Source of the DNA: Chryseobacterium sp. LJ668 | GTDB lineage: Bacteria > Bacteroidota > Bacteroidia > Flavobacteriales > Weeksellaceae | Direction of reading: 5' to 3' | Assembly: GCF_019613955.1 (NCBI RefSeq) | Contig: NZ_CP080443.1 | Location: forward strand, 496,001-560,000 | Length of the DNA stretch: 64,000 nt | Shown here: in pieces, positions 1-64,000 of the stretch | Layout of the letters: each line of letters starts with the position of its first letter | Numbering within the stretch: the first letter of the stretch is position 1 | The notes under the pieces: model-generated | Database searches by the model: none | The model's input: only the letters and a program-made list of their open reading frames with translations | What the model was told of the DNA's origin: nothing | Program-made: the position numbers and the translations under genes

Positions 1-415
1 CGGCATTTTTCACATTCTGCTTGCTGATCTCACCACGCTGCCCGTGATCTTTAATTGTGATCAATCCACCGACCGTACATTGAAGTTCTGACATTTCTGT
101 CACGGCTTTTTTGCCCATGATCATTACTTTTTCATAGGTTTTCTGCCATTTTCCTGCCGGAGCATAAGAACACGGAAGATATCCGCTCGAACTGGGTTTT
201 AATTTGCATCGTCCAAAACTGGGACCTGGAGGATTAAATTGCAGATCATCCTCTGTCACCGCGAGATAATCTGCGCTGCCTGCTGCATCATTCCAATAAT
301 GTTTTTGATGTGTGGTAACTTTATGCTGCGGGAACTGATCGCCCTGATTGCACTGGCATTTCCCTTTTTGTACGACAAAGTGTTTGCCGTCATGAGATGA
401 TGATTGCTGTGACAT
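1..415 (-). CDS. PAAR-like DUF4280 protein of the T6SS (partial, C-terminus off window)
   Basis: The minus-strand frame opens at an ATG at 415 and stays open to the window edge, giving about 138 residues. The protein begins MSQQSSSHDGKHFVVQKGK and continues with CQCNQGDQFP, then HQKHYWNDA and AVTEDDLQFNPPGPSFGRCKL. This pattern is what I know from the DUF4280/PAAR-like family, small cysteine-rich proteins that cap the VgrG spike or carry effectors in Bacteroidota T6SS. It lies just downstream of tssR in the same direction, which fits a spike-tip role. A strong hairpin (464-497) separates it from tssR, so it may be transcribed partly on its own. Whether a toxin domain follows cannot be seen here. 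Confidence 0.72.
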   Translation of the reverse strand, partial: MSQQSSSHDGKHFVVQKGKCQCNQGDQFPQHKVTTHQKHYWNDAAGSADYLAVTEDDLQFNPPGPSFGRCKLKPSSSGYLPCSYAPAGKWQKTYEKVMIMGKKAVTEMSELQCTVGGLITIKDHGQRGEISKQNVKNA

Positions 416-463
416 ATTTTGTAATGTTTGGTACTCAAAGATAACGAAAAGTAATCGAACATT

Positions 464-497
464 AAAAAAACGGAAAACAAATTTTCCGTTTTTTTAT
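464..497 (-). terminator. Hairpin terminator between tssR and the PAAR-like gene
   Basis: A-rich left arm ending ACGGAAAA, a short CAAA loop and right arm TTTTCCGT followed by T7. The arms are near-perfect and both strands have T-tracts, so it could act in either direction. It follows the tssR stop codon (508) and precedes the PAAR-like start (415). Confidence 0.7.
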
Positions 498-507
498 TTA
501 TAAGTTA

Positions 508-2907
508 TTAATGTTGAGTATATTCTGGTGCTTCCACAGGCAAAGTAGTGGGCATGAAATATTCGTTAAGCCAGTAAAACTCCTGTCCGTTATGTTTGAT
601 CTTTACGGCCGGATTGTTTCTGTGCGTAAGCATTCTTTCAGCTAAATCTTTATAAGATTTGAAATAAGATCTGGCTTCTTCATTGGTAATAATTTTTGAT
701 TTCTTCCAGCCTTTCAGTTTAAAATTTGACATTTTTTCTTCGTCAGAATTATCAAATCCTGTGCTCACCCCAACTGCATAAGACATTGGCTGTTCATACA
801 ACTCGCCTTTATCCAAGAATTTCAAGGTAGGATTGTATTTTTTAAGCAGCTTGATGTATTCTCGTAATGCTCTGGCCTGCTTAAAGTCTGTTCTTGCAGC
901 TCCTGACTTCTCATAAACTTCGGAGTAAAAAGCTTTAAGCTGATCGTATTCTGTCTCAGAAATTAAAATACCTTTTTCGATACCCGGTTTGAAATCTTTT
1001 AATTCTTTAGGAATATATCCTTTCACCAAAAAAGGATTCCCATAATTGATAAGCTGTGCTGCGATGCCTGCGGGAACTGGATTTGTAAGGCCGGGATACA
1101 TATATTTATATTTAAAATCAACATCTGTTTTTCCTGCGCCGACAGATGAGTGGAAATACTCATTAAGCGATTTATCAATCATTTCATTATCCAATGTCAC
1201 TTGTGCGATCAAGCTGTCAACTGATTTTTTTAGAAAACCTGGTGCCGTAATATCTCCTTTTTTAGGAAATATAACAAATCCCGGAGCCATACTCTGTTTC
1301 GGAAAATCTAGTGAATAGAACCCTGCATCACCTTCAACCAAATTAAAATTATTCTTCGTTAAAACATCACTTTGATTGATGATCTTTTGTTTTTTGAGTT
1401 CGGCAACATTTTTAGCTGTATTGGTAACAATATTTTCTGCCATCAAGACAAAATCGTTGTAAGTATCCGCAGATCGCGCACTTGTCTGGAACATAATCAC
1501 TTTTGCCTGAGCCTGAGTGAGAGAATTGATTACCCCATACATATTTCCGCTCTGGTTGGCTGAAGTACCGATGGTGATGACAATATTGGTCTCGTCCGGA
1601 AGTTCGGAAAGCAGATTTCCGGCTGCAATCAGACCTTCGTTTACAGGTTGATTTCCACCTGTGCTTTGGCAGTTCATTTCATTGATTTTCTCATCGATAA
1701 AGGATGTGATTTTACTGTAATCTTTGCTTAAGACTGAAGGAACTACATTTTCTCCGCAAGGATTATTTTTATATAAAACAACGCCATATTTAATTGAATT
1801 AAAATAAGATGGCTTCTCAAATCTCAGTTGAAGATCCTGTAAAAGTGATTTTACAATGGGTGTATATGGTGTATTTGAAACACTTACATCTAAAACAAAA
1901 ACAATATTTGCACTTTTATTTTTTTCGGTGATTTCTCTATAACGATCAAAGTAAATAGGCTCACCCAAAACGTTATACACAAAGTTTTTGCTGTAATCTA
2001 AAACATTGGTAAAATATTTTGTTTTAGAATCTGGTTTTGCCTCTTCATTTAAGGCTAAAGTAACAGGAAAAATATTTTCAAGCGGTGGTCTTTTATCAAC
2101 ATCGGTCAGAAGAATTGCAGTTCTGTTTTCGGCATCAGTTCCTCCCGGAGAACCTTCATGAATTCCCAAAGTAGTCTCTTTTACACCCGTGGTATTTTTT
2201 ATTTTGATTGCAGAACGTTCTCCCCATGCAGAAATAACGTCTGAACTCACCCATCCGTAAAGACCTGTACCGATACTATCCATATCAATTGAAGGCTTTT
2301 TACCGACCAGAAATCTTTTGTTGTTTTCTGCCTGCTTATAAACGTAGACCATTTGTCCATTTGGAATTTTGACATTGGCGTTTTCTATGAGGCTGGGAGA
2401 ATTAAAAACCATTATCGAATCATTTTTGTAATATCTCTCCGCACTTCTGATTACTTCAGGGCTATTCGGGACAACTGCTACACGTACAGGATAGCCAGTT
2501 TTTTCGCTTTTTAAAGAATTGCTCCAGAGAAGAAGATCAGATTCCGGGATCCAGCCGTAGGTTTTTATAGATTTTGAAGAAACTTTTTTCATCAAAGCAT
2601 CAGGAATGTATTCTGCTACCTTTACCATTCCGTCTCTGTGTTTTAGAACCATCAAAGGTTCTAAAAATTTCACTTCTTTATAAGATTTTTCATCACTCTT
2701 ATCCAAATATGCCGTATTTCTCGATCTATCTGAAATAGCGATCCACGGTACCGATTTTTTAGAAAAGCCATCAATTACCGGAGCATTATCAATTTGACCG
2801 TATTGTTTGGGTTCCGGAGTTTTCTTTGAAGGTAGTTTTACCTGGCAACCTGTAAGTATTACCGATAAACCTATATAATAAGCTGCTAGAGGAAATTTAT
2901 TTTTCAT
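508..2907 (-). CDS. tssR: Type VI secretion system lipoprotein TssR (vWA-like domain)
   Basis: About 799 residues. I start it at the Met at 2907 because that gives MKNKFPLAAYYIGLSVILTG followed by Cys, a lipoprotein signal with lipobox LTGC; an upstream in-frame ATG (2997) would bury the signal. After the lipobox come two SH3-like segments ending in YGWIPESDLLLW (about 117-128) and YGWVSSDVISAWG (about 217-229). A von Willebrand A-like region starts at FVLDVSVSN, with the MIDAS-type D340-x-S342-x-S344. TssR is one of the proteins specific to Bacteroidota T6SSiii and is thought to belong to the envelope-spanning membrane complex. It is fourth in a minus-strand operon, 53 bp after the PKD-domain gene. 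The size, lipobox and neighbours agree; the name rests on family memory. Confidence 0.82.
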   Translation of the reverse strand: MKNKFPLAAYYIGLSVILTGCQVKLPSKKTPEPKQYGQIDNAPVIDGFSKKSVPWIAISDRSRNTAYLDKSDEKSYKEVKFLEPLMVLKHRDGMVKVAEYIPDALMKKVSSKSIKTYGWIPESDLLLWSNSLKSEKTGYPVRVAVVPNSPEVIRSAERYYKNDSIMVFNSPSLIENANVKIPNGQMVYVYKQAENNKRFLVGKKPSIDMDSIGTGLYGWVSSDVISAWGERSAIKIKNTTGVKETTLGIHEGSPGGTDAENRTAILLTDVDKRPPLENIFPVTLALNEEAKPDSKTKYFTNVLDYSKNFVYNVLGEPIYFDRYREITEKNKSANIVFVLDVSVSNTPYTPIVKSLLQDLQLRFEKPSYFNSIKYGVVLYKNNPCGENVVPSVLSKDYSKITSFIDEKINEMNCQSTGGNQPVNEGLIAAGNLLSELPDETNIVITIGTSANQSGNMYGVINSLTQAQAKVIMFQTSARSADTYNDFVLMAENIVTNTAKNVAELKKQKIINQSDVLTKNNFNLVEGDAGFYSLDFPKQSMAPGFVIFPKKGDITAPGFLKKSVDSLIAQVTLDNEMIDKSLNEYFHSSVGAGKTDVDFKYKYMYPGLTNPVPAGIAAQLINYGNPFLVKGYIPKELKDFKPGIEKGILISETEYDQLKAFYSEVYEKSGAARTDFKQARALREYIKLLKKYNPTLKFLDKGELYEQPMSYAVGVSTGFDNSDEEKMSNFKLKGWKKSKIITNEEARSYFKSYKDLAERMLTHRNNPAVKIKHNGQEFYWLNEYFMPTTLPVEAPEYTQH

Positions 2908-2960
2908 CTTAATTTTCTTTATAATTGGTGTGATATCCGAGAAAAATTCGGACAAAAAAT

Positions 2961-3869
2961 TTATTTGCTTTGGTTGATATCTACTTTTGTAACACAATTC
3001 TGGGCATCGTCAAAATTGAGTTTCACAGTCTGAATGACATTATTTTTATCAAACTGCAGACCTGCACAATACAGATAAAAATTATTGACTTTATTGTCGC
3101 TTACCTGCACAATCGTATTTTCGTTATTGCATAAGTACTTGTTTAATAAATAGTTGTAATGCATATTAAAACTATTCCCGTTGGCAATCTGCTGAAGATG
3201 ATATTTAAAATCATTATCCATTTTTTCATAAGTATCATCTACCTTCAACTCTGCGTCATCCAACTCATCATACCCCGGAAGAATTTTGATATTGTGCAGA
3301 ATAGGTTCTTCGTTTTCGGTATAGAGCGTTACCACATAGTTACCAGGTTTCTGGTAAGAATAAATAGCCATTTTATCTTTTGAATCAATTCTGCCGGTTT
3401 CACCAAATTTCCAGGTGAACTGCTTAGCATCAGAAATCGCTCTGAATTGAATGTTTTCATACTGCATTGCCTGAGTCTGAGCATCAATTCTGGTAATCAT
3501 CGCTAAACTGTCTTTAGGCCGCGTGATATTTCTTGCAGAAACCAAAATGGGGAAAGATTTAGTATATTTATTGTCAATAATCAGTGATACGGTATAATAT
3601 CCGGGTTTATTATAGAAATGAAAACCTTTACTTTGAATTGAGGTGGTACCGTCTCCGAAATCCCATTTTTTCTGTTTTGCGAATTGGGTTTTATCCTGAA
3701 AATTAAGAGTATCACCAATCATCAGTGACGCAGGATATACCACTCCTACAATGTCGTCTGAGGAATGAATCACCTTTTTTTGGAGCCACAGAGCAACTAA
3801 TGCAGCGATAAGCAAGGTGGCAATAACACCGATGATGATGTTTTTTCTGTTTTTCTGAAAATAGTTCAT
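2961..3869 (-). CDS. PKD-domain inner-membrane protein of the T6SS (TssP-like)
   Basis: 302 residues. A short basic N-terminus (MNYFQKNRKN) is followed by one membrane helix (about residues 11-29), so the bulk should face the periplasm. Two PKD-like beta-sandwich repeats are visible: one with KKWDFGDGT and a YYTVSLIIDN strand, and a second with FTWKFGETG and NYVVTLYTEN. The last 110 residues have no recognised domain. It lies 39 bp after the second TssO-like gene and 53 bp before tssR. T6SSiii loci encode a set of such envelope proteins (TssN, O, P, Q, R) that replace the TssJLM complex; the position suggests TssP, but I assign that only tentatively. Confidence 0.62.
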   Translation of the reverse strand: MNYFQKNRKNIIIGVIATLLIAALVALWLQKKVIHSSDDIVGVVYPASLMIGDTLNFQDKTQFAKQKKWDFGDGTTSIQSKGFHFYNKPGYYTVSLIIDNKYTKSFPILVSARNITRPKDSLAMITRIDAQTQAMQYENIQFRAISDAKQFTWKFGETGRIDSKDKMAIYSYQKPGNYVVTLYTENEEPILHNIKILPGYDELDDAELKVDDTYEKMDNDFKYHLQQIANGNSFNMHYNYLLNKYLCNNENTIVQVSDNKVNNFYLYCAGLQFDKNNVIQTVKLNFDDAQNCVTKVDINQSK

Positions 3870-3908
3870 ATTTAATTTTTGTGGTGAGTTGTTGGTTGTC
3901 TGGTGTTT

Positions 3909-4427
3909 TTATCTGTTTTTTAAATCGTTGGTACGCTGTATTAAATCACGTTTTCTGTCTTTATAACCTATTGTACAGTCTTCATACTGCTTTTCAAAAG
4001 CTTTTATATCGTCTGTGATTTTTGAAACATTTTTTTTATCTACAAAATACATGGTGTAAAACGCTGCTATCTGGTGATACCCTTCTTTTCGCAAGTCATT
4101 CACATTTACATTATCGTACGCACCGTTAATATCATTGATCTTATATTTTATTTCGTTCTCTTCAAGAGGCTGCGGCACTTCTGCTGTCAGTTTTGAGATA
4201 CTGTTGAATGTAGAATCGATGATAGGAATCATCAACTTCTGGCGCTCATTGTATTTGGCTTTCTGATCAAGCGTTTCCAATGAAAAAACATCAGCATCTG
4301 AAAAAGGCGATGCAAATGTTTTCAAAAAAATGATACTCAGAAGTATAAGTGCTGCTATTAGCATAAACACGAGATATACAAACTGATACCGTTTTTCCTT
4401 TTTGGATAATGTAATTTGTCCCTGCAT
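3909..4427 (-). CDS. TssO-like single-pass membrane protein (second copy)
   Basis: 172 residues. A cytoplasmic basic stretch (LSKKEKRYQ) precedes one membrane helix (about residues 15-37), then a mainly helical periplasmic part with charged, coiled-coil-like stretches (KAFEKQYEDC, DRKRDLIQRTNDLKNR at the end). Size and topology match TssO-family proteins of T6SSiii, and it is between another protein of the same build and a PKD-domain protein. It begins 16 bp after the stop of the upstream gene. The sequence is not closely similar to the upstream copy, so this is a shared architecture rather than a recent duplication. Confidence 0.6.
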   Translation of the reverse strand: MQGQITLSKKEKRYQFVYLVFMLIAALILLSIIFLKTFASPFSDADVFSLETLDQKAKYNERQKLMIPIIDSTFNSISKLTAEVPQPLEENEIKYKINDINGAYDNVNVNDLRKEGYHQIAAFYTMYFVDKKNVSKITDDIKAFEKQYEDCTIGYKDRKRDLIQRTNDLKNR

Positions 4428-4443
4428 AATCTTCTATTTAAAA

Positions 4444-4974
4444 TTATCTTCTTCTGCCTGTAAAACTTCTTGTAGGATCTACTCTCAATTCGTCATTGAT
4501 GCGGTCTGTTTTGCCCATACACTGATTAACGCTTCTGATGGCTGCTTGTTTCTGATTGTTAACTTCGATAATCTTCGTCTTTAATGCAAGCATAGGACGT
4601 ATTTTATTCAGCAGTATGGCGTAATGTTTCAGATTGTCAGCGCTGTCTTCACGCATCATTCGTTTGGCGTTTCTTACATCTTCTGCGATCTGGTTTCTTA
4701 GATAGATATCATTCTCAACTTCGTTTAAGTCGAGAAGAGACATTTTATAGTTGATGCTGTCTATCTGAATTTTCAAGGCAGCACCGCGGCTCAGTAAATC
4801 TTTGTAACCATCAACTTCTCGTTCTACACCTTTCCGTTGAATATCATAACTTTTAAAAAAGAAAAAAACTGCACAGAATGAAATTGCAGATAAAATGATG
4901 AATGAGAGGATAAATTTCCAAATACTGATCCTGACGTCGGATCTGTTTAATTTTTTATCTCTATTTGTAGACAT
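4444..4974 (-). CDS. TssO-like single-pass membrane protein (first copy)
   Basis: 176 residues. Basic N-terminus (MSTNRDKKLNRSD), one hydrophobic helix (about residues 19-41, ending in several Phe), then a long helical periplasmic region with many charged residues, and a basic tail ending FTGRRR. First visible gene of the minus-strand T6SS run; whatever lies upstream is replaced by a divergent regulator at 5152, so this gene probably starts a transcription unit. The short, single-helix, coiled-coil build is what is expected of TssO in the T6SSiii membrane complex. The call depends mostly on locus context. Confidence 0.6.
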   Translation of the reverse strand: MSTNRDKKLNRSDVRISIWKFILSFIILSAISFCAVFFFFKSYDIQRKGVEREVDGYKDLLSRGAALKIQIDSINYKMSLLDLNEVENDIYLRNQIAEDVRNAKRMMREDSADNLKHYAILLNKIRPMLALKTKIIEVNNQKQAAIRSVNQCMGKTDRINDELRVDPTRSFTGRRR

Positions 4975-5151
4975 ACCTGTGATTTGATTTGGAATGTGAA
5001 AATAGAAAAAATATATTTATTTACAAAATTAAATATAGAGTTTGCAACGTATTTACAATTATTTAATATTAAGTTTAATTTTAAAATCCGAAAGATTTTC
5101 ATACTTTAGTGATCAAATTTTATTTTACCTTTTCCAAATCACAAAATCATA

Positions 5152-5823
5152 ATGAGTAAAATATTAACCCATACGGTTCGGTTTTCCATAGCTGACAGCG
5201 ATTTTTATTTTAAAAAAATATTAATTAAAATGCTCTTGGAAAATCCTTTTAATATGCTCCTCAATGACTGTAACAACGGTCATGAGCTCATTAGCAGAAT
5301 CTACAGAAAACAGGAAGATGTTTTTATTATAGAACTTTTCATGCCGGTACTCAGTGGTCTCGAAGCAATAAAATTTATCCGAAAAAACAATGAAGATACG
5401 CCTATTATCACTTATTCCGGTACTTATCAGGAAGATATGGCTGAAATTCTAGACAAAATCCCGAATATTTATTATTGTCAAAAAAACAGCAATATTATTA
5501 AAGATATCATTAAAGGAAAAATCACCTCCCAAGAATTTGATTATCAAGCATATTCGGAAAGCTGGAAGCAACAGCCTTTAGCCGTTCAGGAATATATGAA
5601 CAGACAGAAACAGAGCCAGGAAGAACTGTCATCCACTGAGATTCAACTGATGAAATTCTGCTATGAAGGCTTCAGTAACAAAGAGATAGGCGAAAAGCTC
5701 AACCTCAGCCCAAGAACAATTGACACCTACATCAACCGACTCACAGAAAAGCTTGGCTTAAAAACAAAACTTCATCTGATAAGATTCTGTGTAGAAAACG
5801 GATACTATAATTCGAGCATGTAA
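5152..5823 (+). CDS. LuxR-family regulator with an atypical (Glu) receiver domain
   Basis: 223 residues. Residues 8-125 follow the receiver fold: an acidic stretch IADSD (15-17), a beta-3 strand DVFII and MPVLSG after the phospho-site. The phospho-acceptor Asp position is Glu61 (FIIELFMP instead of the usual LLDLxMP), and the usual DD pair is broken to D-S-D. Residues 158-217 form a LuxR/NarL helix-turn-helix (FSNKEIGEKLNLSPRTIDTY). Such a protein cannot be phosphorylated at the normal residue and may be locked in one state or use another signal. It is divergent from the T6SS genes, with 177 bp between the starts, so control of that locus is a reasonable guess but is not shown by the sequence. 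No histidine kinase is adjacent. Confidence 0.85.
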   Translation: MSKILTHTVRFSIADSDFYFKKILIKMLLENPFNMLLNDCNNGHELISRIYRKQEDVFIIELFMPVLSGLEAIKFIRKNNEDTPIITYSGTYQEDMAEILDKIPNIYYCQKNSNIIKDIIKGKITSQEFDYQAYSESWKQQPLAVQEYMNRQKQSQEELSSTEIQLMKFCYEGFSNKEIGEKLNLSPRTIDTYINRLTEKLGLKTKLHLIRFCVENGYYNSSM

Positions 5824-5898
5824 AATGACTTTTTTGGTGCATAAACCAGACTAATTATAAAATTGTCAGCTGTTTAAGTTAAATATTTTCGTGACTAA

Positions 5899-5931
5899 TT
5901 TGCTTCTATTCAATTTTTTTGACTAAATTTG
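5899..5931 (+). promoter_or_regulatory. Promoter of the HU gene
   Basis: TTTG at 5899-5902, 21 bp spacer, then TAAATTTG at 5924-5931. This is a full match to the Bacteroidota -33/-7 consensus (TTTG, TAnnTTTG). The predicted start of transcription is about 5936-5938, giving a leader of roughly 25 nt before the ATG at 5962. Confidence 0.75.
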
Positions 5932-5961
5932 CACACCTAAAATTTAAAATTAAAAAAGGAA

Positions 5962-6252
5962 ATGACAAAGGCAGAATTGGTAAACACCATCTCAAATAAA
6001 TTGGGAACAGAAAAGAATGAAACACAGAAAGTTGTAGAAGCTTTTATGCAGGAGATCAGGACTTCTATGTATAATGGAGACAATGTTTACTTAAGAGGTT
6101 TTGGATCTTTCATCGTTAAAACTAGAGCAGCGAAAACGGGAAGAAACATTTCTAAGAACACTGCAATCGAAATCCCTGCACACAACATTCCTGCTTTCAA
6201 GCCATCAAAATCTTTTGTGGAGAAAGTAAAAACTAAAGTTGCAGTAAAATAA
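5962..6252 (+). CDS. HU-family DNA-binding protein
   Basis: 96 residues, the normal length for HU/IHF-type histone-like proteins. The N-terminal helices (TKAELVNTISNKLG) are followed by the arm region GFGSFIVKTRAAKTGRNI (46-63) and NIPAFKPSKSF, the classic DNA-bending signature. It binds and bends DNA as a dimer in the nucleoid. A consensus promoter lies upstream (5899-5931) and AAGGA sits close to the ATG. It is followed by the micro-gene at 6299 with 46 bp between, so the two are probably co-transcribed up to the hairpin at 6416. Confidence 0.95.
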   Translation: MTKAELVNTISNKLGTEKNETQKVVEAFMQEIRTSMYNGDNVYLRGFGSFIVKTRAAKTGRNISKNTAIEIPAHNIPAFKPSKSFVEKVKTKVAVK

Positions 6253-6298
6253 GAATAACAATTGAATATTAACTAGTTACACAAAAAAAATTAACATT

Positions 6299-6388
6299 AT
6301 GCCAAGCGGAAAGAAAAGAAAAAGACACAAGGTTGCAACACACAAAAGAAAGAAAAGAAGAAGAGCGAACAGACATAAGAAAAAATAA
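6299..6388 (+). CDS. 29-residue basic ribosomal micro-protein (AURKAIP1/COX24-like, bS22/Thx type)
   Basis: A short frame of 29 codons plus stop, translating MPSGKKRKRHKVATHKRKKR and ending RRANRHKKK. Nearly two thirds of the residues are Lys, Arg or His. I recognise the conserved MPSGKKRKRHK start from Bacteroidota proteins annotated with the AURKAIP1/COX24 (mitochondrial mS38-type) domain, a small ribosomal-subunit protein. It sits between HU and RNase G and is followed by a clear terminator at 6416-6466. Too short for most gene finders, but the sequence is so constrained that I am confident it is real. Confidence 0.88.
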   Translation: MPSGKKRKRHKVATHKRKKRRRANRHKKK

Positions 6389-6415
6389 TCTCAACTAGAG
6401 ATTTTGTAATATAAT

Positions 6416-6466
6416 AATATAGTTGGTGTTTATATTTTTTGTAATATTCACCAACTATATTTTTTG
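6416..6466 (+). terminator. Terminator after the HU/ribosomal micro-protein unit
   Basis: A perfect 13-bp stem (ATATAGTTGGTG at 6417-6428 with its complement at 6449-6460, plus one more A-T pair) followed by a T-tract at 6460-6465. Confidence 0.85.
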
Positions 6467-6594
6467 TTTGTTACCACAGGATTTTAGATATTCAGAAATC
6501 ATTTAGCGATTAGATTTATATCATTATTATTAGTTAAATTTAAAAATATATCTGAAACATCTAATCTCAAAAAATAAATTATCTTATTAACAGA

Positions 6595-8157
6595 ATGAAG
6601 AAAGAACTAATAATTTCGCACGAAGATGAGCTTACAAAAATTGCTTTACTGGAAGACGGAAGATTATGTGAACTTCATGAGGAAGAAGACAAAAACGATT
6701 TTGTAGTCGGAGATTTATTTATAGGAAAAGTAAAAAAACTGGCACCCAACCTTAATGCAGCATTCGTAAACATAGGATACGACAAAGATGCTTTCCTGCA
6801 TTATCAGGATCTTGGGCCACAGTATCTTACCTATAAAAAGTTCTTAAACGACACGGTTTCTAAAAAACAAAATACCTCAAGTTTAAAAAATTTCGAGCTG
6901 CAGCCCGAAATCGATAAAAACGGAATGGTCGATAAAGTCATAGCAAAAGATGATGTTGTTATTTTACAGATAACCAAAGAACCGATCTCTACAAAAGGCC
7001 CGAGAATATCTACTCAGATTTCTCTTACAGGTCGTTTTTTAGTCTTAATACCATTTGATAATAAAGTTTCGATCTCAAAAAAAATCGGCAGCTCTGAAGA
7101 GAAAATCAGACTCAGAACCTTGATTGACAGTATTAAACCAGAAGGTTTTGGCGTCATCATCAGAACGGTAGCCGAAGGAAAGAAAGTCGCTGATCTTCAC
7201 AATGATATGAATCAACTGGTTCAGAAATGGGAAAATACTTTTAAGAATATTCAGAAGAATAAAGTACCATCAAAAGTATTAAGTGAAGACAACAAAGCGT
7301 CGTCTATTTTAAGAGATAATTTCAATCAGGATTTTGTAAACGTCTTCTGTGACGACGAACAAATGGTTGAAGAAATGAAAAATTATCTGGAAGTTATTGC
7401 TCCTGAACGGAAAAACATTGTTCAGTTTTATGACTCCCACATTCCTCTCCTCGAATATTATAACGTTGAAAAACAGCTTAAGCAAAGCTTTGGTAAACAC
7501 GTAAATATTCCAAGTTCAAAAGGTGCTTACCTTGTAATAGAACACACTGAAGCCCTGCACGTAATTGACGTTAACTCCGGAAACAATATCAGCGCCGGAA
7601 ATGCCACCACCAAAGAACATGGGCTTAATGTGAACAGAATGGCGGCCACAGAAATAGCAAGACAGCTCCGTCTCAGAGATATGGGCGGAATCATTGTCGT
7701 AGATTTCATCGACATGACCAACCCTGATCACAGAAGAGATTTGTTTGAACATCTGAAAACAGAAATGAGCCGTGATAAAGCGCGCCATAAGATTCTGCCT
7801 CCAAGTAAATTTGGACTGATACAGATCACCAGACAGAGAAACCGTCCGGAAAAACAAATCGACATCAAGGAAGAAAACCCCAACAAAGACGGAGAAATCG
7901 TAGCTCCGATTGTCATTGTTGAGAAAATGGAAGATACCATCCGAACCATTATGCAAAAAGGTGACAAAGGAAAATTGTACCTGCATGTACACCCTTTTGT
8001 AGAAGCTTTCCTAACCAAAGGAATCAAAAGTATACAGATGAAATGGTTTCTAAAGTATAAAAAATGGGTCACCATTATCCCACGGGATTCTTTTAAATAT
8101 TTAGAATACAAAATCTATAATTCGAAAAAAGAAGAATTAAGCGGATATTCTAACTAA
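6595..8157 (+). CDS. rng: Ribonuclease E/G family endoribonuclease
   Basis: 520 residues. An S1-like RNA-binding segment at the start (GDLFIGKVKKLAPNLNAAFV) has a long insertion (about 75-120) usual in Bacteroidota. The catalytic DNase I-like part holds HVIDVNSGN (Asp325) and IIVVDFIDM (Asp370), matching the Mg-binding aspartates D303 and D346 of E. coli RNase E. The protein stops shortly after the catalytic core, as in RNase G, and lacks the RNase E scaffold arm. The CPxCxG zinc-link motif expected after the QITRQR segment is absent (IKEENPNKDGE instead). Role: single-strand cleavage in rRNA maturation and mRNA decay. A hairpin terminator follows at 8168. Confidence 0.93.
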   Translation: MKKELIISHEDELTKIALLEDGRLCELHEEEDKNDFVVGDLFIGKVKKLAPNLNAAFVNIGYDKDAFLHYQDLGPQYLTYKKFLNDTVSKKQNTSSLKNFELQPEIDKNGMVDKVIAKDDVVILQITKEPISTKGPRISTQISLTGRFLVLIPFDNKVSISKKIGSSEEKIRLRTLIDSIKPEGFGVIIRTVAEGKKVADLHNDMNQLVQKWENTFKNIQKNKVPSKVLSEDNKASSILRDNFNQDFVNVFCDDEQMVEEMKNYLEVIAPERKNIVQFYDSHIPLLEYYNVEKQLKQSFGKHVNIPSSKGAYLVIEHTEALHVIDVNSGNNISAGNATTKEHGLNVNRMAATEIARQLRLRDMGGIIVVDFIDMTNPDHRRDLFEHLKTEMSRDKARHKILPPSKFGLIQITRQRNRPEKQIDIKEENPNKDGEIVAPIVIVEKMEDTIRTIMQKGDKGKLYLHVHPFVEAFLTKGIKSIQMKWFLKYKKWVTIIPRDSFKYLEYKIYNSKKEELSGYSN

Positions 8158-8167
8158 ACAACACATT

Positions 8168-8196
8168 AAAACCTTCAGAATTTCTGGAGGTTTTTT
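8168..8196 (+). terminator. Terminator after rng
   Basis: AAAACCTTCAGAA pairs with TTCTGGAGGTTTT with one G-T pair, followed by six T. Confidence 0.8.
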
Positions 8197-8305
8197 CTTA
8201 TAATCTTTTGTATTGCAAATGAAATATGAAAAAAATATGAATGAAGAAGTGAATGAAAATATGTTTTATTAACATCAATATTTTTCCTTTTTAAAGATAT
8301 ATTAG

Positions 8306-8313
8306 TAAATTTG
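8306..8313 (+). promoter_or_regulatory. -7 element 4 nt before the Nudix gene start
   Basis: TAAATTTG matches TAnnTTTG exactly and ends 4 nt before the ATG at 8318, so transcription would start at or next to the A of the start codon. No TTTG is visible at the -33 position. Confidence 0.55.
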
Positions 8314-8317
8314 AGAT

Positions 8318-8947
8318 ATGGAAAGTTTTGGAAAAGATTTATTACAAAAAATTAAAAAAGCCCAACTTGCAGGAGCCAATGCGCATGGCGTTTTTTCACC
8401 TCCATACCGTGAAGTCTTTACACACGAGCAGATTCTAGAAAAAAATCCAAAATTTGCAGCTGTAAATATTGTATTGTACTTAAGAGATAATGAATGGTAT
8501 TTTCCACTGATCCAACGTACACAAAATGAGCGCGACAGGCATAGCGGCCAAATCTCTTTACCTGGCGGAAAAAGGGAAGAATTTGATAGAGACTTTGCAG
8601 AAACTGCAGTCCGTGAAACTTCGGAAGAAATCGGTTTAGAAAAACCTTATGTAAGAATTATCCGCGAGATGTCGCCAATTTACATTCCACCGAGCAATTT
8701 TTATGTATATCCTTACATTTCCTATTCAAAAAGAAATCCTAAGTTTATCCTTCAGGAAAGTGAGGCTGTAGAAATCATTGAATTTCCAATTACATCATTC
8801 CTTAATCTGCCAGATTCACCGGAAATTATGGCTTTGCCGGGAGCATCCGGAAAAGAAGTGCCGGTCATCAATTTCAACGGATTCATCATTTGGGGTGCAA
8901 CCGCGATGATACTAAGCGAGTTCAGCCAGTTGATTAAAAAAATGTAA
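8318..8947 (+). CDS. Nudix hydrolase, CoA pyrophosphatase type (NudL-like)
   Basis: 209 residues. The segment RTQNERDRHSGQISLPGGK (67-85) is the signature that precedes the Nudix box in the CoA-diphosphatase (UPF0035/NudL) subfamily. The box itself ends RETSEEIGL (99-107), giving the metal-binding glutamates. These enzymes hydrolyse CoA or acyl-CoA to 4'-phosphopantetheine and 3',5'-ADP. The promoter -7 box is so close to the ATG that the mRNA is probably leaderless. The stop codon TAA is part of the next gene's -7 element. Confidence 0.9.
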   Translation: MESFGKDLLQKIKKAQLAGANAHGVFSPPYREVFTHEQILEKNPKFAAVNIVLYLRDNEWYFPLIQRTQNERDRHSGQISLPGGKREEFDRDFAETAVRETSEEIGLEKPYVRIIREMSPIYIPPSNFYVYPYISYSKRNPKFILQESEAVEIIEFPITSFLNLPDSPEIMALPGASGKEVPVINFNGFIIWGATAMILSEFSQLIKKM

Positions 8948-8952
8948 CTTTG
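8945..8952 (+). promoter_or_regulatory. -7 element of the acyltransferase gene, overlapping the Nudix stop codon
   Basis: TAACTTTG matches TAnnTTTG. Its first three bases are the stop codon of the upstream gene. The leader to the ATG at 8977 would be about 18-20 nt. Confidence 0.5.
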
Positions 8953-8976
8953 CATTATATTATGTTTAATTAAACG

Positions 8977-9777
8977 ATGGCGAAAAAGAACATATTCACC
9001 GATTCATTTGGCACTCCTTATTTTTTAAAAAGAATTATCATTTTTATTCTTGGGATTGTGTCTTACAGAAGATTTAATGGGTTCAACAAGCTTAAAATCA
9101 CAGGTACAGAACATTTGGTCGACCTTCCGGATTCTAATGTCCTTTTTGTATCCAATCATCAGACTTATTTTGCCGATGTAGCCGCAATGTATCACGCATT
9201 TTGCGCTGTAAACAATGGCTATTTAAACACTATAAAGAATCCTATTTATCTTCTCAACCCTAGAGTCGATTTTTACTATGTCGCGGCAGAAGAAACGATG
9301 AATAAAGGTATTCTGCCAAAGATTTTTAAAATTGCAGGCGCCGTAACCGTAAAAAGAACATGGAGAGCCGAAGGAAAAAATGTTAATCGAATGGTTGATC
9401 TGGGTGAGATCGATAACATTATGAAGGCTTTAGACAACGGCTGGGTAGCCACTTTCCCGCAAGGTACCACCGCAGCTTTTGCACAGGGAAGAAAAGGAAC
9501 CGCCAAACTGATTAAAAACCAGCGCCCAATTGTGATTCCAATTAAAATAAATGGGTTCAGAAGAGCATTTGATAAAAAAGGCCTTCGTGTAAAAGTAACC
9601 GGTGTAAAACCTACTATGGAATTTAAAAAACCACTAGATATCAATTATGATGAGGAAAATGCGCAGCAAATTCTTCTGAAAATTATGACTGCGATTGAGC
9701 AGACAGAAGACTTCAATGTACTTCATACCTATGATGAAGAAATAAAAGCGAAGAAATCTGAACAACCGAATCCATAA
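8977..9777 (+). CDS. PlsC-like lysophospholipid (1-acyl-glycerol-3-phosphate) acyltransferase
   Basis: 266 residues. One hydrophobic helix near the N-terminus (about 19-30) would tether it to the inner membrane. The acyltransferase motif I is SNHQTYFADV (His61, Asp67): the spacing is H-x5-D, not the usual H-x4-D. Motif III is FPQGT (160-164), where the family normally has FPEGT. A KRTWRAEG segment (126-133) and an IPIKINGF segment fit the rest of the fold. Expected reaction: transfer of an acyl group to lysophosphatidate or a related lipid. The altered motifs leave the exact substrate open. It is followed 15 bp later by a lipoprotein gene and then the Mpl-like ligase. Confidence 0.82.
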   Translation: MAKKNIFTDSFGTPYFLKRIIIFILGIVSYRRFNGFNKLKITGTEHLVDLPDSNVLFVSNHQTYFADVAAMYHAFCAVNNGYLNTIKNPIYLLNPRVDFYYVAAEETMNKGILPKIFKIAGAVTVKRTWRAEGKNVNRMVDLGEIDNIMKALDNGWVATFPQGTTAAFAQGRKGTAKLIKNQRPIVIPIKINGFRRAFDKKGLRVKVTGVKPTMEFKKPLDINYDEENAQQILLKIMTAIEQTEDFNVLHTYDEEIKAKKSEQPNP

Positions 9778-9792
9778 AAATTTAAAGTTATT

Positions 9793-10233
9793 ATGAAAAA
9801 ATTAATAGTGGTATTATTATTAATTATGATCACTGTTTCATGCAGCAGCCAGAAGGCATACTCAGATTTTGACATCAGTTATTCTAAAAGTGGTGGTTAT
9901 GCACCAATCTATGAGAACCTTTTAATCAAGGGCAGCGACGTACAATATTCTTTCGAAGGTCAGGAAAAGAAAATCAAAACGACTTTTCAACTTTCCAACG
10001 AGGAAATTCTGAATTTAAATCAGGTATTGAACGAGAATAACTTCAGACATATTGCCGAAGATCACAAAAAGATATACGACCGTGTTGCTATTGCAATCAA
10101 TGTAAAAAAAGGTAAAAACAGTGCCAATAAAACCGATGCGAGCATGATTATGCCGCAGTCTAAGAAAAACTGGGATCAGGTGGTCAATGCTTTCCAGAAC
10201 ATCATCAATAAAAATGTAAAAAACACTCAATAA
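9793..10233 (+). CDS. Small lipoprotein of unknown function
   Basis: 146 residues with a lipoprotein signal peptide (MKKLIVVLLLIMITVSC, lipobox TVSC). The mature part is about 129 residues with no motif I can name; FDISYSKSGGYAPIYENL and a helix LSNEEILNLNQVLNENNF are the clearest pieces. It sits 15 bp after the acyltransferase and its stop is 2 bp before the TTG start of the ligase, so the three genes are probably co-transcribed. It is likely an envelope protein; nothing more can be said. Confidence 0.8.
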   Translation: MKKLIVVLLLIMITVSCSSQKAYSDFDISYSKSGGYAPIYENLLIKGSDVQYSFEGQEKKIKTTFQLSNEEILNLNQVLNENNFRHIAEDHKKIYDRVAIAINVKKGKNSANKTDASMIMPQSKKNWDQVVNAFQNIINKNVKNTQ

Positions 10234-10235
10234 AT

Positions 10236-11573
10236 TTGAAAACTCATTTCATTGCTATCGGCGGCAGCGCTATGCACAATCTTGCTATTGCGTTGAATGA
10301 TAAAGGATACGAAGTTTCCGGATCAGATGATGCCATTTTTGAACCTTCCAAATCAAGACTGGAAAAAAAAGGAATTCTGCCTGAAGAATTAGGCTGGTTT
10401 CCTGAAAAAATCACTTCAGATATTGACGCTGTCATTCTGGGAATGCACGCACATCAGGACAATCCCGAATTGGCAAAAGCAAAAGATTTAGGCTTAAAAA
10501 TATATTCTTACCCGGAATTTTTATATGAACAGTCGAAAACGAAAACACGTGTTGTAATCGCAGGATCGCATGGTAAAACCACCATTACATCAATGATTCT
10601 TCATGTTTTGAATTTTCATCAGAAAGAAGTAGACTTTATGGTTGGTGCACAGCTGGAAGGTTTTGATTGCATGGTAAAGCTGACTGAAAATAATGATTTT
10701 ATGGTATTGGAAGGTGACGAATATCTTTCATCTCCTATCGATTTGCGTTCAAAATTTTTGCTGTATCAGCCGAATATCGCTTTAATGAGCGGTATTGCCT
10801 GGGATCATATCAATGTTTTTAAAACTTTTGATGATTATATTGATCAGTTTAGAAAGTTTGTAGCAAGCATTACTCCCGGTGGAATTCTGGTTTATAATGA
10901 AGAGGATACTGAAGTAGTAAAAGTAGTAGAAAATGCTGAAAATTATTTCAGAAAAATTCCTTACAAAACCCCGGAATATGAGCTTAGCAACGGACAAGTT
11001 TATCTAAAGACCGAAATGGGCGACATCCCGCTTTCTGTTTTTGGTGCACATAATTTACTGAACCTTGAAGGAGCAAGAAATATCTGTCATCATTTGGGAA
11101 TCATGGATGAAGATTTTTATGATGCCATCATGAGTTTCAAAGGGGCTTCAAAACGTCTGGAGAAAATTGAAAGATCCGACAAGGGAACTTTATACAAAGA
11201 TTTTGCCCATGCTCCGAGCAAAGTAAAAGCTGTAGTCAAAGCGTTCTGTGAGCAATTTAAAAACGAAAAAAAATACGGCTTTTTAGAACTTCACACGTAT
11301 TCCAGTTTAAATCCTGTATTTTTGGAGCAGTACGACCATGCGATGGATGGCTTGGATGAAGCGATTGTTTTCTATTCTGAAGATGCTTTAAAGATCAAAC
11401 GGATGGACCCCATTTCTCCTGATCTGATTAAAGAAAAATTTAAAAATGAAAATCTGAATGTTTTTACCAACGCTGAAGAACTTCATGCTTATTGGGAATC
11501 ATTGGATAAAACCCAGGGAGTTTATATGATGATGAGCTCGGGTAACTTTGGTGGATTGGATTTGACGAAATAA
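10236..11573 (+). CDS. mpl: Mpl-like UDP-N-acetylmuramate:peptide ligase (Mur ligase family)
   Basis: 445 residues. It starts HFIAIGGSAMHNLAIAL, the Rossmann-like nucleotide loop of MurC/Mpl proteins, followed by SGSDDAIFEP. The ATP-binding P-loop is GSHGKTT (110-116). Mpl rejoins recycled murein tripeptide to UDP-MurNAc; MurC adds L-Ala. The MHNLA variant of the first motif is what I associate with Mpl. The start is a TTG at 10236, 2 bp after the previous stop; no in-frame ATG gives the conserved N-terminus. A strong bidirectional terminator follows at 11587. Confidence 0.85.
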   Translation: MKTHFIAIGGSAMHNLAIALNDKGYEVSGSDDAIFEPSKSRLEKKGILPEELGWFPEKITSDIDAVILGMHAHQDNPELAKAKDLGLKIYSYPEFLYEQSKTKTRVVIAGSHGKTTITSMILHVLNFHQKEVDFMVGAQLEGFDCMVKLTENNDFMVLEGDEYLSSPIDLRSKFLLYQPNIALMSGIAWDHINVFKTFDDYIDQFRKFVASITPGGILVYNEEDTEVVKVVENAENYFRKIPYKTPEYELSNGQVYLKTEMGDIPLSVFGAHNLLNLEGARNICHHLGIMDEDFYDAIMSFKGASKRLEKIERSDKGTLYKDFAHAPSKVKAVVKAFCEQFKNEKKYGFLELHTYSSLNPVFLEQYDHAMDGLDEAIVFYSEDALKIKRMDPISPDLIKEKFKNENLNVFTNAEELHAYWESLDKTQGVYMMMSSGNFGGLDLTK

Positions 11574-11586
11574 AAATTACAATATT

Positions 11587-11621
11587 AAAACTCCTCTTTT
11601 GAATCAAAAGAGGAGTTTTTA
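11587..11621. terminator. Bidirectional terminator between mpl and the aldo/keto reductase
   Basis: Perfect inverted repeat with 16-base arms (AAAACTCCTCTTTTGA at 11587-11602, complement at 11604-11619) and T-tracts on both strands, between convergent genes. Confidence 0.9.
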
Positions 11622-11625
11622 TTGC

Positions 11626-12501
11626 TTAAATATCCGCAACAGAATTCAACATTTTCTGTTCCCAGACAGGATCTTTCGGATCAAAAAATAATCTTTTCCC
11701 GGTATCTAACGAACGGACAATATTCATTTCGTCTTCTGACAATTCAAAATCAAAAACATTGAAATTTTCTTCGATTCTTGACGGTGTCACAGACTTAGGA
11801 ATTACGCAGAAACCTTCCTGTAAATGCCATCTCAGAATCACCTGAGCAACCGTCTTATGATGCTTTTCTGCAATATTTTTTAGATCCTGATTTTCCAAAA
11901 GTCCTGCATTACCATTCCCTAATGGACTCCAAGGCTGAGTGATGATATTATTTTCTTTATCATACATCTGAAGTTCTTTTTGCTGAAAAATCGGGTGCAG
12001 TTCTATCTGATTGATCACTGGAAGAACTGTCGAATTTTCTTTTAATTCCTCCAGTTTTTCAACCGTGAAATTGCAGACACCGATCGCTTTTATTTTGCCT
12101 TCCTGATGCAGTTCTTCCAATGCTCTCCAGGCACCCAGAAAATCCCCGAATGGCCAATGGATCAGATACATATCTAAATAATTCAGCTGCAGTCTGTCGA
12201 GCGTTCTCTGGAAAGCACTTTTTGCCTCCTCATAAACATGACTTTGAACCCAGAGTTTTGAAGTGATAAATAACTCGTTTCTGTCTACTCCACTATTCTT
12301 TATCGCATTTCCTACAGCCGTTTCATTTTGATAAATTGAAGCTGTATCGATCATTCTGTAACCAGTTTCAATTGCTTTAATTACGGCATTTTCACACTCT
12401 TCAAAATCCTCCATCTGCCATACTCCGAAACCTAAAGCCGGAATATCAATTCCGTTATTTAATGTTATTACAGGTTGTCCTGTGTATGTTTTTTGTTGCA
12501 T
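11626..12501 (-). CDS. Aldo/keto reductase
   Basis: 291 residues, a typical single-domain TIM-barrel length. The catalytic tetrad is visible: MIDTASIYQNE (Asp, Tyr), FITSKLW (Lys) and MYLIHWPFG (His). The C-terminal NADPH-binding part is IPKSVTPSRIEENF. These enzymes reduce aldehydes and ketones with NADPH, often methylglyoxal or 2,5-diketogluconate-type substrates. It is 46 bp downstream of a LysR gene on the same strand; the pair plus the divergent quinone reductase looks like an electrophile-response group. Its terminator is the shared hairpin at 11587-11621. Confidence 0.93.
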   Translation of the reverse strand: MQQKTYTGQPVITLNNGIDIPALGFGVWQMEDFEECENAVIKAIETGYRMIDTASIYQNETAVGNAIKNSGVDRNELFITSKLWVQSHVYEEAKSAFQRTLDRLQLNYLDMYLIHWPFGDFLGAWRALEELHQEGKIKAIGVCNFTVEKLEELKENSTVLPVINQIELHPIFQQKELQMYDKENNIITQPWSPLGNGNAGLLENQDLKNIAEKHHKTVAQVILRWHLQEGFCVIPKSVTPSRIEENFNVFDFELSEDEMNIVRSLDTGKRLFFDPKDPVWEQKMLNSVADI

Positions 12502-12547
12502 AATTGCTTTTTTTATTTAATATGATATTATTTATTATAATTCCTGA

Positions 12548-13453
12548 TTAATGAATTTTGCCCATAATCTTTCGGAACAAACCTTTGATATGGTCGATTT
12601 CATTCTTATATAGTGTCTGTTTTCTACACCCAAAATATAAAGTATTTATCAATTTTTTTTCACCTTCCCAAATTAATTGTACATCACCATTTTCAATTTC
12701 ACTTTTACATAAAAAATCAGGAACCACCGCCAAACCGGTTCCGCCTTTCAGGCAACGAATGATTGAATTCAGATTGGGAACAATATAATTGGGCCTGAAA
12801 TTGGGTTTATGTCCGAAATTCAGCAGCCAAAACTGGAATAGATGCTCCATATCTCCGGTTGTGCCATACCACTTTTCCTGTTTAAGCCAATCTTCAACTT
12901 TCTGAAAATCTTTGGCTTTTAAAACCTTATTAAAACTTTCTGCATCTACATTTTTTCCGCCCACTAAAACTATTTGTTCAGAAGAAAAAGCCTCGTGCTG
13001 TATATTGGGTGATGTACCTTTTTTCGGCGTTATGATTAAATCTAGAATACCTTTATCCAACTGATCAAGCATTTCAGGATATTCACCGAAACCGATAATT
13101 AAATTAAAATCCAAACTCGAAACATATTGCTCCAGAGTAGTCTGAAAGGTCTCAAAACACATTCCGACACTTATTGTAGGTGTAGATTTTTCCGTAGATT
13201 TTTGAAAGTTTTTTTCTACATCTTCCAGTTTCGTCAACGGTTCGGAAATCGCATTAAACAGCACTTTTCCTCTTTCTGTAGGAATCATTTTTCTCCCTGT
13301 CCGGTCAAATAATTTATAACCCACATAAGATTCTAATGAACCGAGATGAAGACTCACTCCGGGCTGTGATATAAATAATGAATCTGCCGCACCTGTTAAA
13401 GTTCCGGTTTTATAGATCGCTTTAAAGGTTCTGTACCATTCTAAATTAACCAT
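12548..13453 (-). CDS. LysR-family transcriptional regulator
   Basis: 301 residues. The N-terminal winged helix-turn-helix covers about 1-60 (FKAIYKTGTLTGAADSLFIS, then QPGVSLHLGSLE). The remainder is a periplasmic-binding-type effector domain starting near STPTISVG. It lies between the aldo/keto reductase (same strand) and a divergent MdaB-like gene, which is the common layout for LysR regulators that control the neighbour. The 232-bp region between 13454 and 13685 is the probable operator zone. The effector is unknown. Confidence 0.92.
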   Translation of the reverse strand: MVNLEWYRTFKAIYKTGTLTGAADSLFISQPGVSLHLGSLESYVGYKLFDRTGRKMIPTERGKVLFNAISEPLTKLEDVEKNFQKSTEKSTPTISVGMCFETFQTTLEQYVSSLDFNLIIGFGEYPEMLDQLDKGILDLIITPKKGTSPNIQHEAFSSEQIVLVGGKNVDAESFNKVLKAKDFQKVEDWLKQEKWYGTTGDMEHLFQFWLLNFGHKPNFRPNYIVPNLNSIIRCLKGGTGLAVVPDFLCKSEIENGDVQLIWEGEKKLINTLYFGCRKQTLYKNEIDHIKGLFRKIMGKIH

Positions 13454-13651
13454 TATTTTTTTGTGAATTGTGAATTTGCTTCTTCAATAAATTTTCTATT
13501 TTCAGATTGATAGCGTTTGTTCACGTGAAATTATTTTGTCAATTTCTTTTGACAAAGTTAGAATTAAGTTTTTAAAAATTGACATGTTTGCTATCATAAT
13601 TATGATACATATATATAATTTATATTATTTTCGTTATACAAAACTCTACCA

Positions 13652-13659
13652 TAACTTTG
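13652..13659 (+). promoter_or_regulatory. -7 element of the quinone reductase gene
   Basis: TAACTTTG (TAnnTTTG) lies 26 bp before the ATG at 13686, in the divergent region shared with the LysR gene. No convincing -33 TTTG, which would fit activator dependence. Confidence 0.5.
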
Positions 13660-13685
13660 CATTATAAAATTTAAATATTTACAGA

Positions 13686-14303
13686 ATGAAAAAAGTATTA
13701 ATTATCAATGGTGGTCAAAATTTCGGACACTCAGGAGGAAAATACAACCAAACGATTGCAGAAAACACTTTAAAAGTTCTAAAGGAATTTGAAAATATCG
13801 AAGTTAAAATCACAAATATCAGCGAAGGTTATGATAAAAATGAGGAAGTAGAAAAGTTTGTATGGGCAGATTTTATTATTTACCACACACCGATTTGGTG
13901 GTTTCAGCTTCCCAATGGTTTTAAAAAATACATTGATGAAGTGTTTACAGCAGGTCATACAAAAGGTATTTATATGAGTGATGGAAGATCTTCGGACAAT
14001 CCGAAAATTAACTATGGTACCGGCGGAATGCTTGGTGGAAGAAAATATATGATCACCACAAGCTGGAACGCACCAGAAACAGCTTTTACACTTCCCGGAG
14101 AATTTTTTAATGAAACCAATGTTGATACGGGAGCATTGTTTGGTTTTCACAGAATGAATGCTTTTGTCTCATTAGAACAAATGGAGAGTTTTCATTTTCA
14201 TGATGTAGAAAAAAATGCAAACATCGAACGCGATATGAATCTGTACAGAGAACACCTTGCAAATGTTTTTGAAAAAGAATTAAAAACACAATTAGCTTCA
14301 TGA
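13686..14303 (+). CDS. MdaB-like NAD(P)H-dependent quinone oxidoreductase (flavodoxin fold)
   Basis: 205 residues. The first strand and phosphate loop (KVLIINGGQNFGHSGGKYN) and WADFIIYHTPIWWFQLPNGF match the flavodoxin-like modulator of drug activity B family. GTGGMLGGRKYMITTSWNAP is the second flavin-contact segment. These FAD enzymes make two-electron reductions of quinones with NADPH and protect from oxidative stress. It is divergent from a LysR gene, which probably regulates it. A hairpin shared with the convergent CMD gene follows. Confidence 0.9.
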   Translation: MKKVLIINGGQNFGHSGGKYNQTIAENTLKVLKEFENIEVKITNISEGYDKNEEVEKFVWADFIIYHTPIWWFQLPNGFKKYIDEVFTAGHTKGIYMSDGRSSDNPKINYGTGGMLGGRKYMITTSWNAPETAFTLPGEFFNETNVDTGALFGFHRMNAFVSLEQMESFHFHDVEKNANIERDMNLYREHLANVFEKELKTQLAS

Positions 14304-14334
14304 GATCTATTTCATAGTAAGCAAAAGTAGACAC

Positions 14335-14369
14335 AAAAAAAGCTCCTCATATCTGAGAAGCTTTTTTTT
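14335..14369. terminator. Bidirectional terminator between convergent genes
   Basis: AAAAAAGCTCCTCA pairs with CTGAGAAGCTTTTTT (one imperfect pair), T-tracts on both strands. It serves the quinone reductase and the CMD gene. Confidence 0.75.
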
Positions 14370-14378
14370 ACAAATTTT

Positions 14379-14819
14379 CTATTGTTTAGAAACCTGCAAA
14401 TGTGTCGTGATTGCAATTCTGTTCCACATATTAATGGTGACAATTGCCATAATAATGCTTTTAATTTTCTCTTCATCAAAAAGCTTGCTGGCTTTTTCGT
14501 AAGTTTCGTCAGTTAAACCGTTTTGACTGATCTGGGTTATTTCTTCGGTCATTGCGAGGATCAATTTTTCTTCTTCTGTGAAAAGATCGGTTTCTCTCCA
14601 TGCATTAAGAAGGAAAAGTCTTTGTGCCGTTTCGCCATATTTTAACGCATCTTTTGTGTGCATATCCAAACAGAATGCACATTGGTTGATTTGTGAAGCA
14701 CGAGTTTTTATCAGTTCTTTCTGAATGTTGGTTAATGATGTGGTTTGCAAAGACATTTCCAGATTGATCATTGCTTTGTAGGGTGCAGAATTTGCTGCGA
14801 TGTTTACTCTTGAGTTCAT
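14379..14819 (-). CDS. Carboxymuconolactone decarboxylase-family (AhpD-like) protein
   Basis: 146 residues. The redox motif is QCAFCLDMH (Cys47-x-x-Cys50, His54), the AhpD-type active site found in peroxidase-linked members of the CMD family. The rest is all-helical (LTEEEKLILAMTEEIT). Such proteins act as alkylhydroperoxidases or as disulfide relay partners. It is 66 bp downstream of a Crp/Fnr-like regulator on the same strand, a pairing that suggests the regulator controls it. Confidence 0.9.
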   Translation of the reverse strand: MNSRVNIAANSAPYKAMINLEMSLQTTSLTNIQKELIKTRASQINQCAFCLDMHTKDALKYGETAQRLFLLNAWRETDLFTEEEKLILAMTEEITQISQNGLTDETYEKASKLFDEEKIKSIIMAIVTINMWNRIAITTHLQVSKQ

Positions 14820-14885
14820 TTTTATGATGTTTTAAATTTCTGATACAAATGTCATATTTAAAAATATCAAAAATCTTAAACTGGT

Positions 14886-15458
14886 TTAAGAACGTAATTT
14901 TGCTCTTATTTCGCTCAAATATTCTGGCGTAAAACCAAGGAAAGAGGCAATAAGATATTGTGGAATTCTCTGAATAAACCAAGGATATTGAGAACTGAAA
15001 TGTACATACATCTCTTCTCTGCTCATCTCATGTAAAAAGCGTATTCTCCTTTCTGCAGCAGCATATGCTCTTTGATAAGTGATGCGGAAATACCGTTCCA
15101 TTATAGGATGTTTCTCGAAGAGTTTTTCTTGAGACTTAAAATCTATCATCACTACAGAAGATTTTTCAACTGCCTGAATATTAAACTCTGTTTTTATCTG
15201 TTTTTCAAAAGCAAACGTGTCAGAAATCCACCAGTTTTCTATGGCAAATTCTGTGGTTTGCTCTACCCCTTTTTCATTAATGAAAAACTTTCGGAGACAT
15301 CCTTCCAATACAAAATATTTGTATCTGCATATCTCTCCTTCAAGCATCAGATTATGTTTTTTCTTCACATCCAAGATTTGAAAATAAGAAAATATTGACG
15401 AAAATTCTTCGTCATCTATTTTTATAAACTTATCTAAATGTGCTTTGAAAGTTTCCAT
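14886..15458 (-). CDS. Crp/Fnr-family transcriptional regulator
   Basis: 190 residues. The cyclic-nucleotide-binding beta-roll covers about 20-110 (LMLEGEICRYKYFVLEGCLR). The C-terminal helix-turn-helix is short and only partly conserved (IPQYLIASFLGFTPEYLSEI), as is usual for flavobacterial members. No cysteines for an iron-sulfur cluster, so not an FNR oxygen sensor. It is the upstream gene of the CMD gene and is divergent from DUF1304 with 65 bp between. A -7 element lies at 15476-15483. Confidence 0.9.
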   Translation of the reverse strand: METFKAHLDKFIKIDDEEFSSIFSYFQILDVKKKHNLMLEGEICRYKYFVLEGCLRKFFINEKGVEQTTEFAIENWWISDTFAFEKQIKTEFNIQAVEKSSVVMIDFKSQEKLFEKHPIMERYFRITYQRAYAAAERRIRFLHEMSREEMYVHFSSQYPWFIQRIPQYLIASFLGFTPEYLSEIRAKLRS

Positions 15459-15475
15459 TTTTGAAATTGAATACT

Positions 15476-15483
15476 CAAACTTA
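15476..15483 (-). promoter_or_regulatory. -7 element of the Crp/Fnr-like gene
   Basis: On the minus strand this reads TAAGTTTG, an exact TAnnTTTG, 17 bp before the ATG at 15458. Confidence 0.5.
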
Positions 15484-15523
15484 ACTTTATTTTTCTAGTT
15501 TTACAATCACAAAACAGGAAATC

Positions 15524-15895
15524 ATGGAAATCATTGCTAAAATACTCATTGCCATTGTTGCTTTGGAACATATATATATTGTCTGGATGGAGATTTTTGC
15601 CTGGGAAACCAAAGGAAGAGAAGTGTTCAAGAAAGCTTTACCTGCAGAAATGTTTAAGCCTACGAAAGGTTTAGCGGCCAATCAGGGATTGTACAACGGT
15701 TTTTTGGCAGCAGGATTACTCTGGTCTTTCTTTATTGAAGATCCGAAATGGCAGACAAATGTTGCTTTATTTTTTTTAAGCTGTGTAGCGATTGCCGGAA
15801 TTTATGGTGCGGTTTCAGCAACAAAGAAGATATTTTTTGTACAGGCTCTACCTGCCATTTTGGCAATTATTGCTGTTTTGTTGAAATCCTTTTAA
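15524..15895 (+). CDS. DUF1304 family membrane protein
   Basis: 123 residues with four hydrophobic stretches (about 4-22, 62-75, 82-98 and 102-121), and the family's EHIYIVWMEIFAWET and NQGLYNGFLAAGL segments, as I remember DUF1304 proteins. Inner-membrane protein of unknown role. It is divergent from the Crp/Fnr-like gene, and its last 29 bp overlap the convergent thioredoxin-like gene. Confidence 0.9.
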   Translation: MEIIAKILIAIVALEHIYIVWMEIFAWETKGREVFKKALPAEMFKPTKGLAANQGLYNGFLAAGLLWSFFIEDPKWQTNVALFFLSCVAIAGIYGAVSATKKIFFVQALPAILAIIAVLLKSF

Positions 15896-16358
15896 AACTA
15901 ATCATTTCCATTAATTTTTGTTTCATTTTTTCAGGTTTAAATTCTCCTTCATGGTAATATAGCAGCTTTTGATTTTGATCTAAAATAATCCACAACGGAT
16001 AAACAGGTTGTTTTTTATTCCTCGATAAAGCCAAAGCCAGCTCATGAATTCCCGAATTCCCGTTGGGTAAATAATTAAATTCTCTACCATGAAAGCTGAT
16101 TTTATCTTTTGTTTTTTCAGCTTCGAAATTGATGAAATAAAAATTTTCATTGATCATTTTTATCAATTCTTTTTCTTGATTCAATTTGAAAGATTCGATT
16201 TTACAAATGGAACACCAATCGGTATACAAATGAATAACAATTGGCTTTTTGTTCTCTGTCTGTATCTTTTCAAAATCTGAAAAAGTAACCGTTTTTAATT
16301 GCGAAAGACAAAAAAAAGGCACTAAAAATATCGTTAAAAAAAATACTAAACTTTTCAT
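15867..16358 (-). CDS. Secreted thioredoxin-like protein (CxxC)
   Basis: 163 residues. A signal peptide (MKSLVFFLTIFLVPFFCLSQ) sends it to the periplasm. The thioredoxin active site is DWCSICK (Cys49, Cys52), followed by an insertion and a cis-Pro-like segment VYPLWIILDQNQK. It starts inside the end of the TonB-dependent receptor gene (4-bp overlap), so the two are translated together. A thiol role for maturation or metal release linked to the receptor is an inference. The 3' end overlaps the DUF1304 gene by 29 bp on the other strand. Confidence 0.88.
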   Translation of the reverse strand: MKSLVFFLTIFLVPFFCLSQLKTVTFSDFEKIQTENKKPIVIHLYTDWCSICKIESFKLNQEKELIKMINENFYFINFEAEKTKDKISFHGREFNYLPNGNSGIHELALALSRNKKQPVYPLWIILDQNQKLLYYHEGEFKPEKMKQKLMEMISFKRISTKQQ

Positions 16359-18418
16359 TTCAAATTATATTTAACACCAAAAAAACCTCTGATTCTTTGC
16401 ATCGATGCATATCCATACGTTGTATCAAAAGTATAATGATTCGGATTATTGATCGGGTCGTTTACATTTTTATCAAACGGATCAAACGGCCTCATCAAAG
16501 GATTTTTCGGAGTAAAATTGAACAGATTTTTCACCCCGCAATACACTTCAAAACCAGAATCGAAACTTTTTGAGACCTGAATATTGGCTAAAGAATACAG
16601 CGGTGAATATTCCGGTCTGTAATCATTGGGTAAAACAGGTAATCGCATCGGTCCGTAAAACTGTCCGGTGAAATCTATCGCAAGATTATTCGGGAATTTA
16701 TATGTTAAATTATAAGTTCCGCTCCATTTCGGGGCATGTAGCTGTCGGGATTTTTCCGTTTCTCCATCAAATTTTTGGTAAACATCCAAATAAGTGACGC
16801 CTAGATTTACACTCAACGGAAAACCAAAACTATAATCAAGATTCATAGAAGCACCTCTGGAAATTCCGTAACCCTGAAGATTGTCATAAATAATTTTTTG
16901 AGGATCCGCATCAAAATCACCTACAATCTTATTACTGAAATAGGTATAAAACGCAGAAGCATCTAAATTAATTAATCGTTCACCTGCAGGAATTTTCCAG
17001 ACATAATTTAAATTTCCGTTAATGGATTTTTCCGGTTTTAAATTAGATTGAATCACAACTTCACGCGAACCCGTCAAAGCAGCATGATCTTCTGTAAATA
17101 AGTTTACAACCCTGAAACCTGTTCCAAAATTAATCCTAAGAGTATGGTAAGGATTGGGAGAAAATTTCCAGGCAAATCTCGGCGAATGTACTGAATGGTG
17201 GATTTTGTCATAATCAAATCTATAACCGAAAAGCAAAGTGTTTTTTTCATTAATATCCCATTGATCCTGAATAAATGCTCCGAGAATTGGAGATTTCATC
17301 GGATCATTTGTGATTCCGTCTGCAGATAAAGTTCCGGGAGTATTATCGTCATAAAATGTCTTTTTATATGTCACACCTACAATAAAATCATGGTTTCCCA
17401 TTTTTTTATCCCAATAGGTTTGCGCAAAGGCTACTTTCTGTGTTGCTTCAAAGGGATTGCTTCCGTAAAAAGAGTCCTGATCATGAAAATTGTACGAAAA
17501 CTGGGTTATAATATTCTCTTTCATCGGCCACTGATACATCCCGAAAGCTTCTACCCTGTTTGTATAAATGCTTTCTCCATAGATCTCACTGCTTCCCCGG
17601 TAAGTTCTGTCCCATTGCATTTCCCCGCCTATCCGGTCTTCATATAAATATCTCAAAGCAAAGCTTGCCATCCTGTTTTCTTTTCGCTGAAAATTCCACT
17701 TATTAAAAACCGAAACTCTGTTTTGAAGAGCAGCATCAGTGAAATTATCCTTATTCTGATCTATTTTTTCGTTAAAACTAAAATAATTTAAACTTAACAA
17801 TGACGCCGTATTTTTACCTGTATTAAATTTTGTTGAAAGATCGACATTATGTTCTGCCCAACTTGTAGTCATCAGATTCACACTCAATTTTGGTGCACTC
17901 AACGCATTTTTTGTGATGATATTGATGACCCCGCCCATCGCTTCTGATCCATACAAAGACGAAGCCGGCCCCTTCACAACCTCTATTCTTTCTATTAAAC
18001 TGTTGGGAATCCCGCTTAAGCCATAAACGGTGGAGAGTGAACTTACAATAGGCATTCCGTCAATCAAAATCATAGTATAAGGTCCTTCCAGACCATTAAT
18101 GTGTATATCTCCTGTGTTACAGACCGAACAGTTTAATTGTGGCTGAACTCCATTCACCATTGCAATGGCTTCAAAAACACTCGGCGTAGGATTTTTCTGG
18201 AAAAATTTCTGACTGTAAATTTCCACAGCAACCGGACTTTTAGATTTGCTTACAGGTTTTATACTTCCTGTAATCACAACATCGTCAATCACTTTTATTC
18301 TTTCTTTTTTTTCAGGAATTTTCACAGAATCAGATTCCTTATTTAAAGCTAAACTGTCCGTTTGCTGAGATAAGCAAAAGCCTGATATAAAAACACCTAA
18401 AAAAAATATTCGCCTCAT
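16355..18418 (-). CDS. TonB-dependent outer-membrane receptor with CxxC in the plug
   Basis: 687 residues. Signal peptide (MRRIFFLGVFISGFCLSQ), a TonB-box-like IDDVVITGS (about 45-52), then the plug: PTPSVFEAIAMVNGV, MILIDGMPIVSSLS, RIEVVKGPASSLYGSEAMGG. The C-terminal beta-barrel ends RGFFGVKYNLK, an outer-membrane protein end. The plug has Cys97-x-x-Cys100 (LNCSVCNTG) just before HINGLEGPY. Receptors of this build import siderophores, haem or metals; the CxxC and the overlapping thioredoxin-like gene make a metal or redox-sensitive ligand plausible. No CarboxypepD-repeat or SusD partner, so it is not a SusC glycan importer. Confidence 0.92.
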   Translation of the reverse strand: MRRIFFLGVFISGFCLSQQTDSLALNKESDSVKIPEKKERIKVIDDVVITGSIKPVSKSKSPVAVEIYSQKFFQKNPTPSVFEAIAMVNGVQPQLNCSVCNTGDIHINGLEGPYTMILIDGMPIVSSLSTVYGLSGIPNSLIERIEVVKGPASSLYGSEAMGGVINIITKNALSAPKLSVNLMTTSWAEHNVDLSTKFNTGKNTASLLSLNYFSFNEKIDQNKDNFTDAALQNRVSVFNKWNFQRKENRMASFALRYLYEDRIGGEMQWDRTYRGSSEIYGESIYTNRVEAFGMYQWPMKENIITQFSYNFHDQDSFYGSNPFEATQKVAFAQTYWDKKMGNHDFIVGVTYKKTFYDDNTPGTLSADGITNDPMKSPILGAFIQDQWDINEKNTLLFGYRFDYDKIHHSVHSPRFAWKFSPNPYHTLRINFGTGFRVVNLFTEDHAALTGSREVVIQSNLKPEKSINGNLNYVWKIPAGERLINLDASAFYTYFSNKIVGDFDADPQKIIYDNLQGYGISRGASMNLDYSFGFPLSVNLGVTYLDVYQKFDGETEKSRQLHAPKWSGTYNLTYKFPNNLAIDFTGQFYGPMRLPVLPNDYRPEYSPLYSLANIQVSKSFDSGFEVYCGVKNLFNFTPKNPLMRPFDPFDKNVNDPINNPNHYTFDTTYGYASMQRIRGFFGVKYNLK

Positions 18419-18435
18419 GAAAATAAATTGTTAGA

Positions 18436-18443
18436 CAAAACTA
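18436..18443 (-). promoter_or_regulatory. -7 element of the TonB receptor gene
   Basis: Reads TAGTTTTG on the minus strand (exact TAnnTTTG), 17 bp before the ATG at 18418; a TTTG lies 16 bp further upstream. Confidence 0.5.
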
Positions 18444-18508
18444 ACAATAATTCTCGAAACAAAAAACTTTATGCCTAAACTCCTTGAAATTAATTCACCA
18501 AAAATTAT

Positions 18509-18516
18509 TAAATTTG
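18509..18516 (+). promoter_or_regulatory. -7 element of hmgA
   Basis: TAAATTTG, exact TAnnTTTG, 23 bp before the ATG at 18540; a TTG lies at 18484-18486. It sits downstream of an earlier in-frame ATG (18471), which argues that the later ATG is the real start. Confidence 0.55.
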
Positions 18517-18539
18517 ATGAAATTCCAGATAAAAGTAAA

Positions 18540-19727
18540 ATGAGATATAATCAAGAAGGGAATATCCCTCAGAAACGACATACGGTTTTCAAATCTCCTG
18601 AAGATAAATTCTATTACGAACAGCTCTTTGGCACGGAAGGCTTTCACGGGATCTCTTCTTTGCTGTATCATGTTCACCGCCCGACTCAAATCAAATCAAT
18701 CGGTGTTGCAAAAGACGTAACTCCAAAGATTGCCGTTGACAAAAACGTGACCCCAAGAATGTTTAAAGGAATGAATGTCACTCCTGAAGATGATTTTATG
18801 GACAGCCGAAAGTTTTTGATGGTCAATAATGACCTGAAAATGGGATTATCGAAGCCCAGAAAATCAATGGATTATTTCTATAAAAATGCAGAATGTGACG
18901 AGCTTCTATTTGTTCATGAAGGAACCGGAACTTTAAAAACATTTGTCGGAAATCTTGAGTTTTCTGTTGGAGATTATCTGATTATTCCGAGAGGAACAAT
19001 CTATCAGGTGGAATTACAATCTGATAACACCATATTTTTTGTGGTAGAAAGCCACTCACCCATTTATACACCGAAGCGTTACAGAAACGAGTTCGGACAG
19101 CTTTTGGAGCATTCTCCGTTCTGTGAAAGAGACATTATTACACCAACCTTTGTACAGCCAAAAGACGAAAAAGGAGAATTTTTAATCAAAGTTAAAAAGG
19201 AAAATCTGATCACAGATTTCATCTACGCAACGCATCCATTTGATGTAGTGGGTTGGGACGGATATTTTTATCCTTTTAAATTTAATATTAAAAACTTCGA
19301 ACCGATAACAGGAAGAATTCATCAGCCACCACCGGTGCACCAGACTTTCGAGGCGCACAATTTTGTAGTTTGCTCGTTCTGTGCAAGAATGTATGACTAC
19401 CACCCGCTGGCAATACCGGCACCTTATAATCACTCAAATATTGACTCTGATGAAGTTTTGTTTTACACGGAAGGTGATTTTATGAGCCGGAATCATATCG
19501 ATCTGATGGATTTTACGCTTCACCCGGGCGGAATCGTGCACGGTCCTCATCCCGGAGCGATGGAAAGAAGCATCGGCAAAAAATTTACTGAAGAATACGC
19601 GGTAATGGTTGATCCTTTCCGTCCTTTGAAAATCACTGAAGAAGCGATGAAAGTAGAAGACCCGTCTTATAAAACTTCATGGCTGGAAAGTGAGGATCAT
19701 AGTATGGAAGACCGTTCTCAGGAGTAA
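18540..19727 (+). CDS. hmgA: Homogentisate 1,2-dioxygenase
   Basis: About 395 residues from the chosen start MRYNQEGNIPQKRHTVF. An earlier in-frame ATG at 18471 would add 23 residues that do not look like the family and would place the -7 box inside the gene. The cupin core includes EGTGTLKTFVGNLEFSVGDY and the C-terminal iron site region HPGGIVHGPHPGAMERSIG and EVLFYTEGDF. The enzyme opens the ring of homogentisate to maleylacetoacetate with Fe(II) and O2 in tyrosine and phenylalanine breakdown. hppD and fahA lie downstream on the same strand. A hairpin follows at 19766. Confidence 0.95.
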   Translation: MRYNQEGNIPQKRHTVFKSPEDKFYYEQLFGTEGFHGISSLLYHVHRPTQIKSIGVAKDVTPKIAVDKNVTPRMFKGMNVTPEDDFMDSRKFLMVNNDLKMGLSKPRKSMDYFYKNAECDELLFVHEGTGTLKTFVGNLEFSVGDYLIIPRGTIYQVELQSDNTIFFVVESHSPIYTPKRYRNEFGQLLEHSPFCERDIITPTFVQPKDEKGEFLIKVKKENLITDFIYATHPFDVVGWDGYFYPFKFNIKNFEPITGRIHQPPPVHQTFEAHNFVVCSFCARMYDYHPLAIPAPYNHSNIDSDEVLFYTEGDFMSRNHIDLMDFTLHPGGIVHGPHPGAMERSIGKKFTEEYAVMVDPFRPLKITEEAMKVEDPSYKTSWLESEDHSMEDRSQE

Positions 19728-19765
19728 GCATCTCTGATACAATAACTTATCTGCTATATATAATT

Positions 19766-19800
19766 AAAAGAACTGAATGACACACCTTTCAGTTCTTATT
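19766..19800 (+). terminator. Terminator after hmgA
   Basis: AAGAACTGAA (19768-19777) pairs with TTCAGTTCTT (19788-19797), followed by a weak T-rich stretch. Confidence 0.65.
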
Positions 19801-20053
19801 ATATTAAAAATCAGACTTAATTTGTAAATGAATATGTATGACAGCAGATAACTGTTAAAACGGAAAATTTTATTCAATTGAAATTAGAAAAATCTTCGTT
19901 AATAGTCTAAGGAATAGGCTAGAAAGAGTGTCCAGTGAAAAATTTGAACGATAAAACACGCAATGAAGAATAAATTAAATTAAAAAACCGTATATTTAAT
20001 AAAAATAAGAAACGCTTATCAAAATTAAAATCCTTTGGCAATCTTTTTGCTGA
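19801..20053. other. Gene-free gap before the unknown gene at 20078
   Basis: AT-rich, with stop codons in all frames and no convincing -33/-7 pair. I see no RNA gene or repeat. Confidence 0.5.
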
Positions 20054-20077
20054 AATTTCATATTAAATACCACACAT

Positions 20078-20857
20078 TTGAAGACCATATATAATTCGAT
20101 AAAAGATGAAGTTACAAAACATCCAAAAATTCAGGATTCAGTTTTAGGAAATGTACAAGAATGGAAAAGAAGTCATTATATAATTCTTTCAGAAATCATT
20201 AAAGAAGAGCTGGCTTTATCAAACGAACTTAAAGATGATAAAAAATTTGAAATTGGGAACACTATTTCACATATCACCCTGCAGCGTTTTTTTGAAAATG
20301 ATTACCAGGATAAAACCCACAATGATTTACGATTTCTCAAAACATTAGATAAAATATGTATATTTTTAGGATTCAAAGATCTTAATTCCTACATACACCA
20401 TATTAAAAATTCAGTTGGAGATAGAGAACTGAATGACGACAATTTTTCGACTGATATCGTTTATAAATACTGTTCCACCGTTTTTGAATTATATAAAAAT
20501 TTTCCCGCTTTAAAGCTGGAATTTTTTAAGGATCTCGTATTTGACAATTCTCCATTTCTCGAAAGAGCATCAGAATTTAGCCGTGAGCTCTGTGACAGAC
20601 AGTTTGAGTTGGTTACAAAAAACAATCGCTCAAATTTTGAAGTATTTGACATTCATATCGTGACTGATGAACCTGAAAAAAAAATACTGGAAACACAGGA
20701 ATTTTGGAATCTTTTGTTTAAAGTGGGAGAAACCGGTGAAGAACATTTTGTAAATCAGCTCAATACCCAAATTTATTTTATCCGCAAAATAGATAATGTG
20801 TGGAAAATTTGGGATAATTACAATCCGGATGCAGGAAGATTAAATAATAAAAAGTAA
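20078..20857 (+). CDS. Unknown protein with an HTH-like N-terminus, between tyrosine-degradation genes
   Basis: 259 residues from a TTG at 20078; the frame has no ATG, and upstream it stays open only to 20054. Residues about 55-107 (ISHITLQRFFENDY, then FLKTLDKICIFLGFKDLNSYI) resemble the short helical DNA-binding-like module common in Bacteroidota proteins (pattern TLxRFF ... TLDxLaxYLGFxxW). The last 130 residues are mixed alpha/beta, ending IYFIRKIDNVWKIWDNYNP, which faintly recalls SnoaL/NTF2-like folds. No function is assigned. A perfect 24-base palindromic terminator follows. Codon use is AT-rich like the surroundings. Confidence 0.78.
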   Translation: MKTIYNSIKDEVTKHPKIQDSVLGNVQEWKRSHYIILSEIIKEELALSNELKDDKKFEIGNTISHITLQRFFENDYQDKTHNDLRFLKTLDKICIFLGFKDLNSYIHHIKNSVGDRELNDDNFSTDIVYKYCSTVFELYKNFPALKLEFFKDLVFDNSPFLERASEFSRELCDRQFELVTKNNRSNFEVFDIHIVTDEPEKKILETQEFWNLLFKVGETGEEHFVNQLNTQIYFIRKIDNVWKIWDNYNPDAGRLNNKK

Positions 20858-20885
20858 AAGCCGTAATTAATTACGGCTTTCCTCT
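20857..20885 (+). terminator. Terminator after the unknown gene
   Basis: AAAGCCGTAATT followed at once by its exact complement (20857-20880), then CCTCT; T-run is only three bases, so efficiency is uncertain. Confidence 0.65.
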
Positions 20886-21087
20886 AATTTGAATAATTTT
20901 TTTTCGACATCAAGTTTCTAGTACAAATGTATAAAATAAATCAAATAAACAATAGACTTAAATATACTTAAATAAACATTTATTTCTATTAGCAATAATG
21001 AAACCGATTGCGCAACAATAATGTTTTTAATTATTTACAAGAATTTTGTAATTTGCAAACTATTAAATAAAAGTAAAAATAGAAAAT

Positions 21088-22218
21088 ATGTCAACACTTA
21101 CATTTGCCGAAAAAATTGCTCAGGCTGAGAATTTTTTGCCGATTAATGGTACAGATTACATTGAGTTTTATGTAGGGAACGCTAAGCAGGCCGCACATTA
21201 TTATAAAACTGCATTCGGTTTTCAGTCGGTTGCCTACGCGGGCCCCGAAACCGGAGTGAGAGATCGTGCATCTTATGTGCTTCAACAAGGAAAAATCAGG
21301 TTAATCTTAACTACAGGCCTTAAATCTGATTCACCAGTCAGCGAACATGTACGAAAACACGGCGATGGAGTGAAAATTTTGGCACTTTGGGTAGATGACG
21401 CATATTCTGCATTTGAAGAAACTACTAAAAGAGGTGGGAAACCTTATTTAGAGCCAGTAACCCTGAATGATGAGCACGGTGAAGTAAAAATGTCCGGCAT
21501 TTACACTTACGGAGAAACCGTTCATATGTTTATCGAAAGAAAAAATTATACAGGCCCGTTCATGCCTGGCTACCAGAAGTGGGAAAGCGATTACAAACCC
21601 GAAGAGGCAGGTTTATTATATGTGGACCATTGCGTAGGAAATGTTGGCTGGGACAGAATGATACCAACCGTTGAATGGTACGAAAAAGTAATGGGCTTTG
21701 TCAATATTCTTTCATTCGATGATAAGCAGATCAATACAGAATATTCTGCTTTGATGTCTAAAGTGATGTCAAATGGAAACGGTTTTGCAAAATTCCCGAT
21801 CAATGAACCGGCTGAAGGAAAGAAAAAATCACAGGTAGAAGAGTATCTTGATTTCTACGAAGGTGAAGGGGTACAGCATATTGCCGTTGCTACAAAAGAT
21901 ATCATCCATACTGTTACCGAACTTAAAAAACGTGGTGTAGAATTCCTTTCTGCTCCACCGGAAGCATATTATAATATGGTTCCTGAAAGAGTGGGGCATA
22001 TTGATGAAGATCTTAAAAAACTTCAGGATTTAGGAATTTTGATTGATCATGATGAGGAAGGTTATTTGTTGCAAATCTTTACAAAACCGGTAGAAGACCG
22101 CCCTACTCTTTTCTTTGAAATCATCGAAAGACATGGTGCACAAAGCTTCGGTGCCGGTAATTTTAAGGCACTTTTTGAAGCGTTAGAAAAAGAACAGGAA
22201 AAAAGAGGTAATCTATAA
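21088..22218 (+). CDS. hppD: 4-hydroxyphenylpyruvate dioxygenase
   Basis: 376 residues, typical length. Two vicinal-oxygen-chelate domains; the C-terminal one carries the iron triad His181 (LYVDHCVGNV), His264 (GVQHIAVATKDI) and Glu344 (LFFEIIER). The end GAGNFKALFEALE is the lid helix. It converts 4-hydroxyphenylpyruvate to homogentisate, the substrate of the hmgA product upstream. A rho-independent terminator (22237-22273) follows directly. The upstream region (20886-21087) is AT-rich and presumably holds its promoter. Confidence 0.97.
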   Translation: MSTLTFAEKIAQAENFLPINGTDYIEFYVGNAKQAAHYYKTAFGFQSVAYAGPETGVRDRASYVLQQGKIRLILTTGLKSDSPVSEHVRKHGDGVKILALWVDDAYSAFEETTKRGGKPYLEPVTLNDEHGEVKMSGIYTYGETVHMFIERKNYTGPFMPGYQKWESDYKPEEAGLLYVDHCVGNVGWDRMIPTVEWYEKVMGFVNILSFDDKQINTEYSALMSKVMSNGNGFAKFPINEPAEGKKKSQVEEYLDFYEGEGVQHIAVATKDIIHTVTELKKRGVEFLSAPPEAYYNMVPERVGHIDEDLKKLQDLGILIDHDEEGYLLQIFTKPVEDRPTLFFEIIERHGAQSFGAGNFKALFEALEKEQEKRGNL

Positions 22219-22236
22219 TTATTCAACCAAATACAG

Positions 22237-22273
22237 AGTTTTGTCAGGATGCAGATCTTGACAAAACTTTTTT
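22237..22273 (+). terminator. Terminator after hppD
   Basis: AGTTTTGTCA (22237-22246) pairs perfectly with TGACAAAACT (22259-22268), followed by six T. It covers an upstream ATG (22249) of the next frame and so rules that start out. Confidence 0.88.
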
Positions 22274-22287
22274 ATAAACACAAGCTT

Positions 22288-22752
22288 ATGAGAAAATTAT
22301 TCATCTGTGCATTATTTTTTATCGGTATTTTACCGAAAGCACAAAATTATGCAGCAATAAACGGAATTATTGATCGCCTAGAAGAAAGAAAAGGTATTAA
22401 CCAGCATCTTGAAAATGTAAGTATTGATAACAAGAAATTTGTTCTTGTAAAAGATTTTGAAGATCATACAGAGAGAAGTTTCATCATTTTGAAAGGAAAA
22501 GATGCAACGTATGTAGAAATGTTCGACGATAAGGCAACCGGGAAAAGTACTTCGAATGTGTTTTCGGGAGATATTATCCGGAAAAAGAACATTATTTCAT
22601 TAAGAGCAGATAAACTTGAGAATAAAAAAATCCCGATTCCCGTTGCAAAGACACTACTCCTGACCAAACAGAAAGAAATTATTTACCTTATTGACATCAA
22701 TTCCAGAGAGCGTTGGATTGATGAAGAATCTTATACCAAAAAAACCAAATAA
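22288..22752 (+). CDS. Small secreted protein of unknown function
   Basis: 154 residues from the ATG at 22288; the earlier ATG at 22249 lies inside the hppD terminator. Signal peptide MRKLFICALFFIGILPKAQ with cleavage after KAQ. The mature part is mostly beta (DKKFVLV-like strands, RSFIILKGKDATYVEMFDD) with no known motif. It stands between hppD and fahA on the same strand, 50 bp before fahA. It may simply be carried along; a link to tyrosine degradation is not shown. Confidence 0.78.
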   Translation: MRKLFICALFFIGILPKAQNYAAINGIIDRLEERKGINQHLENVSIDNKKFVLVKDFEDHTERSFIILKGKDATYVEMFDDKATGKSTSNVFSGDIIRKKNIISLRADKLENKKIPIPVAKTLLLTKQKEIIYLIDINSRERWIDEESYTKKTK

Positions 22753-22802
22753 TCGCACTTTAAAAACTTACTTTTAAATTTTTTACATCAAACTATCCAA
22801 TT

Positions 22803-24050
22803 ATGAAATCATTTGTAGAATATAATTCAGATTCAGACTTTTCAATACACAATATTCCTTTTGGGGTAGCGGTGTTTAACAAAGAATTTATCGCCTGCTG
22901 TACAAGAATCGGTGATCGGGTGATTGATCTTGCCCTTTTGTACGATCTTTCATATTTTGAAGAAATCGAAGGATTAGACGAAAACGTTTTCGAAGCATAT
23001 ACTTTAAATGAGTTCATTGAGCTGGGGAAACCTGTTACCAATGCTATCCGTCTTAAAATTCAGGAATTATTACAAGAAGGTTCTATTTTAGATAAGGATG
23101 AGAAAACCATTGAAGATGCATTTTACGATTTAGATCAAGTAAAAATGATTATGCCTGTTCATATTCCGAACTATACAGATTTTTACAGCAGCATTGAGCA
23201 TGCAACCAATGTTGGAAAGATGTTCCGAGATCCCTCAAACGCTTTGTTACCCAATTGGAAGCACCTTCCGGTAGGTTATCACGGAAGAGCATCTTCAATT
23301 GTGGTTTCAGGAACTGATATCAACCGTCCAAAAGGCCAGATGAAACCTGCAGATGCTGACAAACCTGTATTCGGACCTTGCAAACAGCTGGATTTTGAAT
23401 TGGAAATGGCTTTCATTATCAATCAGAATACAGAAATGGGAGAAAGTGTTTCTACAAAAGATGCTGAAGACGCAATTTTCGGAATGGTGGTTTTCAATGA
23501 TTGGTCAGCAAGAGACATTCAGTCTTGGGAATATGTTCCGTTGGGACCATTTTTGGGTAAGAATTTCGGTTCATCCATTTCGCCTTGGGTAGTTACTTTA
23601 GAAGCTTTAGAACCATTCAGAACCACTTCCCCATCGCAAGAGCCGGAAGTTTTGGATTATTTAAAATTTGAAGGAGATAAAAATTACGATATCAATCTTG
23701 AAGTTTATCTTCAGCCAGAAAACGGTGAAGAAAACCTGATCTCAGAAAGCAATTACAAATACATGTACTGGAATATGACTCAGCAATTGGCTCATCATAC
23801 CATAAACGGCTGTAATCTGGAAGTTGGTGATCTATACGCAAGCGGTACGATCTCAGGGAGTGACCCAAAATCCTTTGGTTCAATGCTTGAACTTACCTGG
23901 AGAGGACAAAATCCTATCACACTCAACAACGGACAAGAAAGAAAATTTATTGAGGATAACGATACCGTGACCATGAAAGCATGGGCTGAAAAAGGCGGAA
24001 TTAGAGTTGGTTTCGGTGAGGTTTCCGGTAAAATTATTCCGACTAAATAA
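22803..24050 (+). CDS. fahA: Fumarylacetoacetase
   Basis: 415 residues. The N-terminal SH3-like part opens SDFSIHNIPFGVAVF. The catalytic FAH fold has DFYSSIEHATNVGKMFRD, WKHLPVGYHGRASSIV, DFELEMAFII (metal-binding acids) and VVFNDWSARDIQSWEY, then SGTISGSDPKSFGSMLEL. It hydrolyses fumarylacetoacetate to fumarate and acetoacetate, the last step of homogentisate breakdown. Same strand as hmgA and hppD. It is followed by a palindromic repeat, not a simple terminator. Confidence 0.97.
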   Translation: MKSFVEYNSDSDFSIHNIPFGVAVFNKEFIACCTRIGDRVIDLALLYDLSYFEEIEGLDENVFEAYTLNEFIELGKPVTNAIRLKIQELLQEGSILDKDEKTIEDAFYDLDQVKMIMPVHIPNYTDFYSSIEHATNVGKMFRDPSNALLPNWKHLPVGYHGRASSIVVSGTDINRPKGQMKPADADKPVFGPCKQLDFELEMAFIINQNTEMGESVSTKDAEDAIFGMVVFNDWSARDIQSWEYVPLGPFLGKNFGSSISPWVVTLEALEPFRTTSPSQEPEVLDYLKFEGDKNYDINLEVYLQPENGEENLISESNYKYMYWNMTQQLAHHTINGCNLEVGDLYASGTISGSDPKSFGSMLELTWRGQNPITLNNGQERKFIEDNDTVTMKAWAEKGGIRVGFGEVSGKIIPTK

Positions 24051-24065
24051 TTTAAATAAACATTC

Positions 24066-24160
24066 AGATGCTTCGACTTCGTTCAGCATGACATCGCTAC
24101 AAACATACTGCTAATTACAGTTAATATGAGAAATGTCCTGCTGAGCTTGTCGAAGCATCT
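24066..24160. repeat. Dispersed palindromic intergenic repeat
   Basis: AGATGCTTCGAC (24066-24077) and its complement GTCGAAGCATCT (24149-24160) are the outer arms of a hairpin; the inner flanks (TTCAGCATGACA and TGTCCTGCTGAG) also mostly pair. Sequences like TGCTTCGAC...CTCAGCATGACA are known to recur between genes in many Bacteroidota genomes. It fills most of the fahA to flavin-reductase gap. Confidence 0.7.
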
Positions 24161-24211
24161 TTCTTTAAAATAATTTGAATACTTAAGTTAGTTAAGTGCT
24201 AAAACAAAAAC

Positions 24212-25033
24212 ATGAAAACAGTAATTCCATCCGAAATATCTCCCGTACAACTACAAACCATTATGCAGACTGCCGTTTCACCGCGTCCTATTGCATTGGC
24301 TTCGACCGTTGACAAAGAAGGCAAAAGTAATTTATCGCCGTTCAGTTTTTTTAATATGTTCAGCACGGTTCCTCCGATTTTGATTTTTTCGCCATCAAGA
24401 AGAGTCCGAGACAATACCACAAAACATACGTTGGAAAACGTTTTGGAAGTTCCTGAAGTTGTCATTGGTACGGTTAATTTCCCCATTGTACAGCAAATCT
24501 CGTTGGCTTCCACGGAGTATGGTGACGGCGTTAATGAATTTATCAAGTCCGGATTGACAATGAAAGATGCAGACTTGGTGCAGCCAAAATTAATTATAGA
24601 ATGTCCTGTCAATTTTGAATGTCAGGTTTTAGAAGTAAAATCTTTGGGCGATCAGGGAGGTGCAGGAAATTTGGTGATTTGCGAAGTTAAAAAAATCCAT
24701 ATCAGAGAAGAATATCTGAACGAAGAGGGAAATCTAGATCAGGCAAAACTAGACATGGTTGCACGTTTAAGCGGAAACTGGTATTCGAGAAATAATGAAA
24801 ACAATCTGTTTGAAGTTCCCAAACCTTTGGTTACAAAAGGAATCGGTTTTGATTTGCTACCAAATGCCATAAAATATAGCAAAGTCTTTACAGGAAACGA
24901 TCTGGGAATGCTTGCCAATGTAGAAGTTTTACCTTCTGAAGATTGTTATTCCGATGAAAATATTCATCTGAAAGCTCAGAAATTATTATTGGAAAATAAG
25001 ATTGATGAGGCTTGGAGGATTTTAGTTAAATGA
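24212..25033 (+). CDS. Flavin reductase-like FMN-binding protein
   Basis: 273 residues. The FMN-binding split-barrel core is clear: QTAVSPRPIALASTVDKEGK, NLSPFSFFNMFS, PPILIFSP and NTLENV-like TKHTLENV. The C-terminal 90 residues (QAKLDMVARLSGNWYSRNNE onward) are the extension found in a Bacteroidota subfamily. These proteins bind FMN and either reduce it or act as small flavoenzymes. On the same strand as the tyrosine genes and often found near them in Chryseobacterium, but a role there is only an inference. Confidence 0.88.
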   Translation: MKTVIPSEISPVQLQTIMQTAVSPRPIALASTVDKEGKSNLSPFSFFNMFSTVPPILIFSPSRRVRDNTTKHTLENVLEVPEVVIGTVNFPIVQQISLASTEYGDGVNEFIKSGLTMKDADLVQPKLIIECPVNFECQVLEVKSLGDQGGAGNLVICEVKKIHIREEYLNEEGNLDQAKLDMVARLSGNWYSRNNENNLFEVPKPLVTKGIGFDLLPNAIKYSKVFTGNDLGMLANVEVLPSEDCYSDENIHLKAQKLLLENKIDEAWRILVK

Positions 25034-25141
25034 TTTACTATTCTTAAAAACTTTAGATTTATTATATTTAACCACCCCGTCAAAAATTCTTTCGAATTTT
25101 CGCCACCCCTCCATTGTAGGGAATTCTCGCACGTTTTTTTG

Positions 25142-25990
25142 TTATTCATTCACAATTTTATCATTGATAAATTGAATACATTTTTCAATAACCGTGTTTA
25201 GATCTTCGGGCAATTCAGTTTCTGTCCATGGTTCTGTTGCTCCGAATGTGTGGTTGCCGTTTTCGATTAAAAATAATTCTGAATTGGGATTTAAAATATG
25301 TAAATGTTCTGCATTTTTCACATCAACGCCTTCATCGGAAGTTCCATGAATTATCAAAACATGTGCTTTTGACATTTCCATTGATCTTTCTGCATCAAAA
25401 CGGTGCTCGCTATTTTTAAAATCTTCAAAAAATTGGTAGTAATGTGGCATTTCCTGTTTTGTACGGGCATTTTCAATATAATAAACTCCTTTAGCTTCCC
25501 ATTCTGCAAGACCTTCATCTTTGGGAAAACGCTCTAAACTGTCTACACTGGCCAATGTGACCAAAGCATTAATTCTCTCATCCTCACAGGTTTTTACAAT
25601 AGAAATTCCACCGCCTCTGCTGTGGCCAATAAGAATTACTTTCTGATCATCAACTTGTGGATCCTTGCTAAAATGATCAATGACCACTCCTAAATCTGAC
25701 AATTCTTTTGTATAGTTATTATTTCCGAAAGCCTCCAAATCATCAAACCCTATTGGATTGATCAGTGTTGTTCCGTTGTGTGAAAAATTAAATTTCACAA
25801 AGAAAAGTCCTGCTTCAGCAAATTTCTCAGCCATTAAATTCCAGGAACCCCAATCTTTATATCCTTTGTAACCGTGAACAAAAATCACCAATGGTAATTT
25901 CTTATCTGATTTTAAATAATAAGTGTCAGCAAGGAAATCTTTGGTTTCCGGATTTGAAAGTATGATATTTTCATTTTTAGTGATATCCAT
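25142..25990 (-). CDS. Alpha/beta hydrolase (dienelactone hydrolase/acyl-peptidase-like)
   Basis: 282 residues, no signal peptide. The oxyanion segment is FVHGYKGYKDWGSW, the nucleophile elbow GHSRGGG (GxSxG), the acid lies near IHGTSDEGVD and the catalytic His is in IENGNHTFG. Typical cytosolic serine hydrolase. The stop is followed by a region with no clear hairpin. Substrate not predictable. Confidence 0.9.
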   Translation of the reverse strand: MDITKNENIILSNPETKDFLADTYYLKSDKKLPLVIFVHGYKGYKDWGSWNLMAEKFAEAGLFFVKFNFSHNGTTLINPIGFDDLEAFGNNNYTKELSDLGVVIDHFSKDPQVDDQKVILIGHSRGGGISIVKTCEDERINALVTLASVDSLERFPKDEGLAEWEAKGVYYIENARTKQEMPHYYQFFEDFKNSEHRFDAERSMEMSKAHVLIIHGTSDEGVDVKNAEHLHILNPNSELFLIENGNHTFGATEPWTETELPEDLNTVIEKCIQFINDKIVNE

Positions 25991-26093
25991 ATTTTGTTTT
26001 TTAAATTTCGCAGATGTAATCTTAAAATTCTAAAGGAATAAATAATTTTCATTCTAAAATAGTGTAAATAGAATGAAACACAAAGTAAAATCT

Positions 26094-26101
26094 TATTTTT
26101 G
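26094..26101 (+). promoter_or_regulatory. -7 element 4 nt before the HipA-family gene start
   Basis: TATTTTTG, exact TAnnTTTG, ending 4 nt before the ATG at 26106. It lies inside the frame that an earlier ATG (26073) would use, so 26106 is the better start. Predicted leaderless transcript. Confidence 0.5.
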
Positions 26102-26105
26102 CGTT

Positions 26106-26879
26106 ATGTTGGATTTACGAACAGTTACAGTAATGCGTTATATTCTTCCGTTGCGGGAGGGCGGTTCGCTTCCTGCTTTGGCAGAAGCTGATGATGATTT
26201 TAAATATGTTTTAAAATTTCGTGGTGCAGGTCATGGAGTAAAAATGCTGATTTCTGAGCTTTTAGGTGGGAAAATCGCAGAAGCTTTAGGTTTACAGATT
26301 CCAGAACTGGTTTTTGCCAATCTTGATGTGGATTTTGGCAGAACAGAAGCTGATGAAGAAATTCAGGATCTACTGAAGCTTTCGGAGGGTTTAAATTTAG
26401 GATTACATTATCTTTCAGAATCGATTGCATTTGATTCAAATATTAAAGTTGAACCTCTTTTAGCTTCGAAAATTGTCTGGCTGGATGCTTTTATTACCAA
26501 TATTGACCGTACTTTTAGGAATACCAATCTTCTGATGTGGCATAAAGAATTGTGGGTTATTGATAATGGTGCCTCATTTTATTTTCACCACTCTTGGCAA
26601 AATTTTGATGTTGCTGCGAAGACCCCGTTCAAATATGTAAAAGACCATGTTTTACTTCCGCAGGCCACAATGTTGGATGAAGCTGAAAAGTTTGCCCATG
26701 AAGTTTTAAATGATGAGGTTTTCAGAGAGATCGTCAATTTGATCCCGCAAGATTGGTTACATTGGAACGATGCTGAAGAAAGCCCGGACGAGATCCGTGA
26801 GGTGTATTTTAACTTTATGAAAACACGATTAGAAAATTCTCAAATCTTTGTAAACGAAGCCAAAAATGCAAGAGGATAA
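26106..26879 (+). CDS. HipA-family kinase (stand-alone, no HipB)
   Basis: 257 residues from MLDLRTVTVMRYILPLREGG, the start usual for this Bacteroidota group. The kinase core is intact: ATP-binding Lys37 in YVLKFRGAGHG, catalytic Asp134 in TNIDRTFRNTNLL and metal-binding Asp153 in VIDNGASF. HipA kinases phosphorylate proteins (in E. coli glutamyl-tRNA synthetase) in toxin-antitoxin modules. Here no HipB-like DNA-binding antitoxin is adjacent; instead the DUF3037 gene overlaps the end by 14 bp. The pair is conserved as I recall it, so DUF3037 may be the partner. Confidence 0.88.
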   Translation: MLDLRTVTVMRYILPLREGGSLPALAEADDDFKYVLKFRGAGHGVKMLISELLGGKIAEALGLQIPELVFANLDVDFGRTEADEEIQDLLKLSEGLNLGLHYLSESIAFDSNIKVEPLLASKIVWLDAFITNIDRTFRNTNLLMWHKELWVIDNGASFYFHHSWQNFDVAAKTPFKYVKDHVLLPQATMLDEAEKFAHEVLNDEVFREIVNLIPQDWLHWNDAEESPDEIREVYFNFMKTRLENSQIFVNEAKNARG

Positions 26880-27249
26880 AATATACGAATACGCCGTAAT
26901 TCGCCTGGTGCCAAAGGTTGAAAGAGAAGAATTTTTCAACATAGGGCTTATCATGTTTTCAAAAAAAGAAAAATTTATACGGGTGGAATTTTATCTTTGT
27001 CCAGATAAATTTAAGTTAATCAAAAGCAAACTCGATTATGATGATATCATTCATAATCTTGAAAGTTTTCAGAAAATTGCCAATGGTGCAAAAGACGGCG
27101 GGCCGGTTGCCGAGATGGAAATTCCGGAACGTTTCCGCTGGCTGACTGCTTTGAGAAGCGCAGTTGTACAAACCTCAAGACCTCATCCCGGAAAATCTAA
27201 AGACCTGGAAGAGACTTTTGGTAAACTTTTTGAGGAGTTAGTAAAATAA
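26866..27249 (+). CDS. DUF3037 family protein
   Basis: 127 residues. The N-terminus YEYAVIRLVPKVEREEFFNI followed by GLIMFSK is the DUF3037 hallmark. Mixed alpha/beta, with RFRWLTALRSAVVQTSRPHPG near the end. Its first 14 bp overlap the HipA-family gene, implying coupled translation in one operon. Function unknown; it may regulate or neutralise the kinase. Confidence 0.92.
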   Translation: MQEDKIYEYAVIRLVPKVEREEFFNIGLIMFSKKEKFIRVEFYLCPDKFKLIKSKLDYDDIIHNLESFQKIANGAKDGGPVAEMEIPERFRWLTALRSAVVQTSRPHPGKSKDLEETFGKLFEELVK

Positions 27250-27269
27250 CACCTATTCAAAAATATTTT

Positions 27270-28265
27270 ATGAATTTAGCAACTAGCAATATAAATATCT
27301 ACAGGTTTTTTCTAAACCTGTTTTTTATTTTCTTTATTTCAGCATCCCTATTTGCACAAACCGAAAAAAGCACCCTTCTTCAGGAAAAAACGGCTGTTTC
27401 TGAAAATATTACTTATAAGAAAGACGGTACGGGTAAAGATCTTCTCTTAGATATTTATAAACCCAGAAAATCTACCGGGAAAATACCGGTTGTCATTTTT
27501 TTGCATGGCGGAGCTTGGGCGCTCGGCGACAAAGTAATTGCTCCGGATAATTACATCGAACAAACCATTTTAAAACTTACTGAAAAAAATTATGCTGTTT
27601 TAAGTGTCAATTATCGTTTGGTAAGTGAGGACATCCACTTTCCGGGTCCGATAGAAGATTCAAAAGACGCAGTAAGATGGGTAAGAAAAAATGCAGAAAG
27701 ATATGGTTTTGATTCAGAGAATATTGGCTTTTGGGGAGTTTCTGCAGGTGCACATCTTTCATTGCTTTCCGCATACACTTCGGATAATGAATTTGTTGGA
27801 GATCCAGAACTTGCTAAATATTCCGGCAAGGTCAATTATGTAGTTGATAATTTTGGACCTACAGATATCAACAGACTTCTTCATACCAGAGCGCCAAAAC
27901 CTTTATTGTTTATTGTTGGTTTAATTGCCGAAAAAATCATTGATATCAGATCAAAAATCGCAAAAGGAATGACAGGATATGATATAAAAACAGACCGGAA
28001 AAAAGTGATAGAATTTTGTAAAACGATCTCTCCTATTAACTACACTCAAAATACCGTTCCTACCTTAATCCTGCATGGAAATAAAGACAAAGTAGCACCT
28101 ATAAGACACTCTAAAAGACTTGTAAAAATGCTTAAAAAGGCTAATACAGAAAATGAATTAATCGTTGTAGAAAAAGGTGATCACGGTTTCAGAACTACTG
28201 ATAAGATGTATCAAAATGAGTTGAATGATGCGATGGTAAATTTTATCATTGCTCATAAAAAATAA
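27270..28265 (+). CDS. Secreted alpha/beta hydrolase (carboxylesterase/BD-FAE-like)
   Basis: 331 residues. A hydrophobic signal (about 12-30, ending SASLFAQ) directs export. The HGGAW oxyanion motif (VIFLHGGAWALGD), the elbow GVSAGAHLSLL and the late His in EKGDHGFRTT define the HSL/BD-FAE esterase type; the acid lies near HGNKDKVAP. It likely cleaves acyl or feruloyl esters outside the cytoplasm. It begins 20 bp after DUF3037, though nothing ties them functionally. Its last 20 bp overlap the convergent lipoprotein gene. Confidence 0.88.
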   Translation: MNLATSNINIYRFFLNLFFIFFISASLFAQTEKSTLLQEKTAVSENITYKKDGTGKDLLLDIYKPRKSTGKIPVVIFLHGGAWALGDKVIAPDNYIEQTILKLTEKNYAVLSVNYRLVSEDIHFPGPIEDSKDAVRWVRKNAERYGFDSENIGFWGVSAGAHLSLLSAYTSDNEFVGDPELAKYSGKVNYVVDNFGPTDINRLLHTRAPKPLLFIVGLIAEKIIDIRSKIAKGMTGYDIKTDRKKVIEFCKTISPINYTQNTVPTLILHGNKDKVAPIRHSKRLVKMLKKANTENELIVVEKGDHGFRTTDKMYQNELNDAMVNFIIAHKK

Positions 28266-28767
28266 ACGAATTGGGAGGCTTTATTACAGGAATTTTACTT
28301 TTAAATTCAAATTCTCGTTGAGTTTCTATAAGTTTTAAAGTTTTTTTTGTTTTATAAATCCAATCAGCAAAATTTACTAACGATTTTGGTAAATGGTGAC
28401 TATGAACTTTTATATTCTTATGTAATCCGTCTTTTTTAATAAAAAAGCTAAAGTATTCACCATCTGAATATTTTTCAAAATATAGAGTATCGAAACTTTT
28501 AAAATTGGTATTATTAATAAAACTATCAAACTCCTTTTTTTGCTGCTTATTGAGTTGAGAAATATAATTTGTTTCGCTTAATGGATGTTTCGAATCATCT
28601 GATGACCAATTTTGCCTAATAAAAACAGAATCGTTATTAGGATTAAATTTTATAGAAAAATCTGTTTCAAAAGTATTGTCAAATGAAAAATCAAATTCAT
28701 CATAATCTTGTTTTTTACAACTTACGAGTAAAAATAAGAGTGATAAAATAGAAATTATTTTTTTCAT
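28246..28767 (-). CDS. Lipoprotein of unknown function
   Basis: 173 residues with signal peptide MKKIISILSLLFLLVSC (lipobox LVSC). The rest is acidic then mixed, with DEFDFSFDNTFETDFSIKF near the start and no known domain. It overlaps the convergent esterase gene by 20 bp and lies 20 bp downstream of the helicase gene on the same strand. AT-richer than its neighbours. Confidence 0.8.
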   Translation of the reverse strand: MKKIISILSLLFLLVSCKKQDYDEFDFSFDNTFETDFSIKFNPNNDSVFIRQNWSSDDSKHPLSETNYISQLNKQQKKEFDSFINNTNFKSFDTLYFEKYSDGEYFSFFIKKDGLHKNIKVHSHHLPKSLVNFADWIYKTKKTLKLIETQREFEFKSKIPVIKPPNSFIFYEQ

Positions 28768-28787
28768 TACACTAAAATTATCTAAAA

Positions 28788-31118
28788 CTATATCTTCGTC
28801 AATTTAGCATATTTTAAAATCAAATTCTTTTCACCTTCGTGCAGGAAAACCACTTTTGCTTTGATATTCTGAGGATCAGTTCCGTCTAAGAATTTAACTT
28901 CACCGATACCGAAACGATCATGTCTTACCTTGTCTCCCACCTCGATATCCTGCGAAGAAGCCCCGCTTGGATTGATAATTTTTGCGGTACTTACGGGTTT
29001 TAATTTTCTCGGCTCGGCAATGGGCTTCTCATTTTCAGATCTTGCAATGGTTTTCTTTTCCACTTTTTTGAAGCTCCTCATTTCGGAAGGATGTTCATCA
29101 AAAATATTGGAAGTAATCCCTGCATTATTGATAAATCGGCTCTCAATAGCGGGATTTAATAATTCTAAATATTGCTCATCAACTTCACTCAAAAATCTTG
29201 AAGGTTCGGCATCGGTAATTTTCCCCCATTGAAAGCGTGAAACTGCGTATGAGAAGAATGCCTGCTTTTCAGCTCGGGTTAACGCAACATAAAATAAACG
29301 TCTTTCTTCTTCCAAATCTTCACGGGTCGCAGAACTCATAAAACTCGGAAACAGGTTTTCTTCTAATCCCACCAAATGCACAACAGGAAATTCTAAACCC
29401 TTAGAAAGGTGGATCGTCATCAGAGAAACCATATCTTCTCCGTCATCCTTTCTTTGGGTATCGGCAGAAAGTGCAATATTTTCAAGGAAATTAGGCAAGC
29501 TAGGATCGCCGTCTTCTAACTGCATTTGTTCTTCAATAAAGCCCTGCATCGAGTTCATTAATTCCTGAACGTTTTCTACACGCGAAACTCCTTCCGGAGT
29601 CTGATCGTCTTTTAAAAATTTAATCAAACCGCTTCGCTTTGCCACTTCCATTGCAACGCTGTATGCTGTTTCTGTTTTAAGCAAGACCTGAAATGCTTTG
29701 ATCATTGACCAAAAATCGCTCAGTTTGGTTAAAACTCCATTGTTGAATTTCAATTGCGGCGCATACATTCCTAAATTATCCAAAACTTTTGACACCGGAA
29801 TGTTTTGTGAATCTGCAAAAACAATTAATTTATTTTGTGTCGTTTCACCAATTCCCCGGGTTGGATAGTTGATGATCCTCATTAACGCTTCAGAGTCATT
29901 TTCATTTACCAAAAGACGAAGATATGCAATAAGATCTTTCACCTCTTTTCTTTGATAAAATGACAGACCGCCGTAGACTTTGTACGGAATATTTTTTCTT
30001 CTCAAAGAGTCTTCAAATGCTCTGGTCTGGGAGTTGGTACGGTATAAAATAGCAAAATCGCTGAATTTTTTCTGCTCTCTGTTTCTCAGTTCCCAAATAT
30101 TTCCGGCCACGAAATTGGCTTCATCGGCATCAGATAGCGAACGGTAAACTTTTATTTTTTCACCTTCTTCGTTCTCACTAAAGACATTTTTCTTAAACTG
30201 CTGAAGGTTTTTGGAAATTACCACATTGGCAGCATTCACGATATTCTGCGTAGAACGGTAATTTTGTTCGAGTGAAACCGTCATGGCATCAGGATAATCT
30301 TTTTTGAAATTTAAAATATTATAAATATTCGCACCACGGAAAGAGTAAATCGACTGTGCATCATCGCCTACTACGCAAATATTTTCAAATTTTGAAGCTA
30401 AGGCTTTCACAATTAAATATTGAGAATGATTGGTATCCTGGTACTCATCTACCAAAATATATCGGAATCTGTCCTGGTATTTTGCTAAAACTTCAGGAAA
30501 TCTTGTCAGCAATTCGTTAGTTTTCAGCAACAAATCATCAAAATCCATTGAGCCGTTTTTGTAGCAGGCTTCTACATATTTTTCATAAATCTTCCCGATG
30601 AATTTCATGTTGGCTTTTTCGTCAGCTTCCATTAATTCAGGATTGTTGTAGTATGCTTTTACGGTAATCAGATTATTTTTATAATTGGAAATTCTTGCCT
30701 GTACTTTTTTAGGCTTATACAAATCGGCATCAATATTCATATCTTTCAGCACTTTCCTGATGACATTTAAGGAATCCTGCTGATCATAAATCGTAAAGTT
30801 AGAAGGATAACCGAGATAATGCGCTTCACTTCTGAGGATTCTTGCAAAAACTGAGTGAAAAGTTCCCATCCAAAGACTTCTTGCATTGCTTTGTCCGACT
30901 ACTTTTGCGATACGTTCCTTCATCTCTTTTGCTGCTTTATTGGTAAAGGTCAACGCCAGAATATTGAAAGGATCGATACCATTGGTAATCAAATGCGCAA
31001 TCCGCATGGTAAGTACACGCGTTTTACCGGAACCCGCTCCTGCAAGCACCATGAGAGGTCCTTGTAATGAGGTAACGGCTTCGAATTGTGGTTCGTTGAG
31101 TCCTTTCAGATAATCCAT
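28788..31118 (-). CDS. UvrD/PcrA-type ATP-dependent DNA helicase
   Basis: 776 residues from MDYLKGLNEPQFEAVTS. An upstream in-frame ATG (31169) lies beyond the -7 box (31140-31147) and is not used. Motif I is AGAGSGKT (26-33), motif II ILVDEYQDTN, then GDDAQSIYSFRGA, QNYRS, and VSLMTIHLSKGLEFP and YVALTRA. The C-terminus has the PcrA-type VGDKVRHDRFGIGEV Tudor-like module. 3'-5' SF1A helicase for DNA repair and replication restart. Confidence 0.96.
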   Translation of the reverse strand: MDYLKGLNEPQFEAVTSLQGPLMVLAGAGSGKTRVLTMRIAHLITNGIDPFNILALTFTNKAAKEMKERIAKVVGQSNARSLWMGTFHSVFARILRSEAHYLGYPSNFTIYDQQDSLNVIRKVLKDMNIDADLYKPKKVQARISNYKNNLITVKAYYNNPELMEADEKANMKFIGKIYEKYVEACYKNGSMDFDDLLLKTNELLTRFPEVLAKYQDRFRYILVDEYQDTNHSQYLIVKALASKFENICVVGDDAQSIYSFRGANIYNILNFKKDYPDAMTVSLEQNYRSTQNIVNAANVVISKNLQQFKKNVFSENEEGEKIKVYRSLSDADEANFVAGNIWELRNREQKKFSDFAILYRTNSQTRAFEDSLRRKNIPYKVYGGLSFYQRKEVKDLIAYLRLLVNENDSEALMRIINYPTRGIGETTQNKLIVFADSQNIPVSKVLDNLGMYAPQLKFNNGVLTKLSDFWSMIKAFQVLLKTETAYSVAMEVAKRSGLIKFLKDDQTPEGVSRVENVQELMNSMQGFIEEQMQLEDGDPSLPNFLENIALSADTQRKDDGEDMVSLMTIHLSKGLEFPVVHLVGLEENLFPSFMSSATREDLEEERRLFYVALTRAEKQAFFSYAVSRFQWGKITDAEPSRFLSEVDEQYLELLNPAIESRFINNAGITSNIFDEHPSEMRSFKKVEKKTIARSENEKPIAEPRKLKPVSTAKIINPSGASSQDIEVGDKVRHDRFGIGEVKFLDGTDPQNIKAKVVFLHEGEKNLILKYAKLTKI

Positions 31119-31139
31119 ACTGCAAAAAATTTGGGAACA

Positions 31140-31147
31140 CAAAAATA
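31140..31147 (-). promoter_or_regulatory. -7 element of the helicase gene
   Basis: Reads TATTTTTG on the minus strand, 21 bp before the ATG at 31118; it excludes the longer reading-frame start at 31169. Confidence 0.55.
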
Positions 31148-31221
31148 GTGTATTATAAGGAGAATTCAAATGACGAATTTACATCTTGAAATTTAGAATT
31201 TCTGAATAAGATATTAGAATT

Positions 31222-31253
31222 TAAAAAAAAATCAGCAAAAAATTCTGCTGATT
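31222..31253 (-). terminator. Terminator after the kinase/response-regulator operon
   Basis: On the minus strand AATCAGCA pairs with TGCTGATT around a short loop, followed by nine T. Confidence 0.8.
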
Positions 31254-31278
31254 GATGATCTATTGTAAGTTTTGAAAT

Positions 31279-31647
31279 TTATTTGGCATACGTTTTCAGT
31301 CGATCAACCATATCACCCAGGTCAAAAGGTTTTGCAATAAAAGCATCTGCACCGGCATCTAACGCAGACTGCTCCAAACCGCGGCTTGCTGACATAATCA
31401 AAACCGGAATATCTTTAAGGTTTTCATCAGCTTTGATCTCTTTACAGATATCTCTGCCATCTTCGCCAGAAAGCCACATATCCATTAAAATCACATTGGG
31501 TTTTGAATCGGGATTCAAAGTCTTGAGCATGTCTGAACCTTTATAAAATTTCTCAATCTCAAACCCTTCAAAATCAAGCATCATTTCTATAGAATCAACG
31601 ATTGCAGGACTGTCATCTACCACTAAAACTTTTGTCTGACTAGGCAT
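31279..31647 (-). CDS. Single-domain response regulator (CheY-like)
   Basis: 122 residues from MPSQTKVLVVDDSPA. The longer frame reaching back to 31770 only overlaps the kinase. Asp11-Asp12 and the phospho-acceptor Asp56 (VILMDMWLSGEDG) are intact, as is the KPFD lysine near the end. No output domain, so it acts through protein contact. The ATG overlaps the kinase stop by 8 bp (translational coupling). Confidence 0.93.
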   Translation of the reverse strand: MPSQTKVLVVDDSPAIVDSIEMMLDFEGFEIEKFYKGSDMLKTLNPDSKPNVILMDMWLSGEDGRDICKEIKADENLKDIPVLIMSASRGLEQSALDAGADAFIAKPFDLGDMVDRLKTYAK

Positions 31648-33508
31648 TTTGTTGTACGTTTTTATTTTTTGGAATTTCGAAACAAAAATCAGACCCTTTT
31701 TCTTCTGCCGACAATACGTAAATGCGTCCACCAGACCTTTTGATGATTTCAGATGATATATACAAACCAAGACCCAAACCAGGAAATGTATGTTCCTTTG
31801 AGTCGCTCACTCTGTAATATTGTTCAAAAACCTTGGCTTGCTTGTCTTGAGGAATTCCTATTCCGAAATCTCTCACACTGAAGGAGACCACATTGCCTTT
31901 CAGTTCTGTGGATATCTCGACTTTGTCTGCATTTGGAGAGTATTTTGTAGCATTACTGATCAGATTACTCATGACCTGTGAAATACGGTGGCGGTCTGCA
32001 TTAACCATTCCGACTGTGGATTGATTAAGAATTATTCTGTGCCTTGAAGTCATCTGCTGTTCGGCGACAATTTCTTCGGTGAGCAGATCAAAATCAAATT
32101 CCGTTTCATTAAGCTGAATTTTTCCGTTCTGAATTTTGGTAACGTCCAACAGATCGCTGATCAGACTCGTCAATAAGTCAATCTGACCATCCATTTTTGC
32201 AGCGACTTCGGCATTTTTTAAATCATTCTTTTTAACAAGATTTTTCTCTATAAACTGAGTGTAAATTTTTAAACTCGTCAAAGGTGTTTTCAGCTCGTGA
32301 CTGGCAATTCCTAAGAAATTATCTTTCTGTGTCTGCAGCTGTTTAAAATCATCAATATCTGTAAAAGTACCTATCCATTGTTTTACACTTCCGTTTTCAT
32401 CAAAAGCGGGAACTGCTCTTCCCAGAAACCATCTGTACACTTCAGGTTTCCCGGGATCAATGAATTGGTATTCCATTTCAAAAGGCTTTCCTTCTTTTAC
32501 ACTTTCTGCCCAAAGGATTTCTACATTCTCGTAAACACCCGGTTTCATCACTCTTTTAACGCCAGCTGCAGGATCTTCATCTTTTTCAAATCCTGTATAT
32601 CTGTACCAGTTATCATTCATATAAGTGATTTTTCCGTCTTTATCTGATGTCCACACAAACTGTGGCATAGAATCGGCCAGATCTCTGAATTTCTCTTCTC
32701 TTTCTTGAATTTCTTTTCGTGCGGTAACTAAATCTGTAACATCAACCGCCATATTGTGAATAGCATAGACTTCACCGGCAGAATTTTTTAATGGCTTATA
32801 TGAAAAATTAAAATAGTAGCTCTGAAGCTTACCATCAACCACCAAATCTACGCGGTCTTCAGTAGCGGTGTACGTCTTTCCTGTTTTAAAAATATCTTTT
32901 AGAATACCGATAAAAGGCTGTCCCTCAAGCTCAGGCAAAGCATCTTCGAGTTTTAATCCTATTACAGAAGCATCTTTCCCCCATGTTTTGAGCATAAGAT
33001 CATTGGCGAGCTCAATATATAAATCGTCTGTGCGATAAATGGCAATAGAATAGTCTGATTTTTTTATCAGATCCTCAAATCTGTATTCACTTTCTTTCAG
33101 CTTTCTTTCAGAGATGACCTGATCGGTTACTTCTGTTGCAACTACGCTTACCCCAATAATTTTGTGGTCTTCATTAAAAACCGGAGCATAAATGAAATCG
33201 AAAAAATATTCTTTTAAGTTTCCTGATTTTTCCAGGAAAACAGGAAGTTTATTTCCGTTAAAAATTTCTCCTTTAATATAGACATTGTCAAAGATTTCTA
33301 CGAAACCCTGAGATTTGATTTCCGGAAGCGCTTCAAATAGAGGCTGACCAACCACAGAAGCATCTTTTCCCCATAATTCAAGCATCATTGGATTGGCATT
33401 GTGTATAATAAGATCATCACCAACCAGCAGACACATCGCGACCGGAGCCTGGCTGAATAATGTAATCAATGAATCCGGTGAAACATTCTTTTCTAAAAAA
33501 CTTTTCAT
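31640..33508 (-). CDS. Cytosolic PAS-domain sensor histidine kinase
   Basis: 622 residues with no membrane segment. Three PAS domains are visible: 16-125, 145-260 and 270-390; the first two end with PxFNEDHKIIGV and SAGEVYAIHNM-like PAC motifs. HisKA has the phospho-His404 in IASHELKTPLTSLK, followed by the HATPase (LISNATKYSPN, RDFGIGIPQD, GLGLGLYIS). The tandem first PAS pair is clearly duplicated: LMLELWGKDASVVGQ-like and LMLKTWGKDASVIGL segments recur. It phosphorylates the overlapping single-domain regulator. The input signal is intracellular and unknown. Confidence 0.93.
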   Translation of the reverse strand: MKSFLEKNVSPDSLITLFSQAPVAMCLLVGDDLIIHNANPMMLELWGKDASVVGQPLFEALPEIKSQGFVEIFDNVYIKGEIFNGNKLPVFLEKSGNLKEYFFDFIYAPVFNEDHKIIGVSVVATEVTDQVISERKLKESEYRFEDLIKKSDYSIAIYRTDDLYIELANDLMLKTWGKDASVIGLKLEDALPELEGQPFIGILKDIFKTGKTYTATEDRVDLVVDGKLQSYYFNFSYKPLKNSAGEVYAIHNMAVDVTDLVTARKEIQEREEKFRDLADSMPQFVWTSDKDGKITYMNDNWYRYTGFEKDEDPAAGVKRVMKPGVYENVEILWAESVKEGKPFEMEYQFIDPGKPEVYRWFLGRAVPAFDENGSVKQWIGTFTDIDDFKQLQTQKDNFLGIASHELKTPLTSLKIYTQFIEKNLVKKNDLKNAEVAAKMDGQIDLLTSLISDLLDVTKIQNGKIQLNETEFDFDLLTEEIVAEQQMTSRHRIILNQSTVGMVNADRHRISQVMSNLISNATKYSPNADKVEISTELKGNVVSFSVRDFGIGIPQDKQAKVFEQYYRVSDSKEHTFPGLGLGLYISSEIIKRSGGRIYVLSAEEKGSDFCFEIPKNKNVQQNA

Positions 33509-33633
33509 GAAAATCGATGGAATTGAGTTTTTAAATTTAGTTCTTAAAATGTGAGAACTTTATGATTGAAATCAAATTCAGATTCCAACTTTTAAAACTA
33601 CAAAATTTTCTTAAAAATTTGTAACAATTAATG

Positions 33634-33641
33634 TATTTTTG
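33634..33641 (+). promoter_or_regulatory. -7 element of the first M16 peptidase gene
   Basis: TATTTTTG, exact TAnnTTTG, 28 bp before the ATG at 33670; an earlier in-frame ATG at 33631 would overlap it and is discarded. Confidence 0.55.
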
Positions 33642-33669
33642 GTACTCATTGACAAAACAATTTCTATTT

Positions 33670-34983
33670 ATGAAAAAACGACTTCTTAGCGTTGCAGCTG
33701 CTGCTTTTTTTGGAGTAATGCTGAATGCACAACAAATCAAATTCGAAGAATATGATTTACCAAACGGTTTACACGTAATTCTTCATCAGGATAATTCAGC
33801 ACCGGTAGTAACTACAGGTGTGATGTATCATGTAGGTGCAAAAGATGAAGTGATAGGAAGAACAGGTTTTGCTCACTTTTTTGAGCACCTATTATTTGAA
33901 GGAACTCCTAATATCAAAAGAGGAGAATGGTTTAAAATCGTTTCTTCAAACGGTGGACAAAACAATGCAAATACTACCAACGACAGAACGTATTATTACG
34001 AAACTTTCCCGTCAAATAACGAGCAATTGGGTCTTTGGATGGAAGCTGAAAGATTACGTCATGCAGAAATCAACCAGATTGGTGTAGATACACAAAGAGA
34101 AGTAGTAAAAGAAGAAAAGAGACTGCGAATGGATAATCAGCCTTATGGAAATCTTTTCACAACAGTACAAAAAAATCTTTTCACCAATCACCCTTACAAC
34201 TGGCCGACTATCGGTTCTATGGAAGATTTGAATGGAGCAAAACTGGAAGAATTCAAAGCTTTTTATAAAAAATATTACGTTCCGAACAACGCAACTTTGG
34301 TTGTAGCAGGAGACATCAAACCTGAACAGACCAAAAAATGGATTCAGGAATACTACGGTGGAATTCCTAAAGGAACTGTTTATCCTAAAAACTTCCCGAA
34401 AGATACTCCTATCACTCAGGAAAAAGAAGTAACAGCAACTGATCCGAATATCCAGCTTCCTGCTTATGTTTTCGCATACAGAACTCCAGCGAACAAAGAA
34501 AAAGATGCTTATATACTAGATATGCTTTCTTCTTACCTGAGCAGCGGAAAATCTTCAGTTTTATACAAAAAATTAGTAGATCAGGAGAAAAAAGCGCTTC
34601 AGGTACAGGCTTTCAACCAAGGCCTTGAAGATTACGGTATTTTTGCATTCTTTGCAATCCCGATGGGAGCTACTACGAAGCAGACTTTACAGGCGGACAT
34701 TGATGCTGAAATCAAAAAGCTTCAGACCACATTGATTTCTCAGGAAGATTACCAAAAACTTCAGAATCAGTTTGAGAATCAGTTTGTAAATGCTAACTCA
34801 AGCATTCAGGGAATTGCAGCTTCATTGGCTACAAACCACGTATTGATGGGAGATACAAATTTGATCAATAAAGAAATCGACATTTACAGATCTATTACTA
34901 AACAAGATCTTCAGAATGCTGCTAAAAAGTATCTTAATCCTAACCAAAGAGTAATCATTAATTACGTACCTGAAAAAAAGTAA
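33670..34983 (+). CDS. Secreted M16 zinc peptidase (catalytic subunit)
   Basis: 437 residues. Signal peptide MKKRLLSVAAAAFFGVMLNA. The inverted zinc motif HxxEH is HFFEH (69-73) in GFAHFFEHLLFEGT, with the third ligand glutamate expected near VVKEEKRL. M16 proteins of this size work in pairs, an active and an inactive subunit, in the periplasm or outer membrane and degrade peptides. The inactive partner is the next gene, 102 bp downstream. Confidence 0.94.
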   Translation: MKKRLLSVAAAAFFGVMLNAQQIKFEEYDLPNGLHVILHQDNSAPVVTTGVMYHVGAKDEVIGRTGFAHFFEHLLFEGTPNIKRGEWFKIVSSNGGQNNANTTNDRTYYYETFPSNNEQLGLWMEAERLRHAEINQIGVDTQREVVKEEKRLRMDNQPYGNLFTTVQKNLFTNHPYNWPTIGSMEDLNGAKLEEFKAFYKKYYVPNNATLVVAGDIKPEQTKKWIQEYYGGIPKGTVYPKNFPKDTPITQEKEVTATDPNIQLPAYVFAYRTPANKEKDAYILDMLSSYLSSGKSSVLYKKLVDQEKKALQVQAFNQGLEDYGIFAFFAIPMGATTKQTLQADIDAEIKKLQTTLISQEDYQKLQNQFENQFVNANSSIQGIAASLATNHVLMGDTNLINKEIDIYRSITKQDLQNAAKKYLNPNQRVIINYVPEKK

Positions 34984-35085
34984 TCATTAAATAGATTCAA
35001 GATATTAGATTTCAGACAAATGACTTCTTTAATCTTAATACAATGATCGATTTAAATAAGGATTATTAAAATTAAATTTTTACAA

Positions 35086-37131
35086 ATGAAAAAGCAATTA
35101 ACATATATAGCCGTAGCATTTTTATTTACAGGAATGCTTTCTGCGCAAAAAATTGACCTTAATGCAATGCCAAAACCGGGACCCACTCCTGCGATCAACA
35201 TTGCCCAGCCAAAAACTTTTCAGTTAAAAAACGGTTTAACTGTAATGGTCGTTGAAAACAATAAATTGCCAAGAGTCAACATGAGCCTTTCTATGGACAG
35301 ACAACCTTATTTTGAGGGTGATGTTGCAGGAGTAAGCGAAATCATGGCCGATCAGCTTGGTAACGGAACAACGACTTTAAGCAAAGACGAATTCAACAAA
35401 AAAATAGACTTTTTGGGGGCCAACTTAGGTTTCTCTTCTGCAGGAGCTTCTTCTAATTCGCTTTCAAAGTATTTTCCTGAGGTTTTAGGTTTAATGTCGG
35501 ATGCGATCATCAATCCTAAATTTTCTGCTGACGAAATTCAAAAATCTAAAGACAGAGCTATTGAAGGAATCAAAAGTGAAGAAAAAAATGCTTCATCAAT
35601 CGCTTCAAGAGTTTCGAACGCTTTGATCTACGGAAAAAATACTTCAAGAGGAGAATTTGAAACGGTAGAATCTGTAAGCAAAATCCAATTAGCTGACGTA
35701 CAGAACGTTTACAAAAAATATTACGCTCCGGATAACGCTTATCTGGTAATCGTAGGTGATGTAAAGTTTGACAAGGTAAAACCTTTGGTAGAAAAAGCAT
35801 TCAGCAACTGGAAAAAAGCCAACACTACTTTTGCTCCAATGGAACCGGCTTCTAATGTTGCAAAAACAGAGATCAACGTAGTAGATGTTCCTTCTGCCGT
35901 GCAGTCTGTAGTTTCTGTAGGAAATATCAACACGCTGAAAATGAAAGATCCTAATTATTTTCCTGCTACAATTGCCAACTACATCTTAGGTGGCGGTGGT
36001 GAAGCAAGACTTTTCATGAATCTTCGTGAGAAAAACGGCTTTACTTACGGTGCTTACTCAAGCATGAATGCGAGCAAATATTCTCCTGATTTCTCAGCTG
36101 AAGCAAGCGTTAGAAATGAAGTTACTGATAAAGCAGTAAAAGAATTCATGAATGAAATCAACGGGATTTCTACAGTGAAAGCAGACGAATTGGCAAATGC
36201 AAAAGCTAAGTTGAAAGGAAGCTTCATCATGTCACTAGAGCAGCCTGCAACAATCGCAAGATTTGCAGTAAGCCAGAAAGTAAATGATCTTCCTGCCGAT
36301 TTTTATACGAATTATTTAAAATCAATTGATAAAGTAACTGCAGCGGATGTTTCAAATGCTGTAAAAGCTACAGTTTTACCAAACCAAAGCAGAATCTTCA
36401 TCGCAGGTAAAGCGTCTGATATCTCTGAAGGTTTAGAAAAATTGGGGTACCCTGTAAAATATTATGATGCCAATGCAAATCCGGTTGCAAAACCTTCTAC
36501 TCAAAAAGTTGATGCAAGCGTAACCGTTGCTTCGGTTGTAGATAAATATATTACTGCAATCGGCGGGCAAGCAAATCTTGCAAAAGTTTCTTCTTATACA
36601 ATGAATGCTTCTATGTCTATGCAAGGTCAGACTATAGATATCAAAGCAATCAAAGCACAAGGAGGAAAAGAGCTTCAATTAGTTACTATGGGAGCAATGA
36701 CTCTTCAGAAGCAGGTTTTTGACGGAAAAACAGGATTTTCTGAGCAACAAGGTCAGAAAGTAGCAATGACAAAAGAAGAAATCGCAGACAATCTGAAAAA
36801 TACTGAACTTTTCGAAGAATTAGGTTTTGCTAAATCTGCAGATTATAAATTGGCAGGAATTGAAAAAATTAACGGAGAAGATTCTTATGCAATCAAGGCG
36901 GGCGATGAGACTCATTATTATAGCGTAAAAACCGGTTTGAAAACAGGTAAAACTGAAGTACAAAAGGCCCAGGGACAGACATTCACAGTTCCTACAACGT
37001 ATTCAAACTATAAAGATGTGGCAGGTGTGAAGATGCCTTATACCATTACGATGAGCCAGATGGGGATGGATATGACGATGAATGTAAAATCTTACGAGGT
37101 TAATCAGGCTAAAGACACTGATTTCAAATAA
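35086..37131 (+). CDS. M16 peptidase-like partner (inactive) with a C-terminal lipoprotein-sorting-like domain
   Basis: 681 residues. Signal peptide MKKQLTYIAVAFLFTGMLSA. The site of HxxEH is replaced: GVSEIMADQLGNGT has Glu85, Ala88 and Asp89 where His, Glu, His should be, so it is not catalytic. It keeps the R/Y substrate motif (EARLFMNLREKNGFTYGAYS), as in inactive partners. From about residue 480 a beta-rich domain follows (VVDKYITAIGGQANLAKVSS ... VPTTYSNYKDVAGVKMPYTI) that resembles LolA/outer-membrane lipoprotein-sorting folds. A terminator follows at 37146. Confidence 0.92.
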   Translation: MKKQLTYIAVAFLFTGMLSAQKIDLNAMPKPGPTPAINIAQPKTFQLKNGLTVMVVENNKLPRVNMSLSMDRQPYFEGDVAGVSEIMADQLGNGTTTLSKDEFNKKIDFLGANLGFSSAGASSNSLSKYFPEVLGLMSDAIINPKFSADEIQKSKDRAIEGIKSEEKNASSIASRVSNALIYGKNTSRGEFETVESVSKIQLADVQNVYKKYYAPDNAYLVIVGDVKFDKVKPLVEKAFSNWKKANTTFAPMEPASNVAKTEINVVDVPSAVQSVVSVGNINTLKMKDPNYFPATIANYILGGGGEARLFMNLREKNGFTYGAYSSMNASKYSPDFSAEASVRNEVTDKAVKEFMNEINGISTVKADELANAKAKLKGSFIMSLEQPATIARFAVSQKVNDLPADFYTNYLKSIDKVTAADVSNAVKATVLPNQSRIFIAGKASDISEGLEKLGYPVKYYDANANPVAKPSTQKVDASVTVASVVDKYITAIGGQANLAKVSSYTMNASMSMQGQTIDIKAIKAQGGKELQLVTMGAMTLQKQVFDGKTGFSEQQGQKVAMTKEEIADNLKNTELFEELGFAKSADYKLAGIEKINGEDSYAIKAGDETHYYSVKTGLKTGKTEVQKAQGQTFTVPTTYSNYKDVAGVKMPYTITMSQMGMDMTMNVKSYEVNQAKDTDFK

Positions 37132-37145
37132 GAACTCAACATAGC

Positions 37146-37183
37146 ATAAAAAAAGCGGTGACAATTGTTGCCGCTTTTTCTTT
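37146..37183 (+). terminator. Terminator after the M16 pair
   Basis: AAAAAGCGGTGACAA pairs with TTGTTGCCGCTTTTT with one mismatch, followed by a T-rich tract. Confidence 0.8.
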
Positions 37184-37198
37184 TTAGTGAAATCTTAT

Positions 37199-37229
37199 TT
37201 TGCGGTTCTGCAAAAAAACATTAAATTTG
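37199..37229 (+). promoter_or_regulatory. Promoter of secG
   Basis: TTTG (37199-37202), 19 bp, TAAATTTG (37222-37229): full Bacteroidota consensus, about 25 nt before the ATG at 37255. Confidence 0.75.
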
Positions 37230-37254
37230 CCCATTCAAAAAGATATTAGAATTA

Positions 37255-37602
37255 ATGGATACTATATTTACACTATTGATGGTTCTTATTATGATTGCCA
37301 GCATTTTATTGGTAATCGTTGTTATGGCTCAAAATCCTAAAGGAGGCGGCCTTTCAAGTACATTCGGAGGTGCGTCTTCTGCACAGTTCGGAGTGCAGAG
37401 AACCAACGACTTCATGGAAAAATCTACATGGACTTTGGGAGCGACAATTATCGTTCTGATTTTAATCAGCGTAGTGGTAACAGGGAAACCTAAACAAACT
37501 GCACCGGGAATTCCACCAATGCCAAAAACTGAAGCTCCTGCTAATCAAACAGCTCCTGCTTCTAAAACTACAGCTCCGGTAAATGTTCCGGCTACTAAAT
37601 AA
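37255..37602 (+). CDS. secG: Preprotein translocase subunit SecG
   Basis: 115 residues. Two membrane helices (about 3-24 and 57-76) flank MAQNPKGGGLSSTFGGASSA, the SecG signature loop. A Pro/Ala/Thr-rich tail (about 80-115) is an extension common in Bacteroidota. Part of the SecYEG export channel in the inner membrane. Its own consensus promoter and terminator make it monocistronic. Confidence 0.95.
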   Translation: MDTIFTLLMVLIMIASILLVIVVMAQNPKGGGLSSTFGGASSAQFGVQRTNDFMEKSTWTLGATIIVLILISVVVTGKPKQTAPGIPPMPKTEAPANQTAPASKTTAPVNVPATK

Positions 37603-37623
37603 GAAATTATTTTCAAGATAAAT

Positions 37624-37657
37624 AAAAAAGCAACTTAATGAATTGAGTTGCTTTTTT
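37624..37657. terminator. Bidirectional terminator between secG and the glycosyltransferase
   Basis: AAAAAAGCAACTTAATG pairs with AATTGAGTTGCTTTTTT (one mismatch), T-tracts on both strands, between convergent genes. Confidence 0.85.
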
Positions 37658-38495
37658 ATTTGAGTTTAATAAGCTCTATCTTGTGTCTTAATTTTAAACC
37701 GGCCTTAAGAAATGAATATTGTAGAGGTTTACTCTTGCGGTAGTATTTATCAATGAAAATCTGCATTGCTCCGTAAAATCTTTCGAGATAAATTTTATCT
37801 TTTATTGTGCTTTCGCCTTTATGATGAAGGATTGACGCTTTTCCATAATAATAATTCTGATAACCGCTTTTCAATAAAGTATAGCACAGATCAATGTCTT
37901 CACCGTACATAAAGTATTTTTCATCAAAACCGCCAACTTTTTGATAAACTTCTCTTTTAACAAGGAAAAATGCACCGGTAATCACTTCTATTTCTGCAAT
38001 TTCAAATTCTTCAACATCATTTCGGTAATATGATTTTGAATTTTTCTTTTTGAAATTTGTAAACAGCTTTTCGAAAGAATTGAAAGTATCCGGAACAGAA
38101 CGTTTGCTTTCCGGTAGAAAATTTCCGTTAGCATCATGCATCCTTACGCCTAAACAGCCAAAATTGGTTTTAGAATCGGCAAAATTCAAAATTTGATTTA
38201 AATAAAAACCTTCCAATTCGGTATCCGGATTTAAAATTAAAAGATATTCACCATTAGCTGTATCAATCGCTTTATTATTTGCTATCGCAAAACCTTCATT
38301 TTTTTCGGATGAAATAAATTTCACTTCCGAAAATTCTGAGATAAGCTCGCCCCACGAACTGTCGGTAGATTTGTTATCAATTACAATGATTTCGTAGTCG
38401 ATTTCTTCGGCATATCTGTGAATGGACTGGAGACATTTTCTCAAAAGCTGAGTCACATTATAATTAACGATAACGATTGAAAGTTTTTGAGTCAT
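37656..38495 (-). CDS. Glycosyltransferase family 2 (rhamnosyltransferase-like)
   Basis: 279 residues from MTQKLSIVIVNYN. A longer frame to 38561 only overlaps recR. Typical GT-A features: NYNVTQLLRKCLQSI, IDNKSTDSSW, a DxD-like NPDTELEG, ITGAFFLVKREVYQKVGGFD and FMYGEDIDLCYTLLKSG. Transfers a sugar to an envelope polysaccharide or lipid. It starts 1 bp after the recR stop, so they are co-transcribed. Confidence 0.92.
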   Translation of the reverse strand: MTQKLSIVIVNYNVTQLLRKCLQSIHRYAEEIDYEIIVIDNKSTDSSWGELISEFSEVKFISSEKNEGFAIANNKAIDTANGEYLLILNPDTELEGFYLNQILNFADSKTNFGCLGVRMHDANGNFLPESKRSVPDTFNSFEKLFTNFKKKNSKSYYRNDVEEFEIAEIEVITGAFFLVKREVYQKVGGFDEKYFMYGEDIDLCYTLLKSGYQNYYYGKASILHHKGESTIKDKIYLERFYGAMQIFIDKYYRKSKPLQYSFLKAGLKLRHKIELIKLK

Positions 38496-38496
38496 T

Positions 38497-39108
38497 TTAA
38501 TCTTTTTCGTTATATGGAAGCCTGTTGGTGATCGATCTTCCCAAGGAAATTTCGTCAGCATATTCTAATTCATCACCTACCGAGATTCCCCGTGCAATAC
38601 TTGAAAACTGAATGCCCGAATTTTTGAATTTTTTATAAATATAATAAGCGGTGGTATCACCTTCCATCGTAGCACTCAAGGCAAAAATAAATTCTTTTGC
38701 GTGGCCGTGCTGCAGTTTTTTTTCAATACTTGGAATATTCAGCTGATGAGGTCCCACACCTTCCATCGGAGAAATTTTTCCTCCTAAAATCAAATATTTT
38801 CCTCTATATTTTCCGGTATTTTCTATAGCAATGACGTCACGCACATCTTCAACAATGCAAATCAGCTCATCACTGCGTTTATCGTTGCTGCAGATTTCGC
38901 AGATATCAAAATCTGAAAAATTATGACATTCTTTGCAATATTTGATTTCATTGACCAGATTGATAATAGAATTTCCCAAACCTGTCGCCCTGGAATTAGG
39001 CTGTTTAAGTAAATGAAGCGCAAGACGCAATGCCGTTTTCCTGCCAATTCCCGGAAGTCCGGAAATTTCCTCAACTGCTTTTGCCAATACCTTACTTGGA
39101 TAATCCAT
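38497..39108 (-). CDS. recR: Recombination protein RecR
   Basis: 203 residues. Helix-hairpin-helix (LPGIGRKTALRLALHLL), a Cys4 zinc finger (CKECHNFSDFDICEIC), and a Toprim domain (CIVEDVRDVIAIENTGKYRG). Binds gapped DNA with RecO and RecF in the RecA-loading pathway. Predicted leaderless transcript: the -7 box ends 4 nt before the ATG. Confidence 0.96.
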   Translation of the reverse strand: MDYPSKVLAKAVEEISGLPGIGRKTALRLALHLLKQPNSRATGLGNSIINLVNEIKYCKECHNFSDFDICEICSNDKRSDELICIVEDVRDVIAIENTGKYRGKYLILGGKISPMEGVGPHQLNIPSIEKKLQHGHAKEFIFALSATMEGDTTAYYIYKKFKNSGIQFSSIARGISVGDELEYADEISLGRSITNRLPYNEKD

Positions 39109-39112
39109 AGAG

Positions 39113-39120
39113 CAAAAATA
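39113..39120 (-). promoter_or_regulatory. -7 element 4 nt before the recR start
   Basis: Reads TATTTTTG on the minus strand and ends 4 nt before the ATG at 39108. No -33 TTTG visible. Confidence 0.5.
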
Positions 39121-39226
39121 AGAATTATAGTTGAGAATTTTAAGATTGTAATCCGGAGAAGCATCACATTCTGATTATAAAAATTCTCTTTTTAAATGTT
39201 TTAATCTTTAAATTATTTAAAACCAT

Positions 39227-39234
39227 TATCTTTG
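39227..39234 (+). promoter_or_regulatory. -7 element of the LURP-one-like gene
   Basis: TATCTTTG, exact TAnnTTTG, 34 bp before the ATG at 39269. Confidence 0.45.
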
Positions 39235-39268
39235 ATCATCAAAATATTAAACAGAAAAATAAACTTTA

Positions 39269-39871
39269 ATGGTACTTAACAACTTAAATTATCCGCTGGA
39301 TTTTAAATTTAAAATTACAACGCTAGCCAGCGATTTCAACATAACAGACAGACAGGGAAACTCTGTAGCTTATGTGCGTCAGAAAATGTTTAAGCTGAAG
39401 GAAGATGTGATTGTTTTCAATGACGAAAGCAAGACAAAAGAACTTTTCAGAATTCAGGCCAACCAATGGATTGATTTTAATGCATCTTATTCTATAAAAG
39501 ATACCCTAGGAAAGAACTTTGGTAGATTAGCAAGAAAAGGAATGCGTTCTATTTGGAAATCAACCTATGACATTTTAGATGAAAATGACCAAGCAAAATT
39601 TACGCTTAGCGAGGATAATGCTTGGGTAAAGTTTTTCGACGGAATGGTGGGTGAAATCCCTATTATCGGAATGTTTACAGGATACTTTCTAAACCCCTCT
39701 TACACTGTAAAAGGCAGTGACGGAAAAGATTATTTTAAATTAAAAAAAATGCCTTCCATGTTTGGAAGAAGATTTCAGCTTGACAGACTGATTGATATCG
39801 ATGACCAGGATGAAAGTTTAGTCGTTCTTTCTCTATTGATGATGGTTCTTCTTGAGAGATCAAGAGGATAA
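39269..39871 (+). CDS. LURP-one-related/phospholipid scramblase-like protein
   Basis: 200 residues. Beta-rich, with short repeated strands such as FNITDRQGNSVAYVRQKMF and IVFNDESKTKELFRIQ that fit the Tubby C-terminal-like (LURP-one/scramblase) fold. The segment IPIIGMFTGYFLNPSY is mildly hydrophobic. No catalytic motif. Followed 38 bp later by a lipoprotein gene. Role unknown; the fold can bind membrane lipid. Confidence 0.72.
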   Translation: MVLNNLNYPLDFKFKITTLASDFNITDRQGNSVAYVRQKMFKLKEDVIVFNDESKTKELFRIQANQWIDFNASYSIKDTLGKNFGRLARKGMRSIWKSTYDILDENDQAKFTLSEDNAWVKFFDGMVGEIPIIGMFTGYFLNPSYTVKGSDGKDYFKLKKMPSMFGRRFQLDRLIDIDDQDESLVVLSLLMMVLLERSRG

Positions 39872-39909
39872 GCTAAGCATTTTGCTTTTAAATTAAAAAT
39901 AAATTTCAA

Positions 39910-40401
39910 ATGAAATATCTTATCATTATTTGTTTTGCTCTGACTCTGATTGCCTGTAAAAGGGAGAAAGAAACAATTTCAAATTCAGCAAAAAAAGATT
40001 CGGTAAACATTACTCAGGATTCTGTAAAAACAGATGCTAAACCTGCTAATATTTTAGTAGATATATTTCCTTTTCCGAAAGAAATCAAAGAATGCTCTTG
40101 TTATTTTGCGAGAAACAAAGCAGATTTTGAAAACGAAAAATACATTTACGCCGATGATGCAGGGAAAACCGCTTACATGAAACTCGACGGCAAAAGAATT
40201 GCAATGAATCTGATTTCTTCTAGCGACATGGAAGTAGATGAAGAACTCAACAAAGAAATTGAAAATGAGAATTATAAAATCTCTGTGAGAGGCAAGAAAA
40301 TAAAGAATGAAGAGGTTCTACTTTTTGAAGGTACTTTAACCATTGAAAAACCAGACGGAAGCATTACGACGATGCCAATTTATGGCGAGTGCGGATGCTA
40401 G
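39910..40401 (+). CDS. Lipoprotein of unknown function
   Basis: 163 residues, signal peptide MKYLIIICFALTLIAC (lipobox LIAC). After a Lys/Ser/Thr-rich linker the domain has FPKEIKECSCYFARNKADFE and IYADDAGKTAYMKLDGKRIA, and ends YGECGC. Several cysteines (about 4) in the mature part might be disulfide-bonded. A hairpin terminator follows at 40431. Confidence 0.82.
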   Translation: MKYLIIICFALTLIACKREKETISNSAKKDSVNITQDSVKTDAKPANILVDIFPFPKEIKECSCYFARNKADFENEKYIYADDAGKTAYMKLDGKRIAMNLISSSDMEVDEELNKEIENENYKISVRGKKIKNEEVLLFEGTLTIEKPDGSITTMPIYGECGC

Positions 40402-40430
40402 ATAATTAGTTAGTAATTAGTAAAAATACA

Positions 40431-40457
40431 GCTCCTGAATTTCGGGAGCATTTTTTA
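40431..40457 (+). terminator. Terminator after the lipoprotein gene
   Basis: GCTCCTGAA pairs with TTCGGGAGC, followed by ATTTTTT. Confidence 0.75.
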
Positions 40458-40528
40458 TTTTTTTATTTGTCATATGCAATCGCCAAGTTTTAGTTTGGTA
40501 TTTTCGTTTCTAAATCATAGCGATTTTG

Positions 40529-40536
40529 TAATTTTG
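40529..40536 (+). promoter_or_regulatory. -7 element of pepD
   Basis: TAATTTTG, exact TAnnTTTG, 14 bp before the ATG at 40551. Confidence 0.5.
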
Positions 40537-40550
40537 ATAAAAATAAATTT

Positions 40551-41996
40551 ATGGAACTATCAAACATAGAACCGCAGATCATTTGGAAGAATTTTTCCAA
40601 ATTAAATGCTGTTCCGAGACCGTCTAAAAAAGAAGGAAAAGTAATCGCTTTCATCAAAGAATTCGGTGAAAATTTAGGTTTAGAAACTACGGTTGATGAA
40701 GTAGGAAATGTAATAATTAAAAAACCTGCCACTGCAGGAATGGAAAACCGTAAATCCGTCGTGATGCAGTCGCATCTTGATATGGTTTGTCAGAAAAATA
40801 ACGATGTAAATTTCGATTTTGAAACTCAGGGAATTCAAATGGAAGTTGACGGTGACTGGGTTAAAGCAAAAGGAACCACTCTAGGTGCAGACAACGGTTT
40901 AGGCGTTGCAACCATCATGTCAATTCTTGAAAGTTCTGATATTCCGCACCCTGATTTGGAGGCACTTTTTACCATTGATGAAGAAACGGGAATGACTGGA
41001 GCGTTAGGTCTAAAACCGGGTCAATTATCCGGGCAAATCCTTTTAAATCTGGATACAGAAGAAGATGACGAAATAGATATTGGTTGTGCAGGCGGAATTG
41101 ATGTAACGGTAAGTAAAAACTATTCTACAGAAGCTTCTAACGGACAAATTGCAAGAATTGAAGTGAAAGGATTGCAGGGTGGACATTCAGGAATGGATAT
41201 TCACAAAGGTTTCGGGAATGCCAATATTATTCTGGGAAGGATTTTGTATAAAGCTTTAGGAAACCAAAACATTCAGTTGATTTCTATCGACGGTGGCAGT
41301 TTAAGAAATGCCATTCCAAGAGAAGCTGTGGCTGTGATTTCTGTAAGAAACTCAGGAGAATTTATTGAGAATGTAGCCGATGGAATTAAAAAAGAAATTT
41401 TAGAAGAATTTGCTTCTATCGAGGCAGGACTTCAAATCAATATTGAAAATTCTACAAGCTCAGACAAAGCACTATCTGAGGAAGATTCAAAGAAAATTAT
41501 TTTAGTTTTAAAATCCCTTCACAACGGAGTTTACAGAATGAGCCCTGATGTTAAGGATTTGGTAGAATCATCAAACAATGTAGCTAGAGTTGAATTGAAG
41601 GAAGGTGGTTTAAAAATTTTGAACCTTTCCAGATCATCGGTTGATTCATCTAAAGATTCTGTTGCCGAGCAATTAAAATCAGTATCAGAATTGGCAGGAA
41701 TGAATGTAGAATTCAGTGGTTCTTATCCCGGCTGGAAACCAAAACCAGGTTCTGAAATCGTACAGCTGATGGAAAAAATCTATATCGAAAACTTTACAGA
41801 AACCCCTCATGTTGTAGCTTGCCATGCTGGATTAGAATGCGGAATCATCGGTGCCAATTATCCTGAAATGGAAATGGTAAGTTTTGGCCCAACTATTAGA
41901 GGAGCTCATTCGCCTGACGAAAAAGCAAATATTTCTTCGACACAAAAATTCTGGAGTTTTACAAAAGATATTTTAGCGAATATTCCTTTAAAATAA
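40551..41996 (+). CDS. pepD: Aminoacyl-histidine dipeptidase (M20)
   Basis: 481 residues. M20 metal site: QSHLDMVCQK, LGADNGLGVA, TIDEETGMTGA and NLDTEEDDEIDIGCAGG; a second His near GAHSPDE at the end. The dimerisation domain is inserted at about 190-380. Cytosolic dipeptidase with broad specificity including Xaa-His. Terminator at 42015. Confidence 0.95.
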   Translation: MELSNIEPQIIWKNFSKLNAVPRPSKKEGKVIAFIKEFGENLGLETTVDEVGNVIIKKPATAGMENRKSVVMQSHLDMVCQKNNDVNFDFETQGIQMEVDGDWVKAKGTTLGADNGLGVATIMSILESSDIPHPDLEALFTIDEETGMTGALGLKPGQLSGQILLNLDTEEDDEIDIGCAGGIDVTVSKNYSTEASNGQIARIEVKGLQGGHSGMDIHKGFGNANIILGRILYKALGNQNIQLISIDGGSLRNAIPREAVAVISVRNSGEFIENVADGIKKEILEEFASIEAGLQINIENSTSSDKALSEEDSKKIILVLKSLHNGVYRMSPDVKDLVESSNNVARVELKEGGLKILNLSRSSVDSSKDSVAEQLKSVSELAGMNVEFSGSYPGWKPKPGSEIVQLMEKIYIENFTETPHVVACHAGLECGIIGANYPEMEMVSFGPTIRGAHSPDEKANISSTQKFWSFTKDILANIPLK

Positions 41997-42014
41997 AGAT
42001 AAATCACCATATTG

Positions 42015-42050
42015 AAATATCCAAATCATTTGATTTGGATATTTTTATTT
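42015..42050 (+). terminator. Terminator after pepD
   Basis: AAATATCCAAATCA (42015-42028) pairs perfectly with TGATTTGGATATTT (42031-42044), followed by T-rich DNA. Confidence 0.85.
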
Positions 42051-42070
42051 GAACCATTAAAATTTTAAGA

Positions 42071-42103
42071 AAAAAACTCCTAAAAACAATTTAGGGAGTT
42101 TAT
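42071..42103 (-). terminator. Terminator after the ferredoxin gene
   Basis: On the minus strand AAACTCCCTAAA pairs with TTTAGGAGTTT, followed by a long T-tract. Confidence 0.8.
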
Positions 42104-42123
42104 ATTTTCTTAGTAAAGATTTT

Positions 42124-42453
42124 CTAAGGATAAGGTGCAATCTCCACTTCAAGACCTTCCATAGCATCTGCAATATGAAGCTGACAGCCTAATCTGCTGT
42201 TTGGCTGTACGTGAAATGCTTCACCAAGCATTGCATCTTCCTCATCACCCATCGGCTCAAGTCCCGGATCTTGAATCACATAGACCTGACATGAGGCACA
42301 CATGGCCATTCCGCCGCAGACTCCGATCGTTCCTTCCTCTGCCAATTCATAAGAACGGATGATTTCCATTAAATTCATTGACATATCTGTAGGCGCTACG
42401 ATATCGTGGGTCAAACCTTCCCTGTCAGTGATTCTTATATTTATATCGCTCAT
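42124..42453 (-). CDS. [2Fe-2S] ferredoxin, adrenodoxin type
   Basis: 109 residues from MSDINIRITDREG. The cluster ligands are Cys46, Cys52, Cys55 (GVCGGMAMCASC) and Cys90 (RLGCQL), the adrenodoxin spacing. A 12-residue longer frame start (42489) adds nothing plausible. It is 61 bp downstream of the reductase gene on the same strand, which should reduce it. It could serve iron-sulfur assembly or a P450/Rieske oxygenase. Confidence 0.93.
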   Translation of the reverse strand: MSDINIRITDREGLTHDIVAPTDMSMNLMEIIRSYELAEEGTIGVCGGMAMCASCQVYVIQDPGLEPMGDEEDAMLGEAFHVQPNSRLGCQLHIADAMEGLEVEIAPYP

Positions 42454-42514
42454 TTTGTTGATTGATGGTTGATGCTTTCTGTTTAACAATTGATAACAAA
42501 TACTGACAACTGAA

Positions 42515-43570
42515 TTAATCTATCTTTTTTACAACTGCTTTTTCAGCTTCCTTACGGCTACCGTCGAATCCGTCTACTCCACTTACGGTAGTATATTTTA
42601 AAACGAATTTTTTACCCGGATTTAATCTGTTATAAACGCTCTGACACATTAAAGTAGCTTCGTGAAAGCCACAAAGAATCAGCTTTAATTTTCCAGGATA
42701 AGTGTTGATATCACCAATTGCGTAGATTCCTTCTATATTGGTTTGATAGTCTAAAGCATTGTTGACTACAATTGCATTTTTCTCGATATTTAAACCCCAC
42801 TGAGCAATTTCGCCCAGCTTTGGAGTTAGTCCAAATAAAGGAATAAAATAATCAGTTTCTATATCAAATGCATCTTCGCCATCTCTTATCACGGTGATTG
42901 CTTCTACCTTACCGTCACCTTTTATGGCAGTGACTTCAGCAGGAGTAATCAATTTAATTTTTCCCTTATTTTTTAAATCCTGAACTTTTTCTACAGAATC
43001 TAAAGCTCCACGGAATTCGTTTCTTCTATGAATCAAAGTCACTTCACTTGCAACATTTGACAGGAAAACGCTCCAGTCTAAGGCAGAATCTCCACCACCT
43101 GCGATTACTACTTTTTTATTCCTGAAATGTTCCGGTTCTTTAACGAAATATTCCAGACCTTTCTCTTCATAATCAGCTACATTATCCATGGTAGGCTTTC
43201 TAGGCTCGAATGTTCCTAAACCACCCGCAATCGCAATTGCTTTACATCTATGGATTGTTCCTTTATTAGTAACCACCTCAAACCACTCTTCATCAATTTT
43301 TTTATATGATACTGCGGTTTCGCCTAATGTGAAACCTGGTTGAAACTGCTTGATCTGCTCCATCAAATTATCTACCAGTTCTCCTGCATTTACAGACGGA
43401 TAACCCGGAATATCGAAAATCGGCTTCTTTGGGTACAGCTCTGCCAACTGACCTCCCGGTTGAGGAAGTGCATCTATGATGTGGCATTTCATTTTAAGCA
43501 AACCCGCTTCAAACACAGCAAAAAGCCCTGTTGGTCCTGCTCCGATAATTAATATGTCTGTCGTTATCAT
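42515..43570 (-). CDS. Ferredoxin/flavodoxin-NADP reductase, thioredoxin-reductase-like
   Basis: 351 residues from MITTDILIIGAGPTGLF; a 43603 start would add 11 residues upstream. FAD-binding GAGPTGLF, PQPGGQL, then the NADPH-binding GGGDSALDW and the C-terminal YAIGDINTYPGK. No CxxC, so it is the FNR type (TrxR-like) of Bacteroidota, not a thioredoxin reductase. It transfers electrons from NADPH to the ferredoxin encoded next. Confidence 0.93.
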   Translation of the reverse strand: MITTDILIIGAGPTGLFAVFEAGLLKMKCHIIDALPQPGGQLAELYPKKPIFDIPGYPSVNAGELVDNLMEQIKQFQPGFTLGETAVSYKKIDEEWFEVVTNKGTIHRCKAIAIAGGLGTFEPRKPTMDNVADYEEKGLEYFVKEPEHFRNKKVVIAGGGDSALDWSVFLSNVASEVTLIHRRNEFRGALDSVEKVQDLKNKGKIKLITPAEVTAIKGDGKVEAITVIRDGEDAFDIETDYFIPLFGLTPKLGEIAQWGLNIEKNAIVVNNALDYQTNIEGIYAIGDINTYPGKLKLILCGFHEATLMCQSVYNRLNPGKKFVLKYTTVSGVDGFDGSRKEAEKAVVKKID

Positions 43571-43600
43571 AATAGAAGATAATTTAATGGTATGTAGCTG

Positions 43601-43608
43601 CAAATTTA
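43601..43608 (-). promoter_or_regulatory. -7 element of the ferredoxin reductase gene
   Basis: Reads TAAATTTG on the minus strand, 30 bp before the ATG at 43570. Confidence 0.5.
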
Positions 43609-43722
43609 CTAATTTTAATGCGAAGCATATTTAATCGAACTTAAATAAAAAACTGAGATTTATCAAATATCGTACTTAAAAAACTGCATTTTATTTGGCA
43701 GTGTTTTTGTAAAATTTATAAC

Positions 43723-44493
43723 ATGAGAAAATTATTTAATATTATAGCAATATTTGTATTCTTTTTAGGTCAGAGTCAGATTACCAATATCACCGATGGA
43801 GAATCTTTAACACTTCGGATTCATTACGGATTTTTAAACGCCGGATCTGCTAACCTTACCGCAAAAAAATCTGCTTATAAAGGTGTACCGCATTTATATG
43901 TAAAAGGAACCGGACAGACTACGGGCGCCGTTAAAGCTTTCTTTAAAGTAGAGGATGTTTATGAAAGCTACATCAATATGCAGACAGAACTGCCTAGCTT
44001 TTATGTAAGAAATGTAAAAGAAGGAACATACAGACAGCATTTACAGACTGTTTTTAATCATGATAACCACACCTTGGTTTTGACGGATAAAAAAACTCCT
44101 GCCAATGGTTCTAAAACCATAAAATCTGTAAAAGGCGTTCAGGATATGCTCTCTTGTTTCTATTTTTTAAGAAGCAAGACGACAGCAGAATTAAAAACCG
44201 GAACTGTTTTTAATATGAACGTTTGGATTGATGATGAGATGTTTCCATTTCAGCTAAAAGTCGTAGGAACAGAAAATTTAAAAACAAAATTCGGAACGAT
44301 TAATGCGCTGAAAATTATTCCGTCTGTAAAAAGCGGAAGGGTTTTTAAACAAAAAGAAGGAGTGACGATGTGGGTTTCCAATGATGCCAATCACATTCCG
44401 TTGCTTCTAAAAGCCGAACTGGCAGTAGGATCGCTGAAAGCCAGCTTGGATGACTACAAAAATGTAAAATATCCTTTAAAGTTTACAAAATAG
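43723..44493 (+). CDS. DUF3108 family secreted protein
   Basis: 256 residues. Signal peptide MRKLFNIIAIFVFFLGQSQ. The family pattern is SLTLRIHYGFLNAGSANLTAK-like at the start, GTGQTTGAVKAFFKVEDVYE and VWVSNDANHIPLLLKAEL near the end. It is a beta-rich periplasmic protein of unknown role. A strong hairpin follows at 44539. Confidence 0.88.
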   Translation: MRKLFNIIAIFVFFLGQSQITNITDGESLTLRIHYGFLNAGSANLTAKKSAYKGVPHLYVKGTGQTTGAVKAFFKVEDVYESYINMQTELPSFYVRNVKEGTYRQHLQTVFNHDNHTLVLTDKKTPANGSKTIKSVKGVQDMLSCFYFLRSKTTAELKTGTVFNMNVWIDDEMFPFQLKVVGTENLKTKFGTINALKIIPSVKSGRVFKQKEGVTMWVSNDANHIPLLLKAELAVGSLKASLDDYKNVKYPLKFTK

Positions 44494-44538
44494 TTTTAAT
44501 TCAGGAGGGCTGTAACAATATATTGTCAGAAGAAAAAT

Positions 44539-44571
44539 AAAAGCCAAAGCAGAATTTGCTTTGGCTTTTTT
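44539..44571. terminator. Terminator after the DUF3108 gene
   Basis: AAAAGCCAAAGCA pairs perfectly with TGCTTTGGCTTTT around GAATT, followed by T. Confidence 0.88.
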
Positions 44572-44995
44572 CCTGCATCTATCACAGTACATTTTTTGCG
44601 GTGTGCTGATACCGGACTTATCACATGTGTTTTTAGAATCTTGTAATTTTTTTTTCATCTCAAGCGTCTCATACAGAGCCTTTCGGCTCTGAATTATGAC
44701 ACTTTAGTTTCATCAAGGTGTTTTATAAATGTTTATATCGGGAAATATCATCATTTATGGTTTTAGAATCAAATTTTGTTTTATTTAACAAATATGTTTA
44801 AATAACCATTTATATTGATACAAAAATACACAGATATAGATATATAATTTCTAAAAACACTTTAGATATATATCGCATCATCTGTAGATATTTATCGACA
44901 AACTATTGTACTTGATAATTTTACGGTTAAAAGTTGGAGGAATTTTTAAAAATTAGGAATCTTGAGCGTGATGAATGATTCTTCTTATTATAAAA
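44572..44995. other. Gene-free gap with a small hairpin
   Basis: A perfect stem (CAGAGCC, loop TTTC, GGCTCTG) lies at 44674-44691, flanked by further partly pairing bases (GTCTCAT and ATTATGAC). It has no T-tract and may be a dispersed repeat. The rest is AT-rich with no gene supported. Confidence 0.5.
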
Positions 44996-45637
44996 TCATT
45001 TATGATCTTTAATGAGTTCGATGAGTTCAACGATATTTTCAATCTTTAACTTATCAAACAACCGCTTTTTTTGAGTACTTACCGTATTCTGCTTGATGTT
45101 GAGTTTATTTGCAATTTCAAGATTTCCATACCCTTTCGCATACATTTCGGCGATCTGCATTTCTCTTTCTGTAAGGCGTGACAAAGGATTTAAGATATCA
45201 CCGTTTCGCAACGAATTCATCAGCAAAGCCTGTACATCTGCTGAAATATATTCACCATCTCTAATCATCTTTTCTAAAGCATCTTTGATTTCGGATTCTT
45301 CGCTGAGTTTACTAAGAAAACCATTTGCACCTGCATTAATAAATTTAAGCGACTGTGCATATTCTGTACCTGTGAAAATAAGAATTTTAGTTTCCGGACT
45401 TATTTTTTTTATTTCTGGTAAAACACTGAAGCTGTTACCGTCAGGAAAATGAGCATCAATTATTGCTATGCTGATAGAATTCATTTTCATCAATTCTAGT
45501 GTCTGTTGCAGAGTAGATGCTTGAAAAACCTCATGATCTACATTCATTTCCTCAAGTAAAAACATAATCCCCTGTCTTATCAGACTGTGATCATCGGCAA
45601 GCAGAAATGTGACTGATGTTTGTTCAGAATAATTCAT
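44996..45637 (-). CDS. NarL/LuxR-family response regulator
   Basis: 213 residues. The receiver is canonical: Asp15-Asp16 (LLADDHSLIRQG) and phospho-acceptor Asp61 (IAIIDAHFPDG). The C-terminal helix-turn-helix is LTEREMQIAEMYAKGYGNLE and IANKLNIKQNTVST. Its start overlaps the kinase stop by 4 bp, so the two are co-translated. Targets unknown. Confidence 0.94.
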   Translation of the reverse strand: MNYSEQTSVTFLLADDHSLIRQGIMFLLEEMNVDHEVFQASTLQQTLELMKMNSISIAIIDAHFPDGNSFSVLPEIKKISPETKILIFTGTEYAQSLKFINAGANGFLSKLSEESEIKDALEKMIRDGEYISADVQALLMNSLRNGDILNPLSRLTEREMQIAEMYAKGYGNLEIANKLNIKQNTVSTQKKRLFDKLKIENIVELIELIKDHK

Positions 45638-47364
45638 CTGTGAATCTTTAAATTGATCGTGAAAAACACATCAGTACCTTCATGCTGTTCACTTGAAACC
45701 GAAATATTTCCTGAATACAATTCTATAAGCTCTTTGCATAAGCTTAACCCAAGACCTGCACCCAAATTTTCTACCTCATTAGAAATAATTCCTTGATAAT
45801 AAGGTTCAAATATTTTTTCTACATCCGATTTTGAAATCCCGACTCCTGTATCACTTATCTGTGTGATCAGCGCAATCGTATTTTCATCGGCAAGCTTTGC
45901 TGTAGTTGTAACAGTGATCTGCCCGTTTTCTGTAAATTTATTGGCGTTTCCTAGAATATTCATAAAAATCTGATTGATTTTAGTATTATCAGAAAAAATC
46001 ATCAAATCCGGATCTATATTTTTATTAACTATGAATTTATTATTTCTAGTTTGGATGTAAGGTTCAATTGAATTTAGAATAGAATCTATTTCAGTATTAA
46101 GATTAAAAACAACGGGTATCAGTTTATTTTCTACATGCTGATTCTTTGTATATTCAAGAATCTGATTGGCTTGCATTAGTAGAGTATTATTGGTAAAGCT
46201 TATGGATTTCAGATATTCTTTGATGCTTTCATCAGTTGTTTTTTTATTAATTCTATTGATGAAAATACCTATAATTTTCAATGGCGATCTCAATTCGTGG
46301 CTAAGCATACCCAAAATCCTATTTTTAAAATTCAGGTTTTCACTGATTTGTTTATTGGCAGCATTCAATTTTCTTTCATATATGAAAGCAATTCTGGTAA
46401 AATACATGATTAAAATGGAGACGATGAACATCAAAACCATTAATCCCAATACCAGATATTTTCTGATTTTGTTGCTTTCAGAATTTTGGTCGGCATATTC
46501 TTTTTCCAGATCTGACTTAGAATCTTTAACTGCAAACTCGTAAATATTCATTAATCCATTGCTATATACCAATAATGAATTGAAGGTTGAATAAAATTTA
46601 CTGTTGTCATTTTTATCTCTGTCTTTATTCTTCCCAACATTCACTCGAATTTTCTGCACTTCTTTAGTATAGTGCTTTGTGATTGACTTTATAATACTGT
46701 CAAATTCAGTTTTTATGGTGGGTACATCTAAGATTTTACCTCCTTTTACAGTGACCACAACGCTATCTTTTCTTACATTTTCCTTTCCTGCTATTGCATC
46801 ACCTAAACGACCAAACAAACCTTTTTTCTTTAGCGTATCAGAATAAGTTTTTGTCTGAACTTCAAATTTATCAAAATTGTAATCGAAGTTATATTTTTTA
46901 AGCTTTGGTAAATCTTCGGGGATTTTTATATTTGATTTAGTAGAAAACTCATAGGTAGAATCTACTTTCAGTTTCAAATTTTTAGCATCTACAGCTTCAC
47001 CCTTGTGTGATGCCAAAATAATTTTCAAATTTGGGTTCTGAAATTTGAAATTATTAATACTGTCCAGATTTTTTATCAGCTTATTAACAGAAATAAAATA
47101 AAATTTTAAGTACTCATCATTTTCACTTACTACATATTTCTGAAAATAATCCTGAGCATTGTTGAGTTCTTTTCTAGAGTCGTCAGTCAAATTTTCCAAC
47201 CGGTGAACCTCACTTATCTGTTTTTCAATAAATTTTAGATTTCTATTATTGACAAACTCATTATAAAAAAATCCAGCTATGATACACTGTATTAGTAAAA
47301 TGCAAATAATAAGAGAATATTGCACAACTTTTCTCAATCTAAAACTCATTGATTTTCTAATCAT
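45634..47364 (-). CDS. Membrane sensor histidine kinase
   Basis: 576 residues. One membrane helix at about 13-35, a large periplasmic or extracellular domain (about 36-302, mostly helical), a second helix at about 303-325, then HisKA with His356 (LGMLSHELRSPLK) and HATPase motifs (ILGNANKFTEN, DTGVGISKSD, GAGLGLSLCKEL). It phosphorylates the NarL-type regulator encoded next. The HisKA type is usually paired with OmpR-like regulators; here it is paired with a NarL type. Confidence 0.93.
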   Translation of the reverse strand: MIRKSMSFRLRKVVQYSLIICILLIQCIIAGFFYNEFVNNRNLKFIEKQISEVHRLENLTDDSRKELNNAQDYFQKYVVSENDEYLKFYFISVNKLIKNLDSINNFKFQNPNLKIILASHKGEAVDAKNLKLKVDSTYEFSTKSNIKIPEDLPKLKKYNFDYNFDKFEVQTKTYSDTLKKKGLFGRLGDAIAGKENVRKDSVVVTVKGGKILDVPTIKTEFDSIIKSITKHYTKEVQKIRVNVGKNKDRDKNDNSKFYSTFNSLLVYSNGLMNIYEFAVKDSKSDLEKEYADQNSESNKIRKYLVLGLMVLMFIVSILIMYFTRIAFIYERKLNAANKQISENLNFKNRILGMLSHELRSPLKIIGIFINRINKKTTDESIKEYLKSISFTNNTLLMQANQILEYTKNQHVENKLIPVVFNLNTEIDSILNSIEPYIQTRNNKFIVNKNIDPDLMIFSDNTKINQIFMNILGNANKFTENGQITVTTTAKLADENTIALITQISDTGVGISKSDVEKIFEPYYQGIISNEVENLGAGLGLSLCKELIELYSGNISVSSEQHEGTDVFFTINLKIHR

Positions 47365-47391
47365 TCTTGTGTGTAATTATAGTATAAATTT

Positions 47392-47428
47392 AATAAAAAA
47401 TCCTGTAAAAAATTAATTTACAGGATTT
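47392..47428 (-). terminator. Terminator after pheS
   Basis: On the minus strand AATCCTGTAAA pairs with TTTACAGGATT, followed by T6. Confidence 0.85.
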
Positions 47429-47452
47429 GAATTTATTTTAATTATAAATTGA

Positions 47453-48463
47453 TTATAATGACTTAAATTGTTCTAGTGTTCTAATGTCATTTTCGAAGAA
47501 CATTCTGATGTCGCTCATTTGGTAAAGAAGCATTGTAATTCTTTCAATACCCATTCCAAAAGCATAGCCTGAATATTTCTCAGAATCTATATTTACGTTT
47601 TTCAAAACTGCAGGATCTACCATTCCGCAACCCATAATTTCTAACCAACCTGTTCCTTTTGTGATTCTGTAATCTGTTTCAGAGTTTAATCCCCAGTATA
47701 CATCAATCTCTGCACTTGGTTCTGTAAAAGGAAAATACGAAGGTCGCATTCTAATTTTAGATTTTCCGAAAAGTTCTGTTGTAAAAAACTGAATGGTCTG
47801 TTTTAAATCTGCAAAGCTTACATTCTCATCGATATATAAACCTTCAATCTGATGAAAGATACAGTGTGAGCGTGACGAGACCGCTTCATTTCTAAAAACC
47901 CTTCCCGGAGACAAAATTCTTATCGGCGGCTGATTTTCTTCCATATAACGGATCTGAACAGACGAAGTATGTGTTCTTAGAAGAATATCGGGGTTCTGCT
48001 CAATAAAAAAAGTATCCTGCATATCTCTTGCCGGGTGATATTCTGGTAAATTAAGTGCCGTAAAATTATGCCAATCGTCTTCAATCTCCGGCCCGTCTGC
48101 CACAGCGAACCCAATAGATTTAAAAATATCTATAATCCTGTTTTTCACTAAATTGATAGGATGTCTAGAACCCAGTTCTGAAGGAAAGGCCGGTTTTGTA
48201 AGATCTTCTTTCTCGAGGATAACAGAAGATTCAGCTGAACTTTTAAAGCCCTCCAATTTGGCAGCAACAGCTTGTTTCAAAGAATTGATTTTTTGTCCGA
48301 AATCTTTTTTCTGGTCGTTCGGAACAGTTTTTAATGATTCATAGAAATCATTCAGTACTCCTTTTTTACCGTTATACTTGATTCTGAAGTTCTCTATCTC
48401 ATCTTTGGATGTTGCGCTGAAGCTCTGTACTTCGATGAGTAATTCTTCTATCTTTTCTGTCAT
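47453..48463 (-). CDS. pheS: Phenylalanine-tRNA ligase alpha subunit
   Basis: 336 residues, standard length. N-terminal coiled-coil tRNA arm (about 1-85), then the class II core: HPINLVKNRIIDIFKSIGF, HPARDMQDTFF, LLRTHTSSVQIR, VFRNEAVSSRSHCIFHQIEG, SYFPFTEPSAEIDVYW and YAFGMGIERITMLLY. Charges tRNA(Phe) with the beta subunit, whose gene is not adjacent here. Confidence 0.97.
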   Translation of the reverse strand: MTEKIEELLIEVQSFSATSKDEIENFRIKYNGKKGVLNDFYESLKTVPNDQKKDFGQKINSLKQAVAAKLEGFKSSAESSVILEKEDLTKPAFPSELGSRHPINLVKNRIIDIFKSIGFAVADGPEIEDDWHNFTALNLPEYHPARDMQDTFFIEQNPDILLRTHTSSVQIRYMEENQPPIRILSPGRVFRNEAVSSRSHCIFHQIEGLYIDENVSFADLKQTIQFFTTELFGKSKIRMRPSYFPFTEPSAEIDVYWGLNSETDYRITKGTGWLEIMGCGMVDPAVLKNVNIDSEKYSGYAFGMGIERITMLLYQMSDIRMFFENDIRTLEQFKSL

Positions 48464-48492
48464 TATATTAACCCTTTCAAAAAATGTAACTG

Positions 48493-48500
48493 CAAAAATA
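48493..48500 (-). promoter_or_regulatory. -7 element of pheS
   Basis: Reads TATTTTTG on the minus strand, 29 bp before the ATG at 48463. Confidence 0.5.
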
Positions 48501-48575
48501 AGGTTTTCAGTTTAAAAAGTTTTTAATTATCATAAAAAATCTGCCTTTTCACAAAAACAGACTTTAATTAAAAAA

Positions 48576-49241
48576 TTATTTCTTTTCCAAAGCTTTCATA
48601 TTGATCTGAAGACTGACCTCATCTTTTATAACGCCATTTTCTGCAGGACTTTGGAATCTCACGCCAAATTCTTCTCTTTTTATATCTTTTGGTTCGGTTG
48701 CAATACTCACAACTCCATCATTTACAGAAACATTTGCTTTGAACTGAACAGGTTTTGTAATACCTTTTACCGTTAAATTACCATCCAATATTGTATTATA
48801 ATCGCCTTGATCAGACGGAGTCACTTTTGTAATTTCGTAGGAGGCAGTTGGAAATTTTTCTGTTTCAAAGAAATCTCCGCTTTTTAAATGTCCATTTAGT
48901 TTATCCAACTGATCTGCATCATCCTGTAAATCTACAGAGGTAAGAGAATTCATATCCACTACGAATTGTCCGCTTTCCAATTGCCCATCTTTTACTGTAA
49001 CATCACCGCTTTCAAAAGTAATGGTTCCGAAATGACTCGTATTTTCAGACTTGAAAACTTTATAACCCTTCCACTCCACTCTGCTGTTTAAAGTATCAAC
49101 AACATATTTATTGCCGTCTTTTGTCGTAGCCACTTGGTTTCCTTCATTTATCAACGGTTTTTCTTTTTGACATGAGATAACTACAGCTGCAGCAAAAAGT
49201 GCAGGAATAGCCAGAGAGAATAATTTTCTTTGCATTATCAT
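48576..49241 (-). CDS. YceI-family lipocalin-like lipoprotein
   Basis: 221 residues. Signal peptide ending AAAVVISC (lipobox VISC), start either at 49241 or at the second Met (49235). The YceI fold follows: SRVEWKGYKVFKSENTSHFG, SGDFFETEKFPTASYEIT, VKGITKPVQFKANVSV and FGVRFQSPAENG. A beta-barrel that binds isoprenoid-type lipids. It is divergent from the ABC ATPase, with 66 bp between. Confidence 0.92.
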   Translation of the reverse strand: MIMQRKLFSLAIPALFAAAVVISCQKEKPLINEGNQVATTKDGNKYVVDTLNSRVEWKGYKVFKSENTSHFGTITFESGDVTVKDGQLESGQFVVDMNSLTSVDLQDDADQLDKLNGHLKSGDFFETEKFPTASYEITKVTPSDQGDYNTILDGNLTVKGITKPVQFKANVSVNDGVVSIATEPKDIKREEFGVRFQSPAENGVIKDEVSLQINMKALEKK

Positions 49242-49295
49242 AAAATTTAAGTCTTTGCTAAATTACTAAAAATATGCCAGTGTTTTCTAAAACCG

Positions 49296-49303
49296 TATTT
49301 TTG
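49296..49303 (+). promoter_or_regulatory. -7 element 4 nt before the ABC ATPase start
   Basis: TATTTTTG, exact TAnnTTTG, ending 4 nt before the ATG at 49308; no -33 TTTG visible. Confidence 0.5.
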
Positions 49304-49307
49304 TACA

Positions 49308-50243
49308 ATGCTACTAGAGATAAACAACTTACATTTTTCACATACCAAAGAACAGCCCTTGTTCCGAAATTTTAACCTCAAACTTGAAGAGGGGAAAATA
49401 CTGGCGTTGGCAGGCGAAAGCGGCTGTGGAAAATCCACCTTATTGAGCCTTGTATATGGGCTTTTAAACTGGGAACAGGGTGAAATTTTGTTTGAAGACA
49501 GAAAACTGATGGGACCTAAAGGAAACCTCGTTCCGGGAGAAGCTGAAATGAAATTTGTGGCACAGAGTTTTGACCTGATGCCTTATGCGACAGTAGCTGA
49601 CAATGTGGGAAAATTTATTTCTAATATTAATTTAGCTAAGAAAAAAGAAACCGTAAACGAGCTTTTAGAGGTTGTAGGATTGGTAGAATCGGCTAATGCA
49701 CTTCCTAAAAATCTGAGTGGCGGACAACAGCAAAGAGTTGCCATCGCAAGAGCACTTTCTGTTTTACCAAAATTACTTTTGCTGGATGAGCCTTTCAGCC
49801 ATCTCGATTACGCCCGGAAAATCGAACTTCGGGAAAAGCTTTTCAGGTATGTGAAAGAAAAAAATATTTCACTGATCATTTCTACCCACGAACTGCAGGA
49901 CATTATCCCGTGGCTTGACCAGATTGTTATTCTTGAAAACGGAAGACTTATACAGAATGACAACCCGGAAGAAACCTATAAAAACCCTTATAATACTTAT
50001 GTAGCAAAACTTTTTGGAGAGGTCAATATCTTTACTGAATCTGAAATGAGCGATTTTGGAATTTCAAACTTTGCTTATTATCCAAATCAGATACACATTT
50101 CTGAAAATGGTTTTAATGCTGAGGTCATGGAAAGCAGGTTTGCAGGAAATCATTACTGGAATAAAATTATTTCTAACAATAAAGAACTGATTATGCATAC
50201 CAACGAAAAGATTGGTGGCACACTGAAAATTTCTTTCAAATAA
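49308..50243 (+). CDS. Orphan ABC transporter ATP-binding protein
   Basis: 311 residues. Walker A GESGCGKST (36-44), Q-loop FVAQSFDLMPY, signature LSGGQQQRVAIARAL, Walker B LLLLDEPFSHLD and H-loop STHELQ. The last 80 residues form a TOBE-like C-terminal domain (MESRFAGNHYWNKI). That architecture is typical of FbpC/PotA-type importers. No permease or binding protein is adjacent, so the partner must be encoded elsewhere. Predicted leaderless transcript. Confidence 0.9.
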   Translation: MLLEINNLHFSHTKEQPLFRNFNLKLEEGKILALAGESGCGKSTLLSLVYGLLNWEQGEILFEDRKLMGPKGNLVPGEAEMKFVAQSFDLMPYATVADNVGKFISNINLAKKKETVNELLEVVGLVESANALPKNLSGGQQQRVAIARALSVLPKLLLLDEPFSHLDYARKIELREKLFRYVKEKNISLIISTHELQDIIPWLDQIVILENGRLIQNDNPEETYKNPYNTYVAKLFGEVNIFTESEMSDFGISNFAYYPNQIHISENGFNAEVMESRFAGNHYWNKIISNNKELIMHTNEKIGGTLKISFK

Positions 50244-50454
50244 CAACAATTTTTAGCATGCTTAATGTTAGTATGTGGATAAATTATAATGATTTATCTA
50301 GCTGATTATCAATAATATTAATACATTTGAGTCAGCAACAACATAAGGAAACTTTTGGCTCAATTCTCTTCCGCCATATAGACTGAAATTAGCTTTCTCC
50401 AGCAATGAAGCCTTTGGAAGAGTACACTGTCCAATCTTTTCCTTTTTTTATGCA
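50244..50454. other. Gene-free gap with an isolated -7-like box
   Basis: TACATTTG at 50322-50329 matches TAnnTTTG but no recognisable gene follows; the short frame starting at 50405 runs across the PhnA terminator and into the antisense of that gene. Nothing else is visible. Confidence 0.4.
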
Positions 50455-50482
50455 AAAAATGCGTCCGAATTCGAACGCATTA
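50455..50482 (-). terminator. Terminator after the PhnA-like gene
   Basis: A near-palindrome AATGCGTCCGAATTCG... with one C-A mismatch; on the minus strand it is followed by a T6 tract. Confidence 0.75.
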
Positions 50483-50504
50483 TATAGTATTAAAGAAAAA
50501 ATTC

Positions 50505-50849
50505 TTAAGCCTTTTTCACAAATTCAGATTTTAAAGCCATTGATCCGAAACCATCAATTTTACAATCAATATTATGGTCGCTGTCTGGTCGCAACCGGAT
50601 ATTTTTCACTTTAGTTCCCGCTTTTACAGGTTTCGGAGCACCTTTTACAGGAAGATCTTTTACTACAACTACAGAATCTCCGTCTTGCAACTCATTCCCG
50701 TTAGCATCTAAAATTTTCCCAGAATTGTCAGTTTCTGCCGCATTTTCTTTAGGATTCCACTCATAAAAGCACTGCGAGCAAACCATCAAATCATCTTGCT
50801 CATAGGTAAATTCTGAATTGCATTTCGGACAAACTAAAGCCTCACTCAT
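50505..50849 (-). CDS. PhnA-like (YjdM) zinc-ribbon protein
   Basis: 114 residues. N-terminal zinc ribbon Cys7-x2-Cys10 and Cys24-x2-Cys27 ([21 protein letters not shown]), then the PhnA SH3-like domain: [20 protein letters not shown] and [20 protein letters not shown] at the end. Not linked to phosphonate use despite the name. Preceded by the -7 box at 50864-50871. Confidence 0.93.
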
Positions 50850-50863
50850 ATGTTTAATTTTTG

Positions 50864-50871
50864 CAAAGGTA
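50864..50871 (-). promoter_or_regulatory. -7 element of the PhnA-like gene
   Basis: Reads TACCTTTG on the minus strand, 14 bp before the ATG at 50849. Confidence 0.5.
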
Positions 50872-50880
50872 ATTTTTTTG

Positions 50881-50914
50881 AGTTAGAAGTTAGAAGTTAG
50901 AAGTTAGAAGTTAG
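50881..50914. repeat. Tandem heptamer repeat
   Basis: AGTTAGA repeated 4.9 times without error, between two divergent promoters. A likely slippage site. Confidence 0.85.
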
Positions 50915-50999
50915 GCAAAGTTAAAAATACTATATTTAATGTAAGCTCAAATTGAATTTAACTCAAAATTATTAACCTAAAACTCTCAACTTAAATTCG

Positions 51000-51007
51000 T
51001 ATTTTTG
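51000..51007 (+). promoter_or_regulatory. -7 element of the RsmB-family gene
   Basis: TATTTTTG, exact TAnnTTTG, 25 bp before the ATG at 51033. Confidence 0.5.
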
Positions 51008-51032
51008 CAAGTTCAAACAGCATACTGCAACA

Positions 51033-52238
51033 ATGGAATTAATACACAGAAACTTGGCCATCGGAATTCACGATGCTCTACAAGAAACCTTTTTTGAGAA
51101 AAATAAATACGCCGACAAAGTAATTGAAAGACTTTTAAAGGCTCACAGAAAGTGGGGAAGCCAGGACAGAGCAGTTGTTTCAGAGATTTTCTACAATATC
51201 ATTCGTTGGAAAAGACGACTTGAATATTATATGGGTGAAAGCGTAAAACCTGATAACATTTACAAATTAATTGTTGCTTACTGTCTGTACAGCAAAACCA
51301 ATTACAAAAGATTTGAAGAGTTTGAAGGCATCAAAATCGCTGACATTACGACCAAATTGAAAAAAGGAACGGTTCCTACAAAATCTATAGAATATTCAAT
51401 TCCTGAATGGCTGGCTGAAACTTTAGAAAAAGAATTAGGCCCCATCTGGGAAAAAGAAATGAAGGCTTTGAATGAGCAGGCTCCTACTGTTTTGAGAGCA
51501 AATTCTCTGAAAACTTCAGCAAAAGAGCTTATTTCTGACCTTGCAGTTGAAAATGTCGTTGCTTACACTATAAAAAATTATCCTGACGCTGTGCAGCTAG
51601 AAGAAAAAAAGAACGTTTTTCTTACCAGCGCATTCAAAGACGGATTATTTGAAGTACAGGATGCTACCTCTCAGAAAATTGGTTATTTTCTTGATGTAAA
51701 AGAAGGCCAGAGAGTGGTTGACGTTTGCGCAGGAGCAGGTGGAAAAACACTTCACTTAGCCGCGTTGATGGGAAATAAAGGTCAGATTATCGCTTTAGAT
51801 ATTTACGAATGGAAATTGGCTGAGCTAAAGCGTCGTGCAAAAAGAGCCGGAGCGCACAATATCGAAACGCGTATGATTTCTGACAACAAAGTGATCAAAC
51901 GTCTTCACGAGACTGCAGACAGGTTATTAATTGACGCACCTTGTTCAGGTTTGGGAGTTTTAAAAAGAAACCCGGACAGCAAATGGAAAATCGATCAGGC
52001 TTTCATCGACAGAATCAAAAAAGAACAGCAGCAGATCATTCAGGATTATTCTAAAATCCTTAAAAAAGGCGGAAAAATGGTGTATGCTACGTGTTCTATT
52101 CTTCCTTCTGAAAATAACGAGCAGGTTGCTGAATTTTTGAAAAACAACCCAGATTATAAATTAATCAAAGACGAGAAAATAATGCCAAGTCAAGGCTATG
52201 ATGGTTTCTATATGGCTTTGATTGAGAGATTAGCTTAA
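51033..52238 (+). CDS. RsmB/NOP2-family RNA m5C methyltransferase
   Basis: 401 residues. An N-terminal NusB-like RNA-binding part (about 1-145), then the SAM-dependent core: VVDVCAGAGGKTLHLAALMG, IALDIYEWKL, LLIDAPCSGLGVLKRNPDSK and MVYATCSILPSENNEQV. The two catalytic Cys (APC and ATC) are present. Modifies 16S or other rRNA. Convergent with the unknown gene at 52263, with a shared hairpin. Confidence 0.94.
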   Translation: MELIHRNLAIGIHDALQETFFEKNKYADKVIERLLKAHRKWGSQDRAVVSEIFYNIIRWKRRLEYYMGESVKPDNIYKLIVAYCLYSKTNYKRFEEFEGIKIADITTKLKKGTVPTKSIEYSIPEWLAETLEKELGPIWEKEMKALNEQAPTVLRANSLKTSAKELISDLAVENVVAYTIKNYPDAVQLEEKKNVFLTSAFKDGLFEVQDATSQKIGYFLDVKEGQRVVDVCAGAGGKTLHLAALMGNKGQIIALDIYEWKLAELKRRAKRAGAHNIETRMISDNKVIKRLHETADRLLIDAPCSGLGVLKRNPDSKWKIDQAFIDRIKKEQQQIIQDYSKILKKGGKMVYATCSILPSENNEQVAEFLKNNPDYKLIKDEKIMPSQGYDGFYMALIERLA

Positions 52239-52257
52239 ATTCATCTCACATATACAA

Positions 52258-52288
52258 ACAAACTACTCTATTTTTTGGAGTAGTTTTT
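52258..52288. terminator. Hairpin between convergent genes
   Basis: AAACTACTC (52260-52268) pairs with GAGTAGTTT (52278-52286) followed by T4; it overlaps the last codons of the minus-strand gene. Confidence 0.75.
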
Positions 52289-53213
52289 TGTTGATATTGT
52301 AAATATATATGGTCTGATCACGGTCATATAAAATAATTTTATTTCCTATTTTATCTTTTGCCAGAACAAGAGGATACCAACTTCTTTTGGTTTCAATTTT
52401 TATTTTTTGTGATCTATTTTCTTCTCTGCCATCAAAGTATGTAAAGGTTTCCATATCATGAAAAACCAAAAAGAAATAATAACTTGAAGAATAAATATAA
52501 TACTTAAAATCTTGAATTTTAAATTCATCTTTCAAAAAATCTCTATAAGGATTATCCGATTTAAATTTTTCTAAATTCATTCTAAAAACAAACTCGTTAT
52601 TATTCCACGATATAATTGTTTCAGAATCTTCTGTTACAATTATATCTTCTTTAATAATCTCATCAATCAATTTTGAGTTTTGATTTACAATTTTAGAAAT
52701 AAATTCTTGTGAGTTTGATAAGATTTTCATTTCCTCATCTTCATTATAAAAGTAAGGAGTGGAAACCAATGAATCGTTTATCTTCAGTTTATTTTGAATG
52801 GTATATTCTACCAACTTTAAAACATCGATTACATTTACTTTATCACTTATAATCCTTATTGCCAAACCTCTATTATTTGATTGTAGCAGAACTCCATCAT
52901 CCAAAACAGCAACTTTATAATTTGAATTACCACTTTCTAAAATATAGAAATCATTCTTGTTGTCAGCTAAGTAGGTTTTTCTTTCAATCATAATTGTATC
53001 TCGGTACCCCATTTTATCAGAAATAATTTTTGATAATTTGCCGATAATATGCATTTTTAGTTCTTCTGATTCGATTGTTTTTGTTCCAAAATTGAATTGA
53101 GAAATAAAATAGGTTTTAATATTCCCAAAATTTTCAACTTTAACTTTGGGTTTGTGAGCACTAAAATTATTTGAGGTAATTAAAAATATAAACAAAAGAA
53201 AAAGTCTCTTCAT
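52263..53213 (-). CDS. Secreted protein of unknown function
   Basis: 316 residues. Signal peptide MKRLFLLFIFLITSNNFSA. The mature part is charged and mixed alpha/beta (LKVENFGNIKTYFISQFNFG-like strands, then RGLAIRIISDKVNVIDVLKL). The last 80 residues are beta-rich with several Tyr/Phe and end IYIYNINKKLLQKIE. No known motif. AT-richer than its neighbours and monocistronic. Confidence 0.78.
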   Translation of the reverse strand: MKRLFLLFIFLITSNNFSAHKPKVKVENFGNIKTYFISQFNFGTKTIESEELKMHIIGKLSKIISDKMGYRDTIMIERKTYLADNKNDFYILESGNSNYKVAVLDDGVLLQSNNRGLAIRIISDKVNVIDVLKLVEYTIQNKLKINDSLVSTPYFYNEDEEMKILSNSQEFISKIVNQNSKLIDEIIKEDIIVTEDSETIISWNNNEFVFRMNLEKFKSDNPYRDFLKDEFKIQDFKYYIYSSSYYFFLVFHDMETFTYFDGREENRSQKIKIETKRSWYPLVLAKDKIGNKIILYDRDQTIYIYNINKKLLQKIE

Positions 53214-53323
53214 TAATGTTATCAGTTTAAAAATAAACGTATTTATTAGTTAAATGTTTTACAAATATATACTTAAATCAACCTATTCATATAAAGATGT
53301 TTCATTGTATATCAACTAAAAAT

Positions 53324-53331
53324 TATCTTTG
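53324..53331 (+). promoter_or_regulatory. -7 element of the PNGase F-like gene
   Basis: TATCTTTG, exact TAnnTTTG, 19 bp before the ATG at 53351. Confidence 0.5.
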
Positions 53332-53350
53332 CAAAAACCACTAAGATATC

Positions 53351-55015
53351 ATGATCAGATCATTACTACTCAGTTTTTTCACACTTTTATCAGTTTTAAA
53401 TTTCGCTCAGACCTACGAAATTCAATATGAAAGTTCATACAATGGGAAAGTTCAGCCTAACCAAAATCCTACAATTGTTTGGGTCAGTGAAAGTGAAAAC
53501 TACATTCTAAATTCGAAAACAAAAGAACAAAAAAACGAATATCCTTTTGAGATCAGCAAAATTGAAAAACCATCAAATACGATCATTTCTTACGGATTTT
53601 TAAAGCCCGGTGAAATCATTTCGACTTCCGATTCAGAAGCAATCGCTAAACAAAGTTTTGAATTTACTGATAAAACAAAAAAAATATTAGGCTATACCTG
53701 CAAAAACGCAGTCACAAAAATCAATTCAAACACCATTGAAGTTTGGTACACAAATGATCTTAAACTGAAAGGTGGCCCATCAAGTCTTGGACAAAATTTA
53801 GGTTTGGTTTTGGAAATAGAACGCAACGGAAATTCTGCAACCACAGCAACTTCATTGAAGAAAATTAAAAGATCAGGAATTGAAAGCATCATTAACAAAC
53901 CAATTTCTACAACAAATGTTTTAAGCTATAAAGATTTACTCTGGAAAAGCAGATTCACGACGTTAAAAGTTTTTGAAAATGAAATCATCAATTTCTCAGA
54001 TCAGTCCAAATCTGATGAAAATATTAAAAGATTTGCTAACGGAACAATTATTTTAAGGAAAATTAAATTTCCGAAGATTTCGCAGGGCGAAAGTATTTTT
54101 GTCGAATTGAAACAACAATCAAACGGCGATGCTTATGACAGAACAGGAACGGTATTTTTCATTTCGGAAGATAAATCAAAATCTTTTTTTGACGGATTGG
54201 AAAAAGGAATAAAAACGCTTCCACTTTATAAAAACGGCAACGGAAAACAATATTTCGGAGTCATTTCAAATGAAAATTATCAGCCGACGGTTGAACTGAT
54301 GAGATTCTTTACCGCTTTCGGAATCAATAAATTTAATAATTTAGAATTAAAAGATAAAACGTGGCAAACGGTGAGTCCGTTTCGTCAGGATATCACCGAA
54401 TTGAAGCCTGCTCTTTCTGAAAAAGAAATCTGGATGGGAACTTTTATCGGGAATTACGACAAGGGTGGTCACAAAGTGAGTCTAGATATTACCATTCATA
54501 AAAGTGATCAGACTGTCAATAAAAATAACAGAATAATTCCGCTTTTTAATACGACAAACATTATGGAAATGGCAGGACAGGATTATGCGACGATGTTTAA
54601 TAATGACAAAGGATTATTGGTTGAATTCACTTTAGAAAAAGACCTTACAAGTGCACAGTTAAGATATATCACCACCGGTCATGGTGGCTGGGAAAATGGC
54701 GATGAGTTTATTCCGAAAGAGAACTCAATCTATTTAGATGGAAAAATAACGTTCAAATTTACACCCTGGAGAACAGATTGCGGCTCCTACCGTTTATACA
54801 ATCCTGCATCGGGAAATTTTCCTGACGGATTATCTTCTTCAGATCTCAGCAGGTCAAATTGGTGTCCGGGAACGATTACAAACCCAAACTATATTAAGTT
54901 AGGCAATTTAAAAGCGGGGAAACATACTATCCAGGTGAAAATTCCTCAGGGCGAACCGGAAGGCACGAGCTTCAGCGCATGGAATATTTCCGGAATATTG
55001 CTTGGATCTGAGTAA
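53351..55015 (+). CDS. PNGase F-II-like peptide:N-glycosidase with an N-terminal GLPGLI-like domain
   Basis: 554 residues. Signal peptide MIRSLLLSFFTLLSVLNFA. Residues about 22-180 form a beta domain that resembles the Bacteroidota GLPGLI family and the extra N-terminal domain of the type II enzyme. The eight-stranded PNGase F core follows, with the catalytic Asp263 in GDAYDRTGTVFF (aligned to Asp60 of PNGase F, EWDR). The second jelly roll has ITTGHGGWENGDEF, RTDCGSYRLYNP and RSNWCPGT. Such enzymes release N-glycans from asparagine of eukaryotic glycoproteins. Exported, probably extracellular; monocistronic. Confidence 0.87.
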   Translation: MIRSLLLSFFTLLSVLNFAQTYEIQYESSYNGKVQPNQNPTIVWVSESENYILNSKTKEQKNEYPFEISKIEKPSNTIISYGFLKPGEIISTSDSEAIAKQSFEFTDKTKKILGYTCKNAVTKINSNTIEVWYTNDLKLKGGPSSLGQNLGLVLEIERNGNSATTATSLKKIKRSGIESIINKPISTTNVLSYKDLLWKSRFTTLKVFENEIINFSDQSKSDENIKRFANGTIILRKIKFPKISQGESIFVELKQQSNGDAYDRTGTVFFISEDKSKSFFDGLEKGIKTLPLYKNGNGKQYFGVISNENYQPTVELMRFFTAFGINKFNNLELKDKTWQTVSPFRQDITELKPALSEKEIWMGTFIGNYDKGGHKVSLDITIHKSDQTVNKNNRIIPLFNTTNIMEMAGQDYATMFNNDKGLLVEFTLEKDLTSAQLRYITTGHGGWENGDEFIPKENSIYLDGKITFKFTPWRTDCGSYRLYNPASGNFPDGLSSSDLSRSNWCPGTITNPNYIKLGNLKAGKHTIQVKIPQGEPEGTSFSAWNISGILLGSE

Positions 55016-55018
55016 AAC

Positions 55019-55052
55019 AAAACCTCCTTGCAATGTTATTGCAAGGAGGTAA
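55019..55052 (-). terminator. Strong hairpin after the PNGase F-like gene
   Basis: ACCTCCTTGCAAT pairs perfectly with ATTGCAAGGAGGT. The T-tract lies on the minus strand; on the plus strand the hairpin is followed by AAAAAC. It can still act as a 3' stabiliser. Confidence 0.6.
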
Positions 55053-55306
55053 AAACACAAATGATGAAAAAAAATTATTTCGAGCAACAAAGGAATGAAA
55101 AATATTTGAATTATTAATTACCATACATCAAGATTTTATAACTTTTTTTAATATTTCTCAGAAATTTACTATCTCGTTTACTGAAAAAATTTAAGATTAT
55201 ACGGAATAAATTTTAATTATAAATGATATTTTAATATTAAATGTATTTTTTAATTAAAAAAATAAACTGTAAGCAAAATTTTATTTTAAAATTTAAATAC
55301 TATTCG
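55053..55306. other. Gene-free AT-rich gap before asnB
   Basis: Very AT-rich DNA with stops in all frames; it presumably holds upstream control elements of asnB. No RNA gene recognised. Confidence 0.5.
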
Positions 55307-55314
55307 TAGTTTTG
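55307..55314 (+). promoter_or_regulatory. -7 element of asnB
   Basis: TAGTTTTG, exact TAnnTTTG, 19 bp before the ATG at 55334. Confidence 0.5.
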
Positions 55315-55333
55315 ATTTTAAATTAAATATAAT

Positions 55334-57001
55334 ATGTGTGGAATCGTATGCTTGTTTGATGCCAAACAACAAACCGAAATATTAAGACCTCAGGTTTTGG
55401 AAATGTCTAAAAAAATCCGTCACAGAGGTCCGGATTGGAGCGGTGTTTTTCAAAACGAAAAAGTTTTGTTTTCTCATGAAAGATTAGCGATCGTAGATCC
55501 TGCTTCCGGAAAACAGCCGTTGTTTTCTAAAGACGGTAAAATTGTTTTAGCAGTAAATGGCGAAATCTACAATCATCGGGAATTGAAAGAGGAATTTCAG
55601 GATTATGAATTTCAGACTAAATCCGATTGCGAAGTGATTATAGCACTATATCAAAAATATGGGAAAGACTTTATTGAAAAACTCAACGGTATTTTTGCTT
55701 TTGCTCTCTATGATATCGAAAATAACATTTACCTGATTGCCCGTGATCACATGGGAATTTGTCCTTTATATCAGGGTTGGGACAAAAACGGAAATTATTA
55801 TATCGCCTCTGAGCTCAAAGCTTTGGAAGGTATCTGCAAAACGATAGACACTTTTCTCCCAGGACATTATGTTTACAATATTGAAGGAAGCGAACTTCAG
55901 CAGTGGTACAGAAGAGATTGGGAAAATTTTGATGCTGTAAAAGATAACGTAACGGATATTCAGTTAATAAGAAAAAGTCTGGAAGACGCAGTGCACAGGC
56001 AATTGATGAGTGATGTACCTTATGGAGTTTTGCTTTCGGGAGGCTTAGACTCATCCATTATATCGGCAGTTACTGCAAAATATGCGAGACAGAGAATTGA
56101 AAGCGGCGACACTCAGGAAGCGTGGTATCCGAGATTGCACAGTTTTGCAGTGGGTTTGGAAGGTTCTCCGGATTTGGCAGCAGCAAAAAAAGCGGCAGAT
56201 CACATTGGCTCAGTTCATCATGAAGTTAATTTTACTGTTCAGGAAGGTTTAGACGCTATCCGTGATGTAATTTATCATTTAGAAACTTACGATGTAACAA
56301 CTATCCGCGCTTCCACACCGATGTATCTTTTGGCAAGAGTGATCAAATCAATGGGAATCAAAATGGTGCTTTCCGGTGAAGGTGCTGATGAATTATTCGG
56401 TGGTTATCTGTACTTCCATAAAGCTCCGAATGCCAAAGAATTTCATGATGAGACGGTAAGAAAATTGAATAAACTTCACCTCTATGATTGCCTTAGGGCT
56501 AACAAAGCTTTGATGAGCTGGGGAATTGAAGGCAGAGTTCCATTTTTGGATAAAGAATTTATGGATGTTGCGATGAACGTAAATCCTCAGGATAAAATGA
56601 TTGATAAAGCAAAAGGAAAAATTGAAAAATGGGTTTTAAGAAAAGCTTTTGAAGATCTTTTACCTGAATCTATTGCCTGGAGACAAAAAGAACAGTTTTC
56701 AGACGGTGTTGGATATTCATGGATCGATACTTTGAAAGAAGTTGCAGAAAAATATGTGACCGATGAGATGATGGCAAATGCAAAATTCAGATTTCCTCTC
56801 AACACACCTCAAAATAAAGAAGAATACCGTTACAGAACAATTTTTGAAGAACATTTTCCAAGCGAAACGGCGGCAGCGACTGTACCTTCCGTACCTTCTG
56901 TTGCGTGCTCCACTCCTATCGCTCTAGAATGGGATGAAGCATTTAAGAAAATGAATGACCCAAGCGGAAGAGCTGTAAAAGTGCATGAAACTTCTTACTA
57001 A
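55334..57001 (+). CDS. asnB: Asparagine synthase (glutamine-hydrolysing) B
   Basis: 555 residues. The class II glutaminase starts MCGIVCLFD, with Cys2 as nucleophile, RHRGPDWSG and AVNGEIYNHRELK. The synthetase domain has GVLLSGGLDSSIIS (PP-loop), SGEGADELFGGY and GRVPFLDKEFMD. Makes asparagine from aspartate, glutamine and ATP in the cytosol. A terminator with a TTCG loop follows at 57019. Confidence 0.96.
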   Translation: MCGIVCLFDAKQQTEILRPQVLEMSKKIRHRGPDWSGVFQNEKVLFSHERLAIVDPASGKQPLFSKDGKIVLAVNGEIYNHRELKEEFQDYEFQTKSDCEVIIALYQKYGKDFIEKLNGIFAFALYDIENNIYLIARDHMGICPLYQGWDKNGNYYIASELKALEGICKTIDTFLPGHYVYNIEGSELQQWYRRDWENFDAVKDNVTDIQLIRKSLEDAVHRQLMSDVPYGVLLSGGLDSSIISAVTAKYARQRIESGDTQEAWYPRLHSFAVGLEGSPDLAAAKKAADHIGSVHHEVNFTVQEGLDAIRDVIYHLETYDVTTIRASTPMYLLARVIKSMGIKMVLSGEGADELFGGYLYFHKAPNAKEFHDETVRKLNKLHLYDCLRANKALMSWGIEGRVPFLDKEFMDVAMNVNPQDKMIDKAKGKIEKWVLRKAFEDLLPESIAWRQKEQFSDGVGYSWIDTLKEVAEKYVTDEMMANAKFRFPLNTPQNKEEYRYRTIFEEHFPSETAAATVPSVPSVACSTPIALEWDEAFKKMNDPSGRAVKVHETSY

Positions 57002-57018
57002 AGCAACAAAATTTATCA

Positions 57019-57046
57019 ATCCTGTATTCGTACAGGATTTTTTCTT
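57019..57046 (+). terminator. Terminator after asnB
   Basis: AATCCTGTA, TTCG loop, TACAGGATT, then T5C. Confidence 0.88.
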
Positions 57047-57109
57047 AAATAAAACCAATAATATTTGGATAATTTAACTAAGTATTAAACTTATTATCTA
57101 ATAAATAAT

Positions 57110-57117
57110 TATATTTG
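57110..57117 (+). promoter_or_regulatory. -7 element of the secreted unknown gene
   Basis: TATATTTG, exact TAnnTTTG, 27 bp before the ATG at 57145. Confidence 0.45.
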
Positions 57118-57144
57118 AAAAATTAAAAAAATCTTTGCTGTAAA

Positions 57145-57957
57145 ATGAAAAGAAACATTACTATTTTATTTGCTTTACTATCAGTGAGCTTCGCTTTCGG
57201 ACAAGGTAAATATGGAAAATATCTCAATTCTAAAAAGCTGGCTCTTACTTATAAAAGCGTAAAACCTGCTGAGAAAGACGACTACTATCAGCAATATTAC
57301 TGGTTGGTAAAAGCTGAACAGCTAAAAACATTCCCTCACCTTGCGGATATAAAACCTGTGGTTCTTTATAACTTTGTGAAAAAAGTAAATCCTCAGAACC
57401 CGACTAAAAAACTGGATGACAGAGGAAAAGAACTGAGAAAAACAGCAGAGCTATCTTTAGATCAATATTTCAAAAACAAAAATTTCCAGAATAACCAGGT
57501 ATTATTGCTTAATTTGGAAACGTATGTAGATCCTTCTCAAGGTGAATATTTCACAAAAGTAGATGCAGAAAAAATCAAGCAGTTGGTGCCAAAAGAATTT
57601 TTCGGTTTTGCTTCGTTAAATAAGAAAACGATGGAAGAAACCAATTATTACCTTTGGGTTGACAAGAAAAAAGACGAGTTCAAAATTGTAGACATCGTTC
57701 CTAGTGAAAAAGACAAGAAATTTTATGCTTCGCTGAAACAGTATTTACCAAAATATAAATTCGAGAAAAAATATATGCCGACTGTAAAAAAGGGAAGTAA
57801 AGCTGATAAAACGGACAAAGATTTCTTCTACATAATGCCGTTTGAGCGAAATGTAGACAACATCGAATACAAAACAGACGATTTCGAAACATTCACACTA
57901 AGCCAGGTAAAAAGAGAAGGTGAAGCGTGGATAGGAGTAGAAAAGCCTAAAAAATAA
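57145..57957 (+). CDS. Secreted protein of unknown function
   Basis: 270 residues. Signal peptide MKRNITILFALLSVSFAFG. The mature protein is Lys-rich and basic, with YYQQYYWLVKAEQLKTFPHL, LDQYFKNKNFQNNQVLLLNL and KFYASLKQYLPKYKFEKKYM. No known domain. Own promoter and terminator; asnB lies upstream and the exporter downstream. Confidence 0.82.
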   Translation: MKRNITILFALLSVSFAFGQGKYGKYLNSKKLALTYKSVKPAEKDDYYQQYYWLVKAEQLKTFPHLADIKPVVLYNFVKKVNPQNPTKKLDDRGKELRKTAELSLDQYFKNKNFQNNQVLLLNLETYVDPSQGEYFTKVDAEKIKQLVPKEFFGFASLNKKTMEETNYYLWVDKKKDEFKIVDIVPSEKDKKFYASLKQYLPKYKFEKKYMPTVKKGSKADKTDKDFFYIMPFERNVDNIEYKTDDFETFTLSQVKREGEAWIGVEKPKK

Positions 57958-57961
57958 ATCC

Positions 57962-57994
57962 AAAAGTCCTGTGAGATTTCACAGGACTTTTTTA
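57962..57994 (+). terminator. Terminator after the secreted unknown gene
   Basis: AAAAGTCCTGTGA pairs perfectly with TCACAGGACTTTT, loop GATT, then T. Confidence 0.88.
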
Positions 57995-58041
57995 ATGTTA
58001 TAAAATGGTTTTAAAATTGCTTTTAAAATCATTTCTTGCTC

Positions 58042-59445
58042 ATGCCGACCACCACATCTCCACGCCAGACCGTAAAAAAAGTTCTCCCTTTAATTTTAGC
58101 AACTGCGATCTTCATGCAGATGCTCGATTCTACGATTCTCAATACCTCCCTGCCGTCTATTGCAAGAGATTTAAAGGAATCTCCGCTGAATATGCAGAAT
58201 GCAATCATCAGTTATGTTTTGACATTAGCGGTATTCATGCCGGCTAGCGGATTTTTGGCAGACCGTTTTGGAACAAGGAGGGTGTTTATATTTTCTTTGA
58301 TCCTTTTCAGTTTAGGCTCGGTATTTTGCGCACTTTCCCAAAATTTAACACATTTGGTGATTTCAAGGGTGATTCAGGGAGTTGGCGGAAGTCTGATGAC
58401 ACCAGTAGGAAAATTAGCTTTAATTAAAACATTCAACCGAAACGAATTGCTTAAGGCGATGAATTTTGCTATAGTTCCTGCATTGATAGGCCCTGTTTTA
58501 GGTCCCTTGGTGGGTGGGTATATGGTCGATTACCTTTCGTGGCACTGGATTTTTCTGATCAACATTCCGATTGGGATTCTTGGGATCATTTTAGGTTTAA
58601 AATACATGCCGAATTACAACTCCAAAGAAACCGATTTTGATCTGAAAGGATTTATGATTTTTGCCGCAGCTTCTCTCCTGCTTTCCTTTGCACTTGAGCT
58701 TTTCGGAGATATGCAGAATATCACGCCGGTTTTGCTTGTTTTCATTTTGGGTTTTATGTTTCTGTATTATTATTACCACCATGCAAAAAAGGGAAAGAAT
58801 CCTATTTTCCCATTGAGTTTATTTCAGGTCCGTACCTTTCGTGTAGGTATTTTGGGAAATCTTGCAACACGTTTAGGAATCAGCTCTGTTCCTTTGTTAT
58901 TGCCTTTGATGATTCAGATTGCGTACGGCCAATCCGCAGTTATTTCAGGATGGATTATTGCCCCGATGGCGCTGACTGCAATGTTCGGAAAATCATCTGT
59001 CATTAGAATCTTAAATAAATTTGGCTACAAAAGAACCTTGATGGTGAATACATTTATTATTGGAATTTTAATCTGCTGTCTTGCCATTCCGGATATTCAT
59101 ACCTCAATTTTTTGGTTTGTGCCGGTAATTGCCATTTTAGGATTTTTCAATTCGATACAGTTTACATCAATGAACACCATCTCTATTGCAGATCTACGTA
59201 ATTTCCAGACCAGCAGCGGAAATTCTCTGATTTCGGTCAATCAGCAATTAGCTATCGGTTTCGGAATTGCATTTGGTCTGATTGTTTTAAAAATTTACGA
59301 AAACAGCCCCGAACTTATCAAAGATGAAACACACAACGCATTCCGCTTAACATTTCTTACAGTCGGAATTCTGACCATTTTGTCAAGTTTGGTTTTCAGA
59401 AGACTGCATGTTTCCGATGGCCGTAATATGAAATCAGAAGCTTAG
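58042..59445 (+). CDS. DHA2-family MFS multidrug exporter (EmrB/QacA type)
   Basis: 467 residues from MPTTTSPRQTVKKVLP; an in-frame TTG at 58036 adds two residues. About 13-14 membrane helices. Signature pieces: MLDSTILNTSLPSIARDL (helix 1), GFLADRFGTRRVF (motif A), RVIQGVGGSLMTPVGKLAL (motif B) and GPVLGPLVGGYMVDYLSWHW (motif C, antiporter). Inner-membrane proton-drug antiporter, substrate unknown. No EmrA partner is adjacent. Convergent neighbours absent; no clear terminator. Confidence 0.93.
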   Translation: MPTTTSPRQTVKKVLPLILATAIFMQMLDSTILNTSLPSIARDLKESPLNMQNAIISYVLTLAVFMPASGFLADRFGTRRVFIFSLILFSLGSVFCALSQNLTHLVISRVIQGVGGSLMTPVGKLALIKTFNRNELLKAMNFAIVPALIGPVLGPLVGGYMVDYLSWHWIFLINIPIGILGIILGLKYMPNYNSKETDFDLKGFMIFAAASLLLSFALELFGDMQNITPVLLVFILGFMFLYYYYHHAKKGKNPIFPLSLFQVRTFRVGILGNLATRLGISSVPLLLPLMIQIAYGQSAVISGWIIAPMALTAMFGKSSVIRILNKFGYKRTLMVNTFIIGILICCLAIPDIHTSIFWFVPVIAILGFFNSIQFTSMNTISIADLRNFQTSSGNSLISVNQQLAIGFGIAFGLIVLKIYENSPELIKDETHNAFRLTFLTVGILTILSSLVFRRLHVSDGRNMKSEA

Positions 59446-59551
59446 CAGAGTATAGAGTAAAAACACTCCAAATCTAAAACTCTCAAACACCACAGCTTTC
59501 ACTCAAAACCACAACTTACCACACATCAATGGAATTCTCTTTTCACTGTCC

Positions 59552-59559
59552 TAATTTTG
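59552..59559 (+). promoter_or_regulatory. -7 element of the first pirin gene
   Basis: TAATTTTG, exact TAnnTTTG, 23 bp before the ATG at 59583. Confidence 0.5.
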
Positions 59560-59582
59560 TTTAAAATTAAAACAAGCATATT

Positions 59583-60458
59583 ATGACAACTAAAAAAGTA
59601 GAAATCATAGTTCCACCGAAACCTGCGCATTTTGTAGGTGATGGTTTTAGGGTGCATAATTTTATTCCGAGCGTTCAGAAACTGGATATGAAAAGGATGG
59701 ATCCTTTCATCATGCTCGATTATAATTCTAAGTTTCATTTTAACCCATCCGAAACTCCAAAAGGTGTTGGCGTACATCCGCATCGCGGTTTTGAAACCGT
59801 AACCATCGCTTATCAGGGAAAAGTAGAACATCACGATAGTGCAGGTGGCGGTGGAATCATCGGTCAAGGTGACGTACAGTGGATGACTGCGGCAAGTGGG
59901 GTTCTTCATAAAGAATATCATGAAAAAGAATGGTCTAAGCTAGGCGGAATTTTCCAGATGGTCCAACTTTGGGTAAATCTTCCTGCAAAAGACAAAATGA
60001 GCAAACCCAAATATCAGGCAATCTCTAATTCAGATATGAAAAAAATAGATCTGTCTGAGAATGGCTTAATTGAAGTTATTGCAGGAGAATTTAATGGTAA
60101 TAAAGGCCCTGCTTTCACGTTCAGTCCTGTCAATCTGATGAATGCTAAATTGAAATCGGGAGGAAAAGCAACCTTTAATTTTCCTGCCAATTTTAATACT
60201 GCAGCTTTAATTATAGAAGGTAGTATTATTGTAAACGGAGAAGAAAAAGTTCCGGTCAACAATTTTGTACTATTTAAAAATGAGGGCGAAAGCTTTACTC
60301 TTGAAGCAACTGAAGATTCAATAGTATTAATTATCAGCGGACAGCCTTTGAATGAGCCAATTTTTCCGCATGGGCCTTTTGTGATGAATTCGAGAGAAGA
60401 AATCATGCAGGCTTTTGAAGATTTTAATACCGGAAAATTTGGGTATTTAGAAGATTAA
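59583..60458 (+). CDS. Pirin-family cupin protein
   Basis: 291 residues. N-terminal cupin with VHPHRGFETVTIAYQGKVEH (HPH metal ligands), GQGDVQWMTAASGVLHKEYH (third His and Glu). The C-terminal cupin starts about 180 and ends PIFPHGPFVMNSREE. Bacterial pirins bind iron; some are quercetin dioxygenases, others bind partner proteins. A second pirin follows after a small GNAT gene. Confidence 0.93.
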   Translation: MTTKKVEIIVPPKPAHFVGDGFRVHNFIPSVQKLDMKRMDPFIMLDYNSKFHFNPSETPKGVGVHPHRGFETVTIAYQGKVEHHDSAGGGGIIGQGDVQWMTAASGVLHKEYHEKEWSKLGGIFQMVQLWVNLPAKDKMSKPKYQAISNSDMKKIDLSENGLIEVIAGEFNGNKGPAFTFSPVNLMNAKLKSGGKATFNFPANFNTAALIIEGSIIVNGEEKVPVNNFVLFKNEGESFTLEATEDSIVLIISGQPLNEPIFPHGPFVMNSREEIMQAFEDFNTGKFGYLED

Positions 60459-60487
60459 GTTCAGTTATAAATATAAAATTATATTTA

Positions 60488-60559
60488 CAGTTTGTAATTC
60501 CGGAGGAATCTGCGCTTAGCTCATTATAACGGCTGAGATCCTTTCACGACGACAAACTG
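60488..60559. repeat. Imperfect palindromic intergenic repeat
   Basis: Outer arms CAGTTTGT (60488-60495) and ACAAACTG (60552-60559) with partly pairing inner bases (ATTCCGGAGGAATC and GAGATCCTTTCA). It resembles a dispersed Chryseobacterium-type repeat (TTCCGGAGGAATCT). Lies between the pirin and GNAT genes. Confidence 0.55.
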
Positions 60560-60603
60560 AATGCTAAGTATGAAAAATTAATTCACAAATAAATATAAAA
60601 ATC

Positions 60604-60921
60604 ATGAAACCAGAATTTGAGAACATTTCATTAGTAAAAAACGAAGAAAAAAAGAGATTTGAAATTGAATATAAAGGTCATCTTGCATTTATCGACTGTA
60701 AAGAAAAGAGCCGTCAGATTGCTTTAATTCATACAGAAGCAGAATCTGAATTGGCAGGAACCGGAGCCGCTGCCGCCTTGGTAGAAAAGACCCTGATCTA
60801 TATCGAAAACAGTGGCAAAAAGCTGCTCCCTTTTTGTCCTTACGTTTTTGCTTTTATCAAAAAACATCCTGAATGGAAACGTATTGTTGATGAAAGGTTT
60901 GAAGGATATGACCAGCTTTAA
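60604..60921 (+). CDS. Small GNAT-fold N-acetyltransferase (YjdJ/Gtn10-like)
   Basis: 105 residues, the short one-domain form. RFEIEYKGHLAFIDC, then ALIHTEAESELAGTGAAAAL (acetyl-CoA-binding loop) and KLLPFCPYVFAFIKKHPEWK at the end, the segment that identifies this subfamily. Substrate unknown. Sits between two pirin genes on the same strand. Confidence 0.92.
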   Translation: MKPEFENISLVKNEEKKRFEIEYKGHLAFIDCKEKSRQIALIHTEAESELAGTGAAAALVEKTLIYIENSGKKLLPFCPYVFAFIKKHPEWKRIVDERFEGYDQL

Positions 60922-60995
60922 TTTTCATTAAACTTACAATATCAAGTAGAAATTTAATTAATTTAGCCTAAACTAAAAACTAAATCAGACTTATC

Positions 60996-61895
60996 ATGTC
61001 AAACATCGGACTCATCTTAGAAGAAAAATCAGCAGATATAGGTAATTTTTTAGTGGGAAGACTTTTACCTTTCCGTGAAAAAAGAGCCGTCGGACCTTTT
61101 GTATTTATCGATCACATGGGACCTGCTGAATTGAAAGATTATCAGAATCTTGACGTTCCGCCACACCCGCACATCGGGCTTTCAACTTTAACTTATCTTC
61201 TCGAAGGATCTATTTTTCACCGAGACAGCATTGGCAGTGCGCTTGAAATAAGACCGGGTGCTGTCAACTGGATGACCGCCGGAAAAGGGGTAGTACATTC
61301 TGAAAGAACGCCTGAATATTTAAGACAAACCGATAAAAAGCTTCACGGATTCCAAATCTGGGTAGGTCTCCCGAAACATCTGGAGCAAAGCGAACCAACG
61401 TTCAGCCATATCGAAGCAGATGAGCTTCCGGTTTGGCAGGAAGGTGAAGTTCAGTACAAATTAATTGCCGGTGAAGCTTTTGGCAAAAAATCGCCGGTTC
61501 CTGTTCATAGTAAATTGTTTTTTATTGAAATTAAAACCAAAAGTATACAGAAAATAAGTATCGGGCAAGATCTTTACGGTGAAGCAGCAATGTATGTTTT
61601 GGATGGAACTGTAAAAATAGAAGGAAATGATTATGGATCAAAACAGCTTTTGATCGCAAAAAATGCCCAACTGTGCGAGTTTGAAATGAGCGACAATGCG
61701 ACGGTCTACCTTTTTGGCGGCGAACCTTTTGATGAAGAGCGTTTTATATTCTGGAATTTTGTCAATTCAGACAAAGAATTGATTGATAAAGCAAAAGTAA
61801 ACTGGAATGACCAGAATCACGAAGCTTTCCCATTGGTTCCGGGAGATGAAGAAGAATTTGTACCGCTTCCGAAAGCTATTTTAAACAGGAAATAA
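60996..61895 (+). CDS. Pirin-family cupin protein (second copy)
   Basis: 299 residues. The metal-site segment is VPPHPHIGLSTLTYLLEGSI, with MTAGKGVVHSERTPEYLR giving the third His and Glu. The C-terminal cupin starts near VPVHSKLFFIEIK and ends FIFWNFVNSDKE. It belongs to a different branch from the first pirin (GLSTLTYLLEG against GFETVTIAYQG). A hairpin shared with the convergent lipoprotein gene follows. Confidence 0.93.
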   Translation: MSNIGLILEEKSADIGNFLVGRLLPFREKRAVGPFVFIDHMGPAELKDYQNLDVPPHPHIGLSTLTYLLEGSIFHRDSIGSALEIRPGAVNWMTAGKGVVHSERTPEYLRQTDKKLHGFQIWVGLPKHLEQSEPTFSHIEADELPVWQEGEVQYKLIAGEAFGKKSPVPVHSKLFFIEIKTKSIQKISIGQDLYGEAAMYVLDGTVKIEGNDYGSKQLLIAKNAQLCEFEMSDNATVYLFGGEPFDEERFIFWNFVNSDKELIDKAKVNWNDQNHEAFPLVPGDEEEFVPLPKAILNRK

Positions 61896-61903
61896 AACAA
61901 AAG

Positions 61904-61936
61904 TAAGCCACTTGTTTTGTAGTGGCTTAGCTTTTA
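61904..61936. terminator. Terminator between the second pirin and the lipoprotein gene
   Basis: TAAGCCACT pairs with AGTGGCTTA around TTGTTTTGT, then GCTTTT. Confidence 0.75.
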
Positions 61937-61941
61937 AATCA

Positions 61942-62340
61942 TTAATCTTCTCTTTGAGCTTCTGAAAGCTTTGCAATGAAATCTGTCCAAAGCTTAGAGT
62001 CTCCGGAAGTCATTTTTGATGACCAATTTGCATGCTGTGCAGTCCATTCTTTTGATTTTTCTGTGAGTTCCAGACTTTTTGGTACATCTCCGGCTTTTGA
62101 AGCTGCAGCCATTTCAGAAACCATGGTAGCGTATTCAGTAGCGAATTCCTGAACTTCCGGATTGCTGAATTTTGGTACCGGCACACCATCTATAGTGACG
62201 CCAGATGTTTCAGAGACATTTTTCTCCGGAACAGCAGAATTTTCTGCTTGAAGGCTCTCAGCTTTTGAGGCTTTAGTGTTTTTGCATGCTGTAATGCATA
62301 TTAATGCAACAGCAAACAACATTAGGATAGTTTTTTTCAT
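61942..62340 (-). CDS. Lipoprotein of unknown function
   Basis: 132 residues. Signal peptide MKKTILMLFAVALICITAC (lipobox ITAC). The mature part, about 114 residues, is helical: FATEYATMVSEMAAASKAGD and KSKEWTAQHANWSSKM. No catalytic motif. A -7 box lies at 62365-62372. Confidence 0.83.
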   Translation of the reverse strand: MKKTILMLFAVALICITACKNTKASKAESLQAENSAVPEKNVSETSGVTIDGVPVPKFSNPEVQEFATEYATMVSEMAAASKAGDVPKSLELTEKSKEWTAQHANWSSKMTSGDSKLWTDFIAKLSEAQRED

Positions 62341-62364
62341 AAATATCTGATTTTATCTGTATTA

Positions 62365-62372
62365 CAAATATA
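62365..62372 (-). promoter_or_regulatory. -7 element of the lipoprotein gene
   Basis: Reads TATATTTG on the minus strand, 24 bp before the ATG at 62340. Confidence 0.45.
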
Positions 62373-62852
62373 AATTAATTTATGAATTATTTAAATAAAA
62401 ATATATTTAGGGTTAAATAATTCAAAGAAACAATACATGTTGTAAAAAATCAATAATTATTTTTATTTGTATAAATTTTTACTGATTTCTAATATAATAA
62501 TTATACACATAAATTTTTACCATGAATAATTTAATATGATAATTTAGTAAACATTACAATGCAGTCTTATTTCTACCTTAATTAAAATATTTTGAAAGTT
62601 GTTGTTAACAATTTTTGTCATTAAATTTATATTATTGAATTATATAACATAATAATTTATTATTAACAAATTAAAATAATAATAAGATTATAAATTAATA
62701 AAAATTAGAAATAATAAATATTGACCTAAATAAAAAAAACACATTAATAACAAATCTCCATATTTATTTAAAATAATTCATAAAAAACGTTGTTTTATTG
62801 ATAAAATTATTTAATTTTATCAAAATTATTAAGTTATTTAAAATAATAAAAT
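62373..62852. other. Extremely AT-rich gap upstream of the surface-protein gene
   Basis: Almost pure A/T with long runs of TTAATAAT-like words and stop codons in every frame. No consensus TAnnTTTG box toward the right could be found. Likely the control region of the large surface-protein gene. Confidence 0.5.
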
Positions 62853-62963
62853 ATGAAACAATTTTATAAATGGGGGAAAAATCGGCCTAAAAACTTGTAC
62901 TGTTTTAGTAAATGGTACAAACTATTACCATTTCTTATCACCTCATTACTGCGTCAAATGTAA
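62853..62963 (+). pseudogene. Out-of-frame signal-peptide segment of the surface-protein gene
   Basis: ATG at 62853 opens a 36-codon frame (basic start MKQFYKWGKNRPKN, then hydrophobic KLLPFLITSLL) that ends at TAA at 62961. One extra base near 62950 would join it to the following frame to give LITSLLASNVMGQNAS, a normal signal peptide and cleavage site. Most likely one gene broken by a 1-base deletion (true or a sequencing error). Confidence 0.7.
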
Positions 62964-64000
62964 TGGGGCAAAATGCATCCCAATATTCTTTTACACAATC
63001 TAATGGTACTTACACTGCACTGTCTACTCCTACTGTATTAGGATCTGGTTCTGCACTTGACAATCAAACTTATTCTATAGCACCAGCAAGTTTAAGTGGT
63101 TTTAGTTTTAATTTTGCGGGAACAAATTACACTGCATTTACAGTCTCTGCAAATGGATTTATTGGTTTCGGATCTAGTCTAATGAGCGGAAGTACTTATA
63201 CTCCAATTAGTTCAAGTACAGGAAGTAATGCTTTCGTGGCGGCATATGCTGATGATCTAGGGGGGCTAAGTGCAAGTACCCAAATTTCTTGGAAACTTGA
63301 AGGTTCTTCGCCAAATAGAGAATTGGTAATAGAATATAAAAATATAAGAAACTATAATACAAGTGGTATAGATTTATCTTTCCAAATCAGACTACGAGAA
63401 ACTACAAATGTTATTAATATAGTATATGGCACTATGACATATACGAGTACTACAAGTGATGCCAGTCAGGTTGGTATTAAGTCAAGTACTACTACAGGAC
63501 ATTTTAGCAACAGAACAACTACTACCAATTGGAATTCTACTACAGCTGGAGCTTCAAATTCAGTAACCTGTACGGTATTAAATACAGTAACAATGCCTTC
63601 ATCAGGACTTACATTTAGTTATAGTCCTCCATTACCTTGTACCGGAACACCTGTAGCCGGATCTGTAACTCCTACCACACAAAATATCTGTAGTGGAACG
63701 GTACCAGCAGTTTTAGCACTTACCGGGTATTCTACAGATAGCGGTATTGCTTTTCAATGGGAACAATCTTCTGATAACAGTTCTTGGACAAATGTAACCG
63801 GAGGATCAGGAGCTACCACAGCAACATATACTCCCGCATCTTTTGGGGGTGCACTTATTTACTATAGATGTAAAGTTACCTGTACAGCTAGTACATTGTT
63901 TAGCTACTCAAATGCTGTAACGATTGATAATACTATAAATCCAACAACACAAGTTAGTGGATTAGCGTTTTCCAATATAACTCAGGCTGGTTTTACTTCA
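62912..64000 (+). CDS. Large secreted Ig/fibronectin-type surface protein (partial, likely frameshifted start)
   Basis: A frame open from an ATG at 62912 to the window edge (363 codons). After SNVMGQNASQYSFTQSNG comes a Ser/Thr-rich beta-sandwich (GFSFNFAGTNYTAFTVSANG, then AAYADDLGGLSASTQISWKL), an Ig/PKD-like domain starting TPTTQNICSGTVPAVLALTG (IAFQWEQSSDNSSWTNVTGG, ALIYYRCKVTCTAS) and the start of a fibronectin type III-like repeat. Such proteins usually end in a T9SS sorting domain, which would lie beyond the window. The ATG at 62912 is not the natural start, because the signal peptide is in another frame. Confidence 0.75.
   Translation, partial: MVQTITISYHLITASNVMGQNASQYSFTQSNGTYTALSTPTVLGSGSALDNQTYSIAPASLSGFSFNFAGTNYTAFTVSANGFIGFGSSLMSGSTYTPISSSTGSNAFVAAYADDLGGLSASTQISWKLEGSSPNRELVIEYKNIRNYNTSGIDLSFQIRLRETTNVINIVYGTMTYTSTTSDASQVGIKSSTTTGHFSNRTTTTNWNSTTAGASNSVTCTVLNTVTMPSSGLTFSYSPPLPCTGTPVAGSVTPTTQNICSGTVPAVLALTGYSTDSGIAFQWEQSSDNSSWTNVTGGSGATTATYTPASFGGALIYYRCKVTCTASTLFSYSNAVTIDNTINPTTQVSGLAFSNITQAGFTS

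Follow-up and report, generated by a model that had tools for sequence, protein, structure and literature searches.

Predicted leaderless genes with a promoter box four or five nucleotides before ATG in Chryseobacterium sp. LJ668 and related genomes

Four promoter boxes beside start codons

The window analysed here is a 64,000-nt stretch of the Chryseobacterium sp. LJ668 genome, and it includes four genes whose ATG is preceded, after exactly four nucleotides, by a TAnnTTTG box. A Nudix hydrolase gene (8318..8947, + strand; PF00293) follows the box TAAATTTG at 8306..8313 and the spacer agat (site 8306-8318), and a HipA-like kinase gene (26106..26879, +; PF20613) follows TATTTTTG at 26094..26101 and the spacer cgtt (26094-26106). 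The same box, TATTTTTG, stands before recR (38497..39108, minus strand; TIGR00615), at 39113..39120 with the spacer ctct (39120-39108), and before an ABC transporter ATPase gene (49308..50243, +; PF00005), at 49296..49303 with the spacer taca (49296-49308). All four genes are predicted to be leaderless, and the boxes, putative -7 elements, were recognized from the sequence and from orthologues. Each has an A/T tract at positions -8 to -4 from the box, which corresponds to a -18 element when counted from the start of transcription, at 8298..8302 (Nudix), 26086..26090 (HipA-like), 39124..39128 (recR, minus strand) and 49288..49292 (ABC gene), and the tracts are also present in orthologues. No second strict box occurs within 250 nt 5' of any of the four genes, and none of the four boxes has a TTG at a spacer of 17-23. 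The boxes and their 4-nt gaps are exactly as the first-pass annotation had described them.

At the background rate of the neighbouring gaps, 0.12 such sites would be expected in 64 kb (P for at least four, 9e-6), and at the genome's own rate for gap 4 the expectation is 0.88 (P = 0.012). Gap-4 sites are thus moderately enriched in the window. One further gap-4 site in the window, at 49774, is internal to the ABC gene, and a further gap-5 site, before 35839, lies inside a gene whose frame is open for 261 more codons upstream.

Gap distribution and promoter signature

The histogram of gaps between box and start codon, which had been named beforehand as a possible refutation of the leaderless reading, was compiled for TAHHTTTG and any ATG opening an ORF of at least 100 aa, over 800 kb of this genome, the window excluded. 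Its outcome favours that reading: the distribution is bimodal, with 11 cases at gap 4 and 12 at gap 5 against about 1.5 per neighbouring gap, and a broad hump from gap 14 to gap 30. Counts for gaps 0-13 were 0, 1, 1, 3, 11, 12, 3, 2, 1, 0, 1, 3, 2 and 4 (Poisson P = 7e-7 for gap 4 and 9e-8 for gap 5, against gaps 0-3 and 6-12). No such peak was seen with seven control patterns, which gave 0-5 per gap over gaps 0-13. The preferred gap is therefore 4-5 and not 4 alone. Thus the shared gap of 4 holds at the four sites but not as the genome-wide preference, and the distinct class that had been proposed is borne out by the second mode of the distribution, except that it spans two gaps. With no ORF filter, the whole genome has 125 matches to TANNTTTGN4ATG against 52 for the reversed pattern, and 106 to TAHHTTTGN4ATG against 33. 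Scaling from the sample, we estimate the class at about 100 genes, or about 13% of box-led ORFs. Sampled in this genome, the start codons at gap 4 and gap 5, respectively, were ATG (15, 13), GTG (1, 2) and TTG (2, 8); the eight TTG cases at gap 5 count against the leaderless reading. A possible bias towards DNA-repair genes (recR, ruvC and two dinB) was noticed among the candidates.

The boxes close to ATG resemble promoters in their composition. G at the two middle positions is found in 1/29 of the gap-4/5 boxes, 27/172 of those at gaps 14-30 and 275/1320 overall, and A/T at all of positions -7, -6 and -5 upstream of the box in 19/28 gap-4/5 sites, 96/150 leadered sites and 207/786 other boxes. 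Two elements of the sigma-A (sigma-ABfr) promoters of Bacteroidota, a -7 element TAHHTTTG and an AT-rich element around -18, are present. The -33 TTTG, reported as absent from the four window sites, is indeed absent there, but this is ordinary in this genome: it occurs in 0/28 of the gap-4/5 sites, 12/150 leadered sites and 14/145 orthologue rows, and was much less evident in F. johnsoniae (Baez 2019, PMC6847099). Since it is scarce in all of these, it does not divide members from non-members. A leaderless-specific absence of TTG at -33 (0/28 versus 25/150) was likewise dropped as a candidate feature; orthologues have TTG at this place in 26/145.

Spacing in relatives and orthologues

In nine genomes of the same family (720 kb), 19 cases fell at gap 4 and 8 at gap 5, with at most 6 at any other gap from 0 to 13; gap 5 hardly exceeds gap 8 (6 cases), and a box variant ending in TTTA, not a permutation, gave 5, 3 and 6 at gaps 3-5, both of which count against the leaderless reading. 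Seven genes were followed into relatives, the four of the window together with aroC, dusB and panD from elsewhere in the genome, taking the best-scoring place for each row (196 rows used; 4/200 were dropped as they had no ATG nearby). The box lies at gap 4 or 5 in 145/196 rows (118 at gap 4, 27 at gap 5), and the seven permuted boxes combined gave a single row at these gaps. Strict boxes at gap 4/5 were found in 39/50 rows for recR, 19/30 each for the Nudix and ABC ATPase genes, and 14/30 for the HipA-like gene. Conservation of the spacing is not universal, as there is no strict box within 40 nt of the ATG in 9/50 recR, 8/30 Nudix, 7/30 ABC, 3/20 aroC and 2/20 dusB rows, nor in 12/30 HipA rows, three of them without an ATG nearby. 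One dusB orthologue (L405) has a GTG start at gap 4.

Genes next to recR were taken as leadered controls because a whole-genome search with a PNGase F gene, the control tried and rejected, matched only 8/32 genomes and gave no loci. Among closer relatives the gaps of these neighbours drift (14-38, 14-19 and 19-28), although one is fairly fixed, with gap 25 in 23/32, which counts against the contrast with recR. Two of the five neighbours are nearly boxless (33/34 and 29/29 rows without a box).

The base before the ATG is a pyrimidine in 75/118 gap-4 rows against 127/310 presumed leadered promoters at the matching position (P = 3.5e-5), and in 23/27 gap-5 rows against 139/310 (P = 7e-5), P values that are optimistic because orthologue rows are related. 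In recR, thymine precedes the ATG in 22/23 named gap-5 loci; as a genome-wide rule for gap 5 this was rejected, since the pattern is lacking at the genome's own gap-5 sites. A precedes the ATG at gap 5 in 7/13 of the genome's own sites and 5/8 of those in the nine genomes, and the initiator signature therefore fails in both; the weaker version of the thymine rule, with either pyrimidine allowed, applies to the orthologues alone. Some gap-5 sites may thus represent a 1-nt leader or chance.

Leaderless reading, its rivals and known systems

These comparisons reveal a promoter whose spacing from the start codon is fixed and preserved among orthologues. The boxes would be -7 elements of promoters of the primary sigma factor (sigma-A/sigma-ABfr), and RNA polymerase would begin at the A that opens the ATG or no more than one base from it; a start on that A would leave the mRNA without a 5' leader, and ribosomes are predicted to begin on the 5'-terminal AUG, through either a 70S or a 30S-IF2 route. 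The start site itself is placed by analogy with F. johnsoniae, where 4-5 nt separate the box from the mapped start of transcription (Baez 2019, PMC6847099). We consider it very probable that sigma-A promoters placed at the ATG give leaderless mRNAs with 5'-AUG starts. Leaderless mRNAs, as predicted by the first-pass annotation, are well supported at the sequence level: gaps 4 and 5 form a peak while gaps 6-13 are sparse, the boxes have a promoter signature, and relatives keep the spacing.

The closest competitor, which overlaps with this reading, is that some genes have leaders of 1-3 nt rather than zero. With a start spacing of 4 or 5, transcription at gap-5 sites could begin a single base ahead of the ATG, where the genome's own gap-5 sites most often have A, and four HipA-like rows stand at gap 6; but the main spacing in orthologues is 4, not 6-7, and the predominance of pyrimidines before the ATG in the gap-5 orthologue rows also speaks against it, so that we regard it as rather unlikely. 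Chance spacing in an AT-rich genome has the shortness of the motif and the abundance of boxes (1320 TANNTTTG in 864 kb) in its favour, but with flat control patterns and a spacing kept in orthologues its probability is close to nil.

Two further alternatives, both very improbable, would keep a leader. The box beside the ATG could be a translation signal, bound by the ribosome or S1, on a longer mRNA from an unseen upstream promoter. Bacteroidota do without Shine-Dalgarno sequences and show, 5' of the start codon, an A-rich or AT-rich bias that has been proposed to involve S1, but the TA, the lack of a middle G and the A/T tract 5' of the box would be superfluous for translation, no other strict box is available within 250 nt upstream of the four window genes, and sparse gaps 6-13 are not an obvious outcome for a ribosome signal that can be tuned. 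Marginally less probable still is that genuine promoters precede a wrongly annotated ATG, and that a downstream start codon has a normal leader. Met10 is frequent in HipA-like proteins, and a start there would give a 27-nt leader; yet the stretch ahead of it is conserved as LRTVTV or nearly so, with variation among synonymous codons. Where the N-terminus changes length, the box follows the first ATG and not Met10: of 27 HipA-like rows, 18 have a box no more than 10 nt away, and in these the distance from box to ATG is 4-6 and from box to the conserved Met10 31-45. This genome also has an open in-frame ATG at 26073, and none occurs at that place in the other 29 rows. RecR, DusB and PanD have an N-terminus common to nearly all rows, AroC shows a one-codon variation that the box follows, and family profiles match the proteins from residues between 1 and 15.

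Under the leaderless reading, the seven genes followed into relatives seem mostly to keep the arrangement. It could be speculated that Flavobacteriia, part of which no longer have the 16S anti-Shine-Dalgarno, maintain a fixed leaderless set by selection, as a second, regulated regime of 5'-AUG starts rather than as promoter drift, but this is a tentative idea that we think is probably not correct. The proposed set comprises recR, aroC, dusB, panD, the Nudix hydrolase and the ABC ATPase, perhaps with ruvC, dinB and mnmE, candidates seen in this genome only. If true, translation would have a second, standing regime under separate regulation, which might for instance respond differently to stress or to the IF2/IF3 balance. 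The 16S rRNA of this genome wholly lacks the anti-Shine-Dalgarno pairing sequence, and translation in Bacteroidota starts largely without such pairing; a leaderless set kept across genera would be well suited to studying how ribosomes of this kind locate start codons. A TAHHTTTG 4 or 5 nt before an ATG could also serve gene finders as a rule for fixing start codons in the group.

Leaderless mRNAs in Bacteroidota have already been published. They make up 5.5% of 890 CDSs in F. psychrophilum (PMC9723704); in F. johnsoniae 87% of leaders exceed 10 nt, and therefore about 13% are of 10 nt or less (PMC6847099); and about 3.7% of 5' UTRs in Bacteroides thetaiotaomicron are under 10 nt (PMC7366714). 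These species share their phylum and the -7 box with Chryseobacterium, but leaderless mRNAs are measured in them and predicted here, and the available parts of the three papers count within one species each, with no gene-by-gene tracking across genera. In Actinobacteria and Deinococcus-Thermus, TA-led leaderless genes also have a promoter box near the start codon, but a different one, TANNNT about 10-12 nt before it (Zheng 2011, PMC3160421). The same paper places Bacteroidetes among the clades rich in 'atypical' genes and allows that non-Pribnow boxes may be missed; TAnnTTTG may be the reason for those genes. The upstream bias in Bacteroidetes has been tied to leaderless mRNA and/or S1 (Nakagawa 2017, PMC5397173), and Flavobacteriia without CCUCC have been linked to leaderless mRNA (PMC10783764), both, in the portions available, as phylum-level statistics without named genes having a fixed box-to-ATG gap. 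In the titles and abstract openings searched, no account was found of leaderless genes being conserved gene by gene across Bacteroidota. What is new here, compared with these systems, is the predicted leaderless arrangement being conserved gene by gene, in a genome without an anti-Shine-Dalgarno sequence.

Box-to-start spacing in the genome

In the window, the strict form of the −7 promoter element, TAHHTTTG (the box), precedes the genes for a Nudix hydrolase (box 8306–8313, ATG 8318), a HipA-like kinase (26094–26101, ATG 26106), RecR (39113–39120, minus strand, ATG 39108) and an ABC ATPase (49296–49303, ATG 49308). The first-pass annotation had placed all four boxes exactly 4 nt before the ATG and predicted leaderless mRNAs, beginning on or next to the start codon; the positions and the gaps (box end to start codon) are borne out exactly by the window sequence. 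The closest named proteins to this RecR belong to Chryseobacterium (97% to C. aahli), which places the window in or very close to this genus. A DUF3037 gene (PF11236) lies immediately downstream of the HipA-like gene and overlaps it, and the two (26106–27246) probably form one operon.

Gaps were counted, for each TAHHTTTG, to ATGs opening an ORF of at least 100 aa, in 40 stretches of 20 kb spaced evenly over the first two thirds (positions 1 to 2,264,000) of the 3,435,163-base main contig. Together with the window they amount to 864 kb, or roughly one quarter of the 3,469,496-base assembly. Outside the window, the counts at gaps 0 to 13 were 0, 1, 1, 3, 11, 12, 3, 2, 1, 0, 1, 3, 2 and 4, and a broad rise then spans gaps 14 to about 30. 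The controls, seven patterns made of permuted or related boxes and including the reversed box, gave 0–5 per gap over gaps 0–13. A spike at 4 nt had been anticipated, and an excess is found there (11), but it is not confined to that spacing, gap 5 having 12 (Poisson P = 7e-7 and 9e-8, respectively, versus the mean of gaps 0–3 and 6–12). All 15 gap-4 ORFs of the sample and window have an in-frame upstream stop within 22 codons or fewer, as expected of true gene starts, and several gap-5 ORFs, whose frames are open much further upstream, are probably internal to genes. Gaps 4–5 account for 28 of 211 box-led ORFs (13%), background still included, and scaling from the sample gives an estimated genome total of about 100 such genes. 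TTG starts were also more numerous at gap 5 (8 cases) than at adjacent gaps in the sample.

By Pfam, the sample's gap-4/5 set includes MnmE, two DinB-type polymerases, SelO, chorismate synthase, Dus, aspartate decarboxylase, GH3-type proteins, RuvC, an Rrf2 regulator, a nitroreductase and an ABC ATPase: mainly enzymes, with no one dominant pathway apparent. The DinB-type paralogues (loci L021:1728-2873 and L025:7616-8755) both carry a gap-4 box.

Conservation of the spacing among orthologues

Within the family, upstream regions were read for recR at 50 of 60 listed places (leaving out the nine lowest-scoring and one duplicate), and for the Nudix, ABC and HipA-like genes at 30 of 53, 56 and 38, each set counting the own genome. 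To these were added aroC, dusB and panD, gap-4 genes located elsewhere in the genome and chosen solely as widespread, likely single-copy families, using the best 20 other places of 30, 30 and 28. A gap of 4 or 5 separates the strict box from the ATG in 39/50 recR, 19/30 Nudix, 19/30 ABC and 14/30 HipA rows, and in 17/20 aroC, 17/20 dusB and 20/20 panD rows; allowing TTCG and TTTA endings, a post hoc choice, gives 39, 23, 23 and 17 for the window genes. Pooled over the seven genes, 118 of 196 rows (200 minus four without a nearby ATG) have gap 4 and 27 have gap 5, versus a single row at these gaps for seven permuted boxes. By eye, the sequence flanking the box has largely diverged.

The strongest test of whether the box tracks the first ATG is the HipA-like gene, whose N-terminus varies by up to four codons among genera: a box within 10 nt is present in 18 of 27 rows, and in these 18 the first ATG lies 4–6 nt from the box, with the distance to the conserved Met10 ranging from 31 to 45. 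In AroC, the box likewise keeps to the ATG across a one-codon shift. Leadered genes adjoining recR, read in closer relatives, drift in box spacing, with gaps of 14–38 (34 orthologues, two without a box), 14–19 (37, three without) and 19–28 (32, of which 23 at gap 25).

For recR, 80 named loci were kept of 572 relatives found, some genomes being shared with the 50-row set. Gap 4 occurs in 34, gap 5 in 23 and other gaps in three; among the 20 lacking the strict box, TANNTTCG occurs at gap 4 or 5 in 11 and at gap 6 in one. The 11 (L340, L342, L356–L358, L361, L364–L367 and L372) carry TANNTTCG in place of TANNTTTG, and three more distant recR genes (L229, L237, L238) have TANNTTTA, variants that suggest lineage-specific drift of the −7 box. 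Epilithonimonas-type recR genes (L328, L329, L335, L056, L060, L072) lack the box, share loosely similar upstream sequences and possibly use a different promoter. Beyond the family, among the 28 best new loci from 80 genomes, the strict box was at gap 4/5 in 8/18 Bacteroidia, with the TTTA form at gap 4 in three more, and in 0/10 loci outside the class.

Other features were seen upstream of individual genes. One dusB orthologue (L405) has GTG in place of ATG exactly 4 nt past the box, and this GTG may serve as a leaderless start. In 7/20 panD rows (L413, L416, L417, L418, L421, L425, L426) the box sits within TTATTAATAAATTTG, and the palindrome TTATTAATAA, which may be an operator, overlaps the promoter. 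In several genera (L095, L096, L097, L101, L114), a TTAACNTTNCTTTAAAAC-like stretch roughly 33–50 nt before the Nudix ATG may represent an additional promoter or a regulatory element.

Extent of the signal and promoter features

In nine family genomes (80 kb each), gap 4 had 19 sites and gap 5 had 8, and none of the remaining gaps between 0 and 13 exceeded 6; in a more distant tenth genome (G021) the two counts were 0 and 1. Without the ORF filter, the gap-4 pattern exceeded its reversed control in 17/17 genomes across the class, by a slight margin in three (54/48, 70/62, 51/49). Six Bacteroidia genomes of other families (stretches totalling 520 kb) showed only a weak rise at gaps 3–6 (2, 4, 1, 4). 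No peak appeared in 280 kb from seven genomes outside the class, where gap 5 had one site and gap 7 two.

The gap-4/5 sites fit published flavobacterial promoter features. For F. johnsoniae these comprise a spacing of 4 or 5 nt from many boxes to the start, absence of G in the middle of the box, and A/T motifs around −18 and −28 with little at −33 (Baez 2019, PMC6847099); in F. psychrophilum the box is at −12 to −5 (PMC9723704). G occupies the middle positions in 1/29 gap-4/5 sites, versus 27/172 at gaps 14–30 and 275/1320 of all boxes. Positions −7, −6 and −5 upstream of the box are all A/T in 19/28 gap-4/5 sites, which resemble leadered sites (96/150) in this and differ from other boxes (207/786); in the orthologue rows the three positions are 93 to 99% A/T. 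A pyrimidine precedes the ATG in 23/27 gap-5 and 75/118 gap-4 rows, versus 139/310 and 127/310 at the corresponding positions of promoters presumed to be leadered, as if transcription start were being directed to the A. Against this signal, the rows are related by descent, and A precedes the ATG at 7/13 gap-5 sites of the own genome and 5/8 in the nine genomes.

Translation setting and relation to known leaderless mRNAs

All four 16S copies found in the genome end in GGCTGGAACATCTCATTTTA, without CCTCC, in line with published descriptions of Chryseobacterium, Elizabethkingia and Riemerella (PMC10783764), and classic Shine-Dalgarno pairing is therefore unavailable in this genome. This loss alone does not explain the leaderless arrangement, because that of recR occurs also in other Bacteroidia families (16S ends being read in the own genome).

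In the literature searched, mainly titles and abstract openings, neither gene-by-gene conservation of leaderless genes across genera nor a bimodal box-to-ATG gap histogram was found. Leaderless mRNAs or very short leaders have been measured in B. thetaiotaomicron (about 3.7% of 5′ UTRs under 10 nt; PMC7366714), F. psychrophilum (5.5% of 890 CDSs leaderless; PMC9723704) and F. johnsoniae (about 13% of leaders 10 nt or less; PMC6847099), and comparative work has tied leaderless mRNA statistically to Bacteroidetes (Nakagawa 2017, PMC5397173) and to Flavobacteriia (PMC10783764). The present genes are therefore new predicted members of a known phenomenon.
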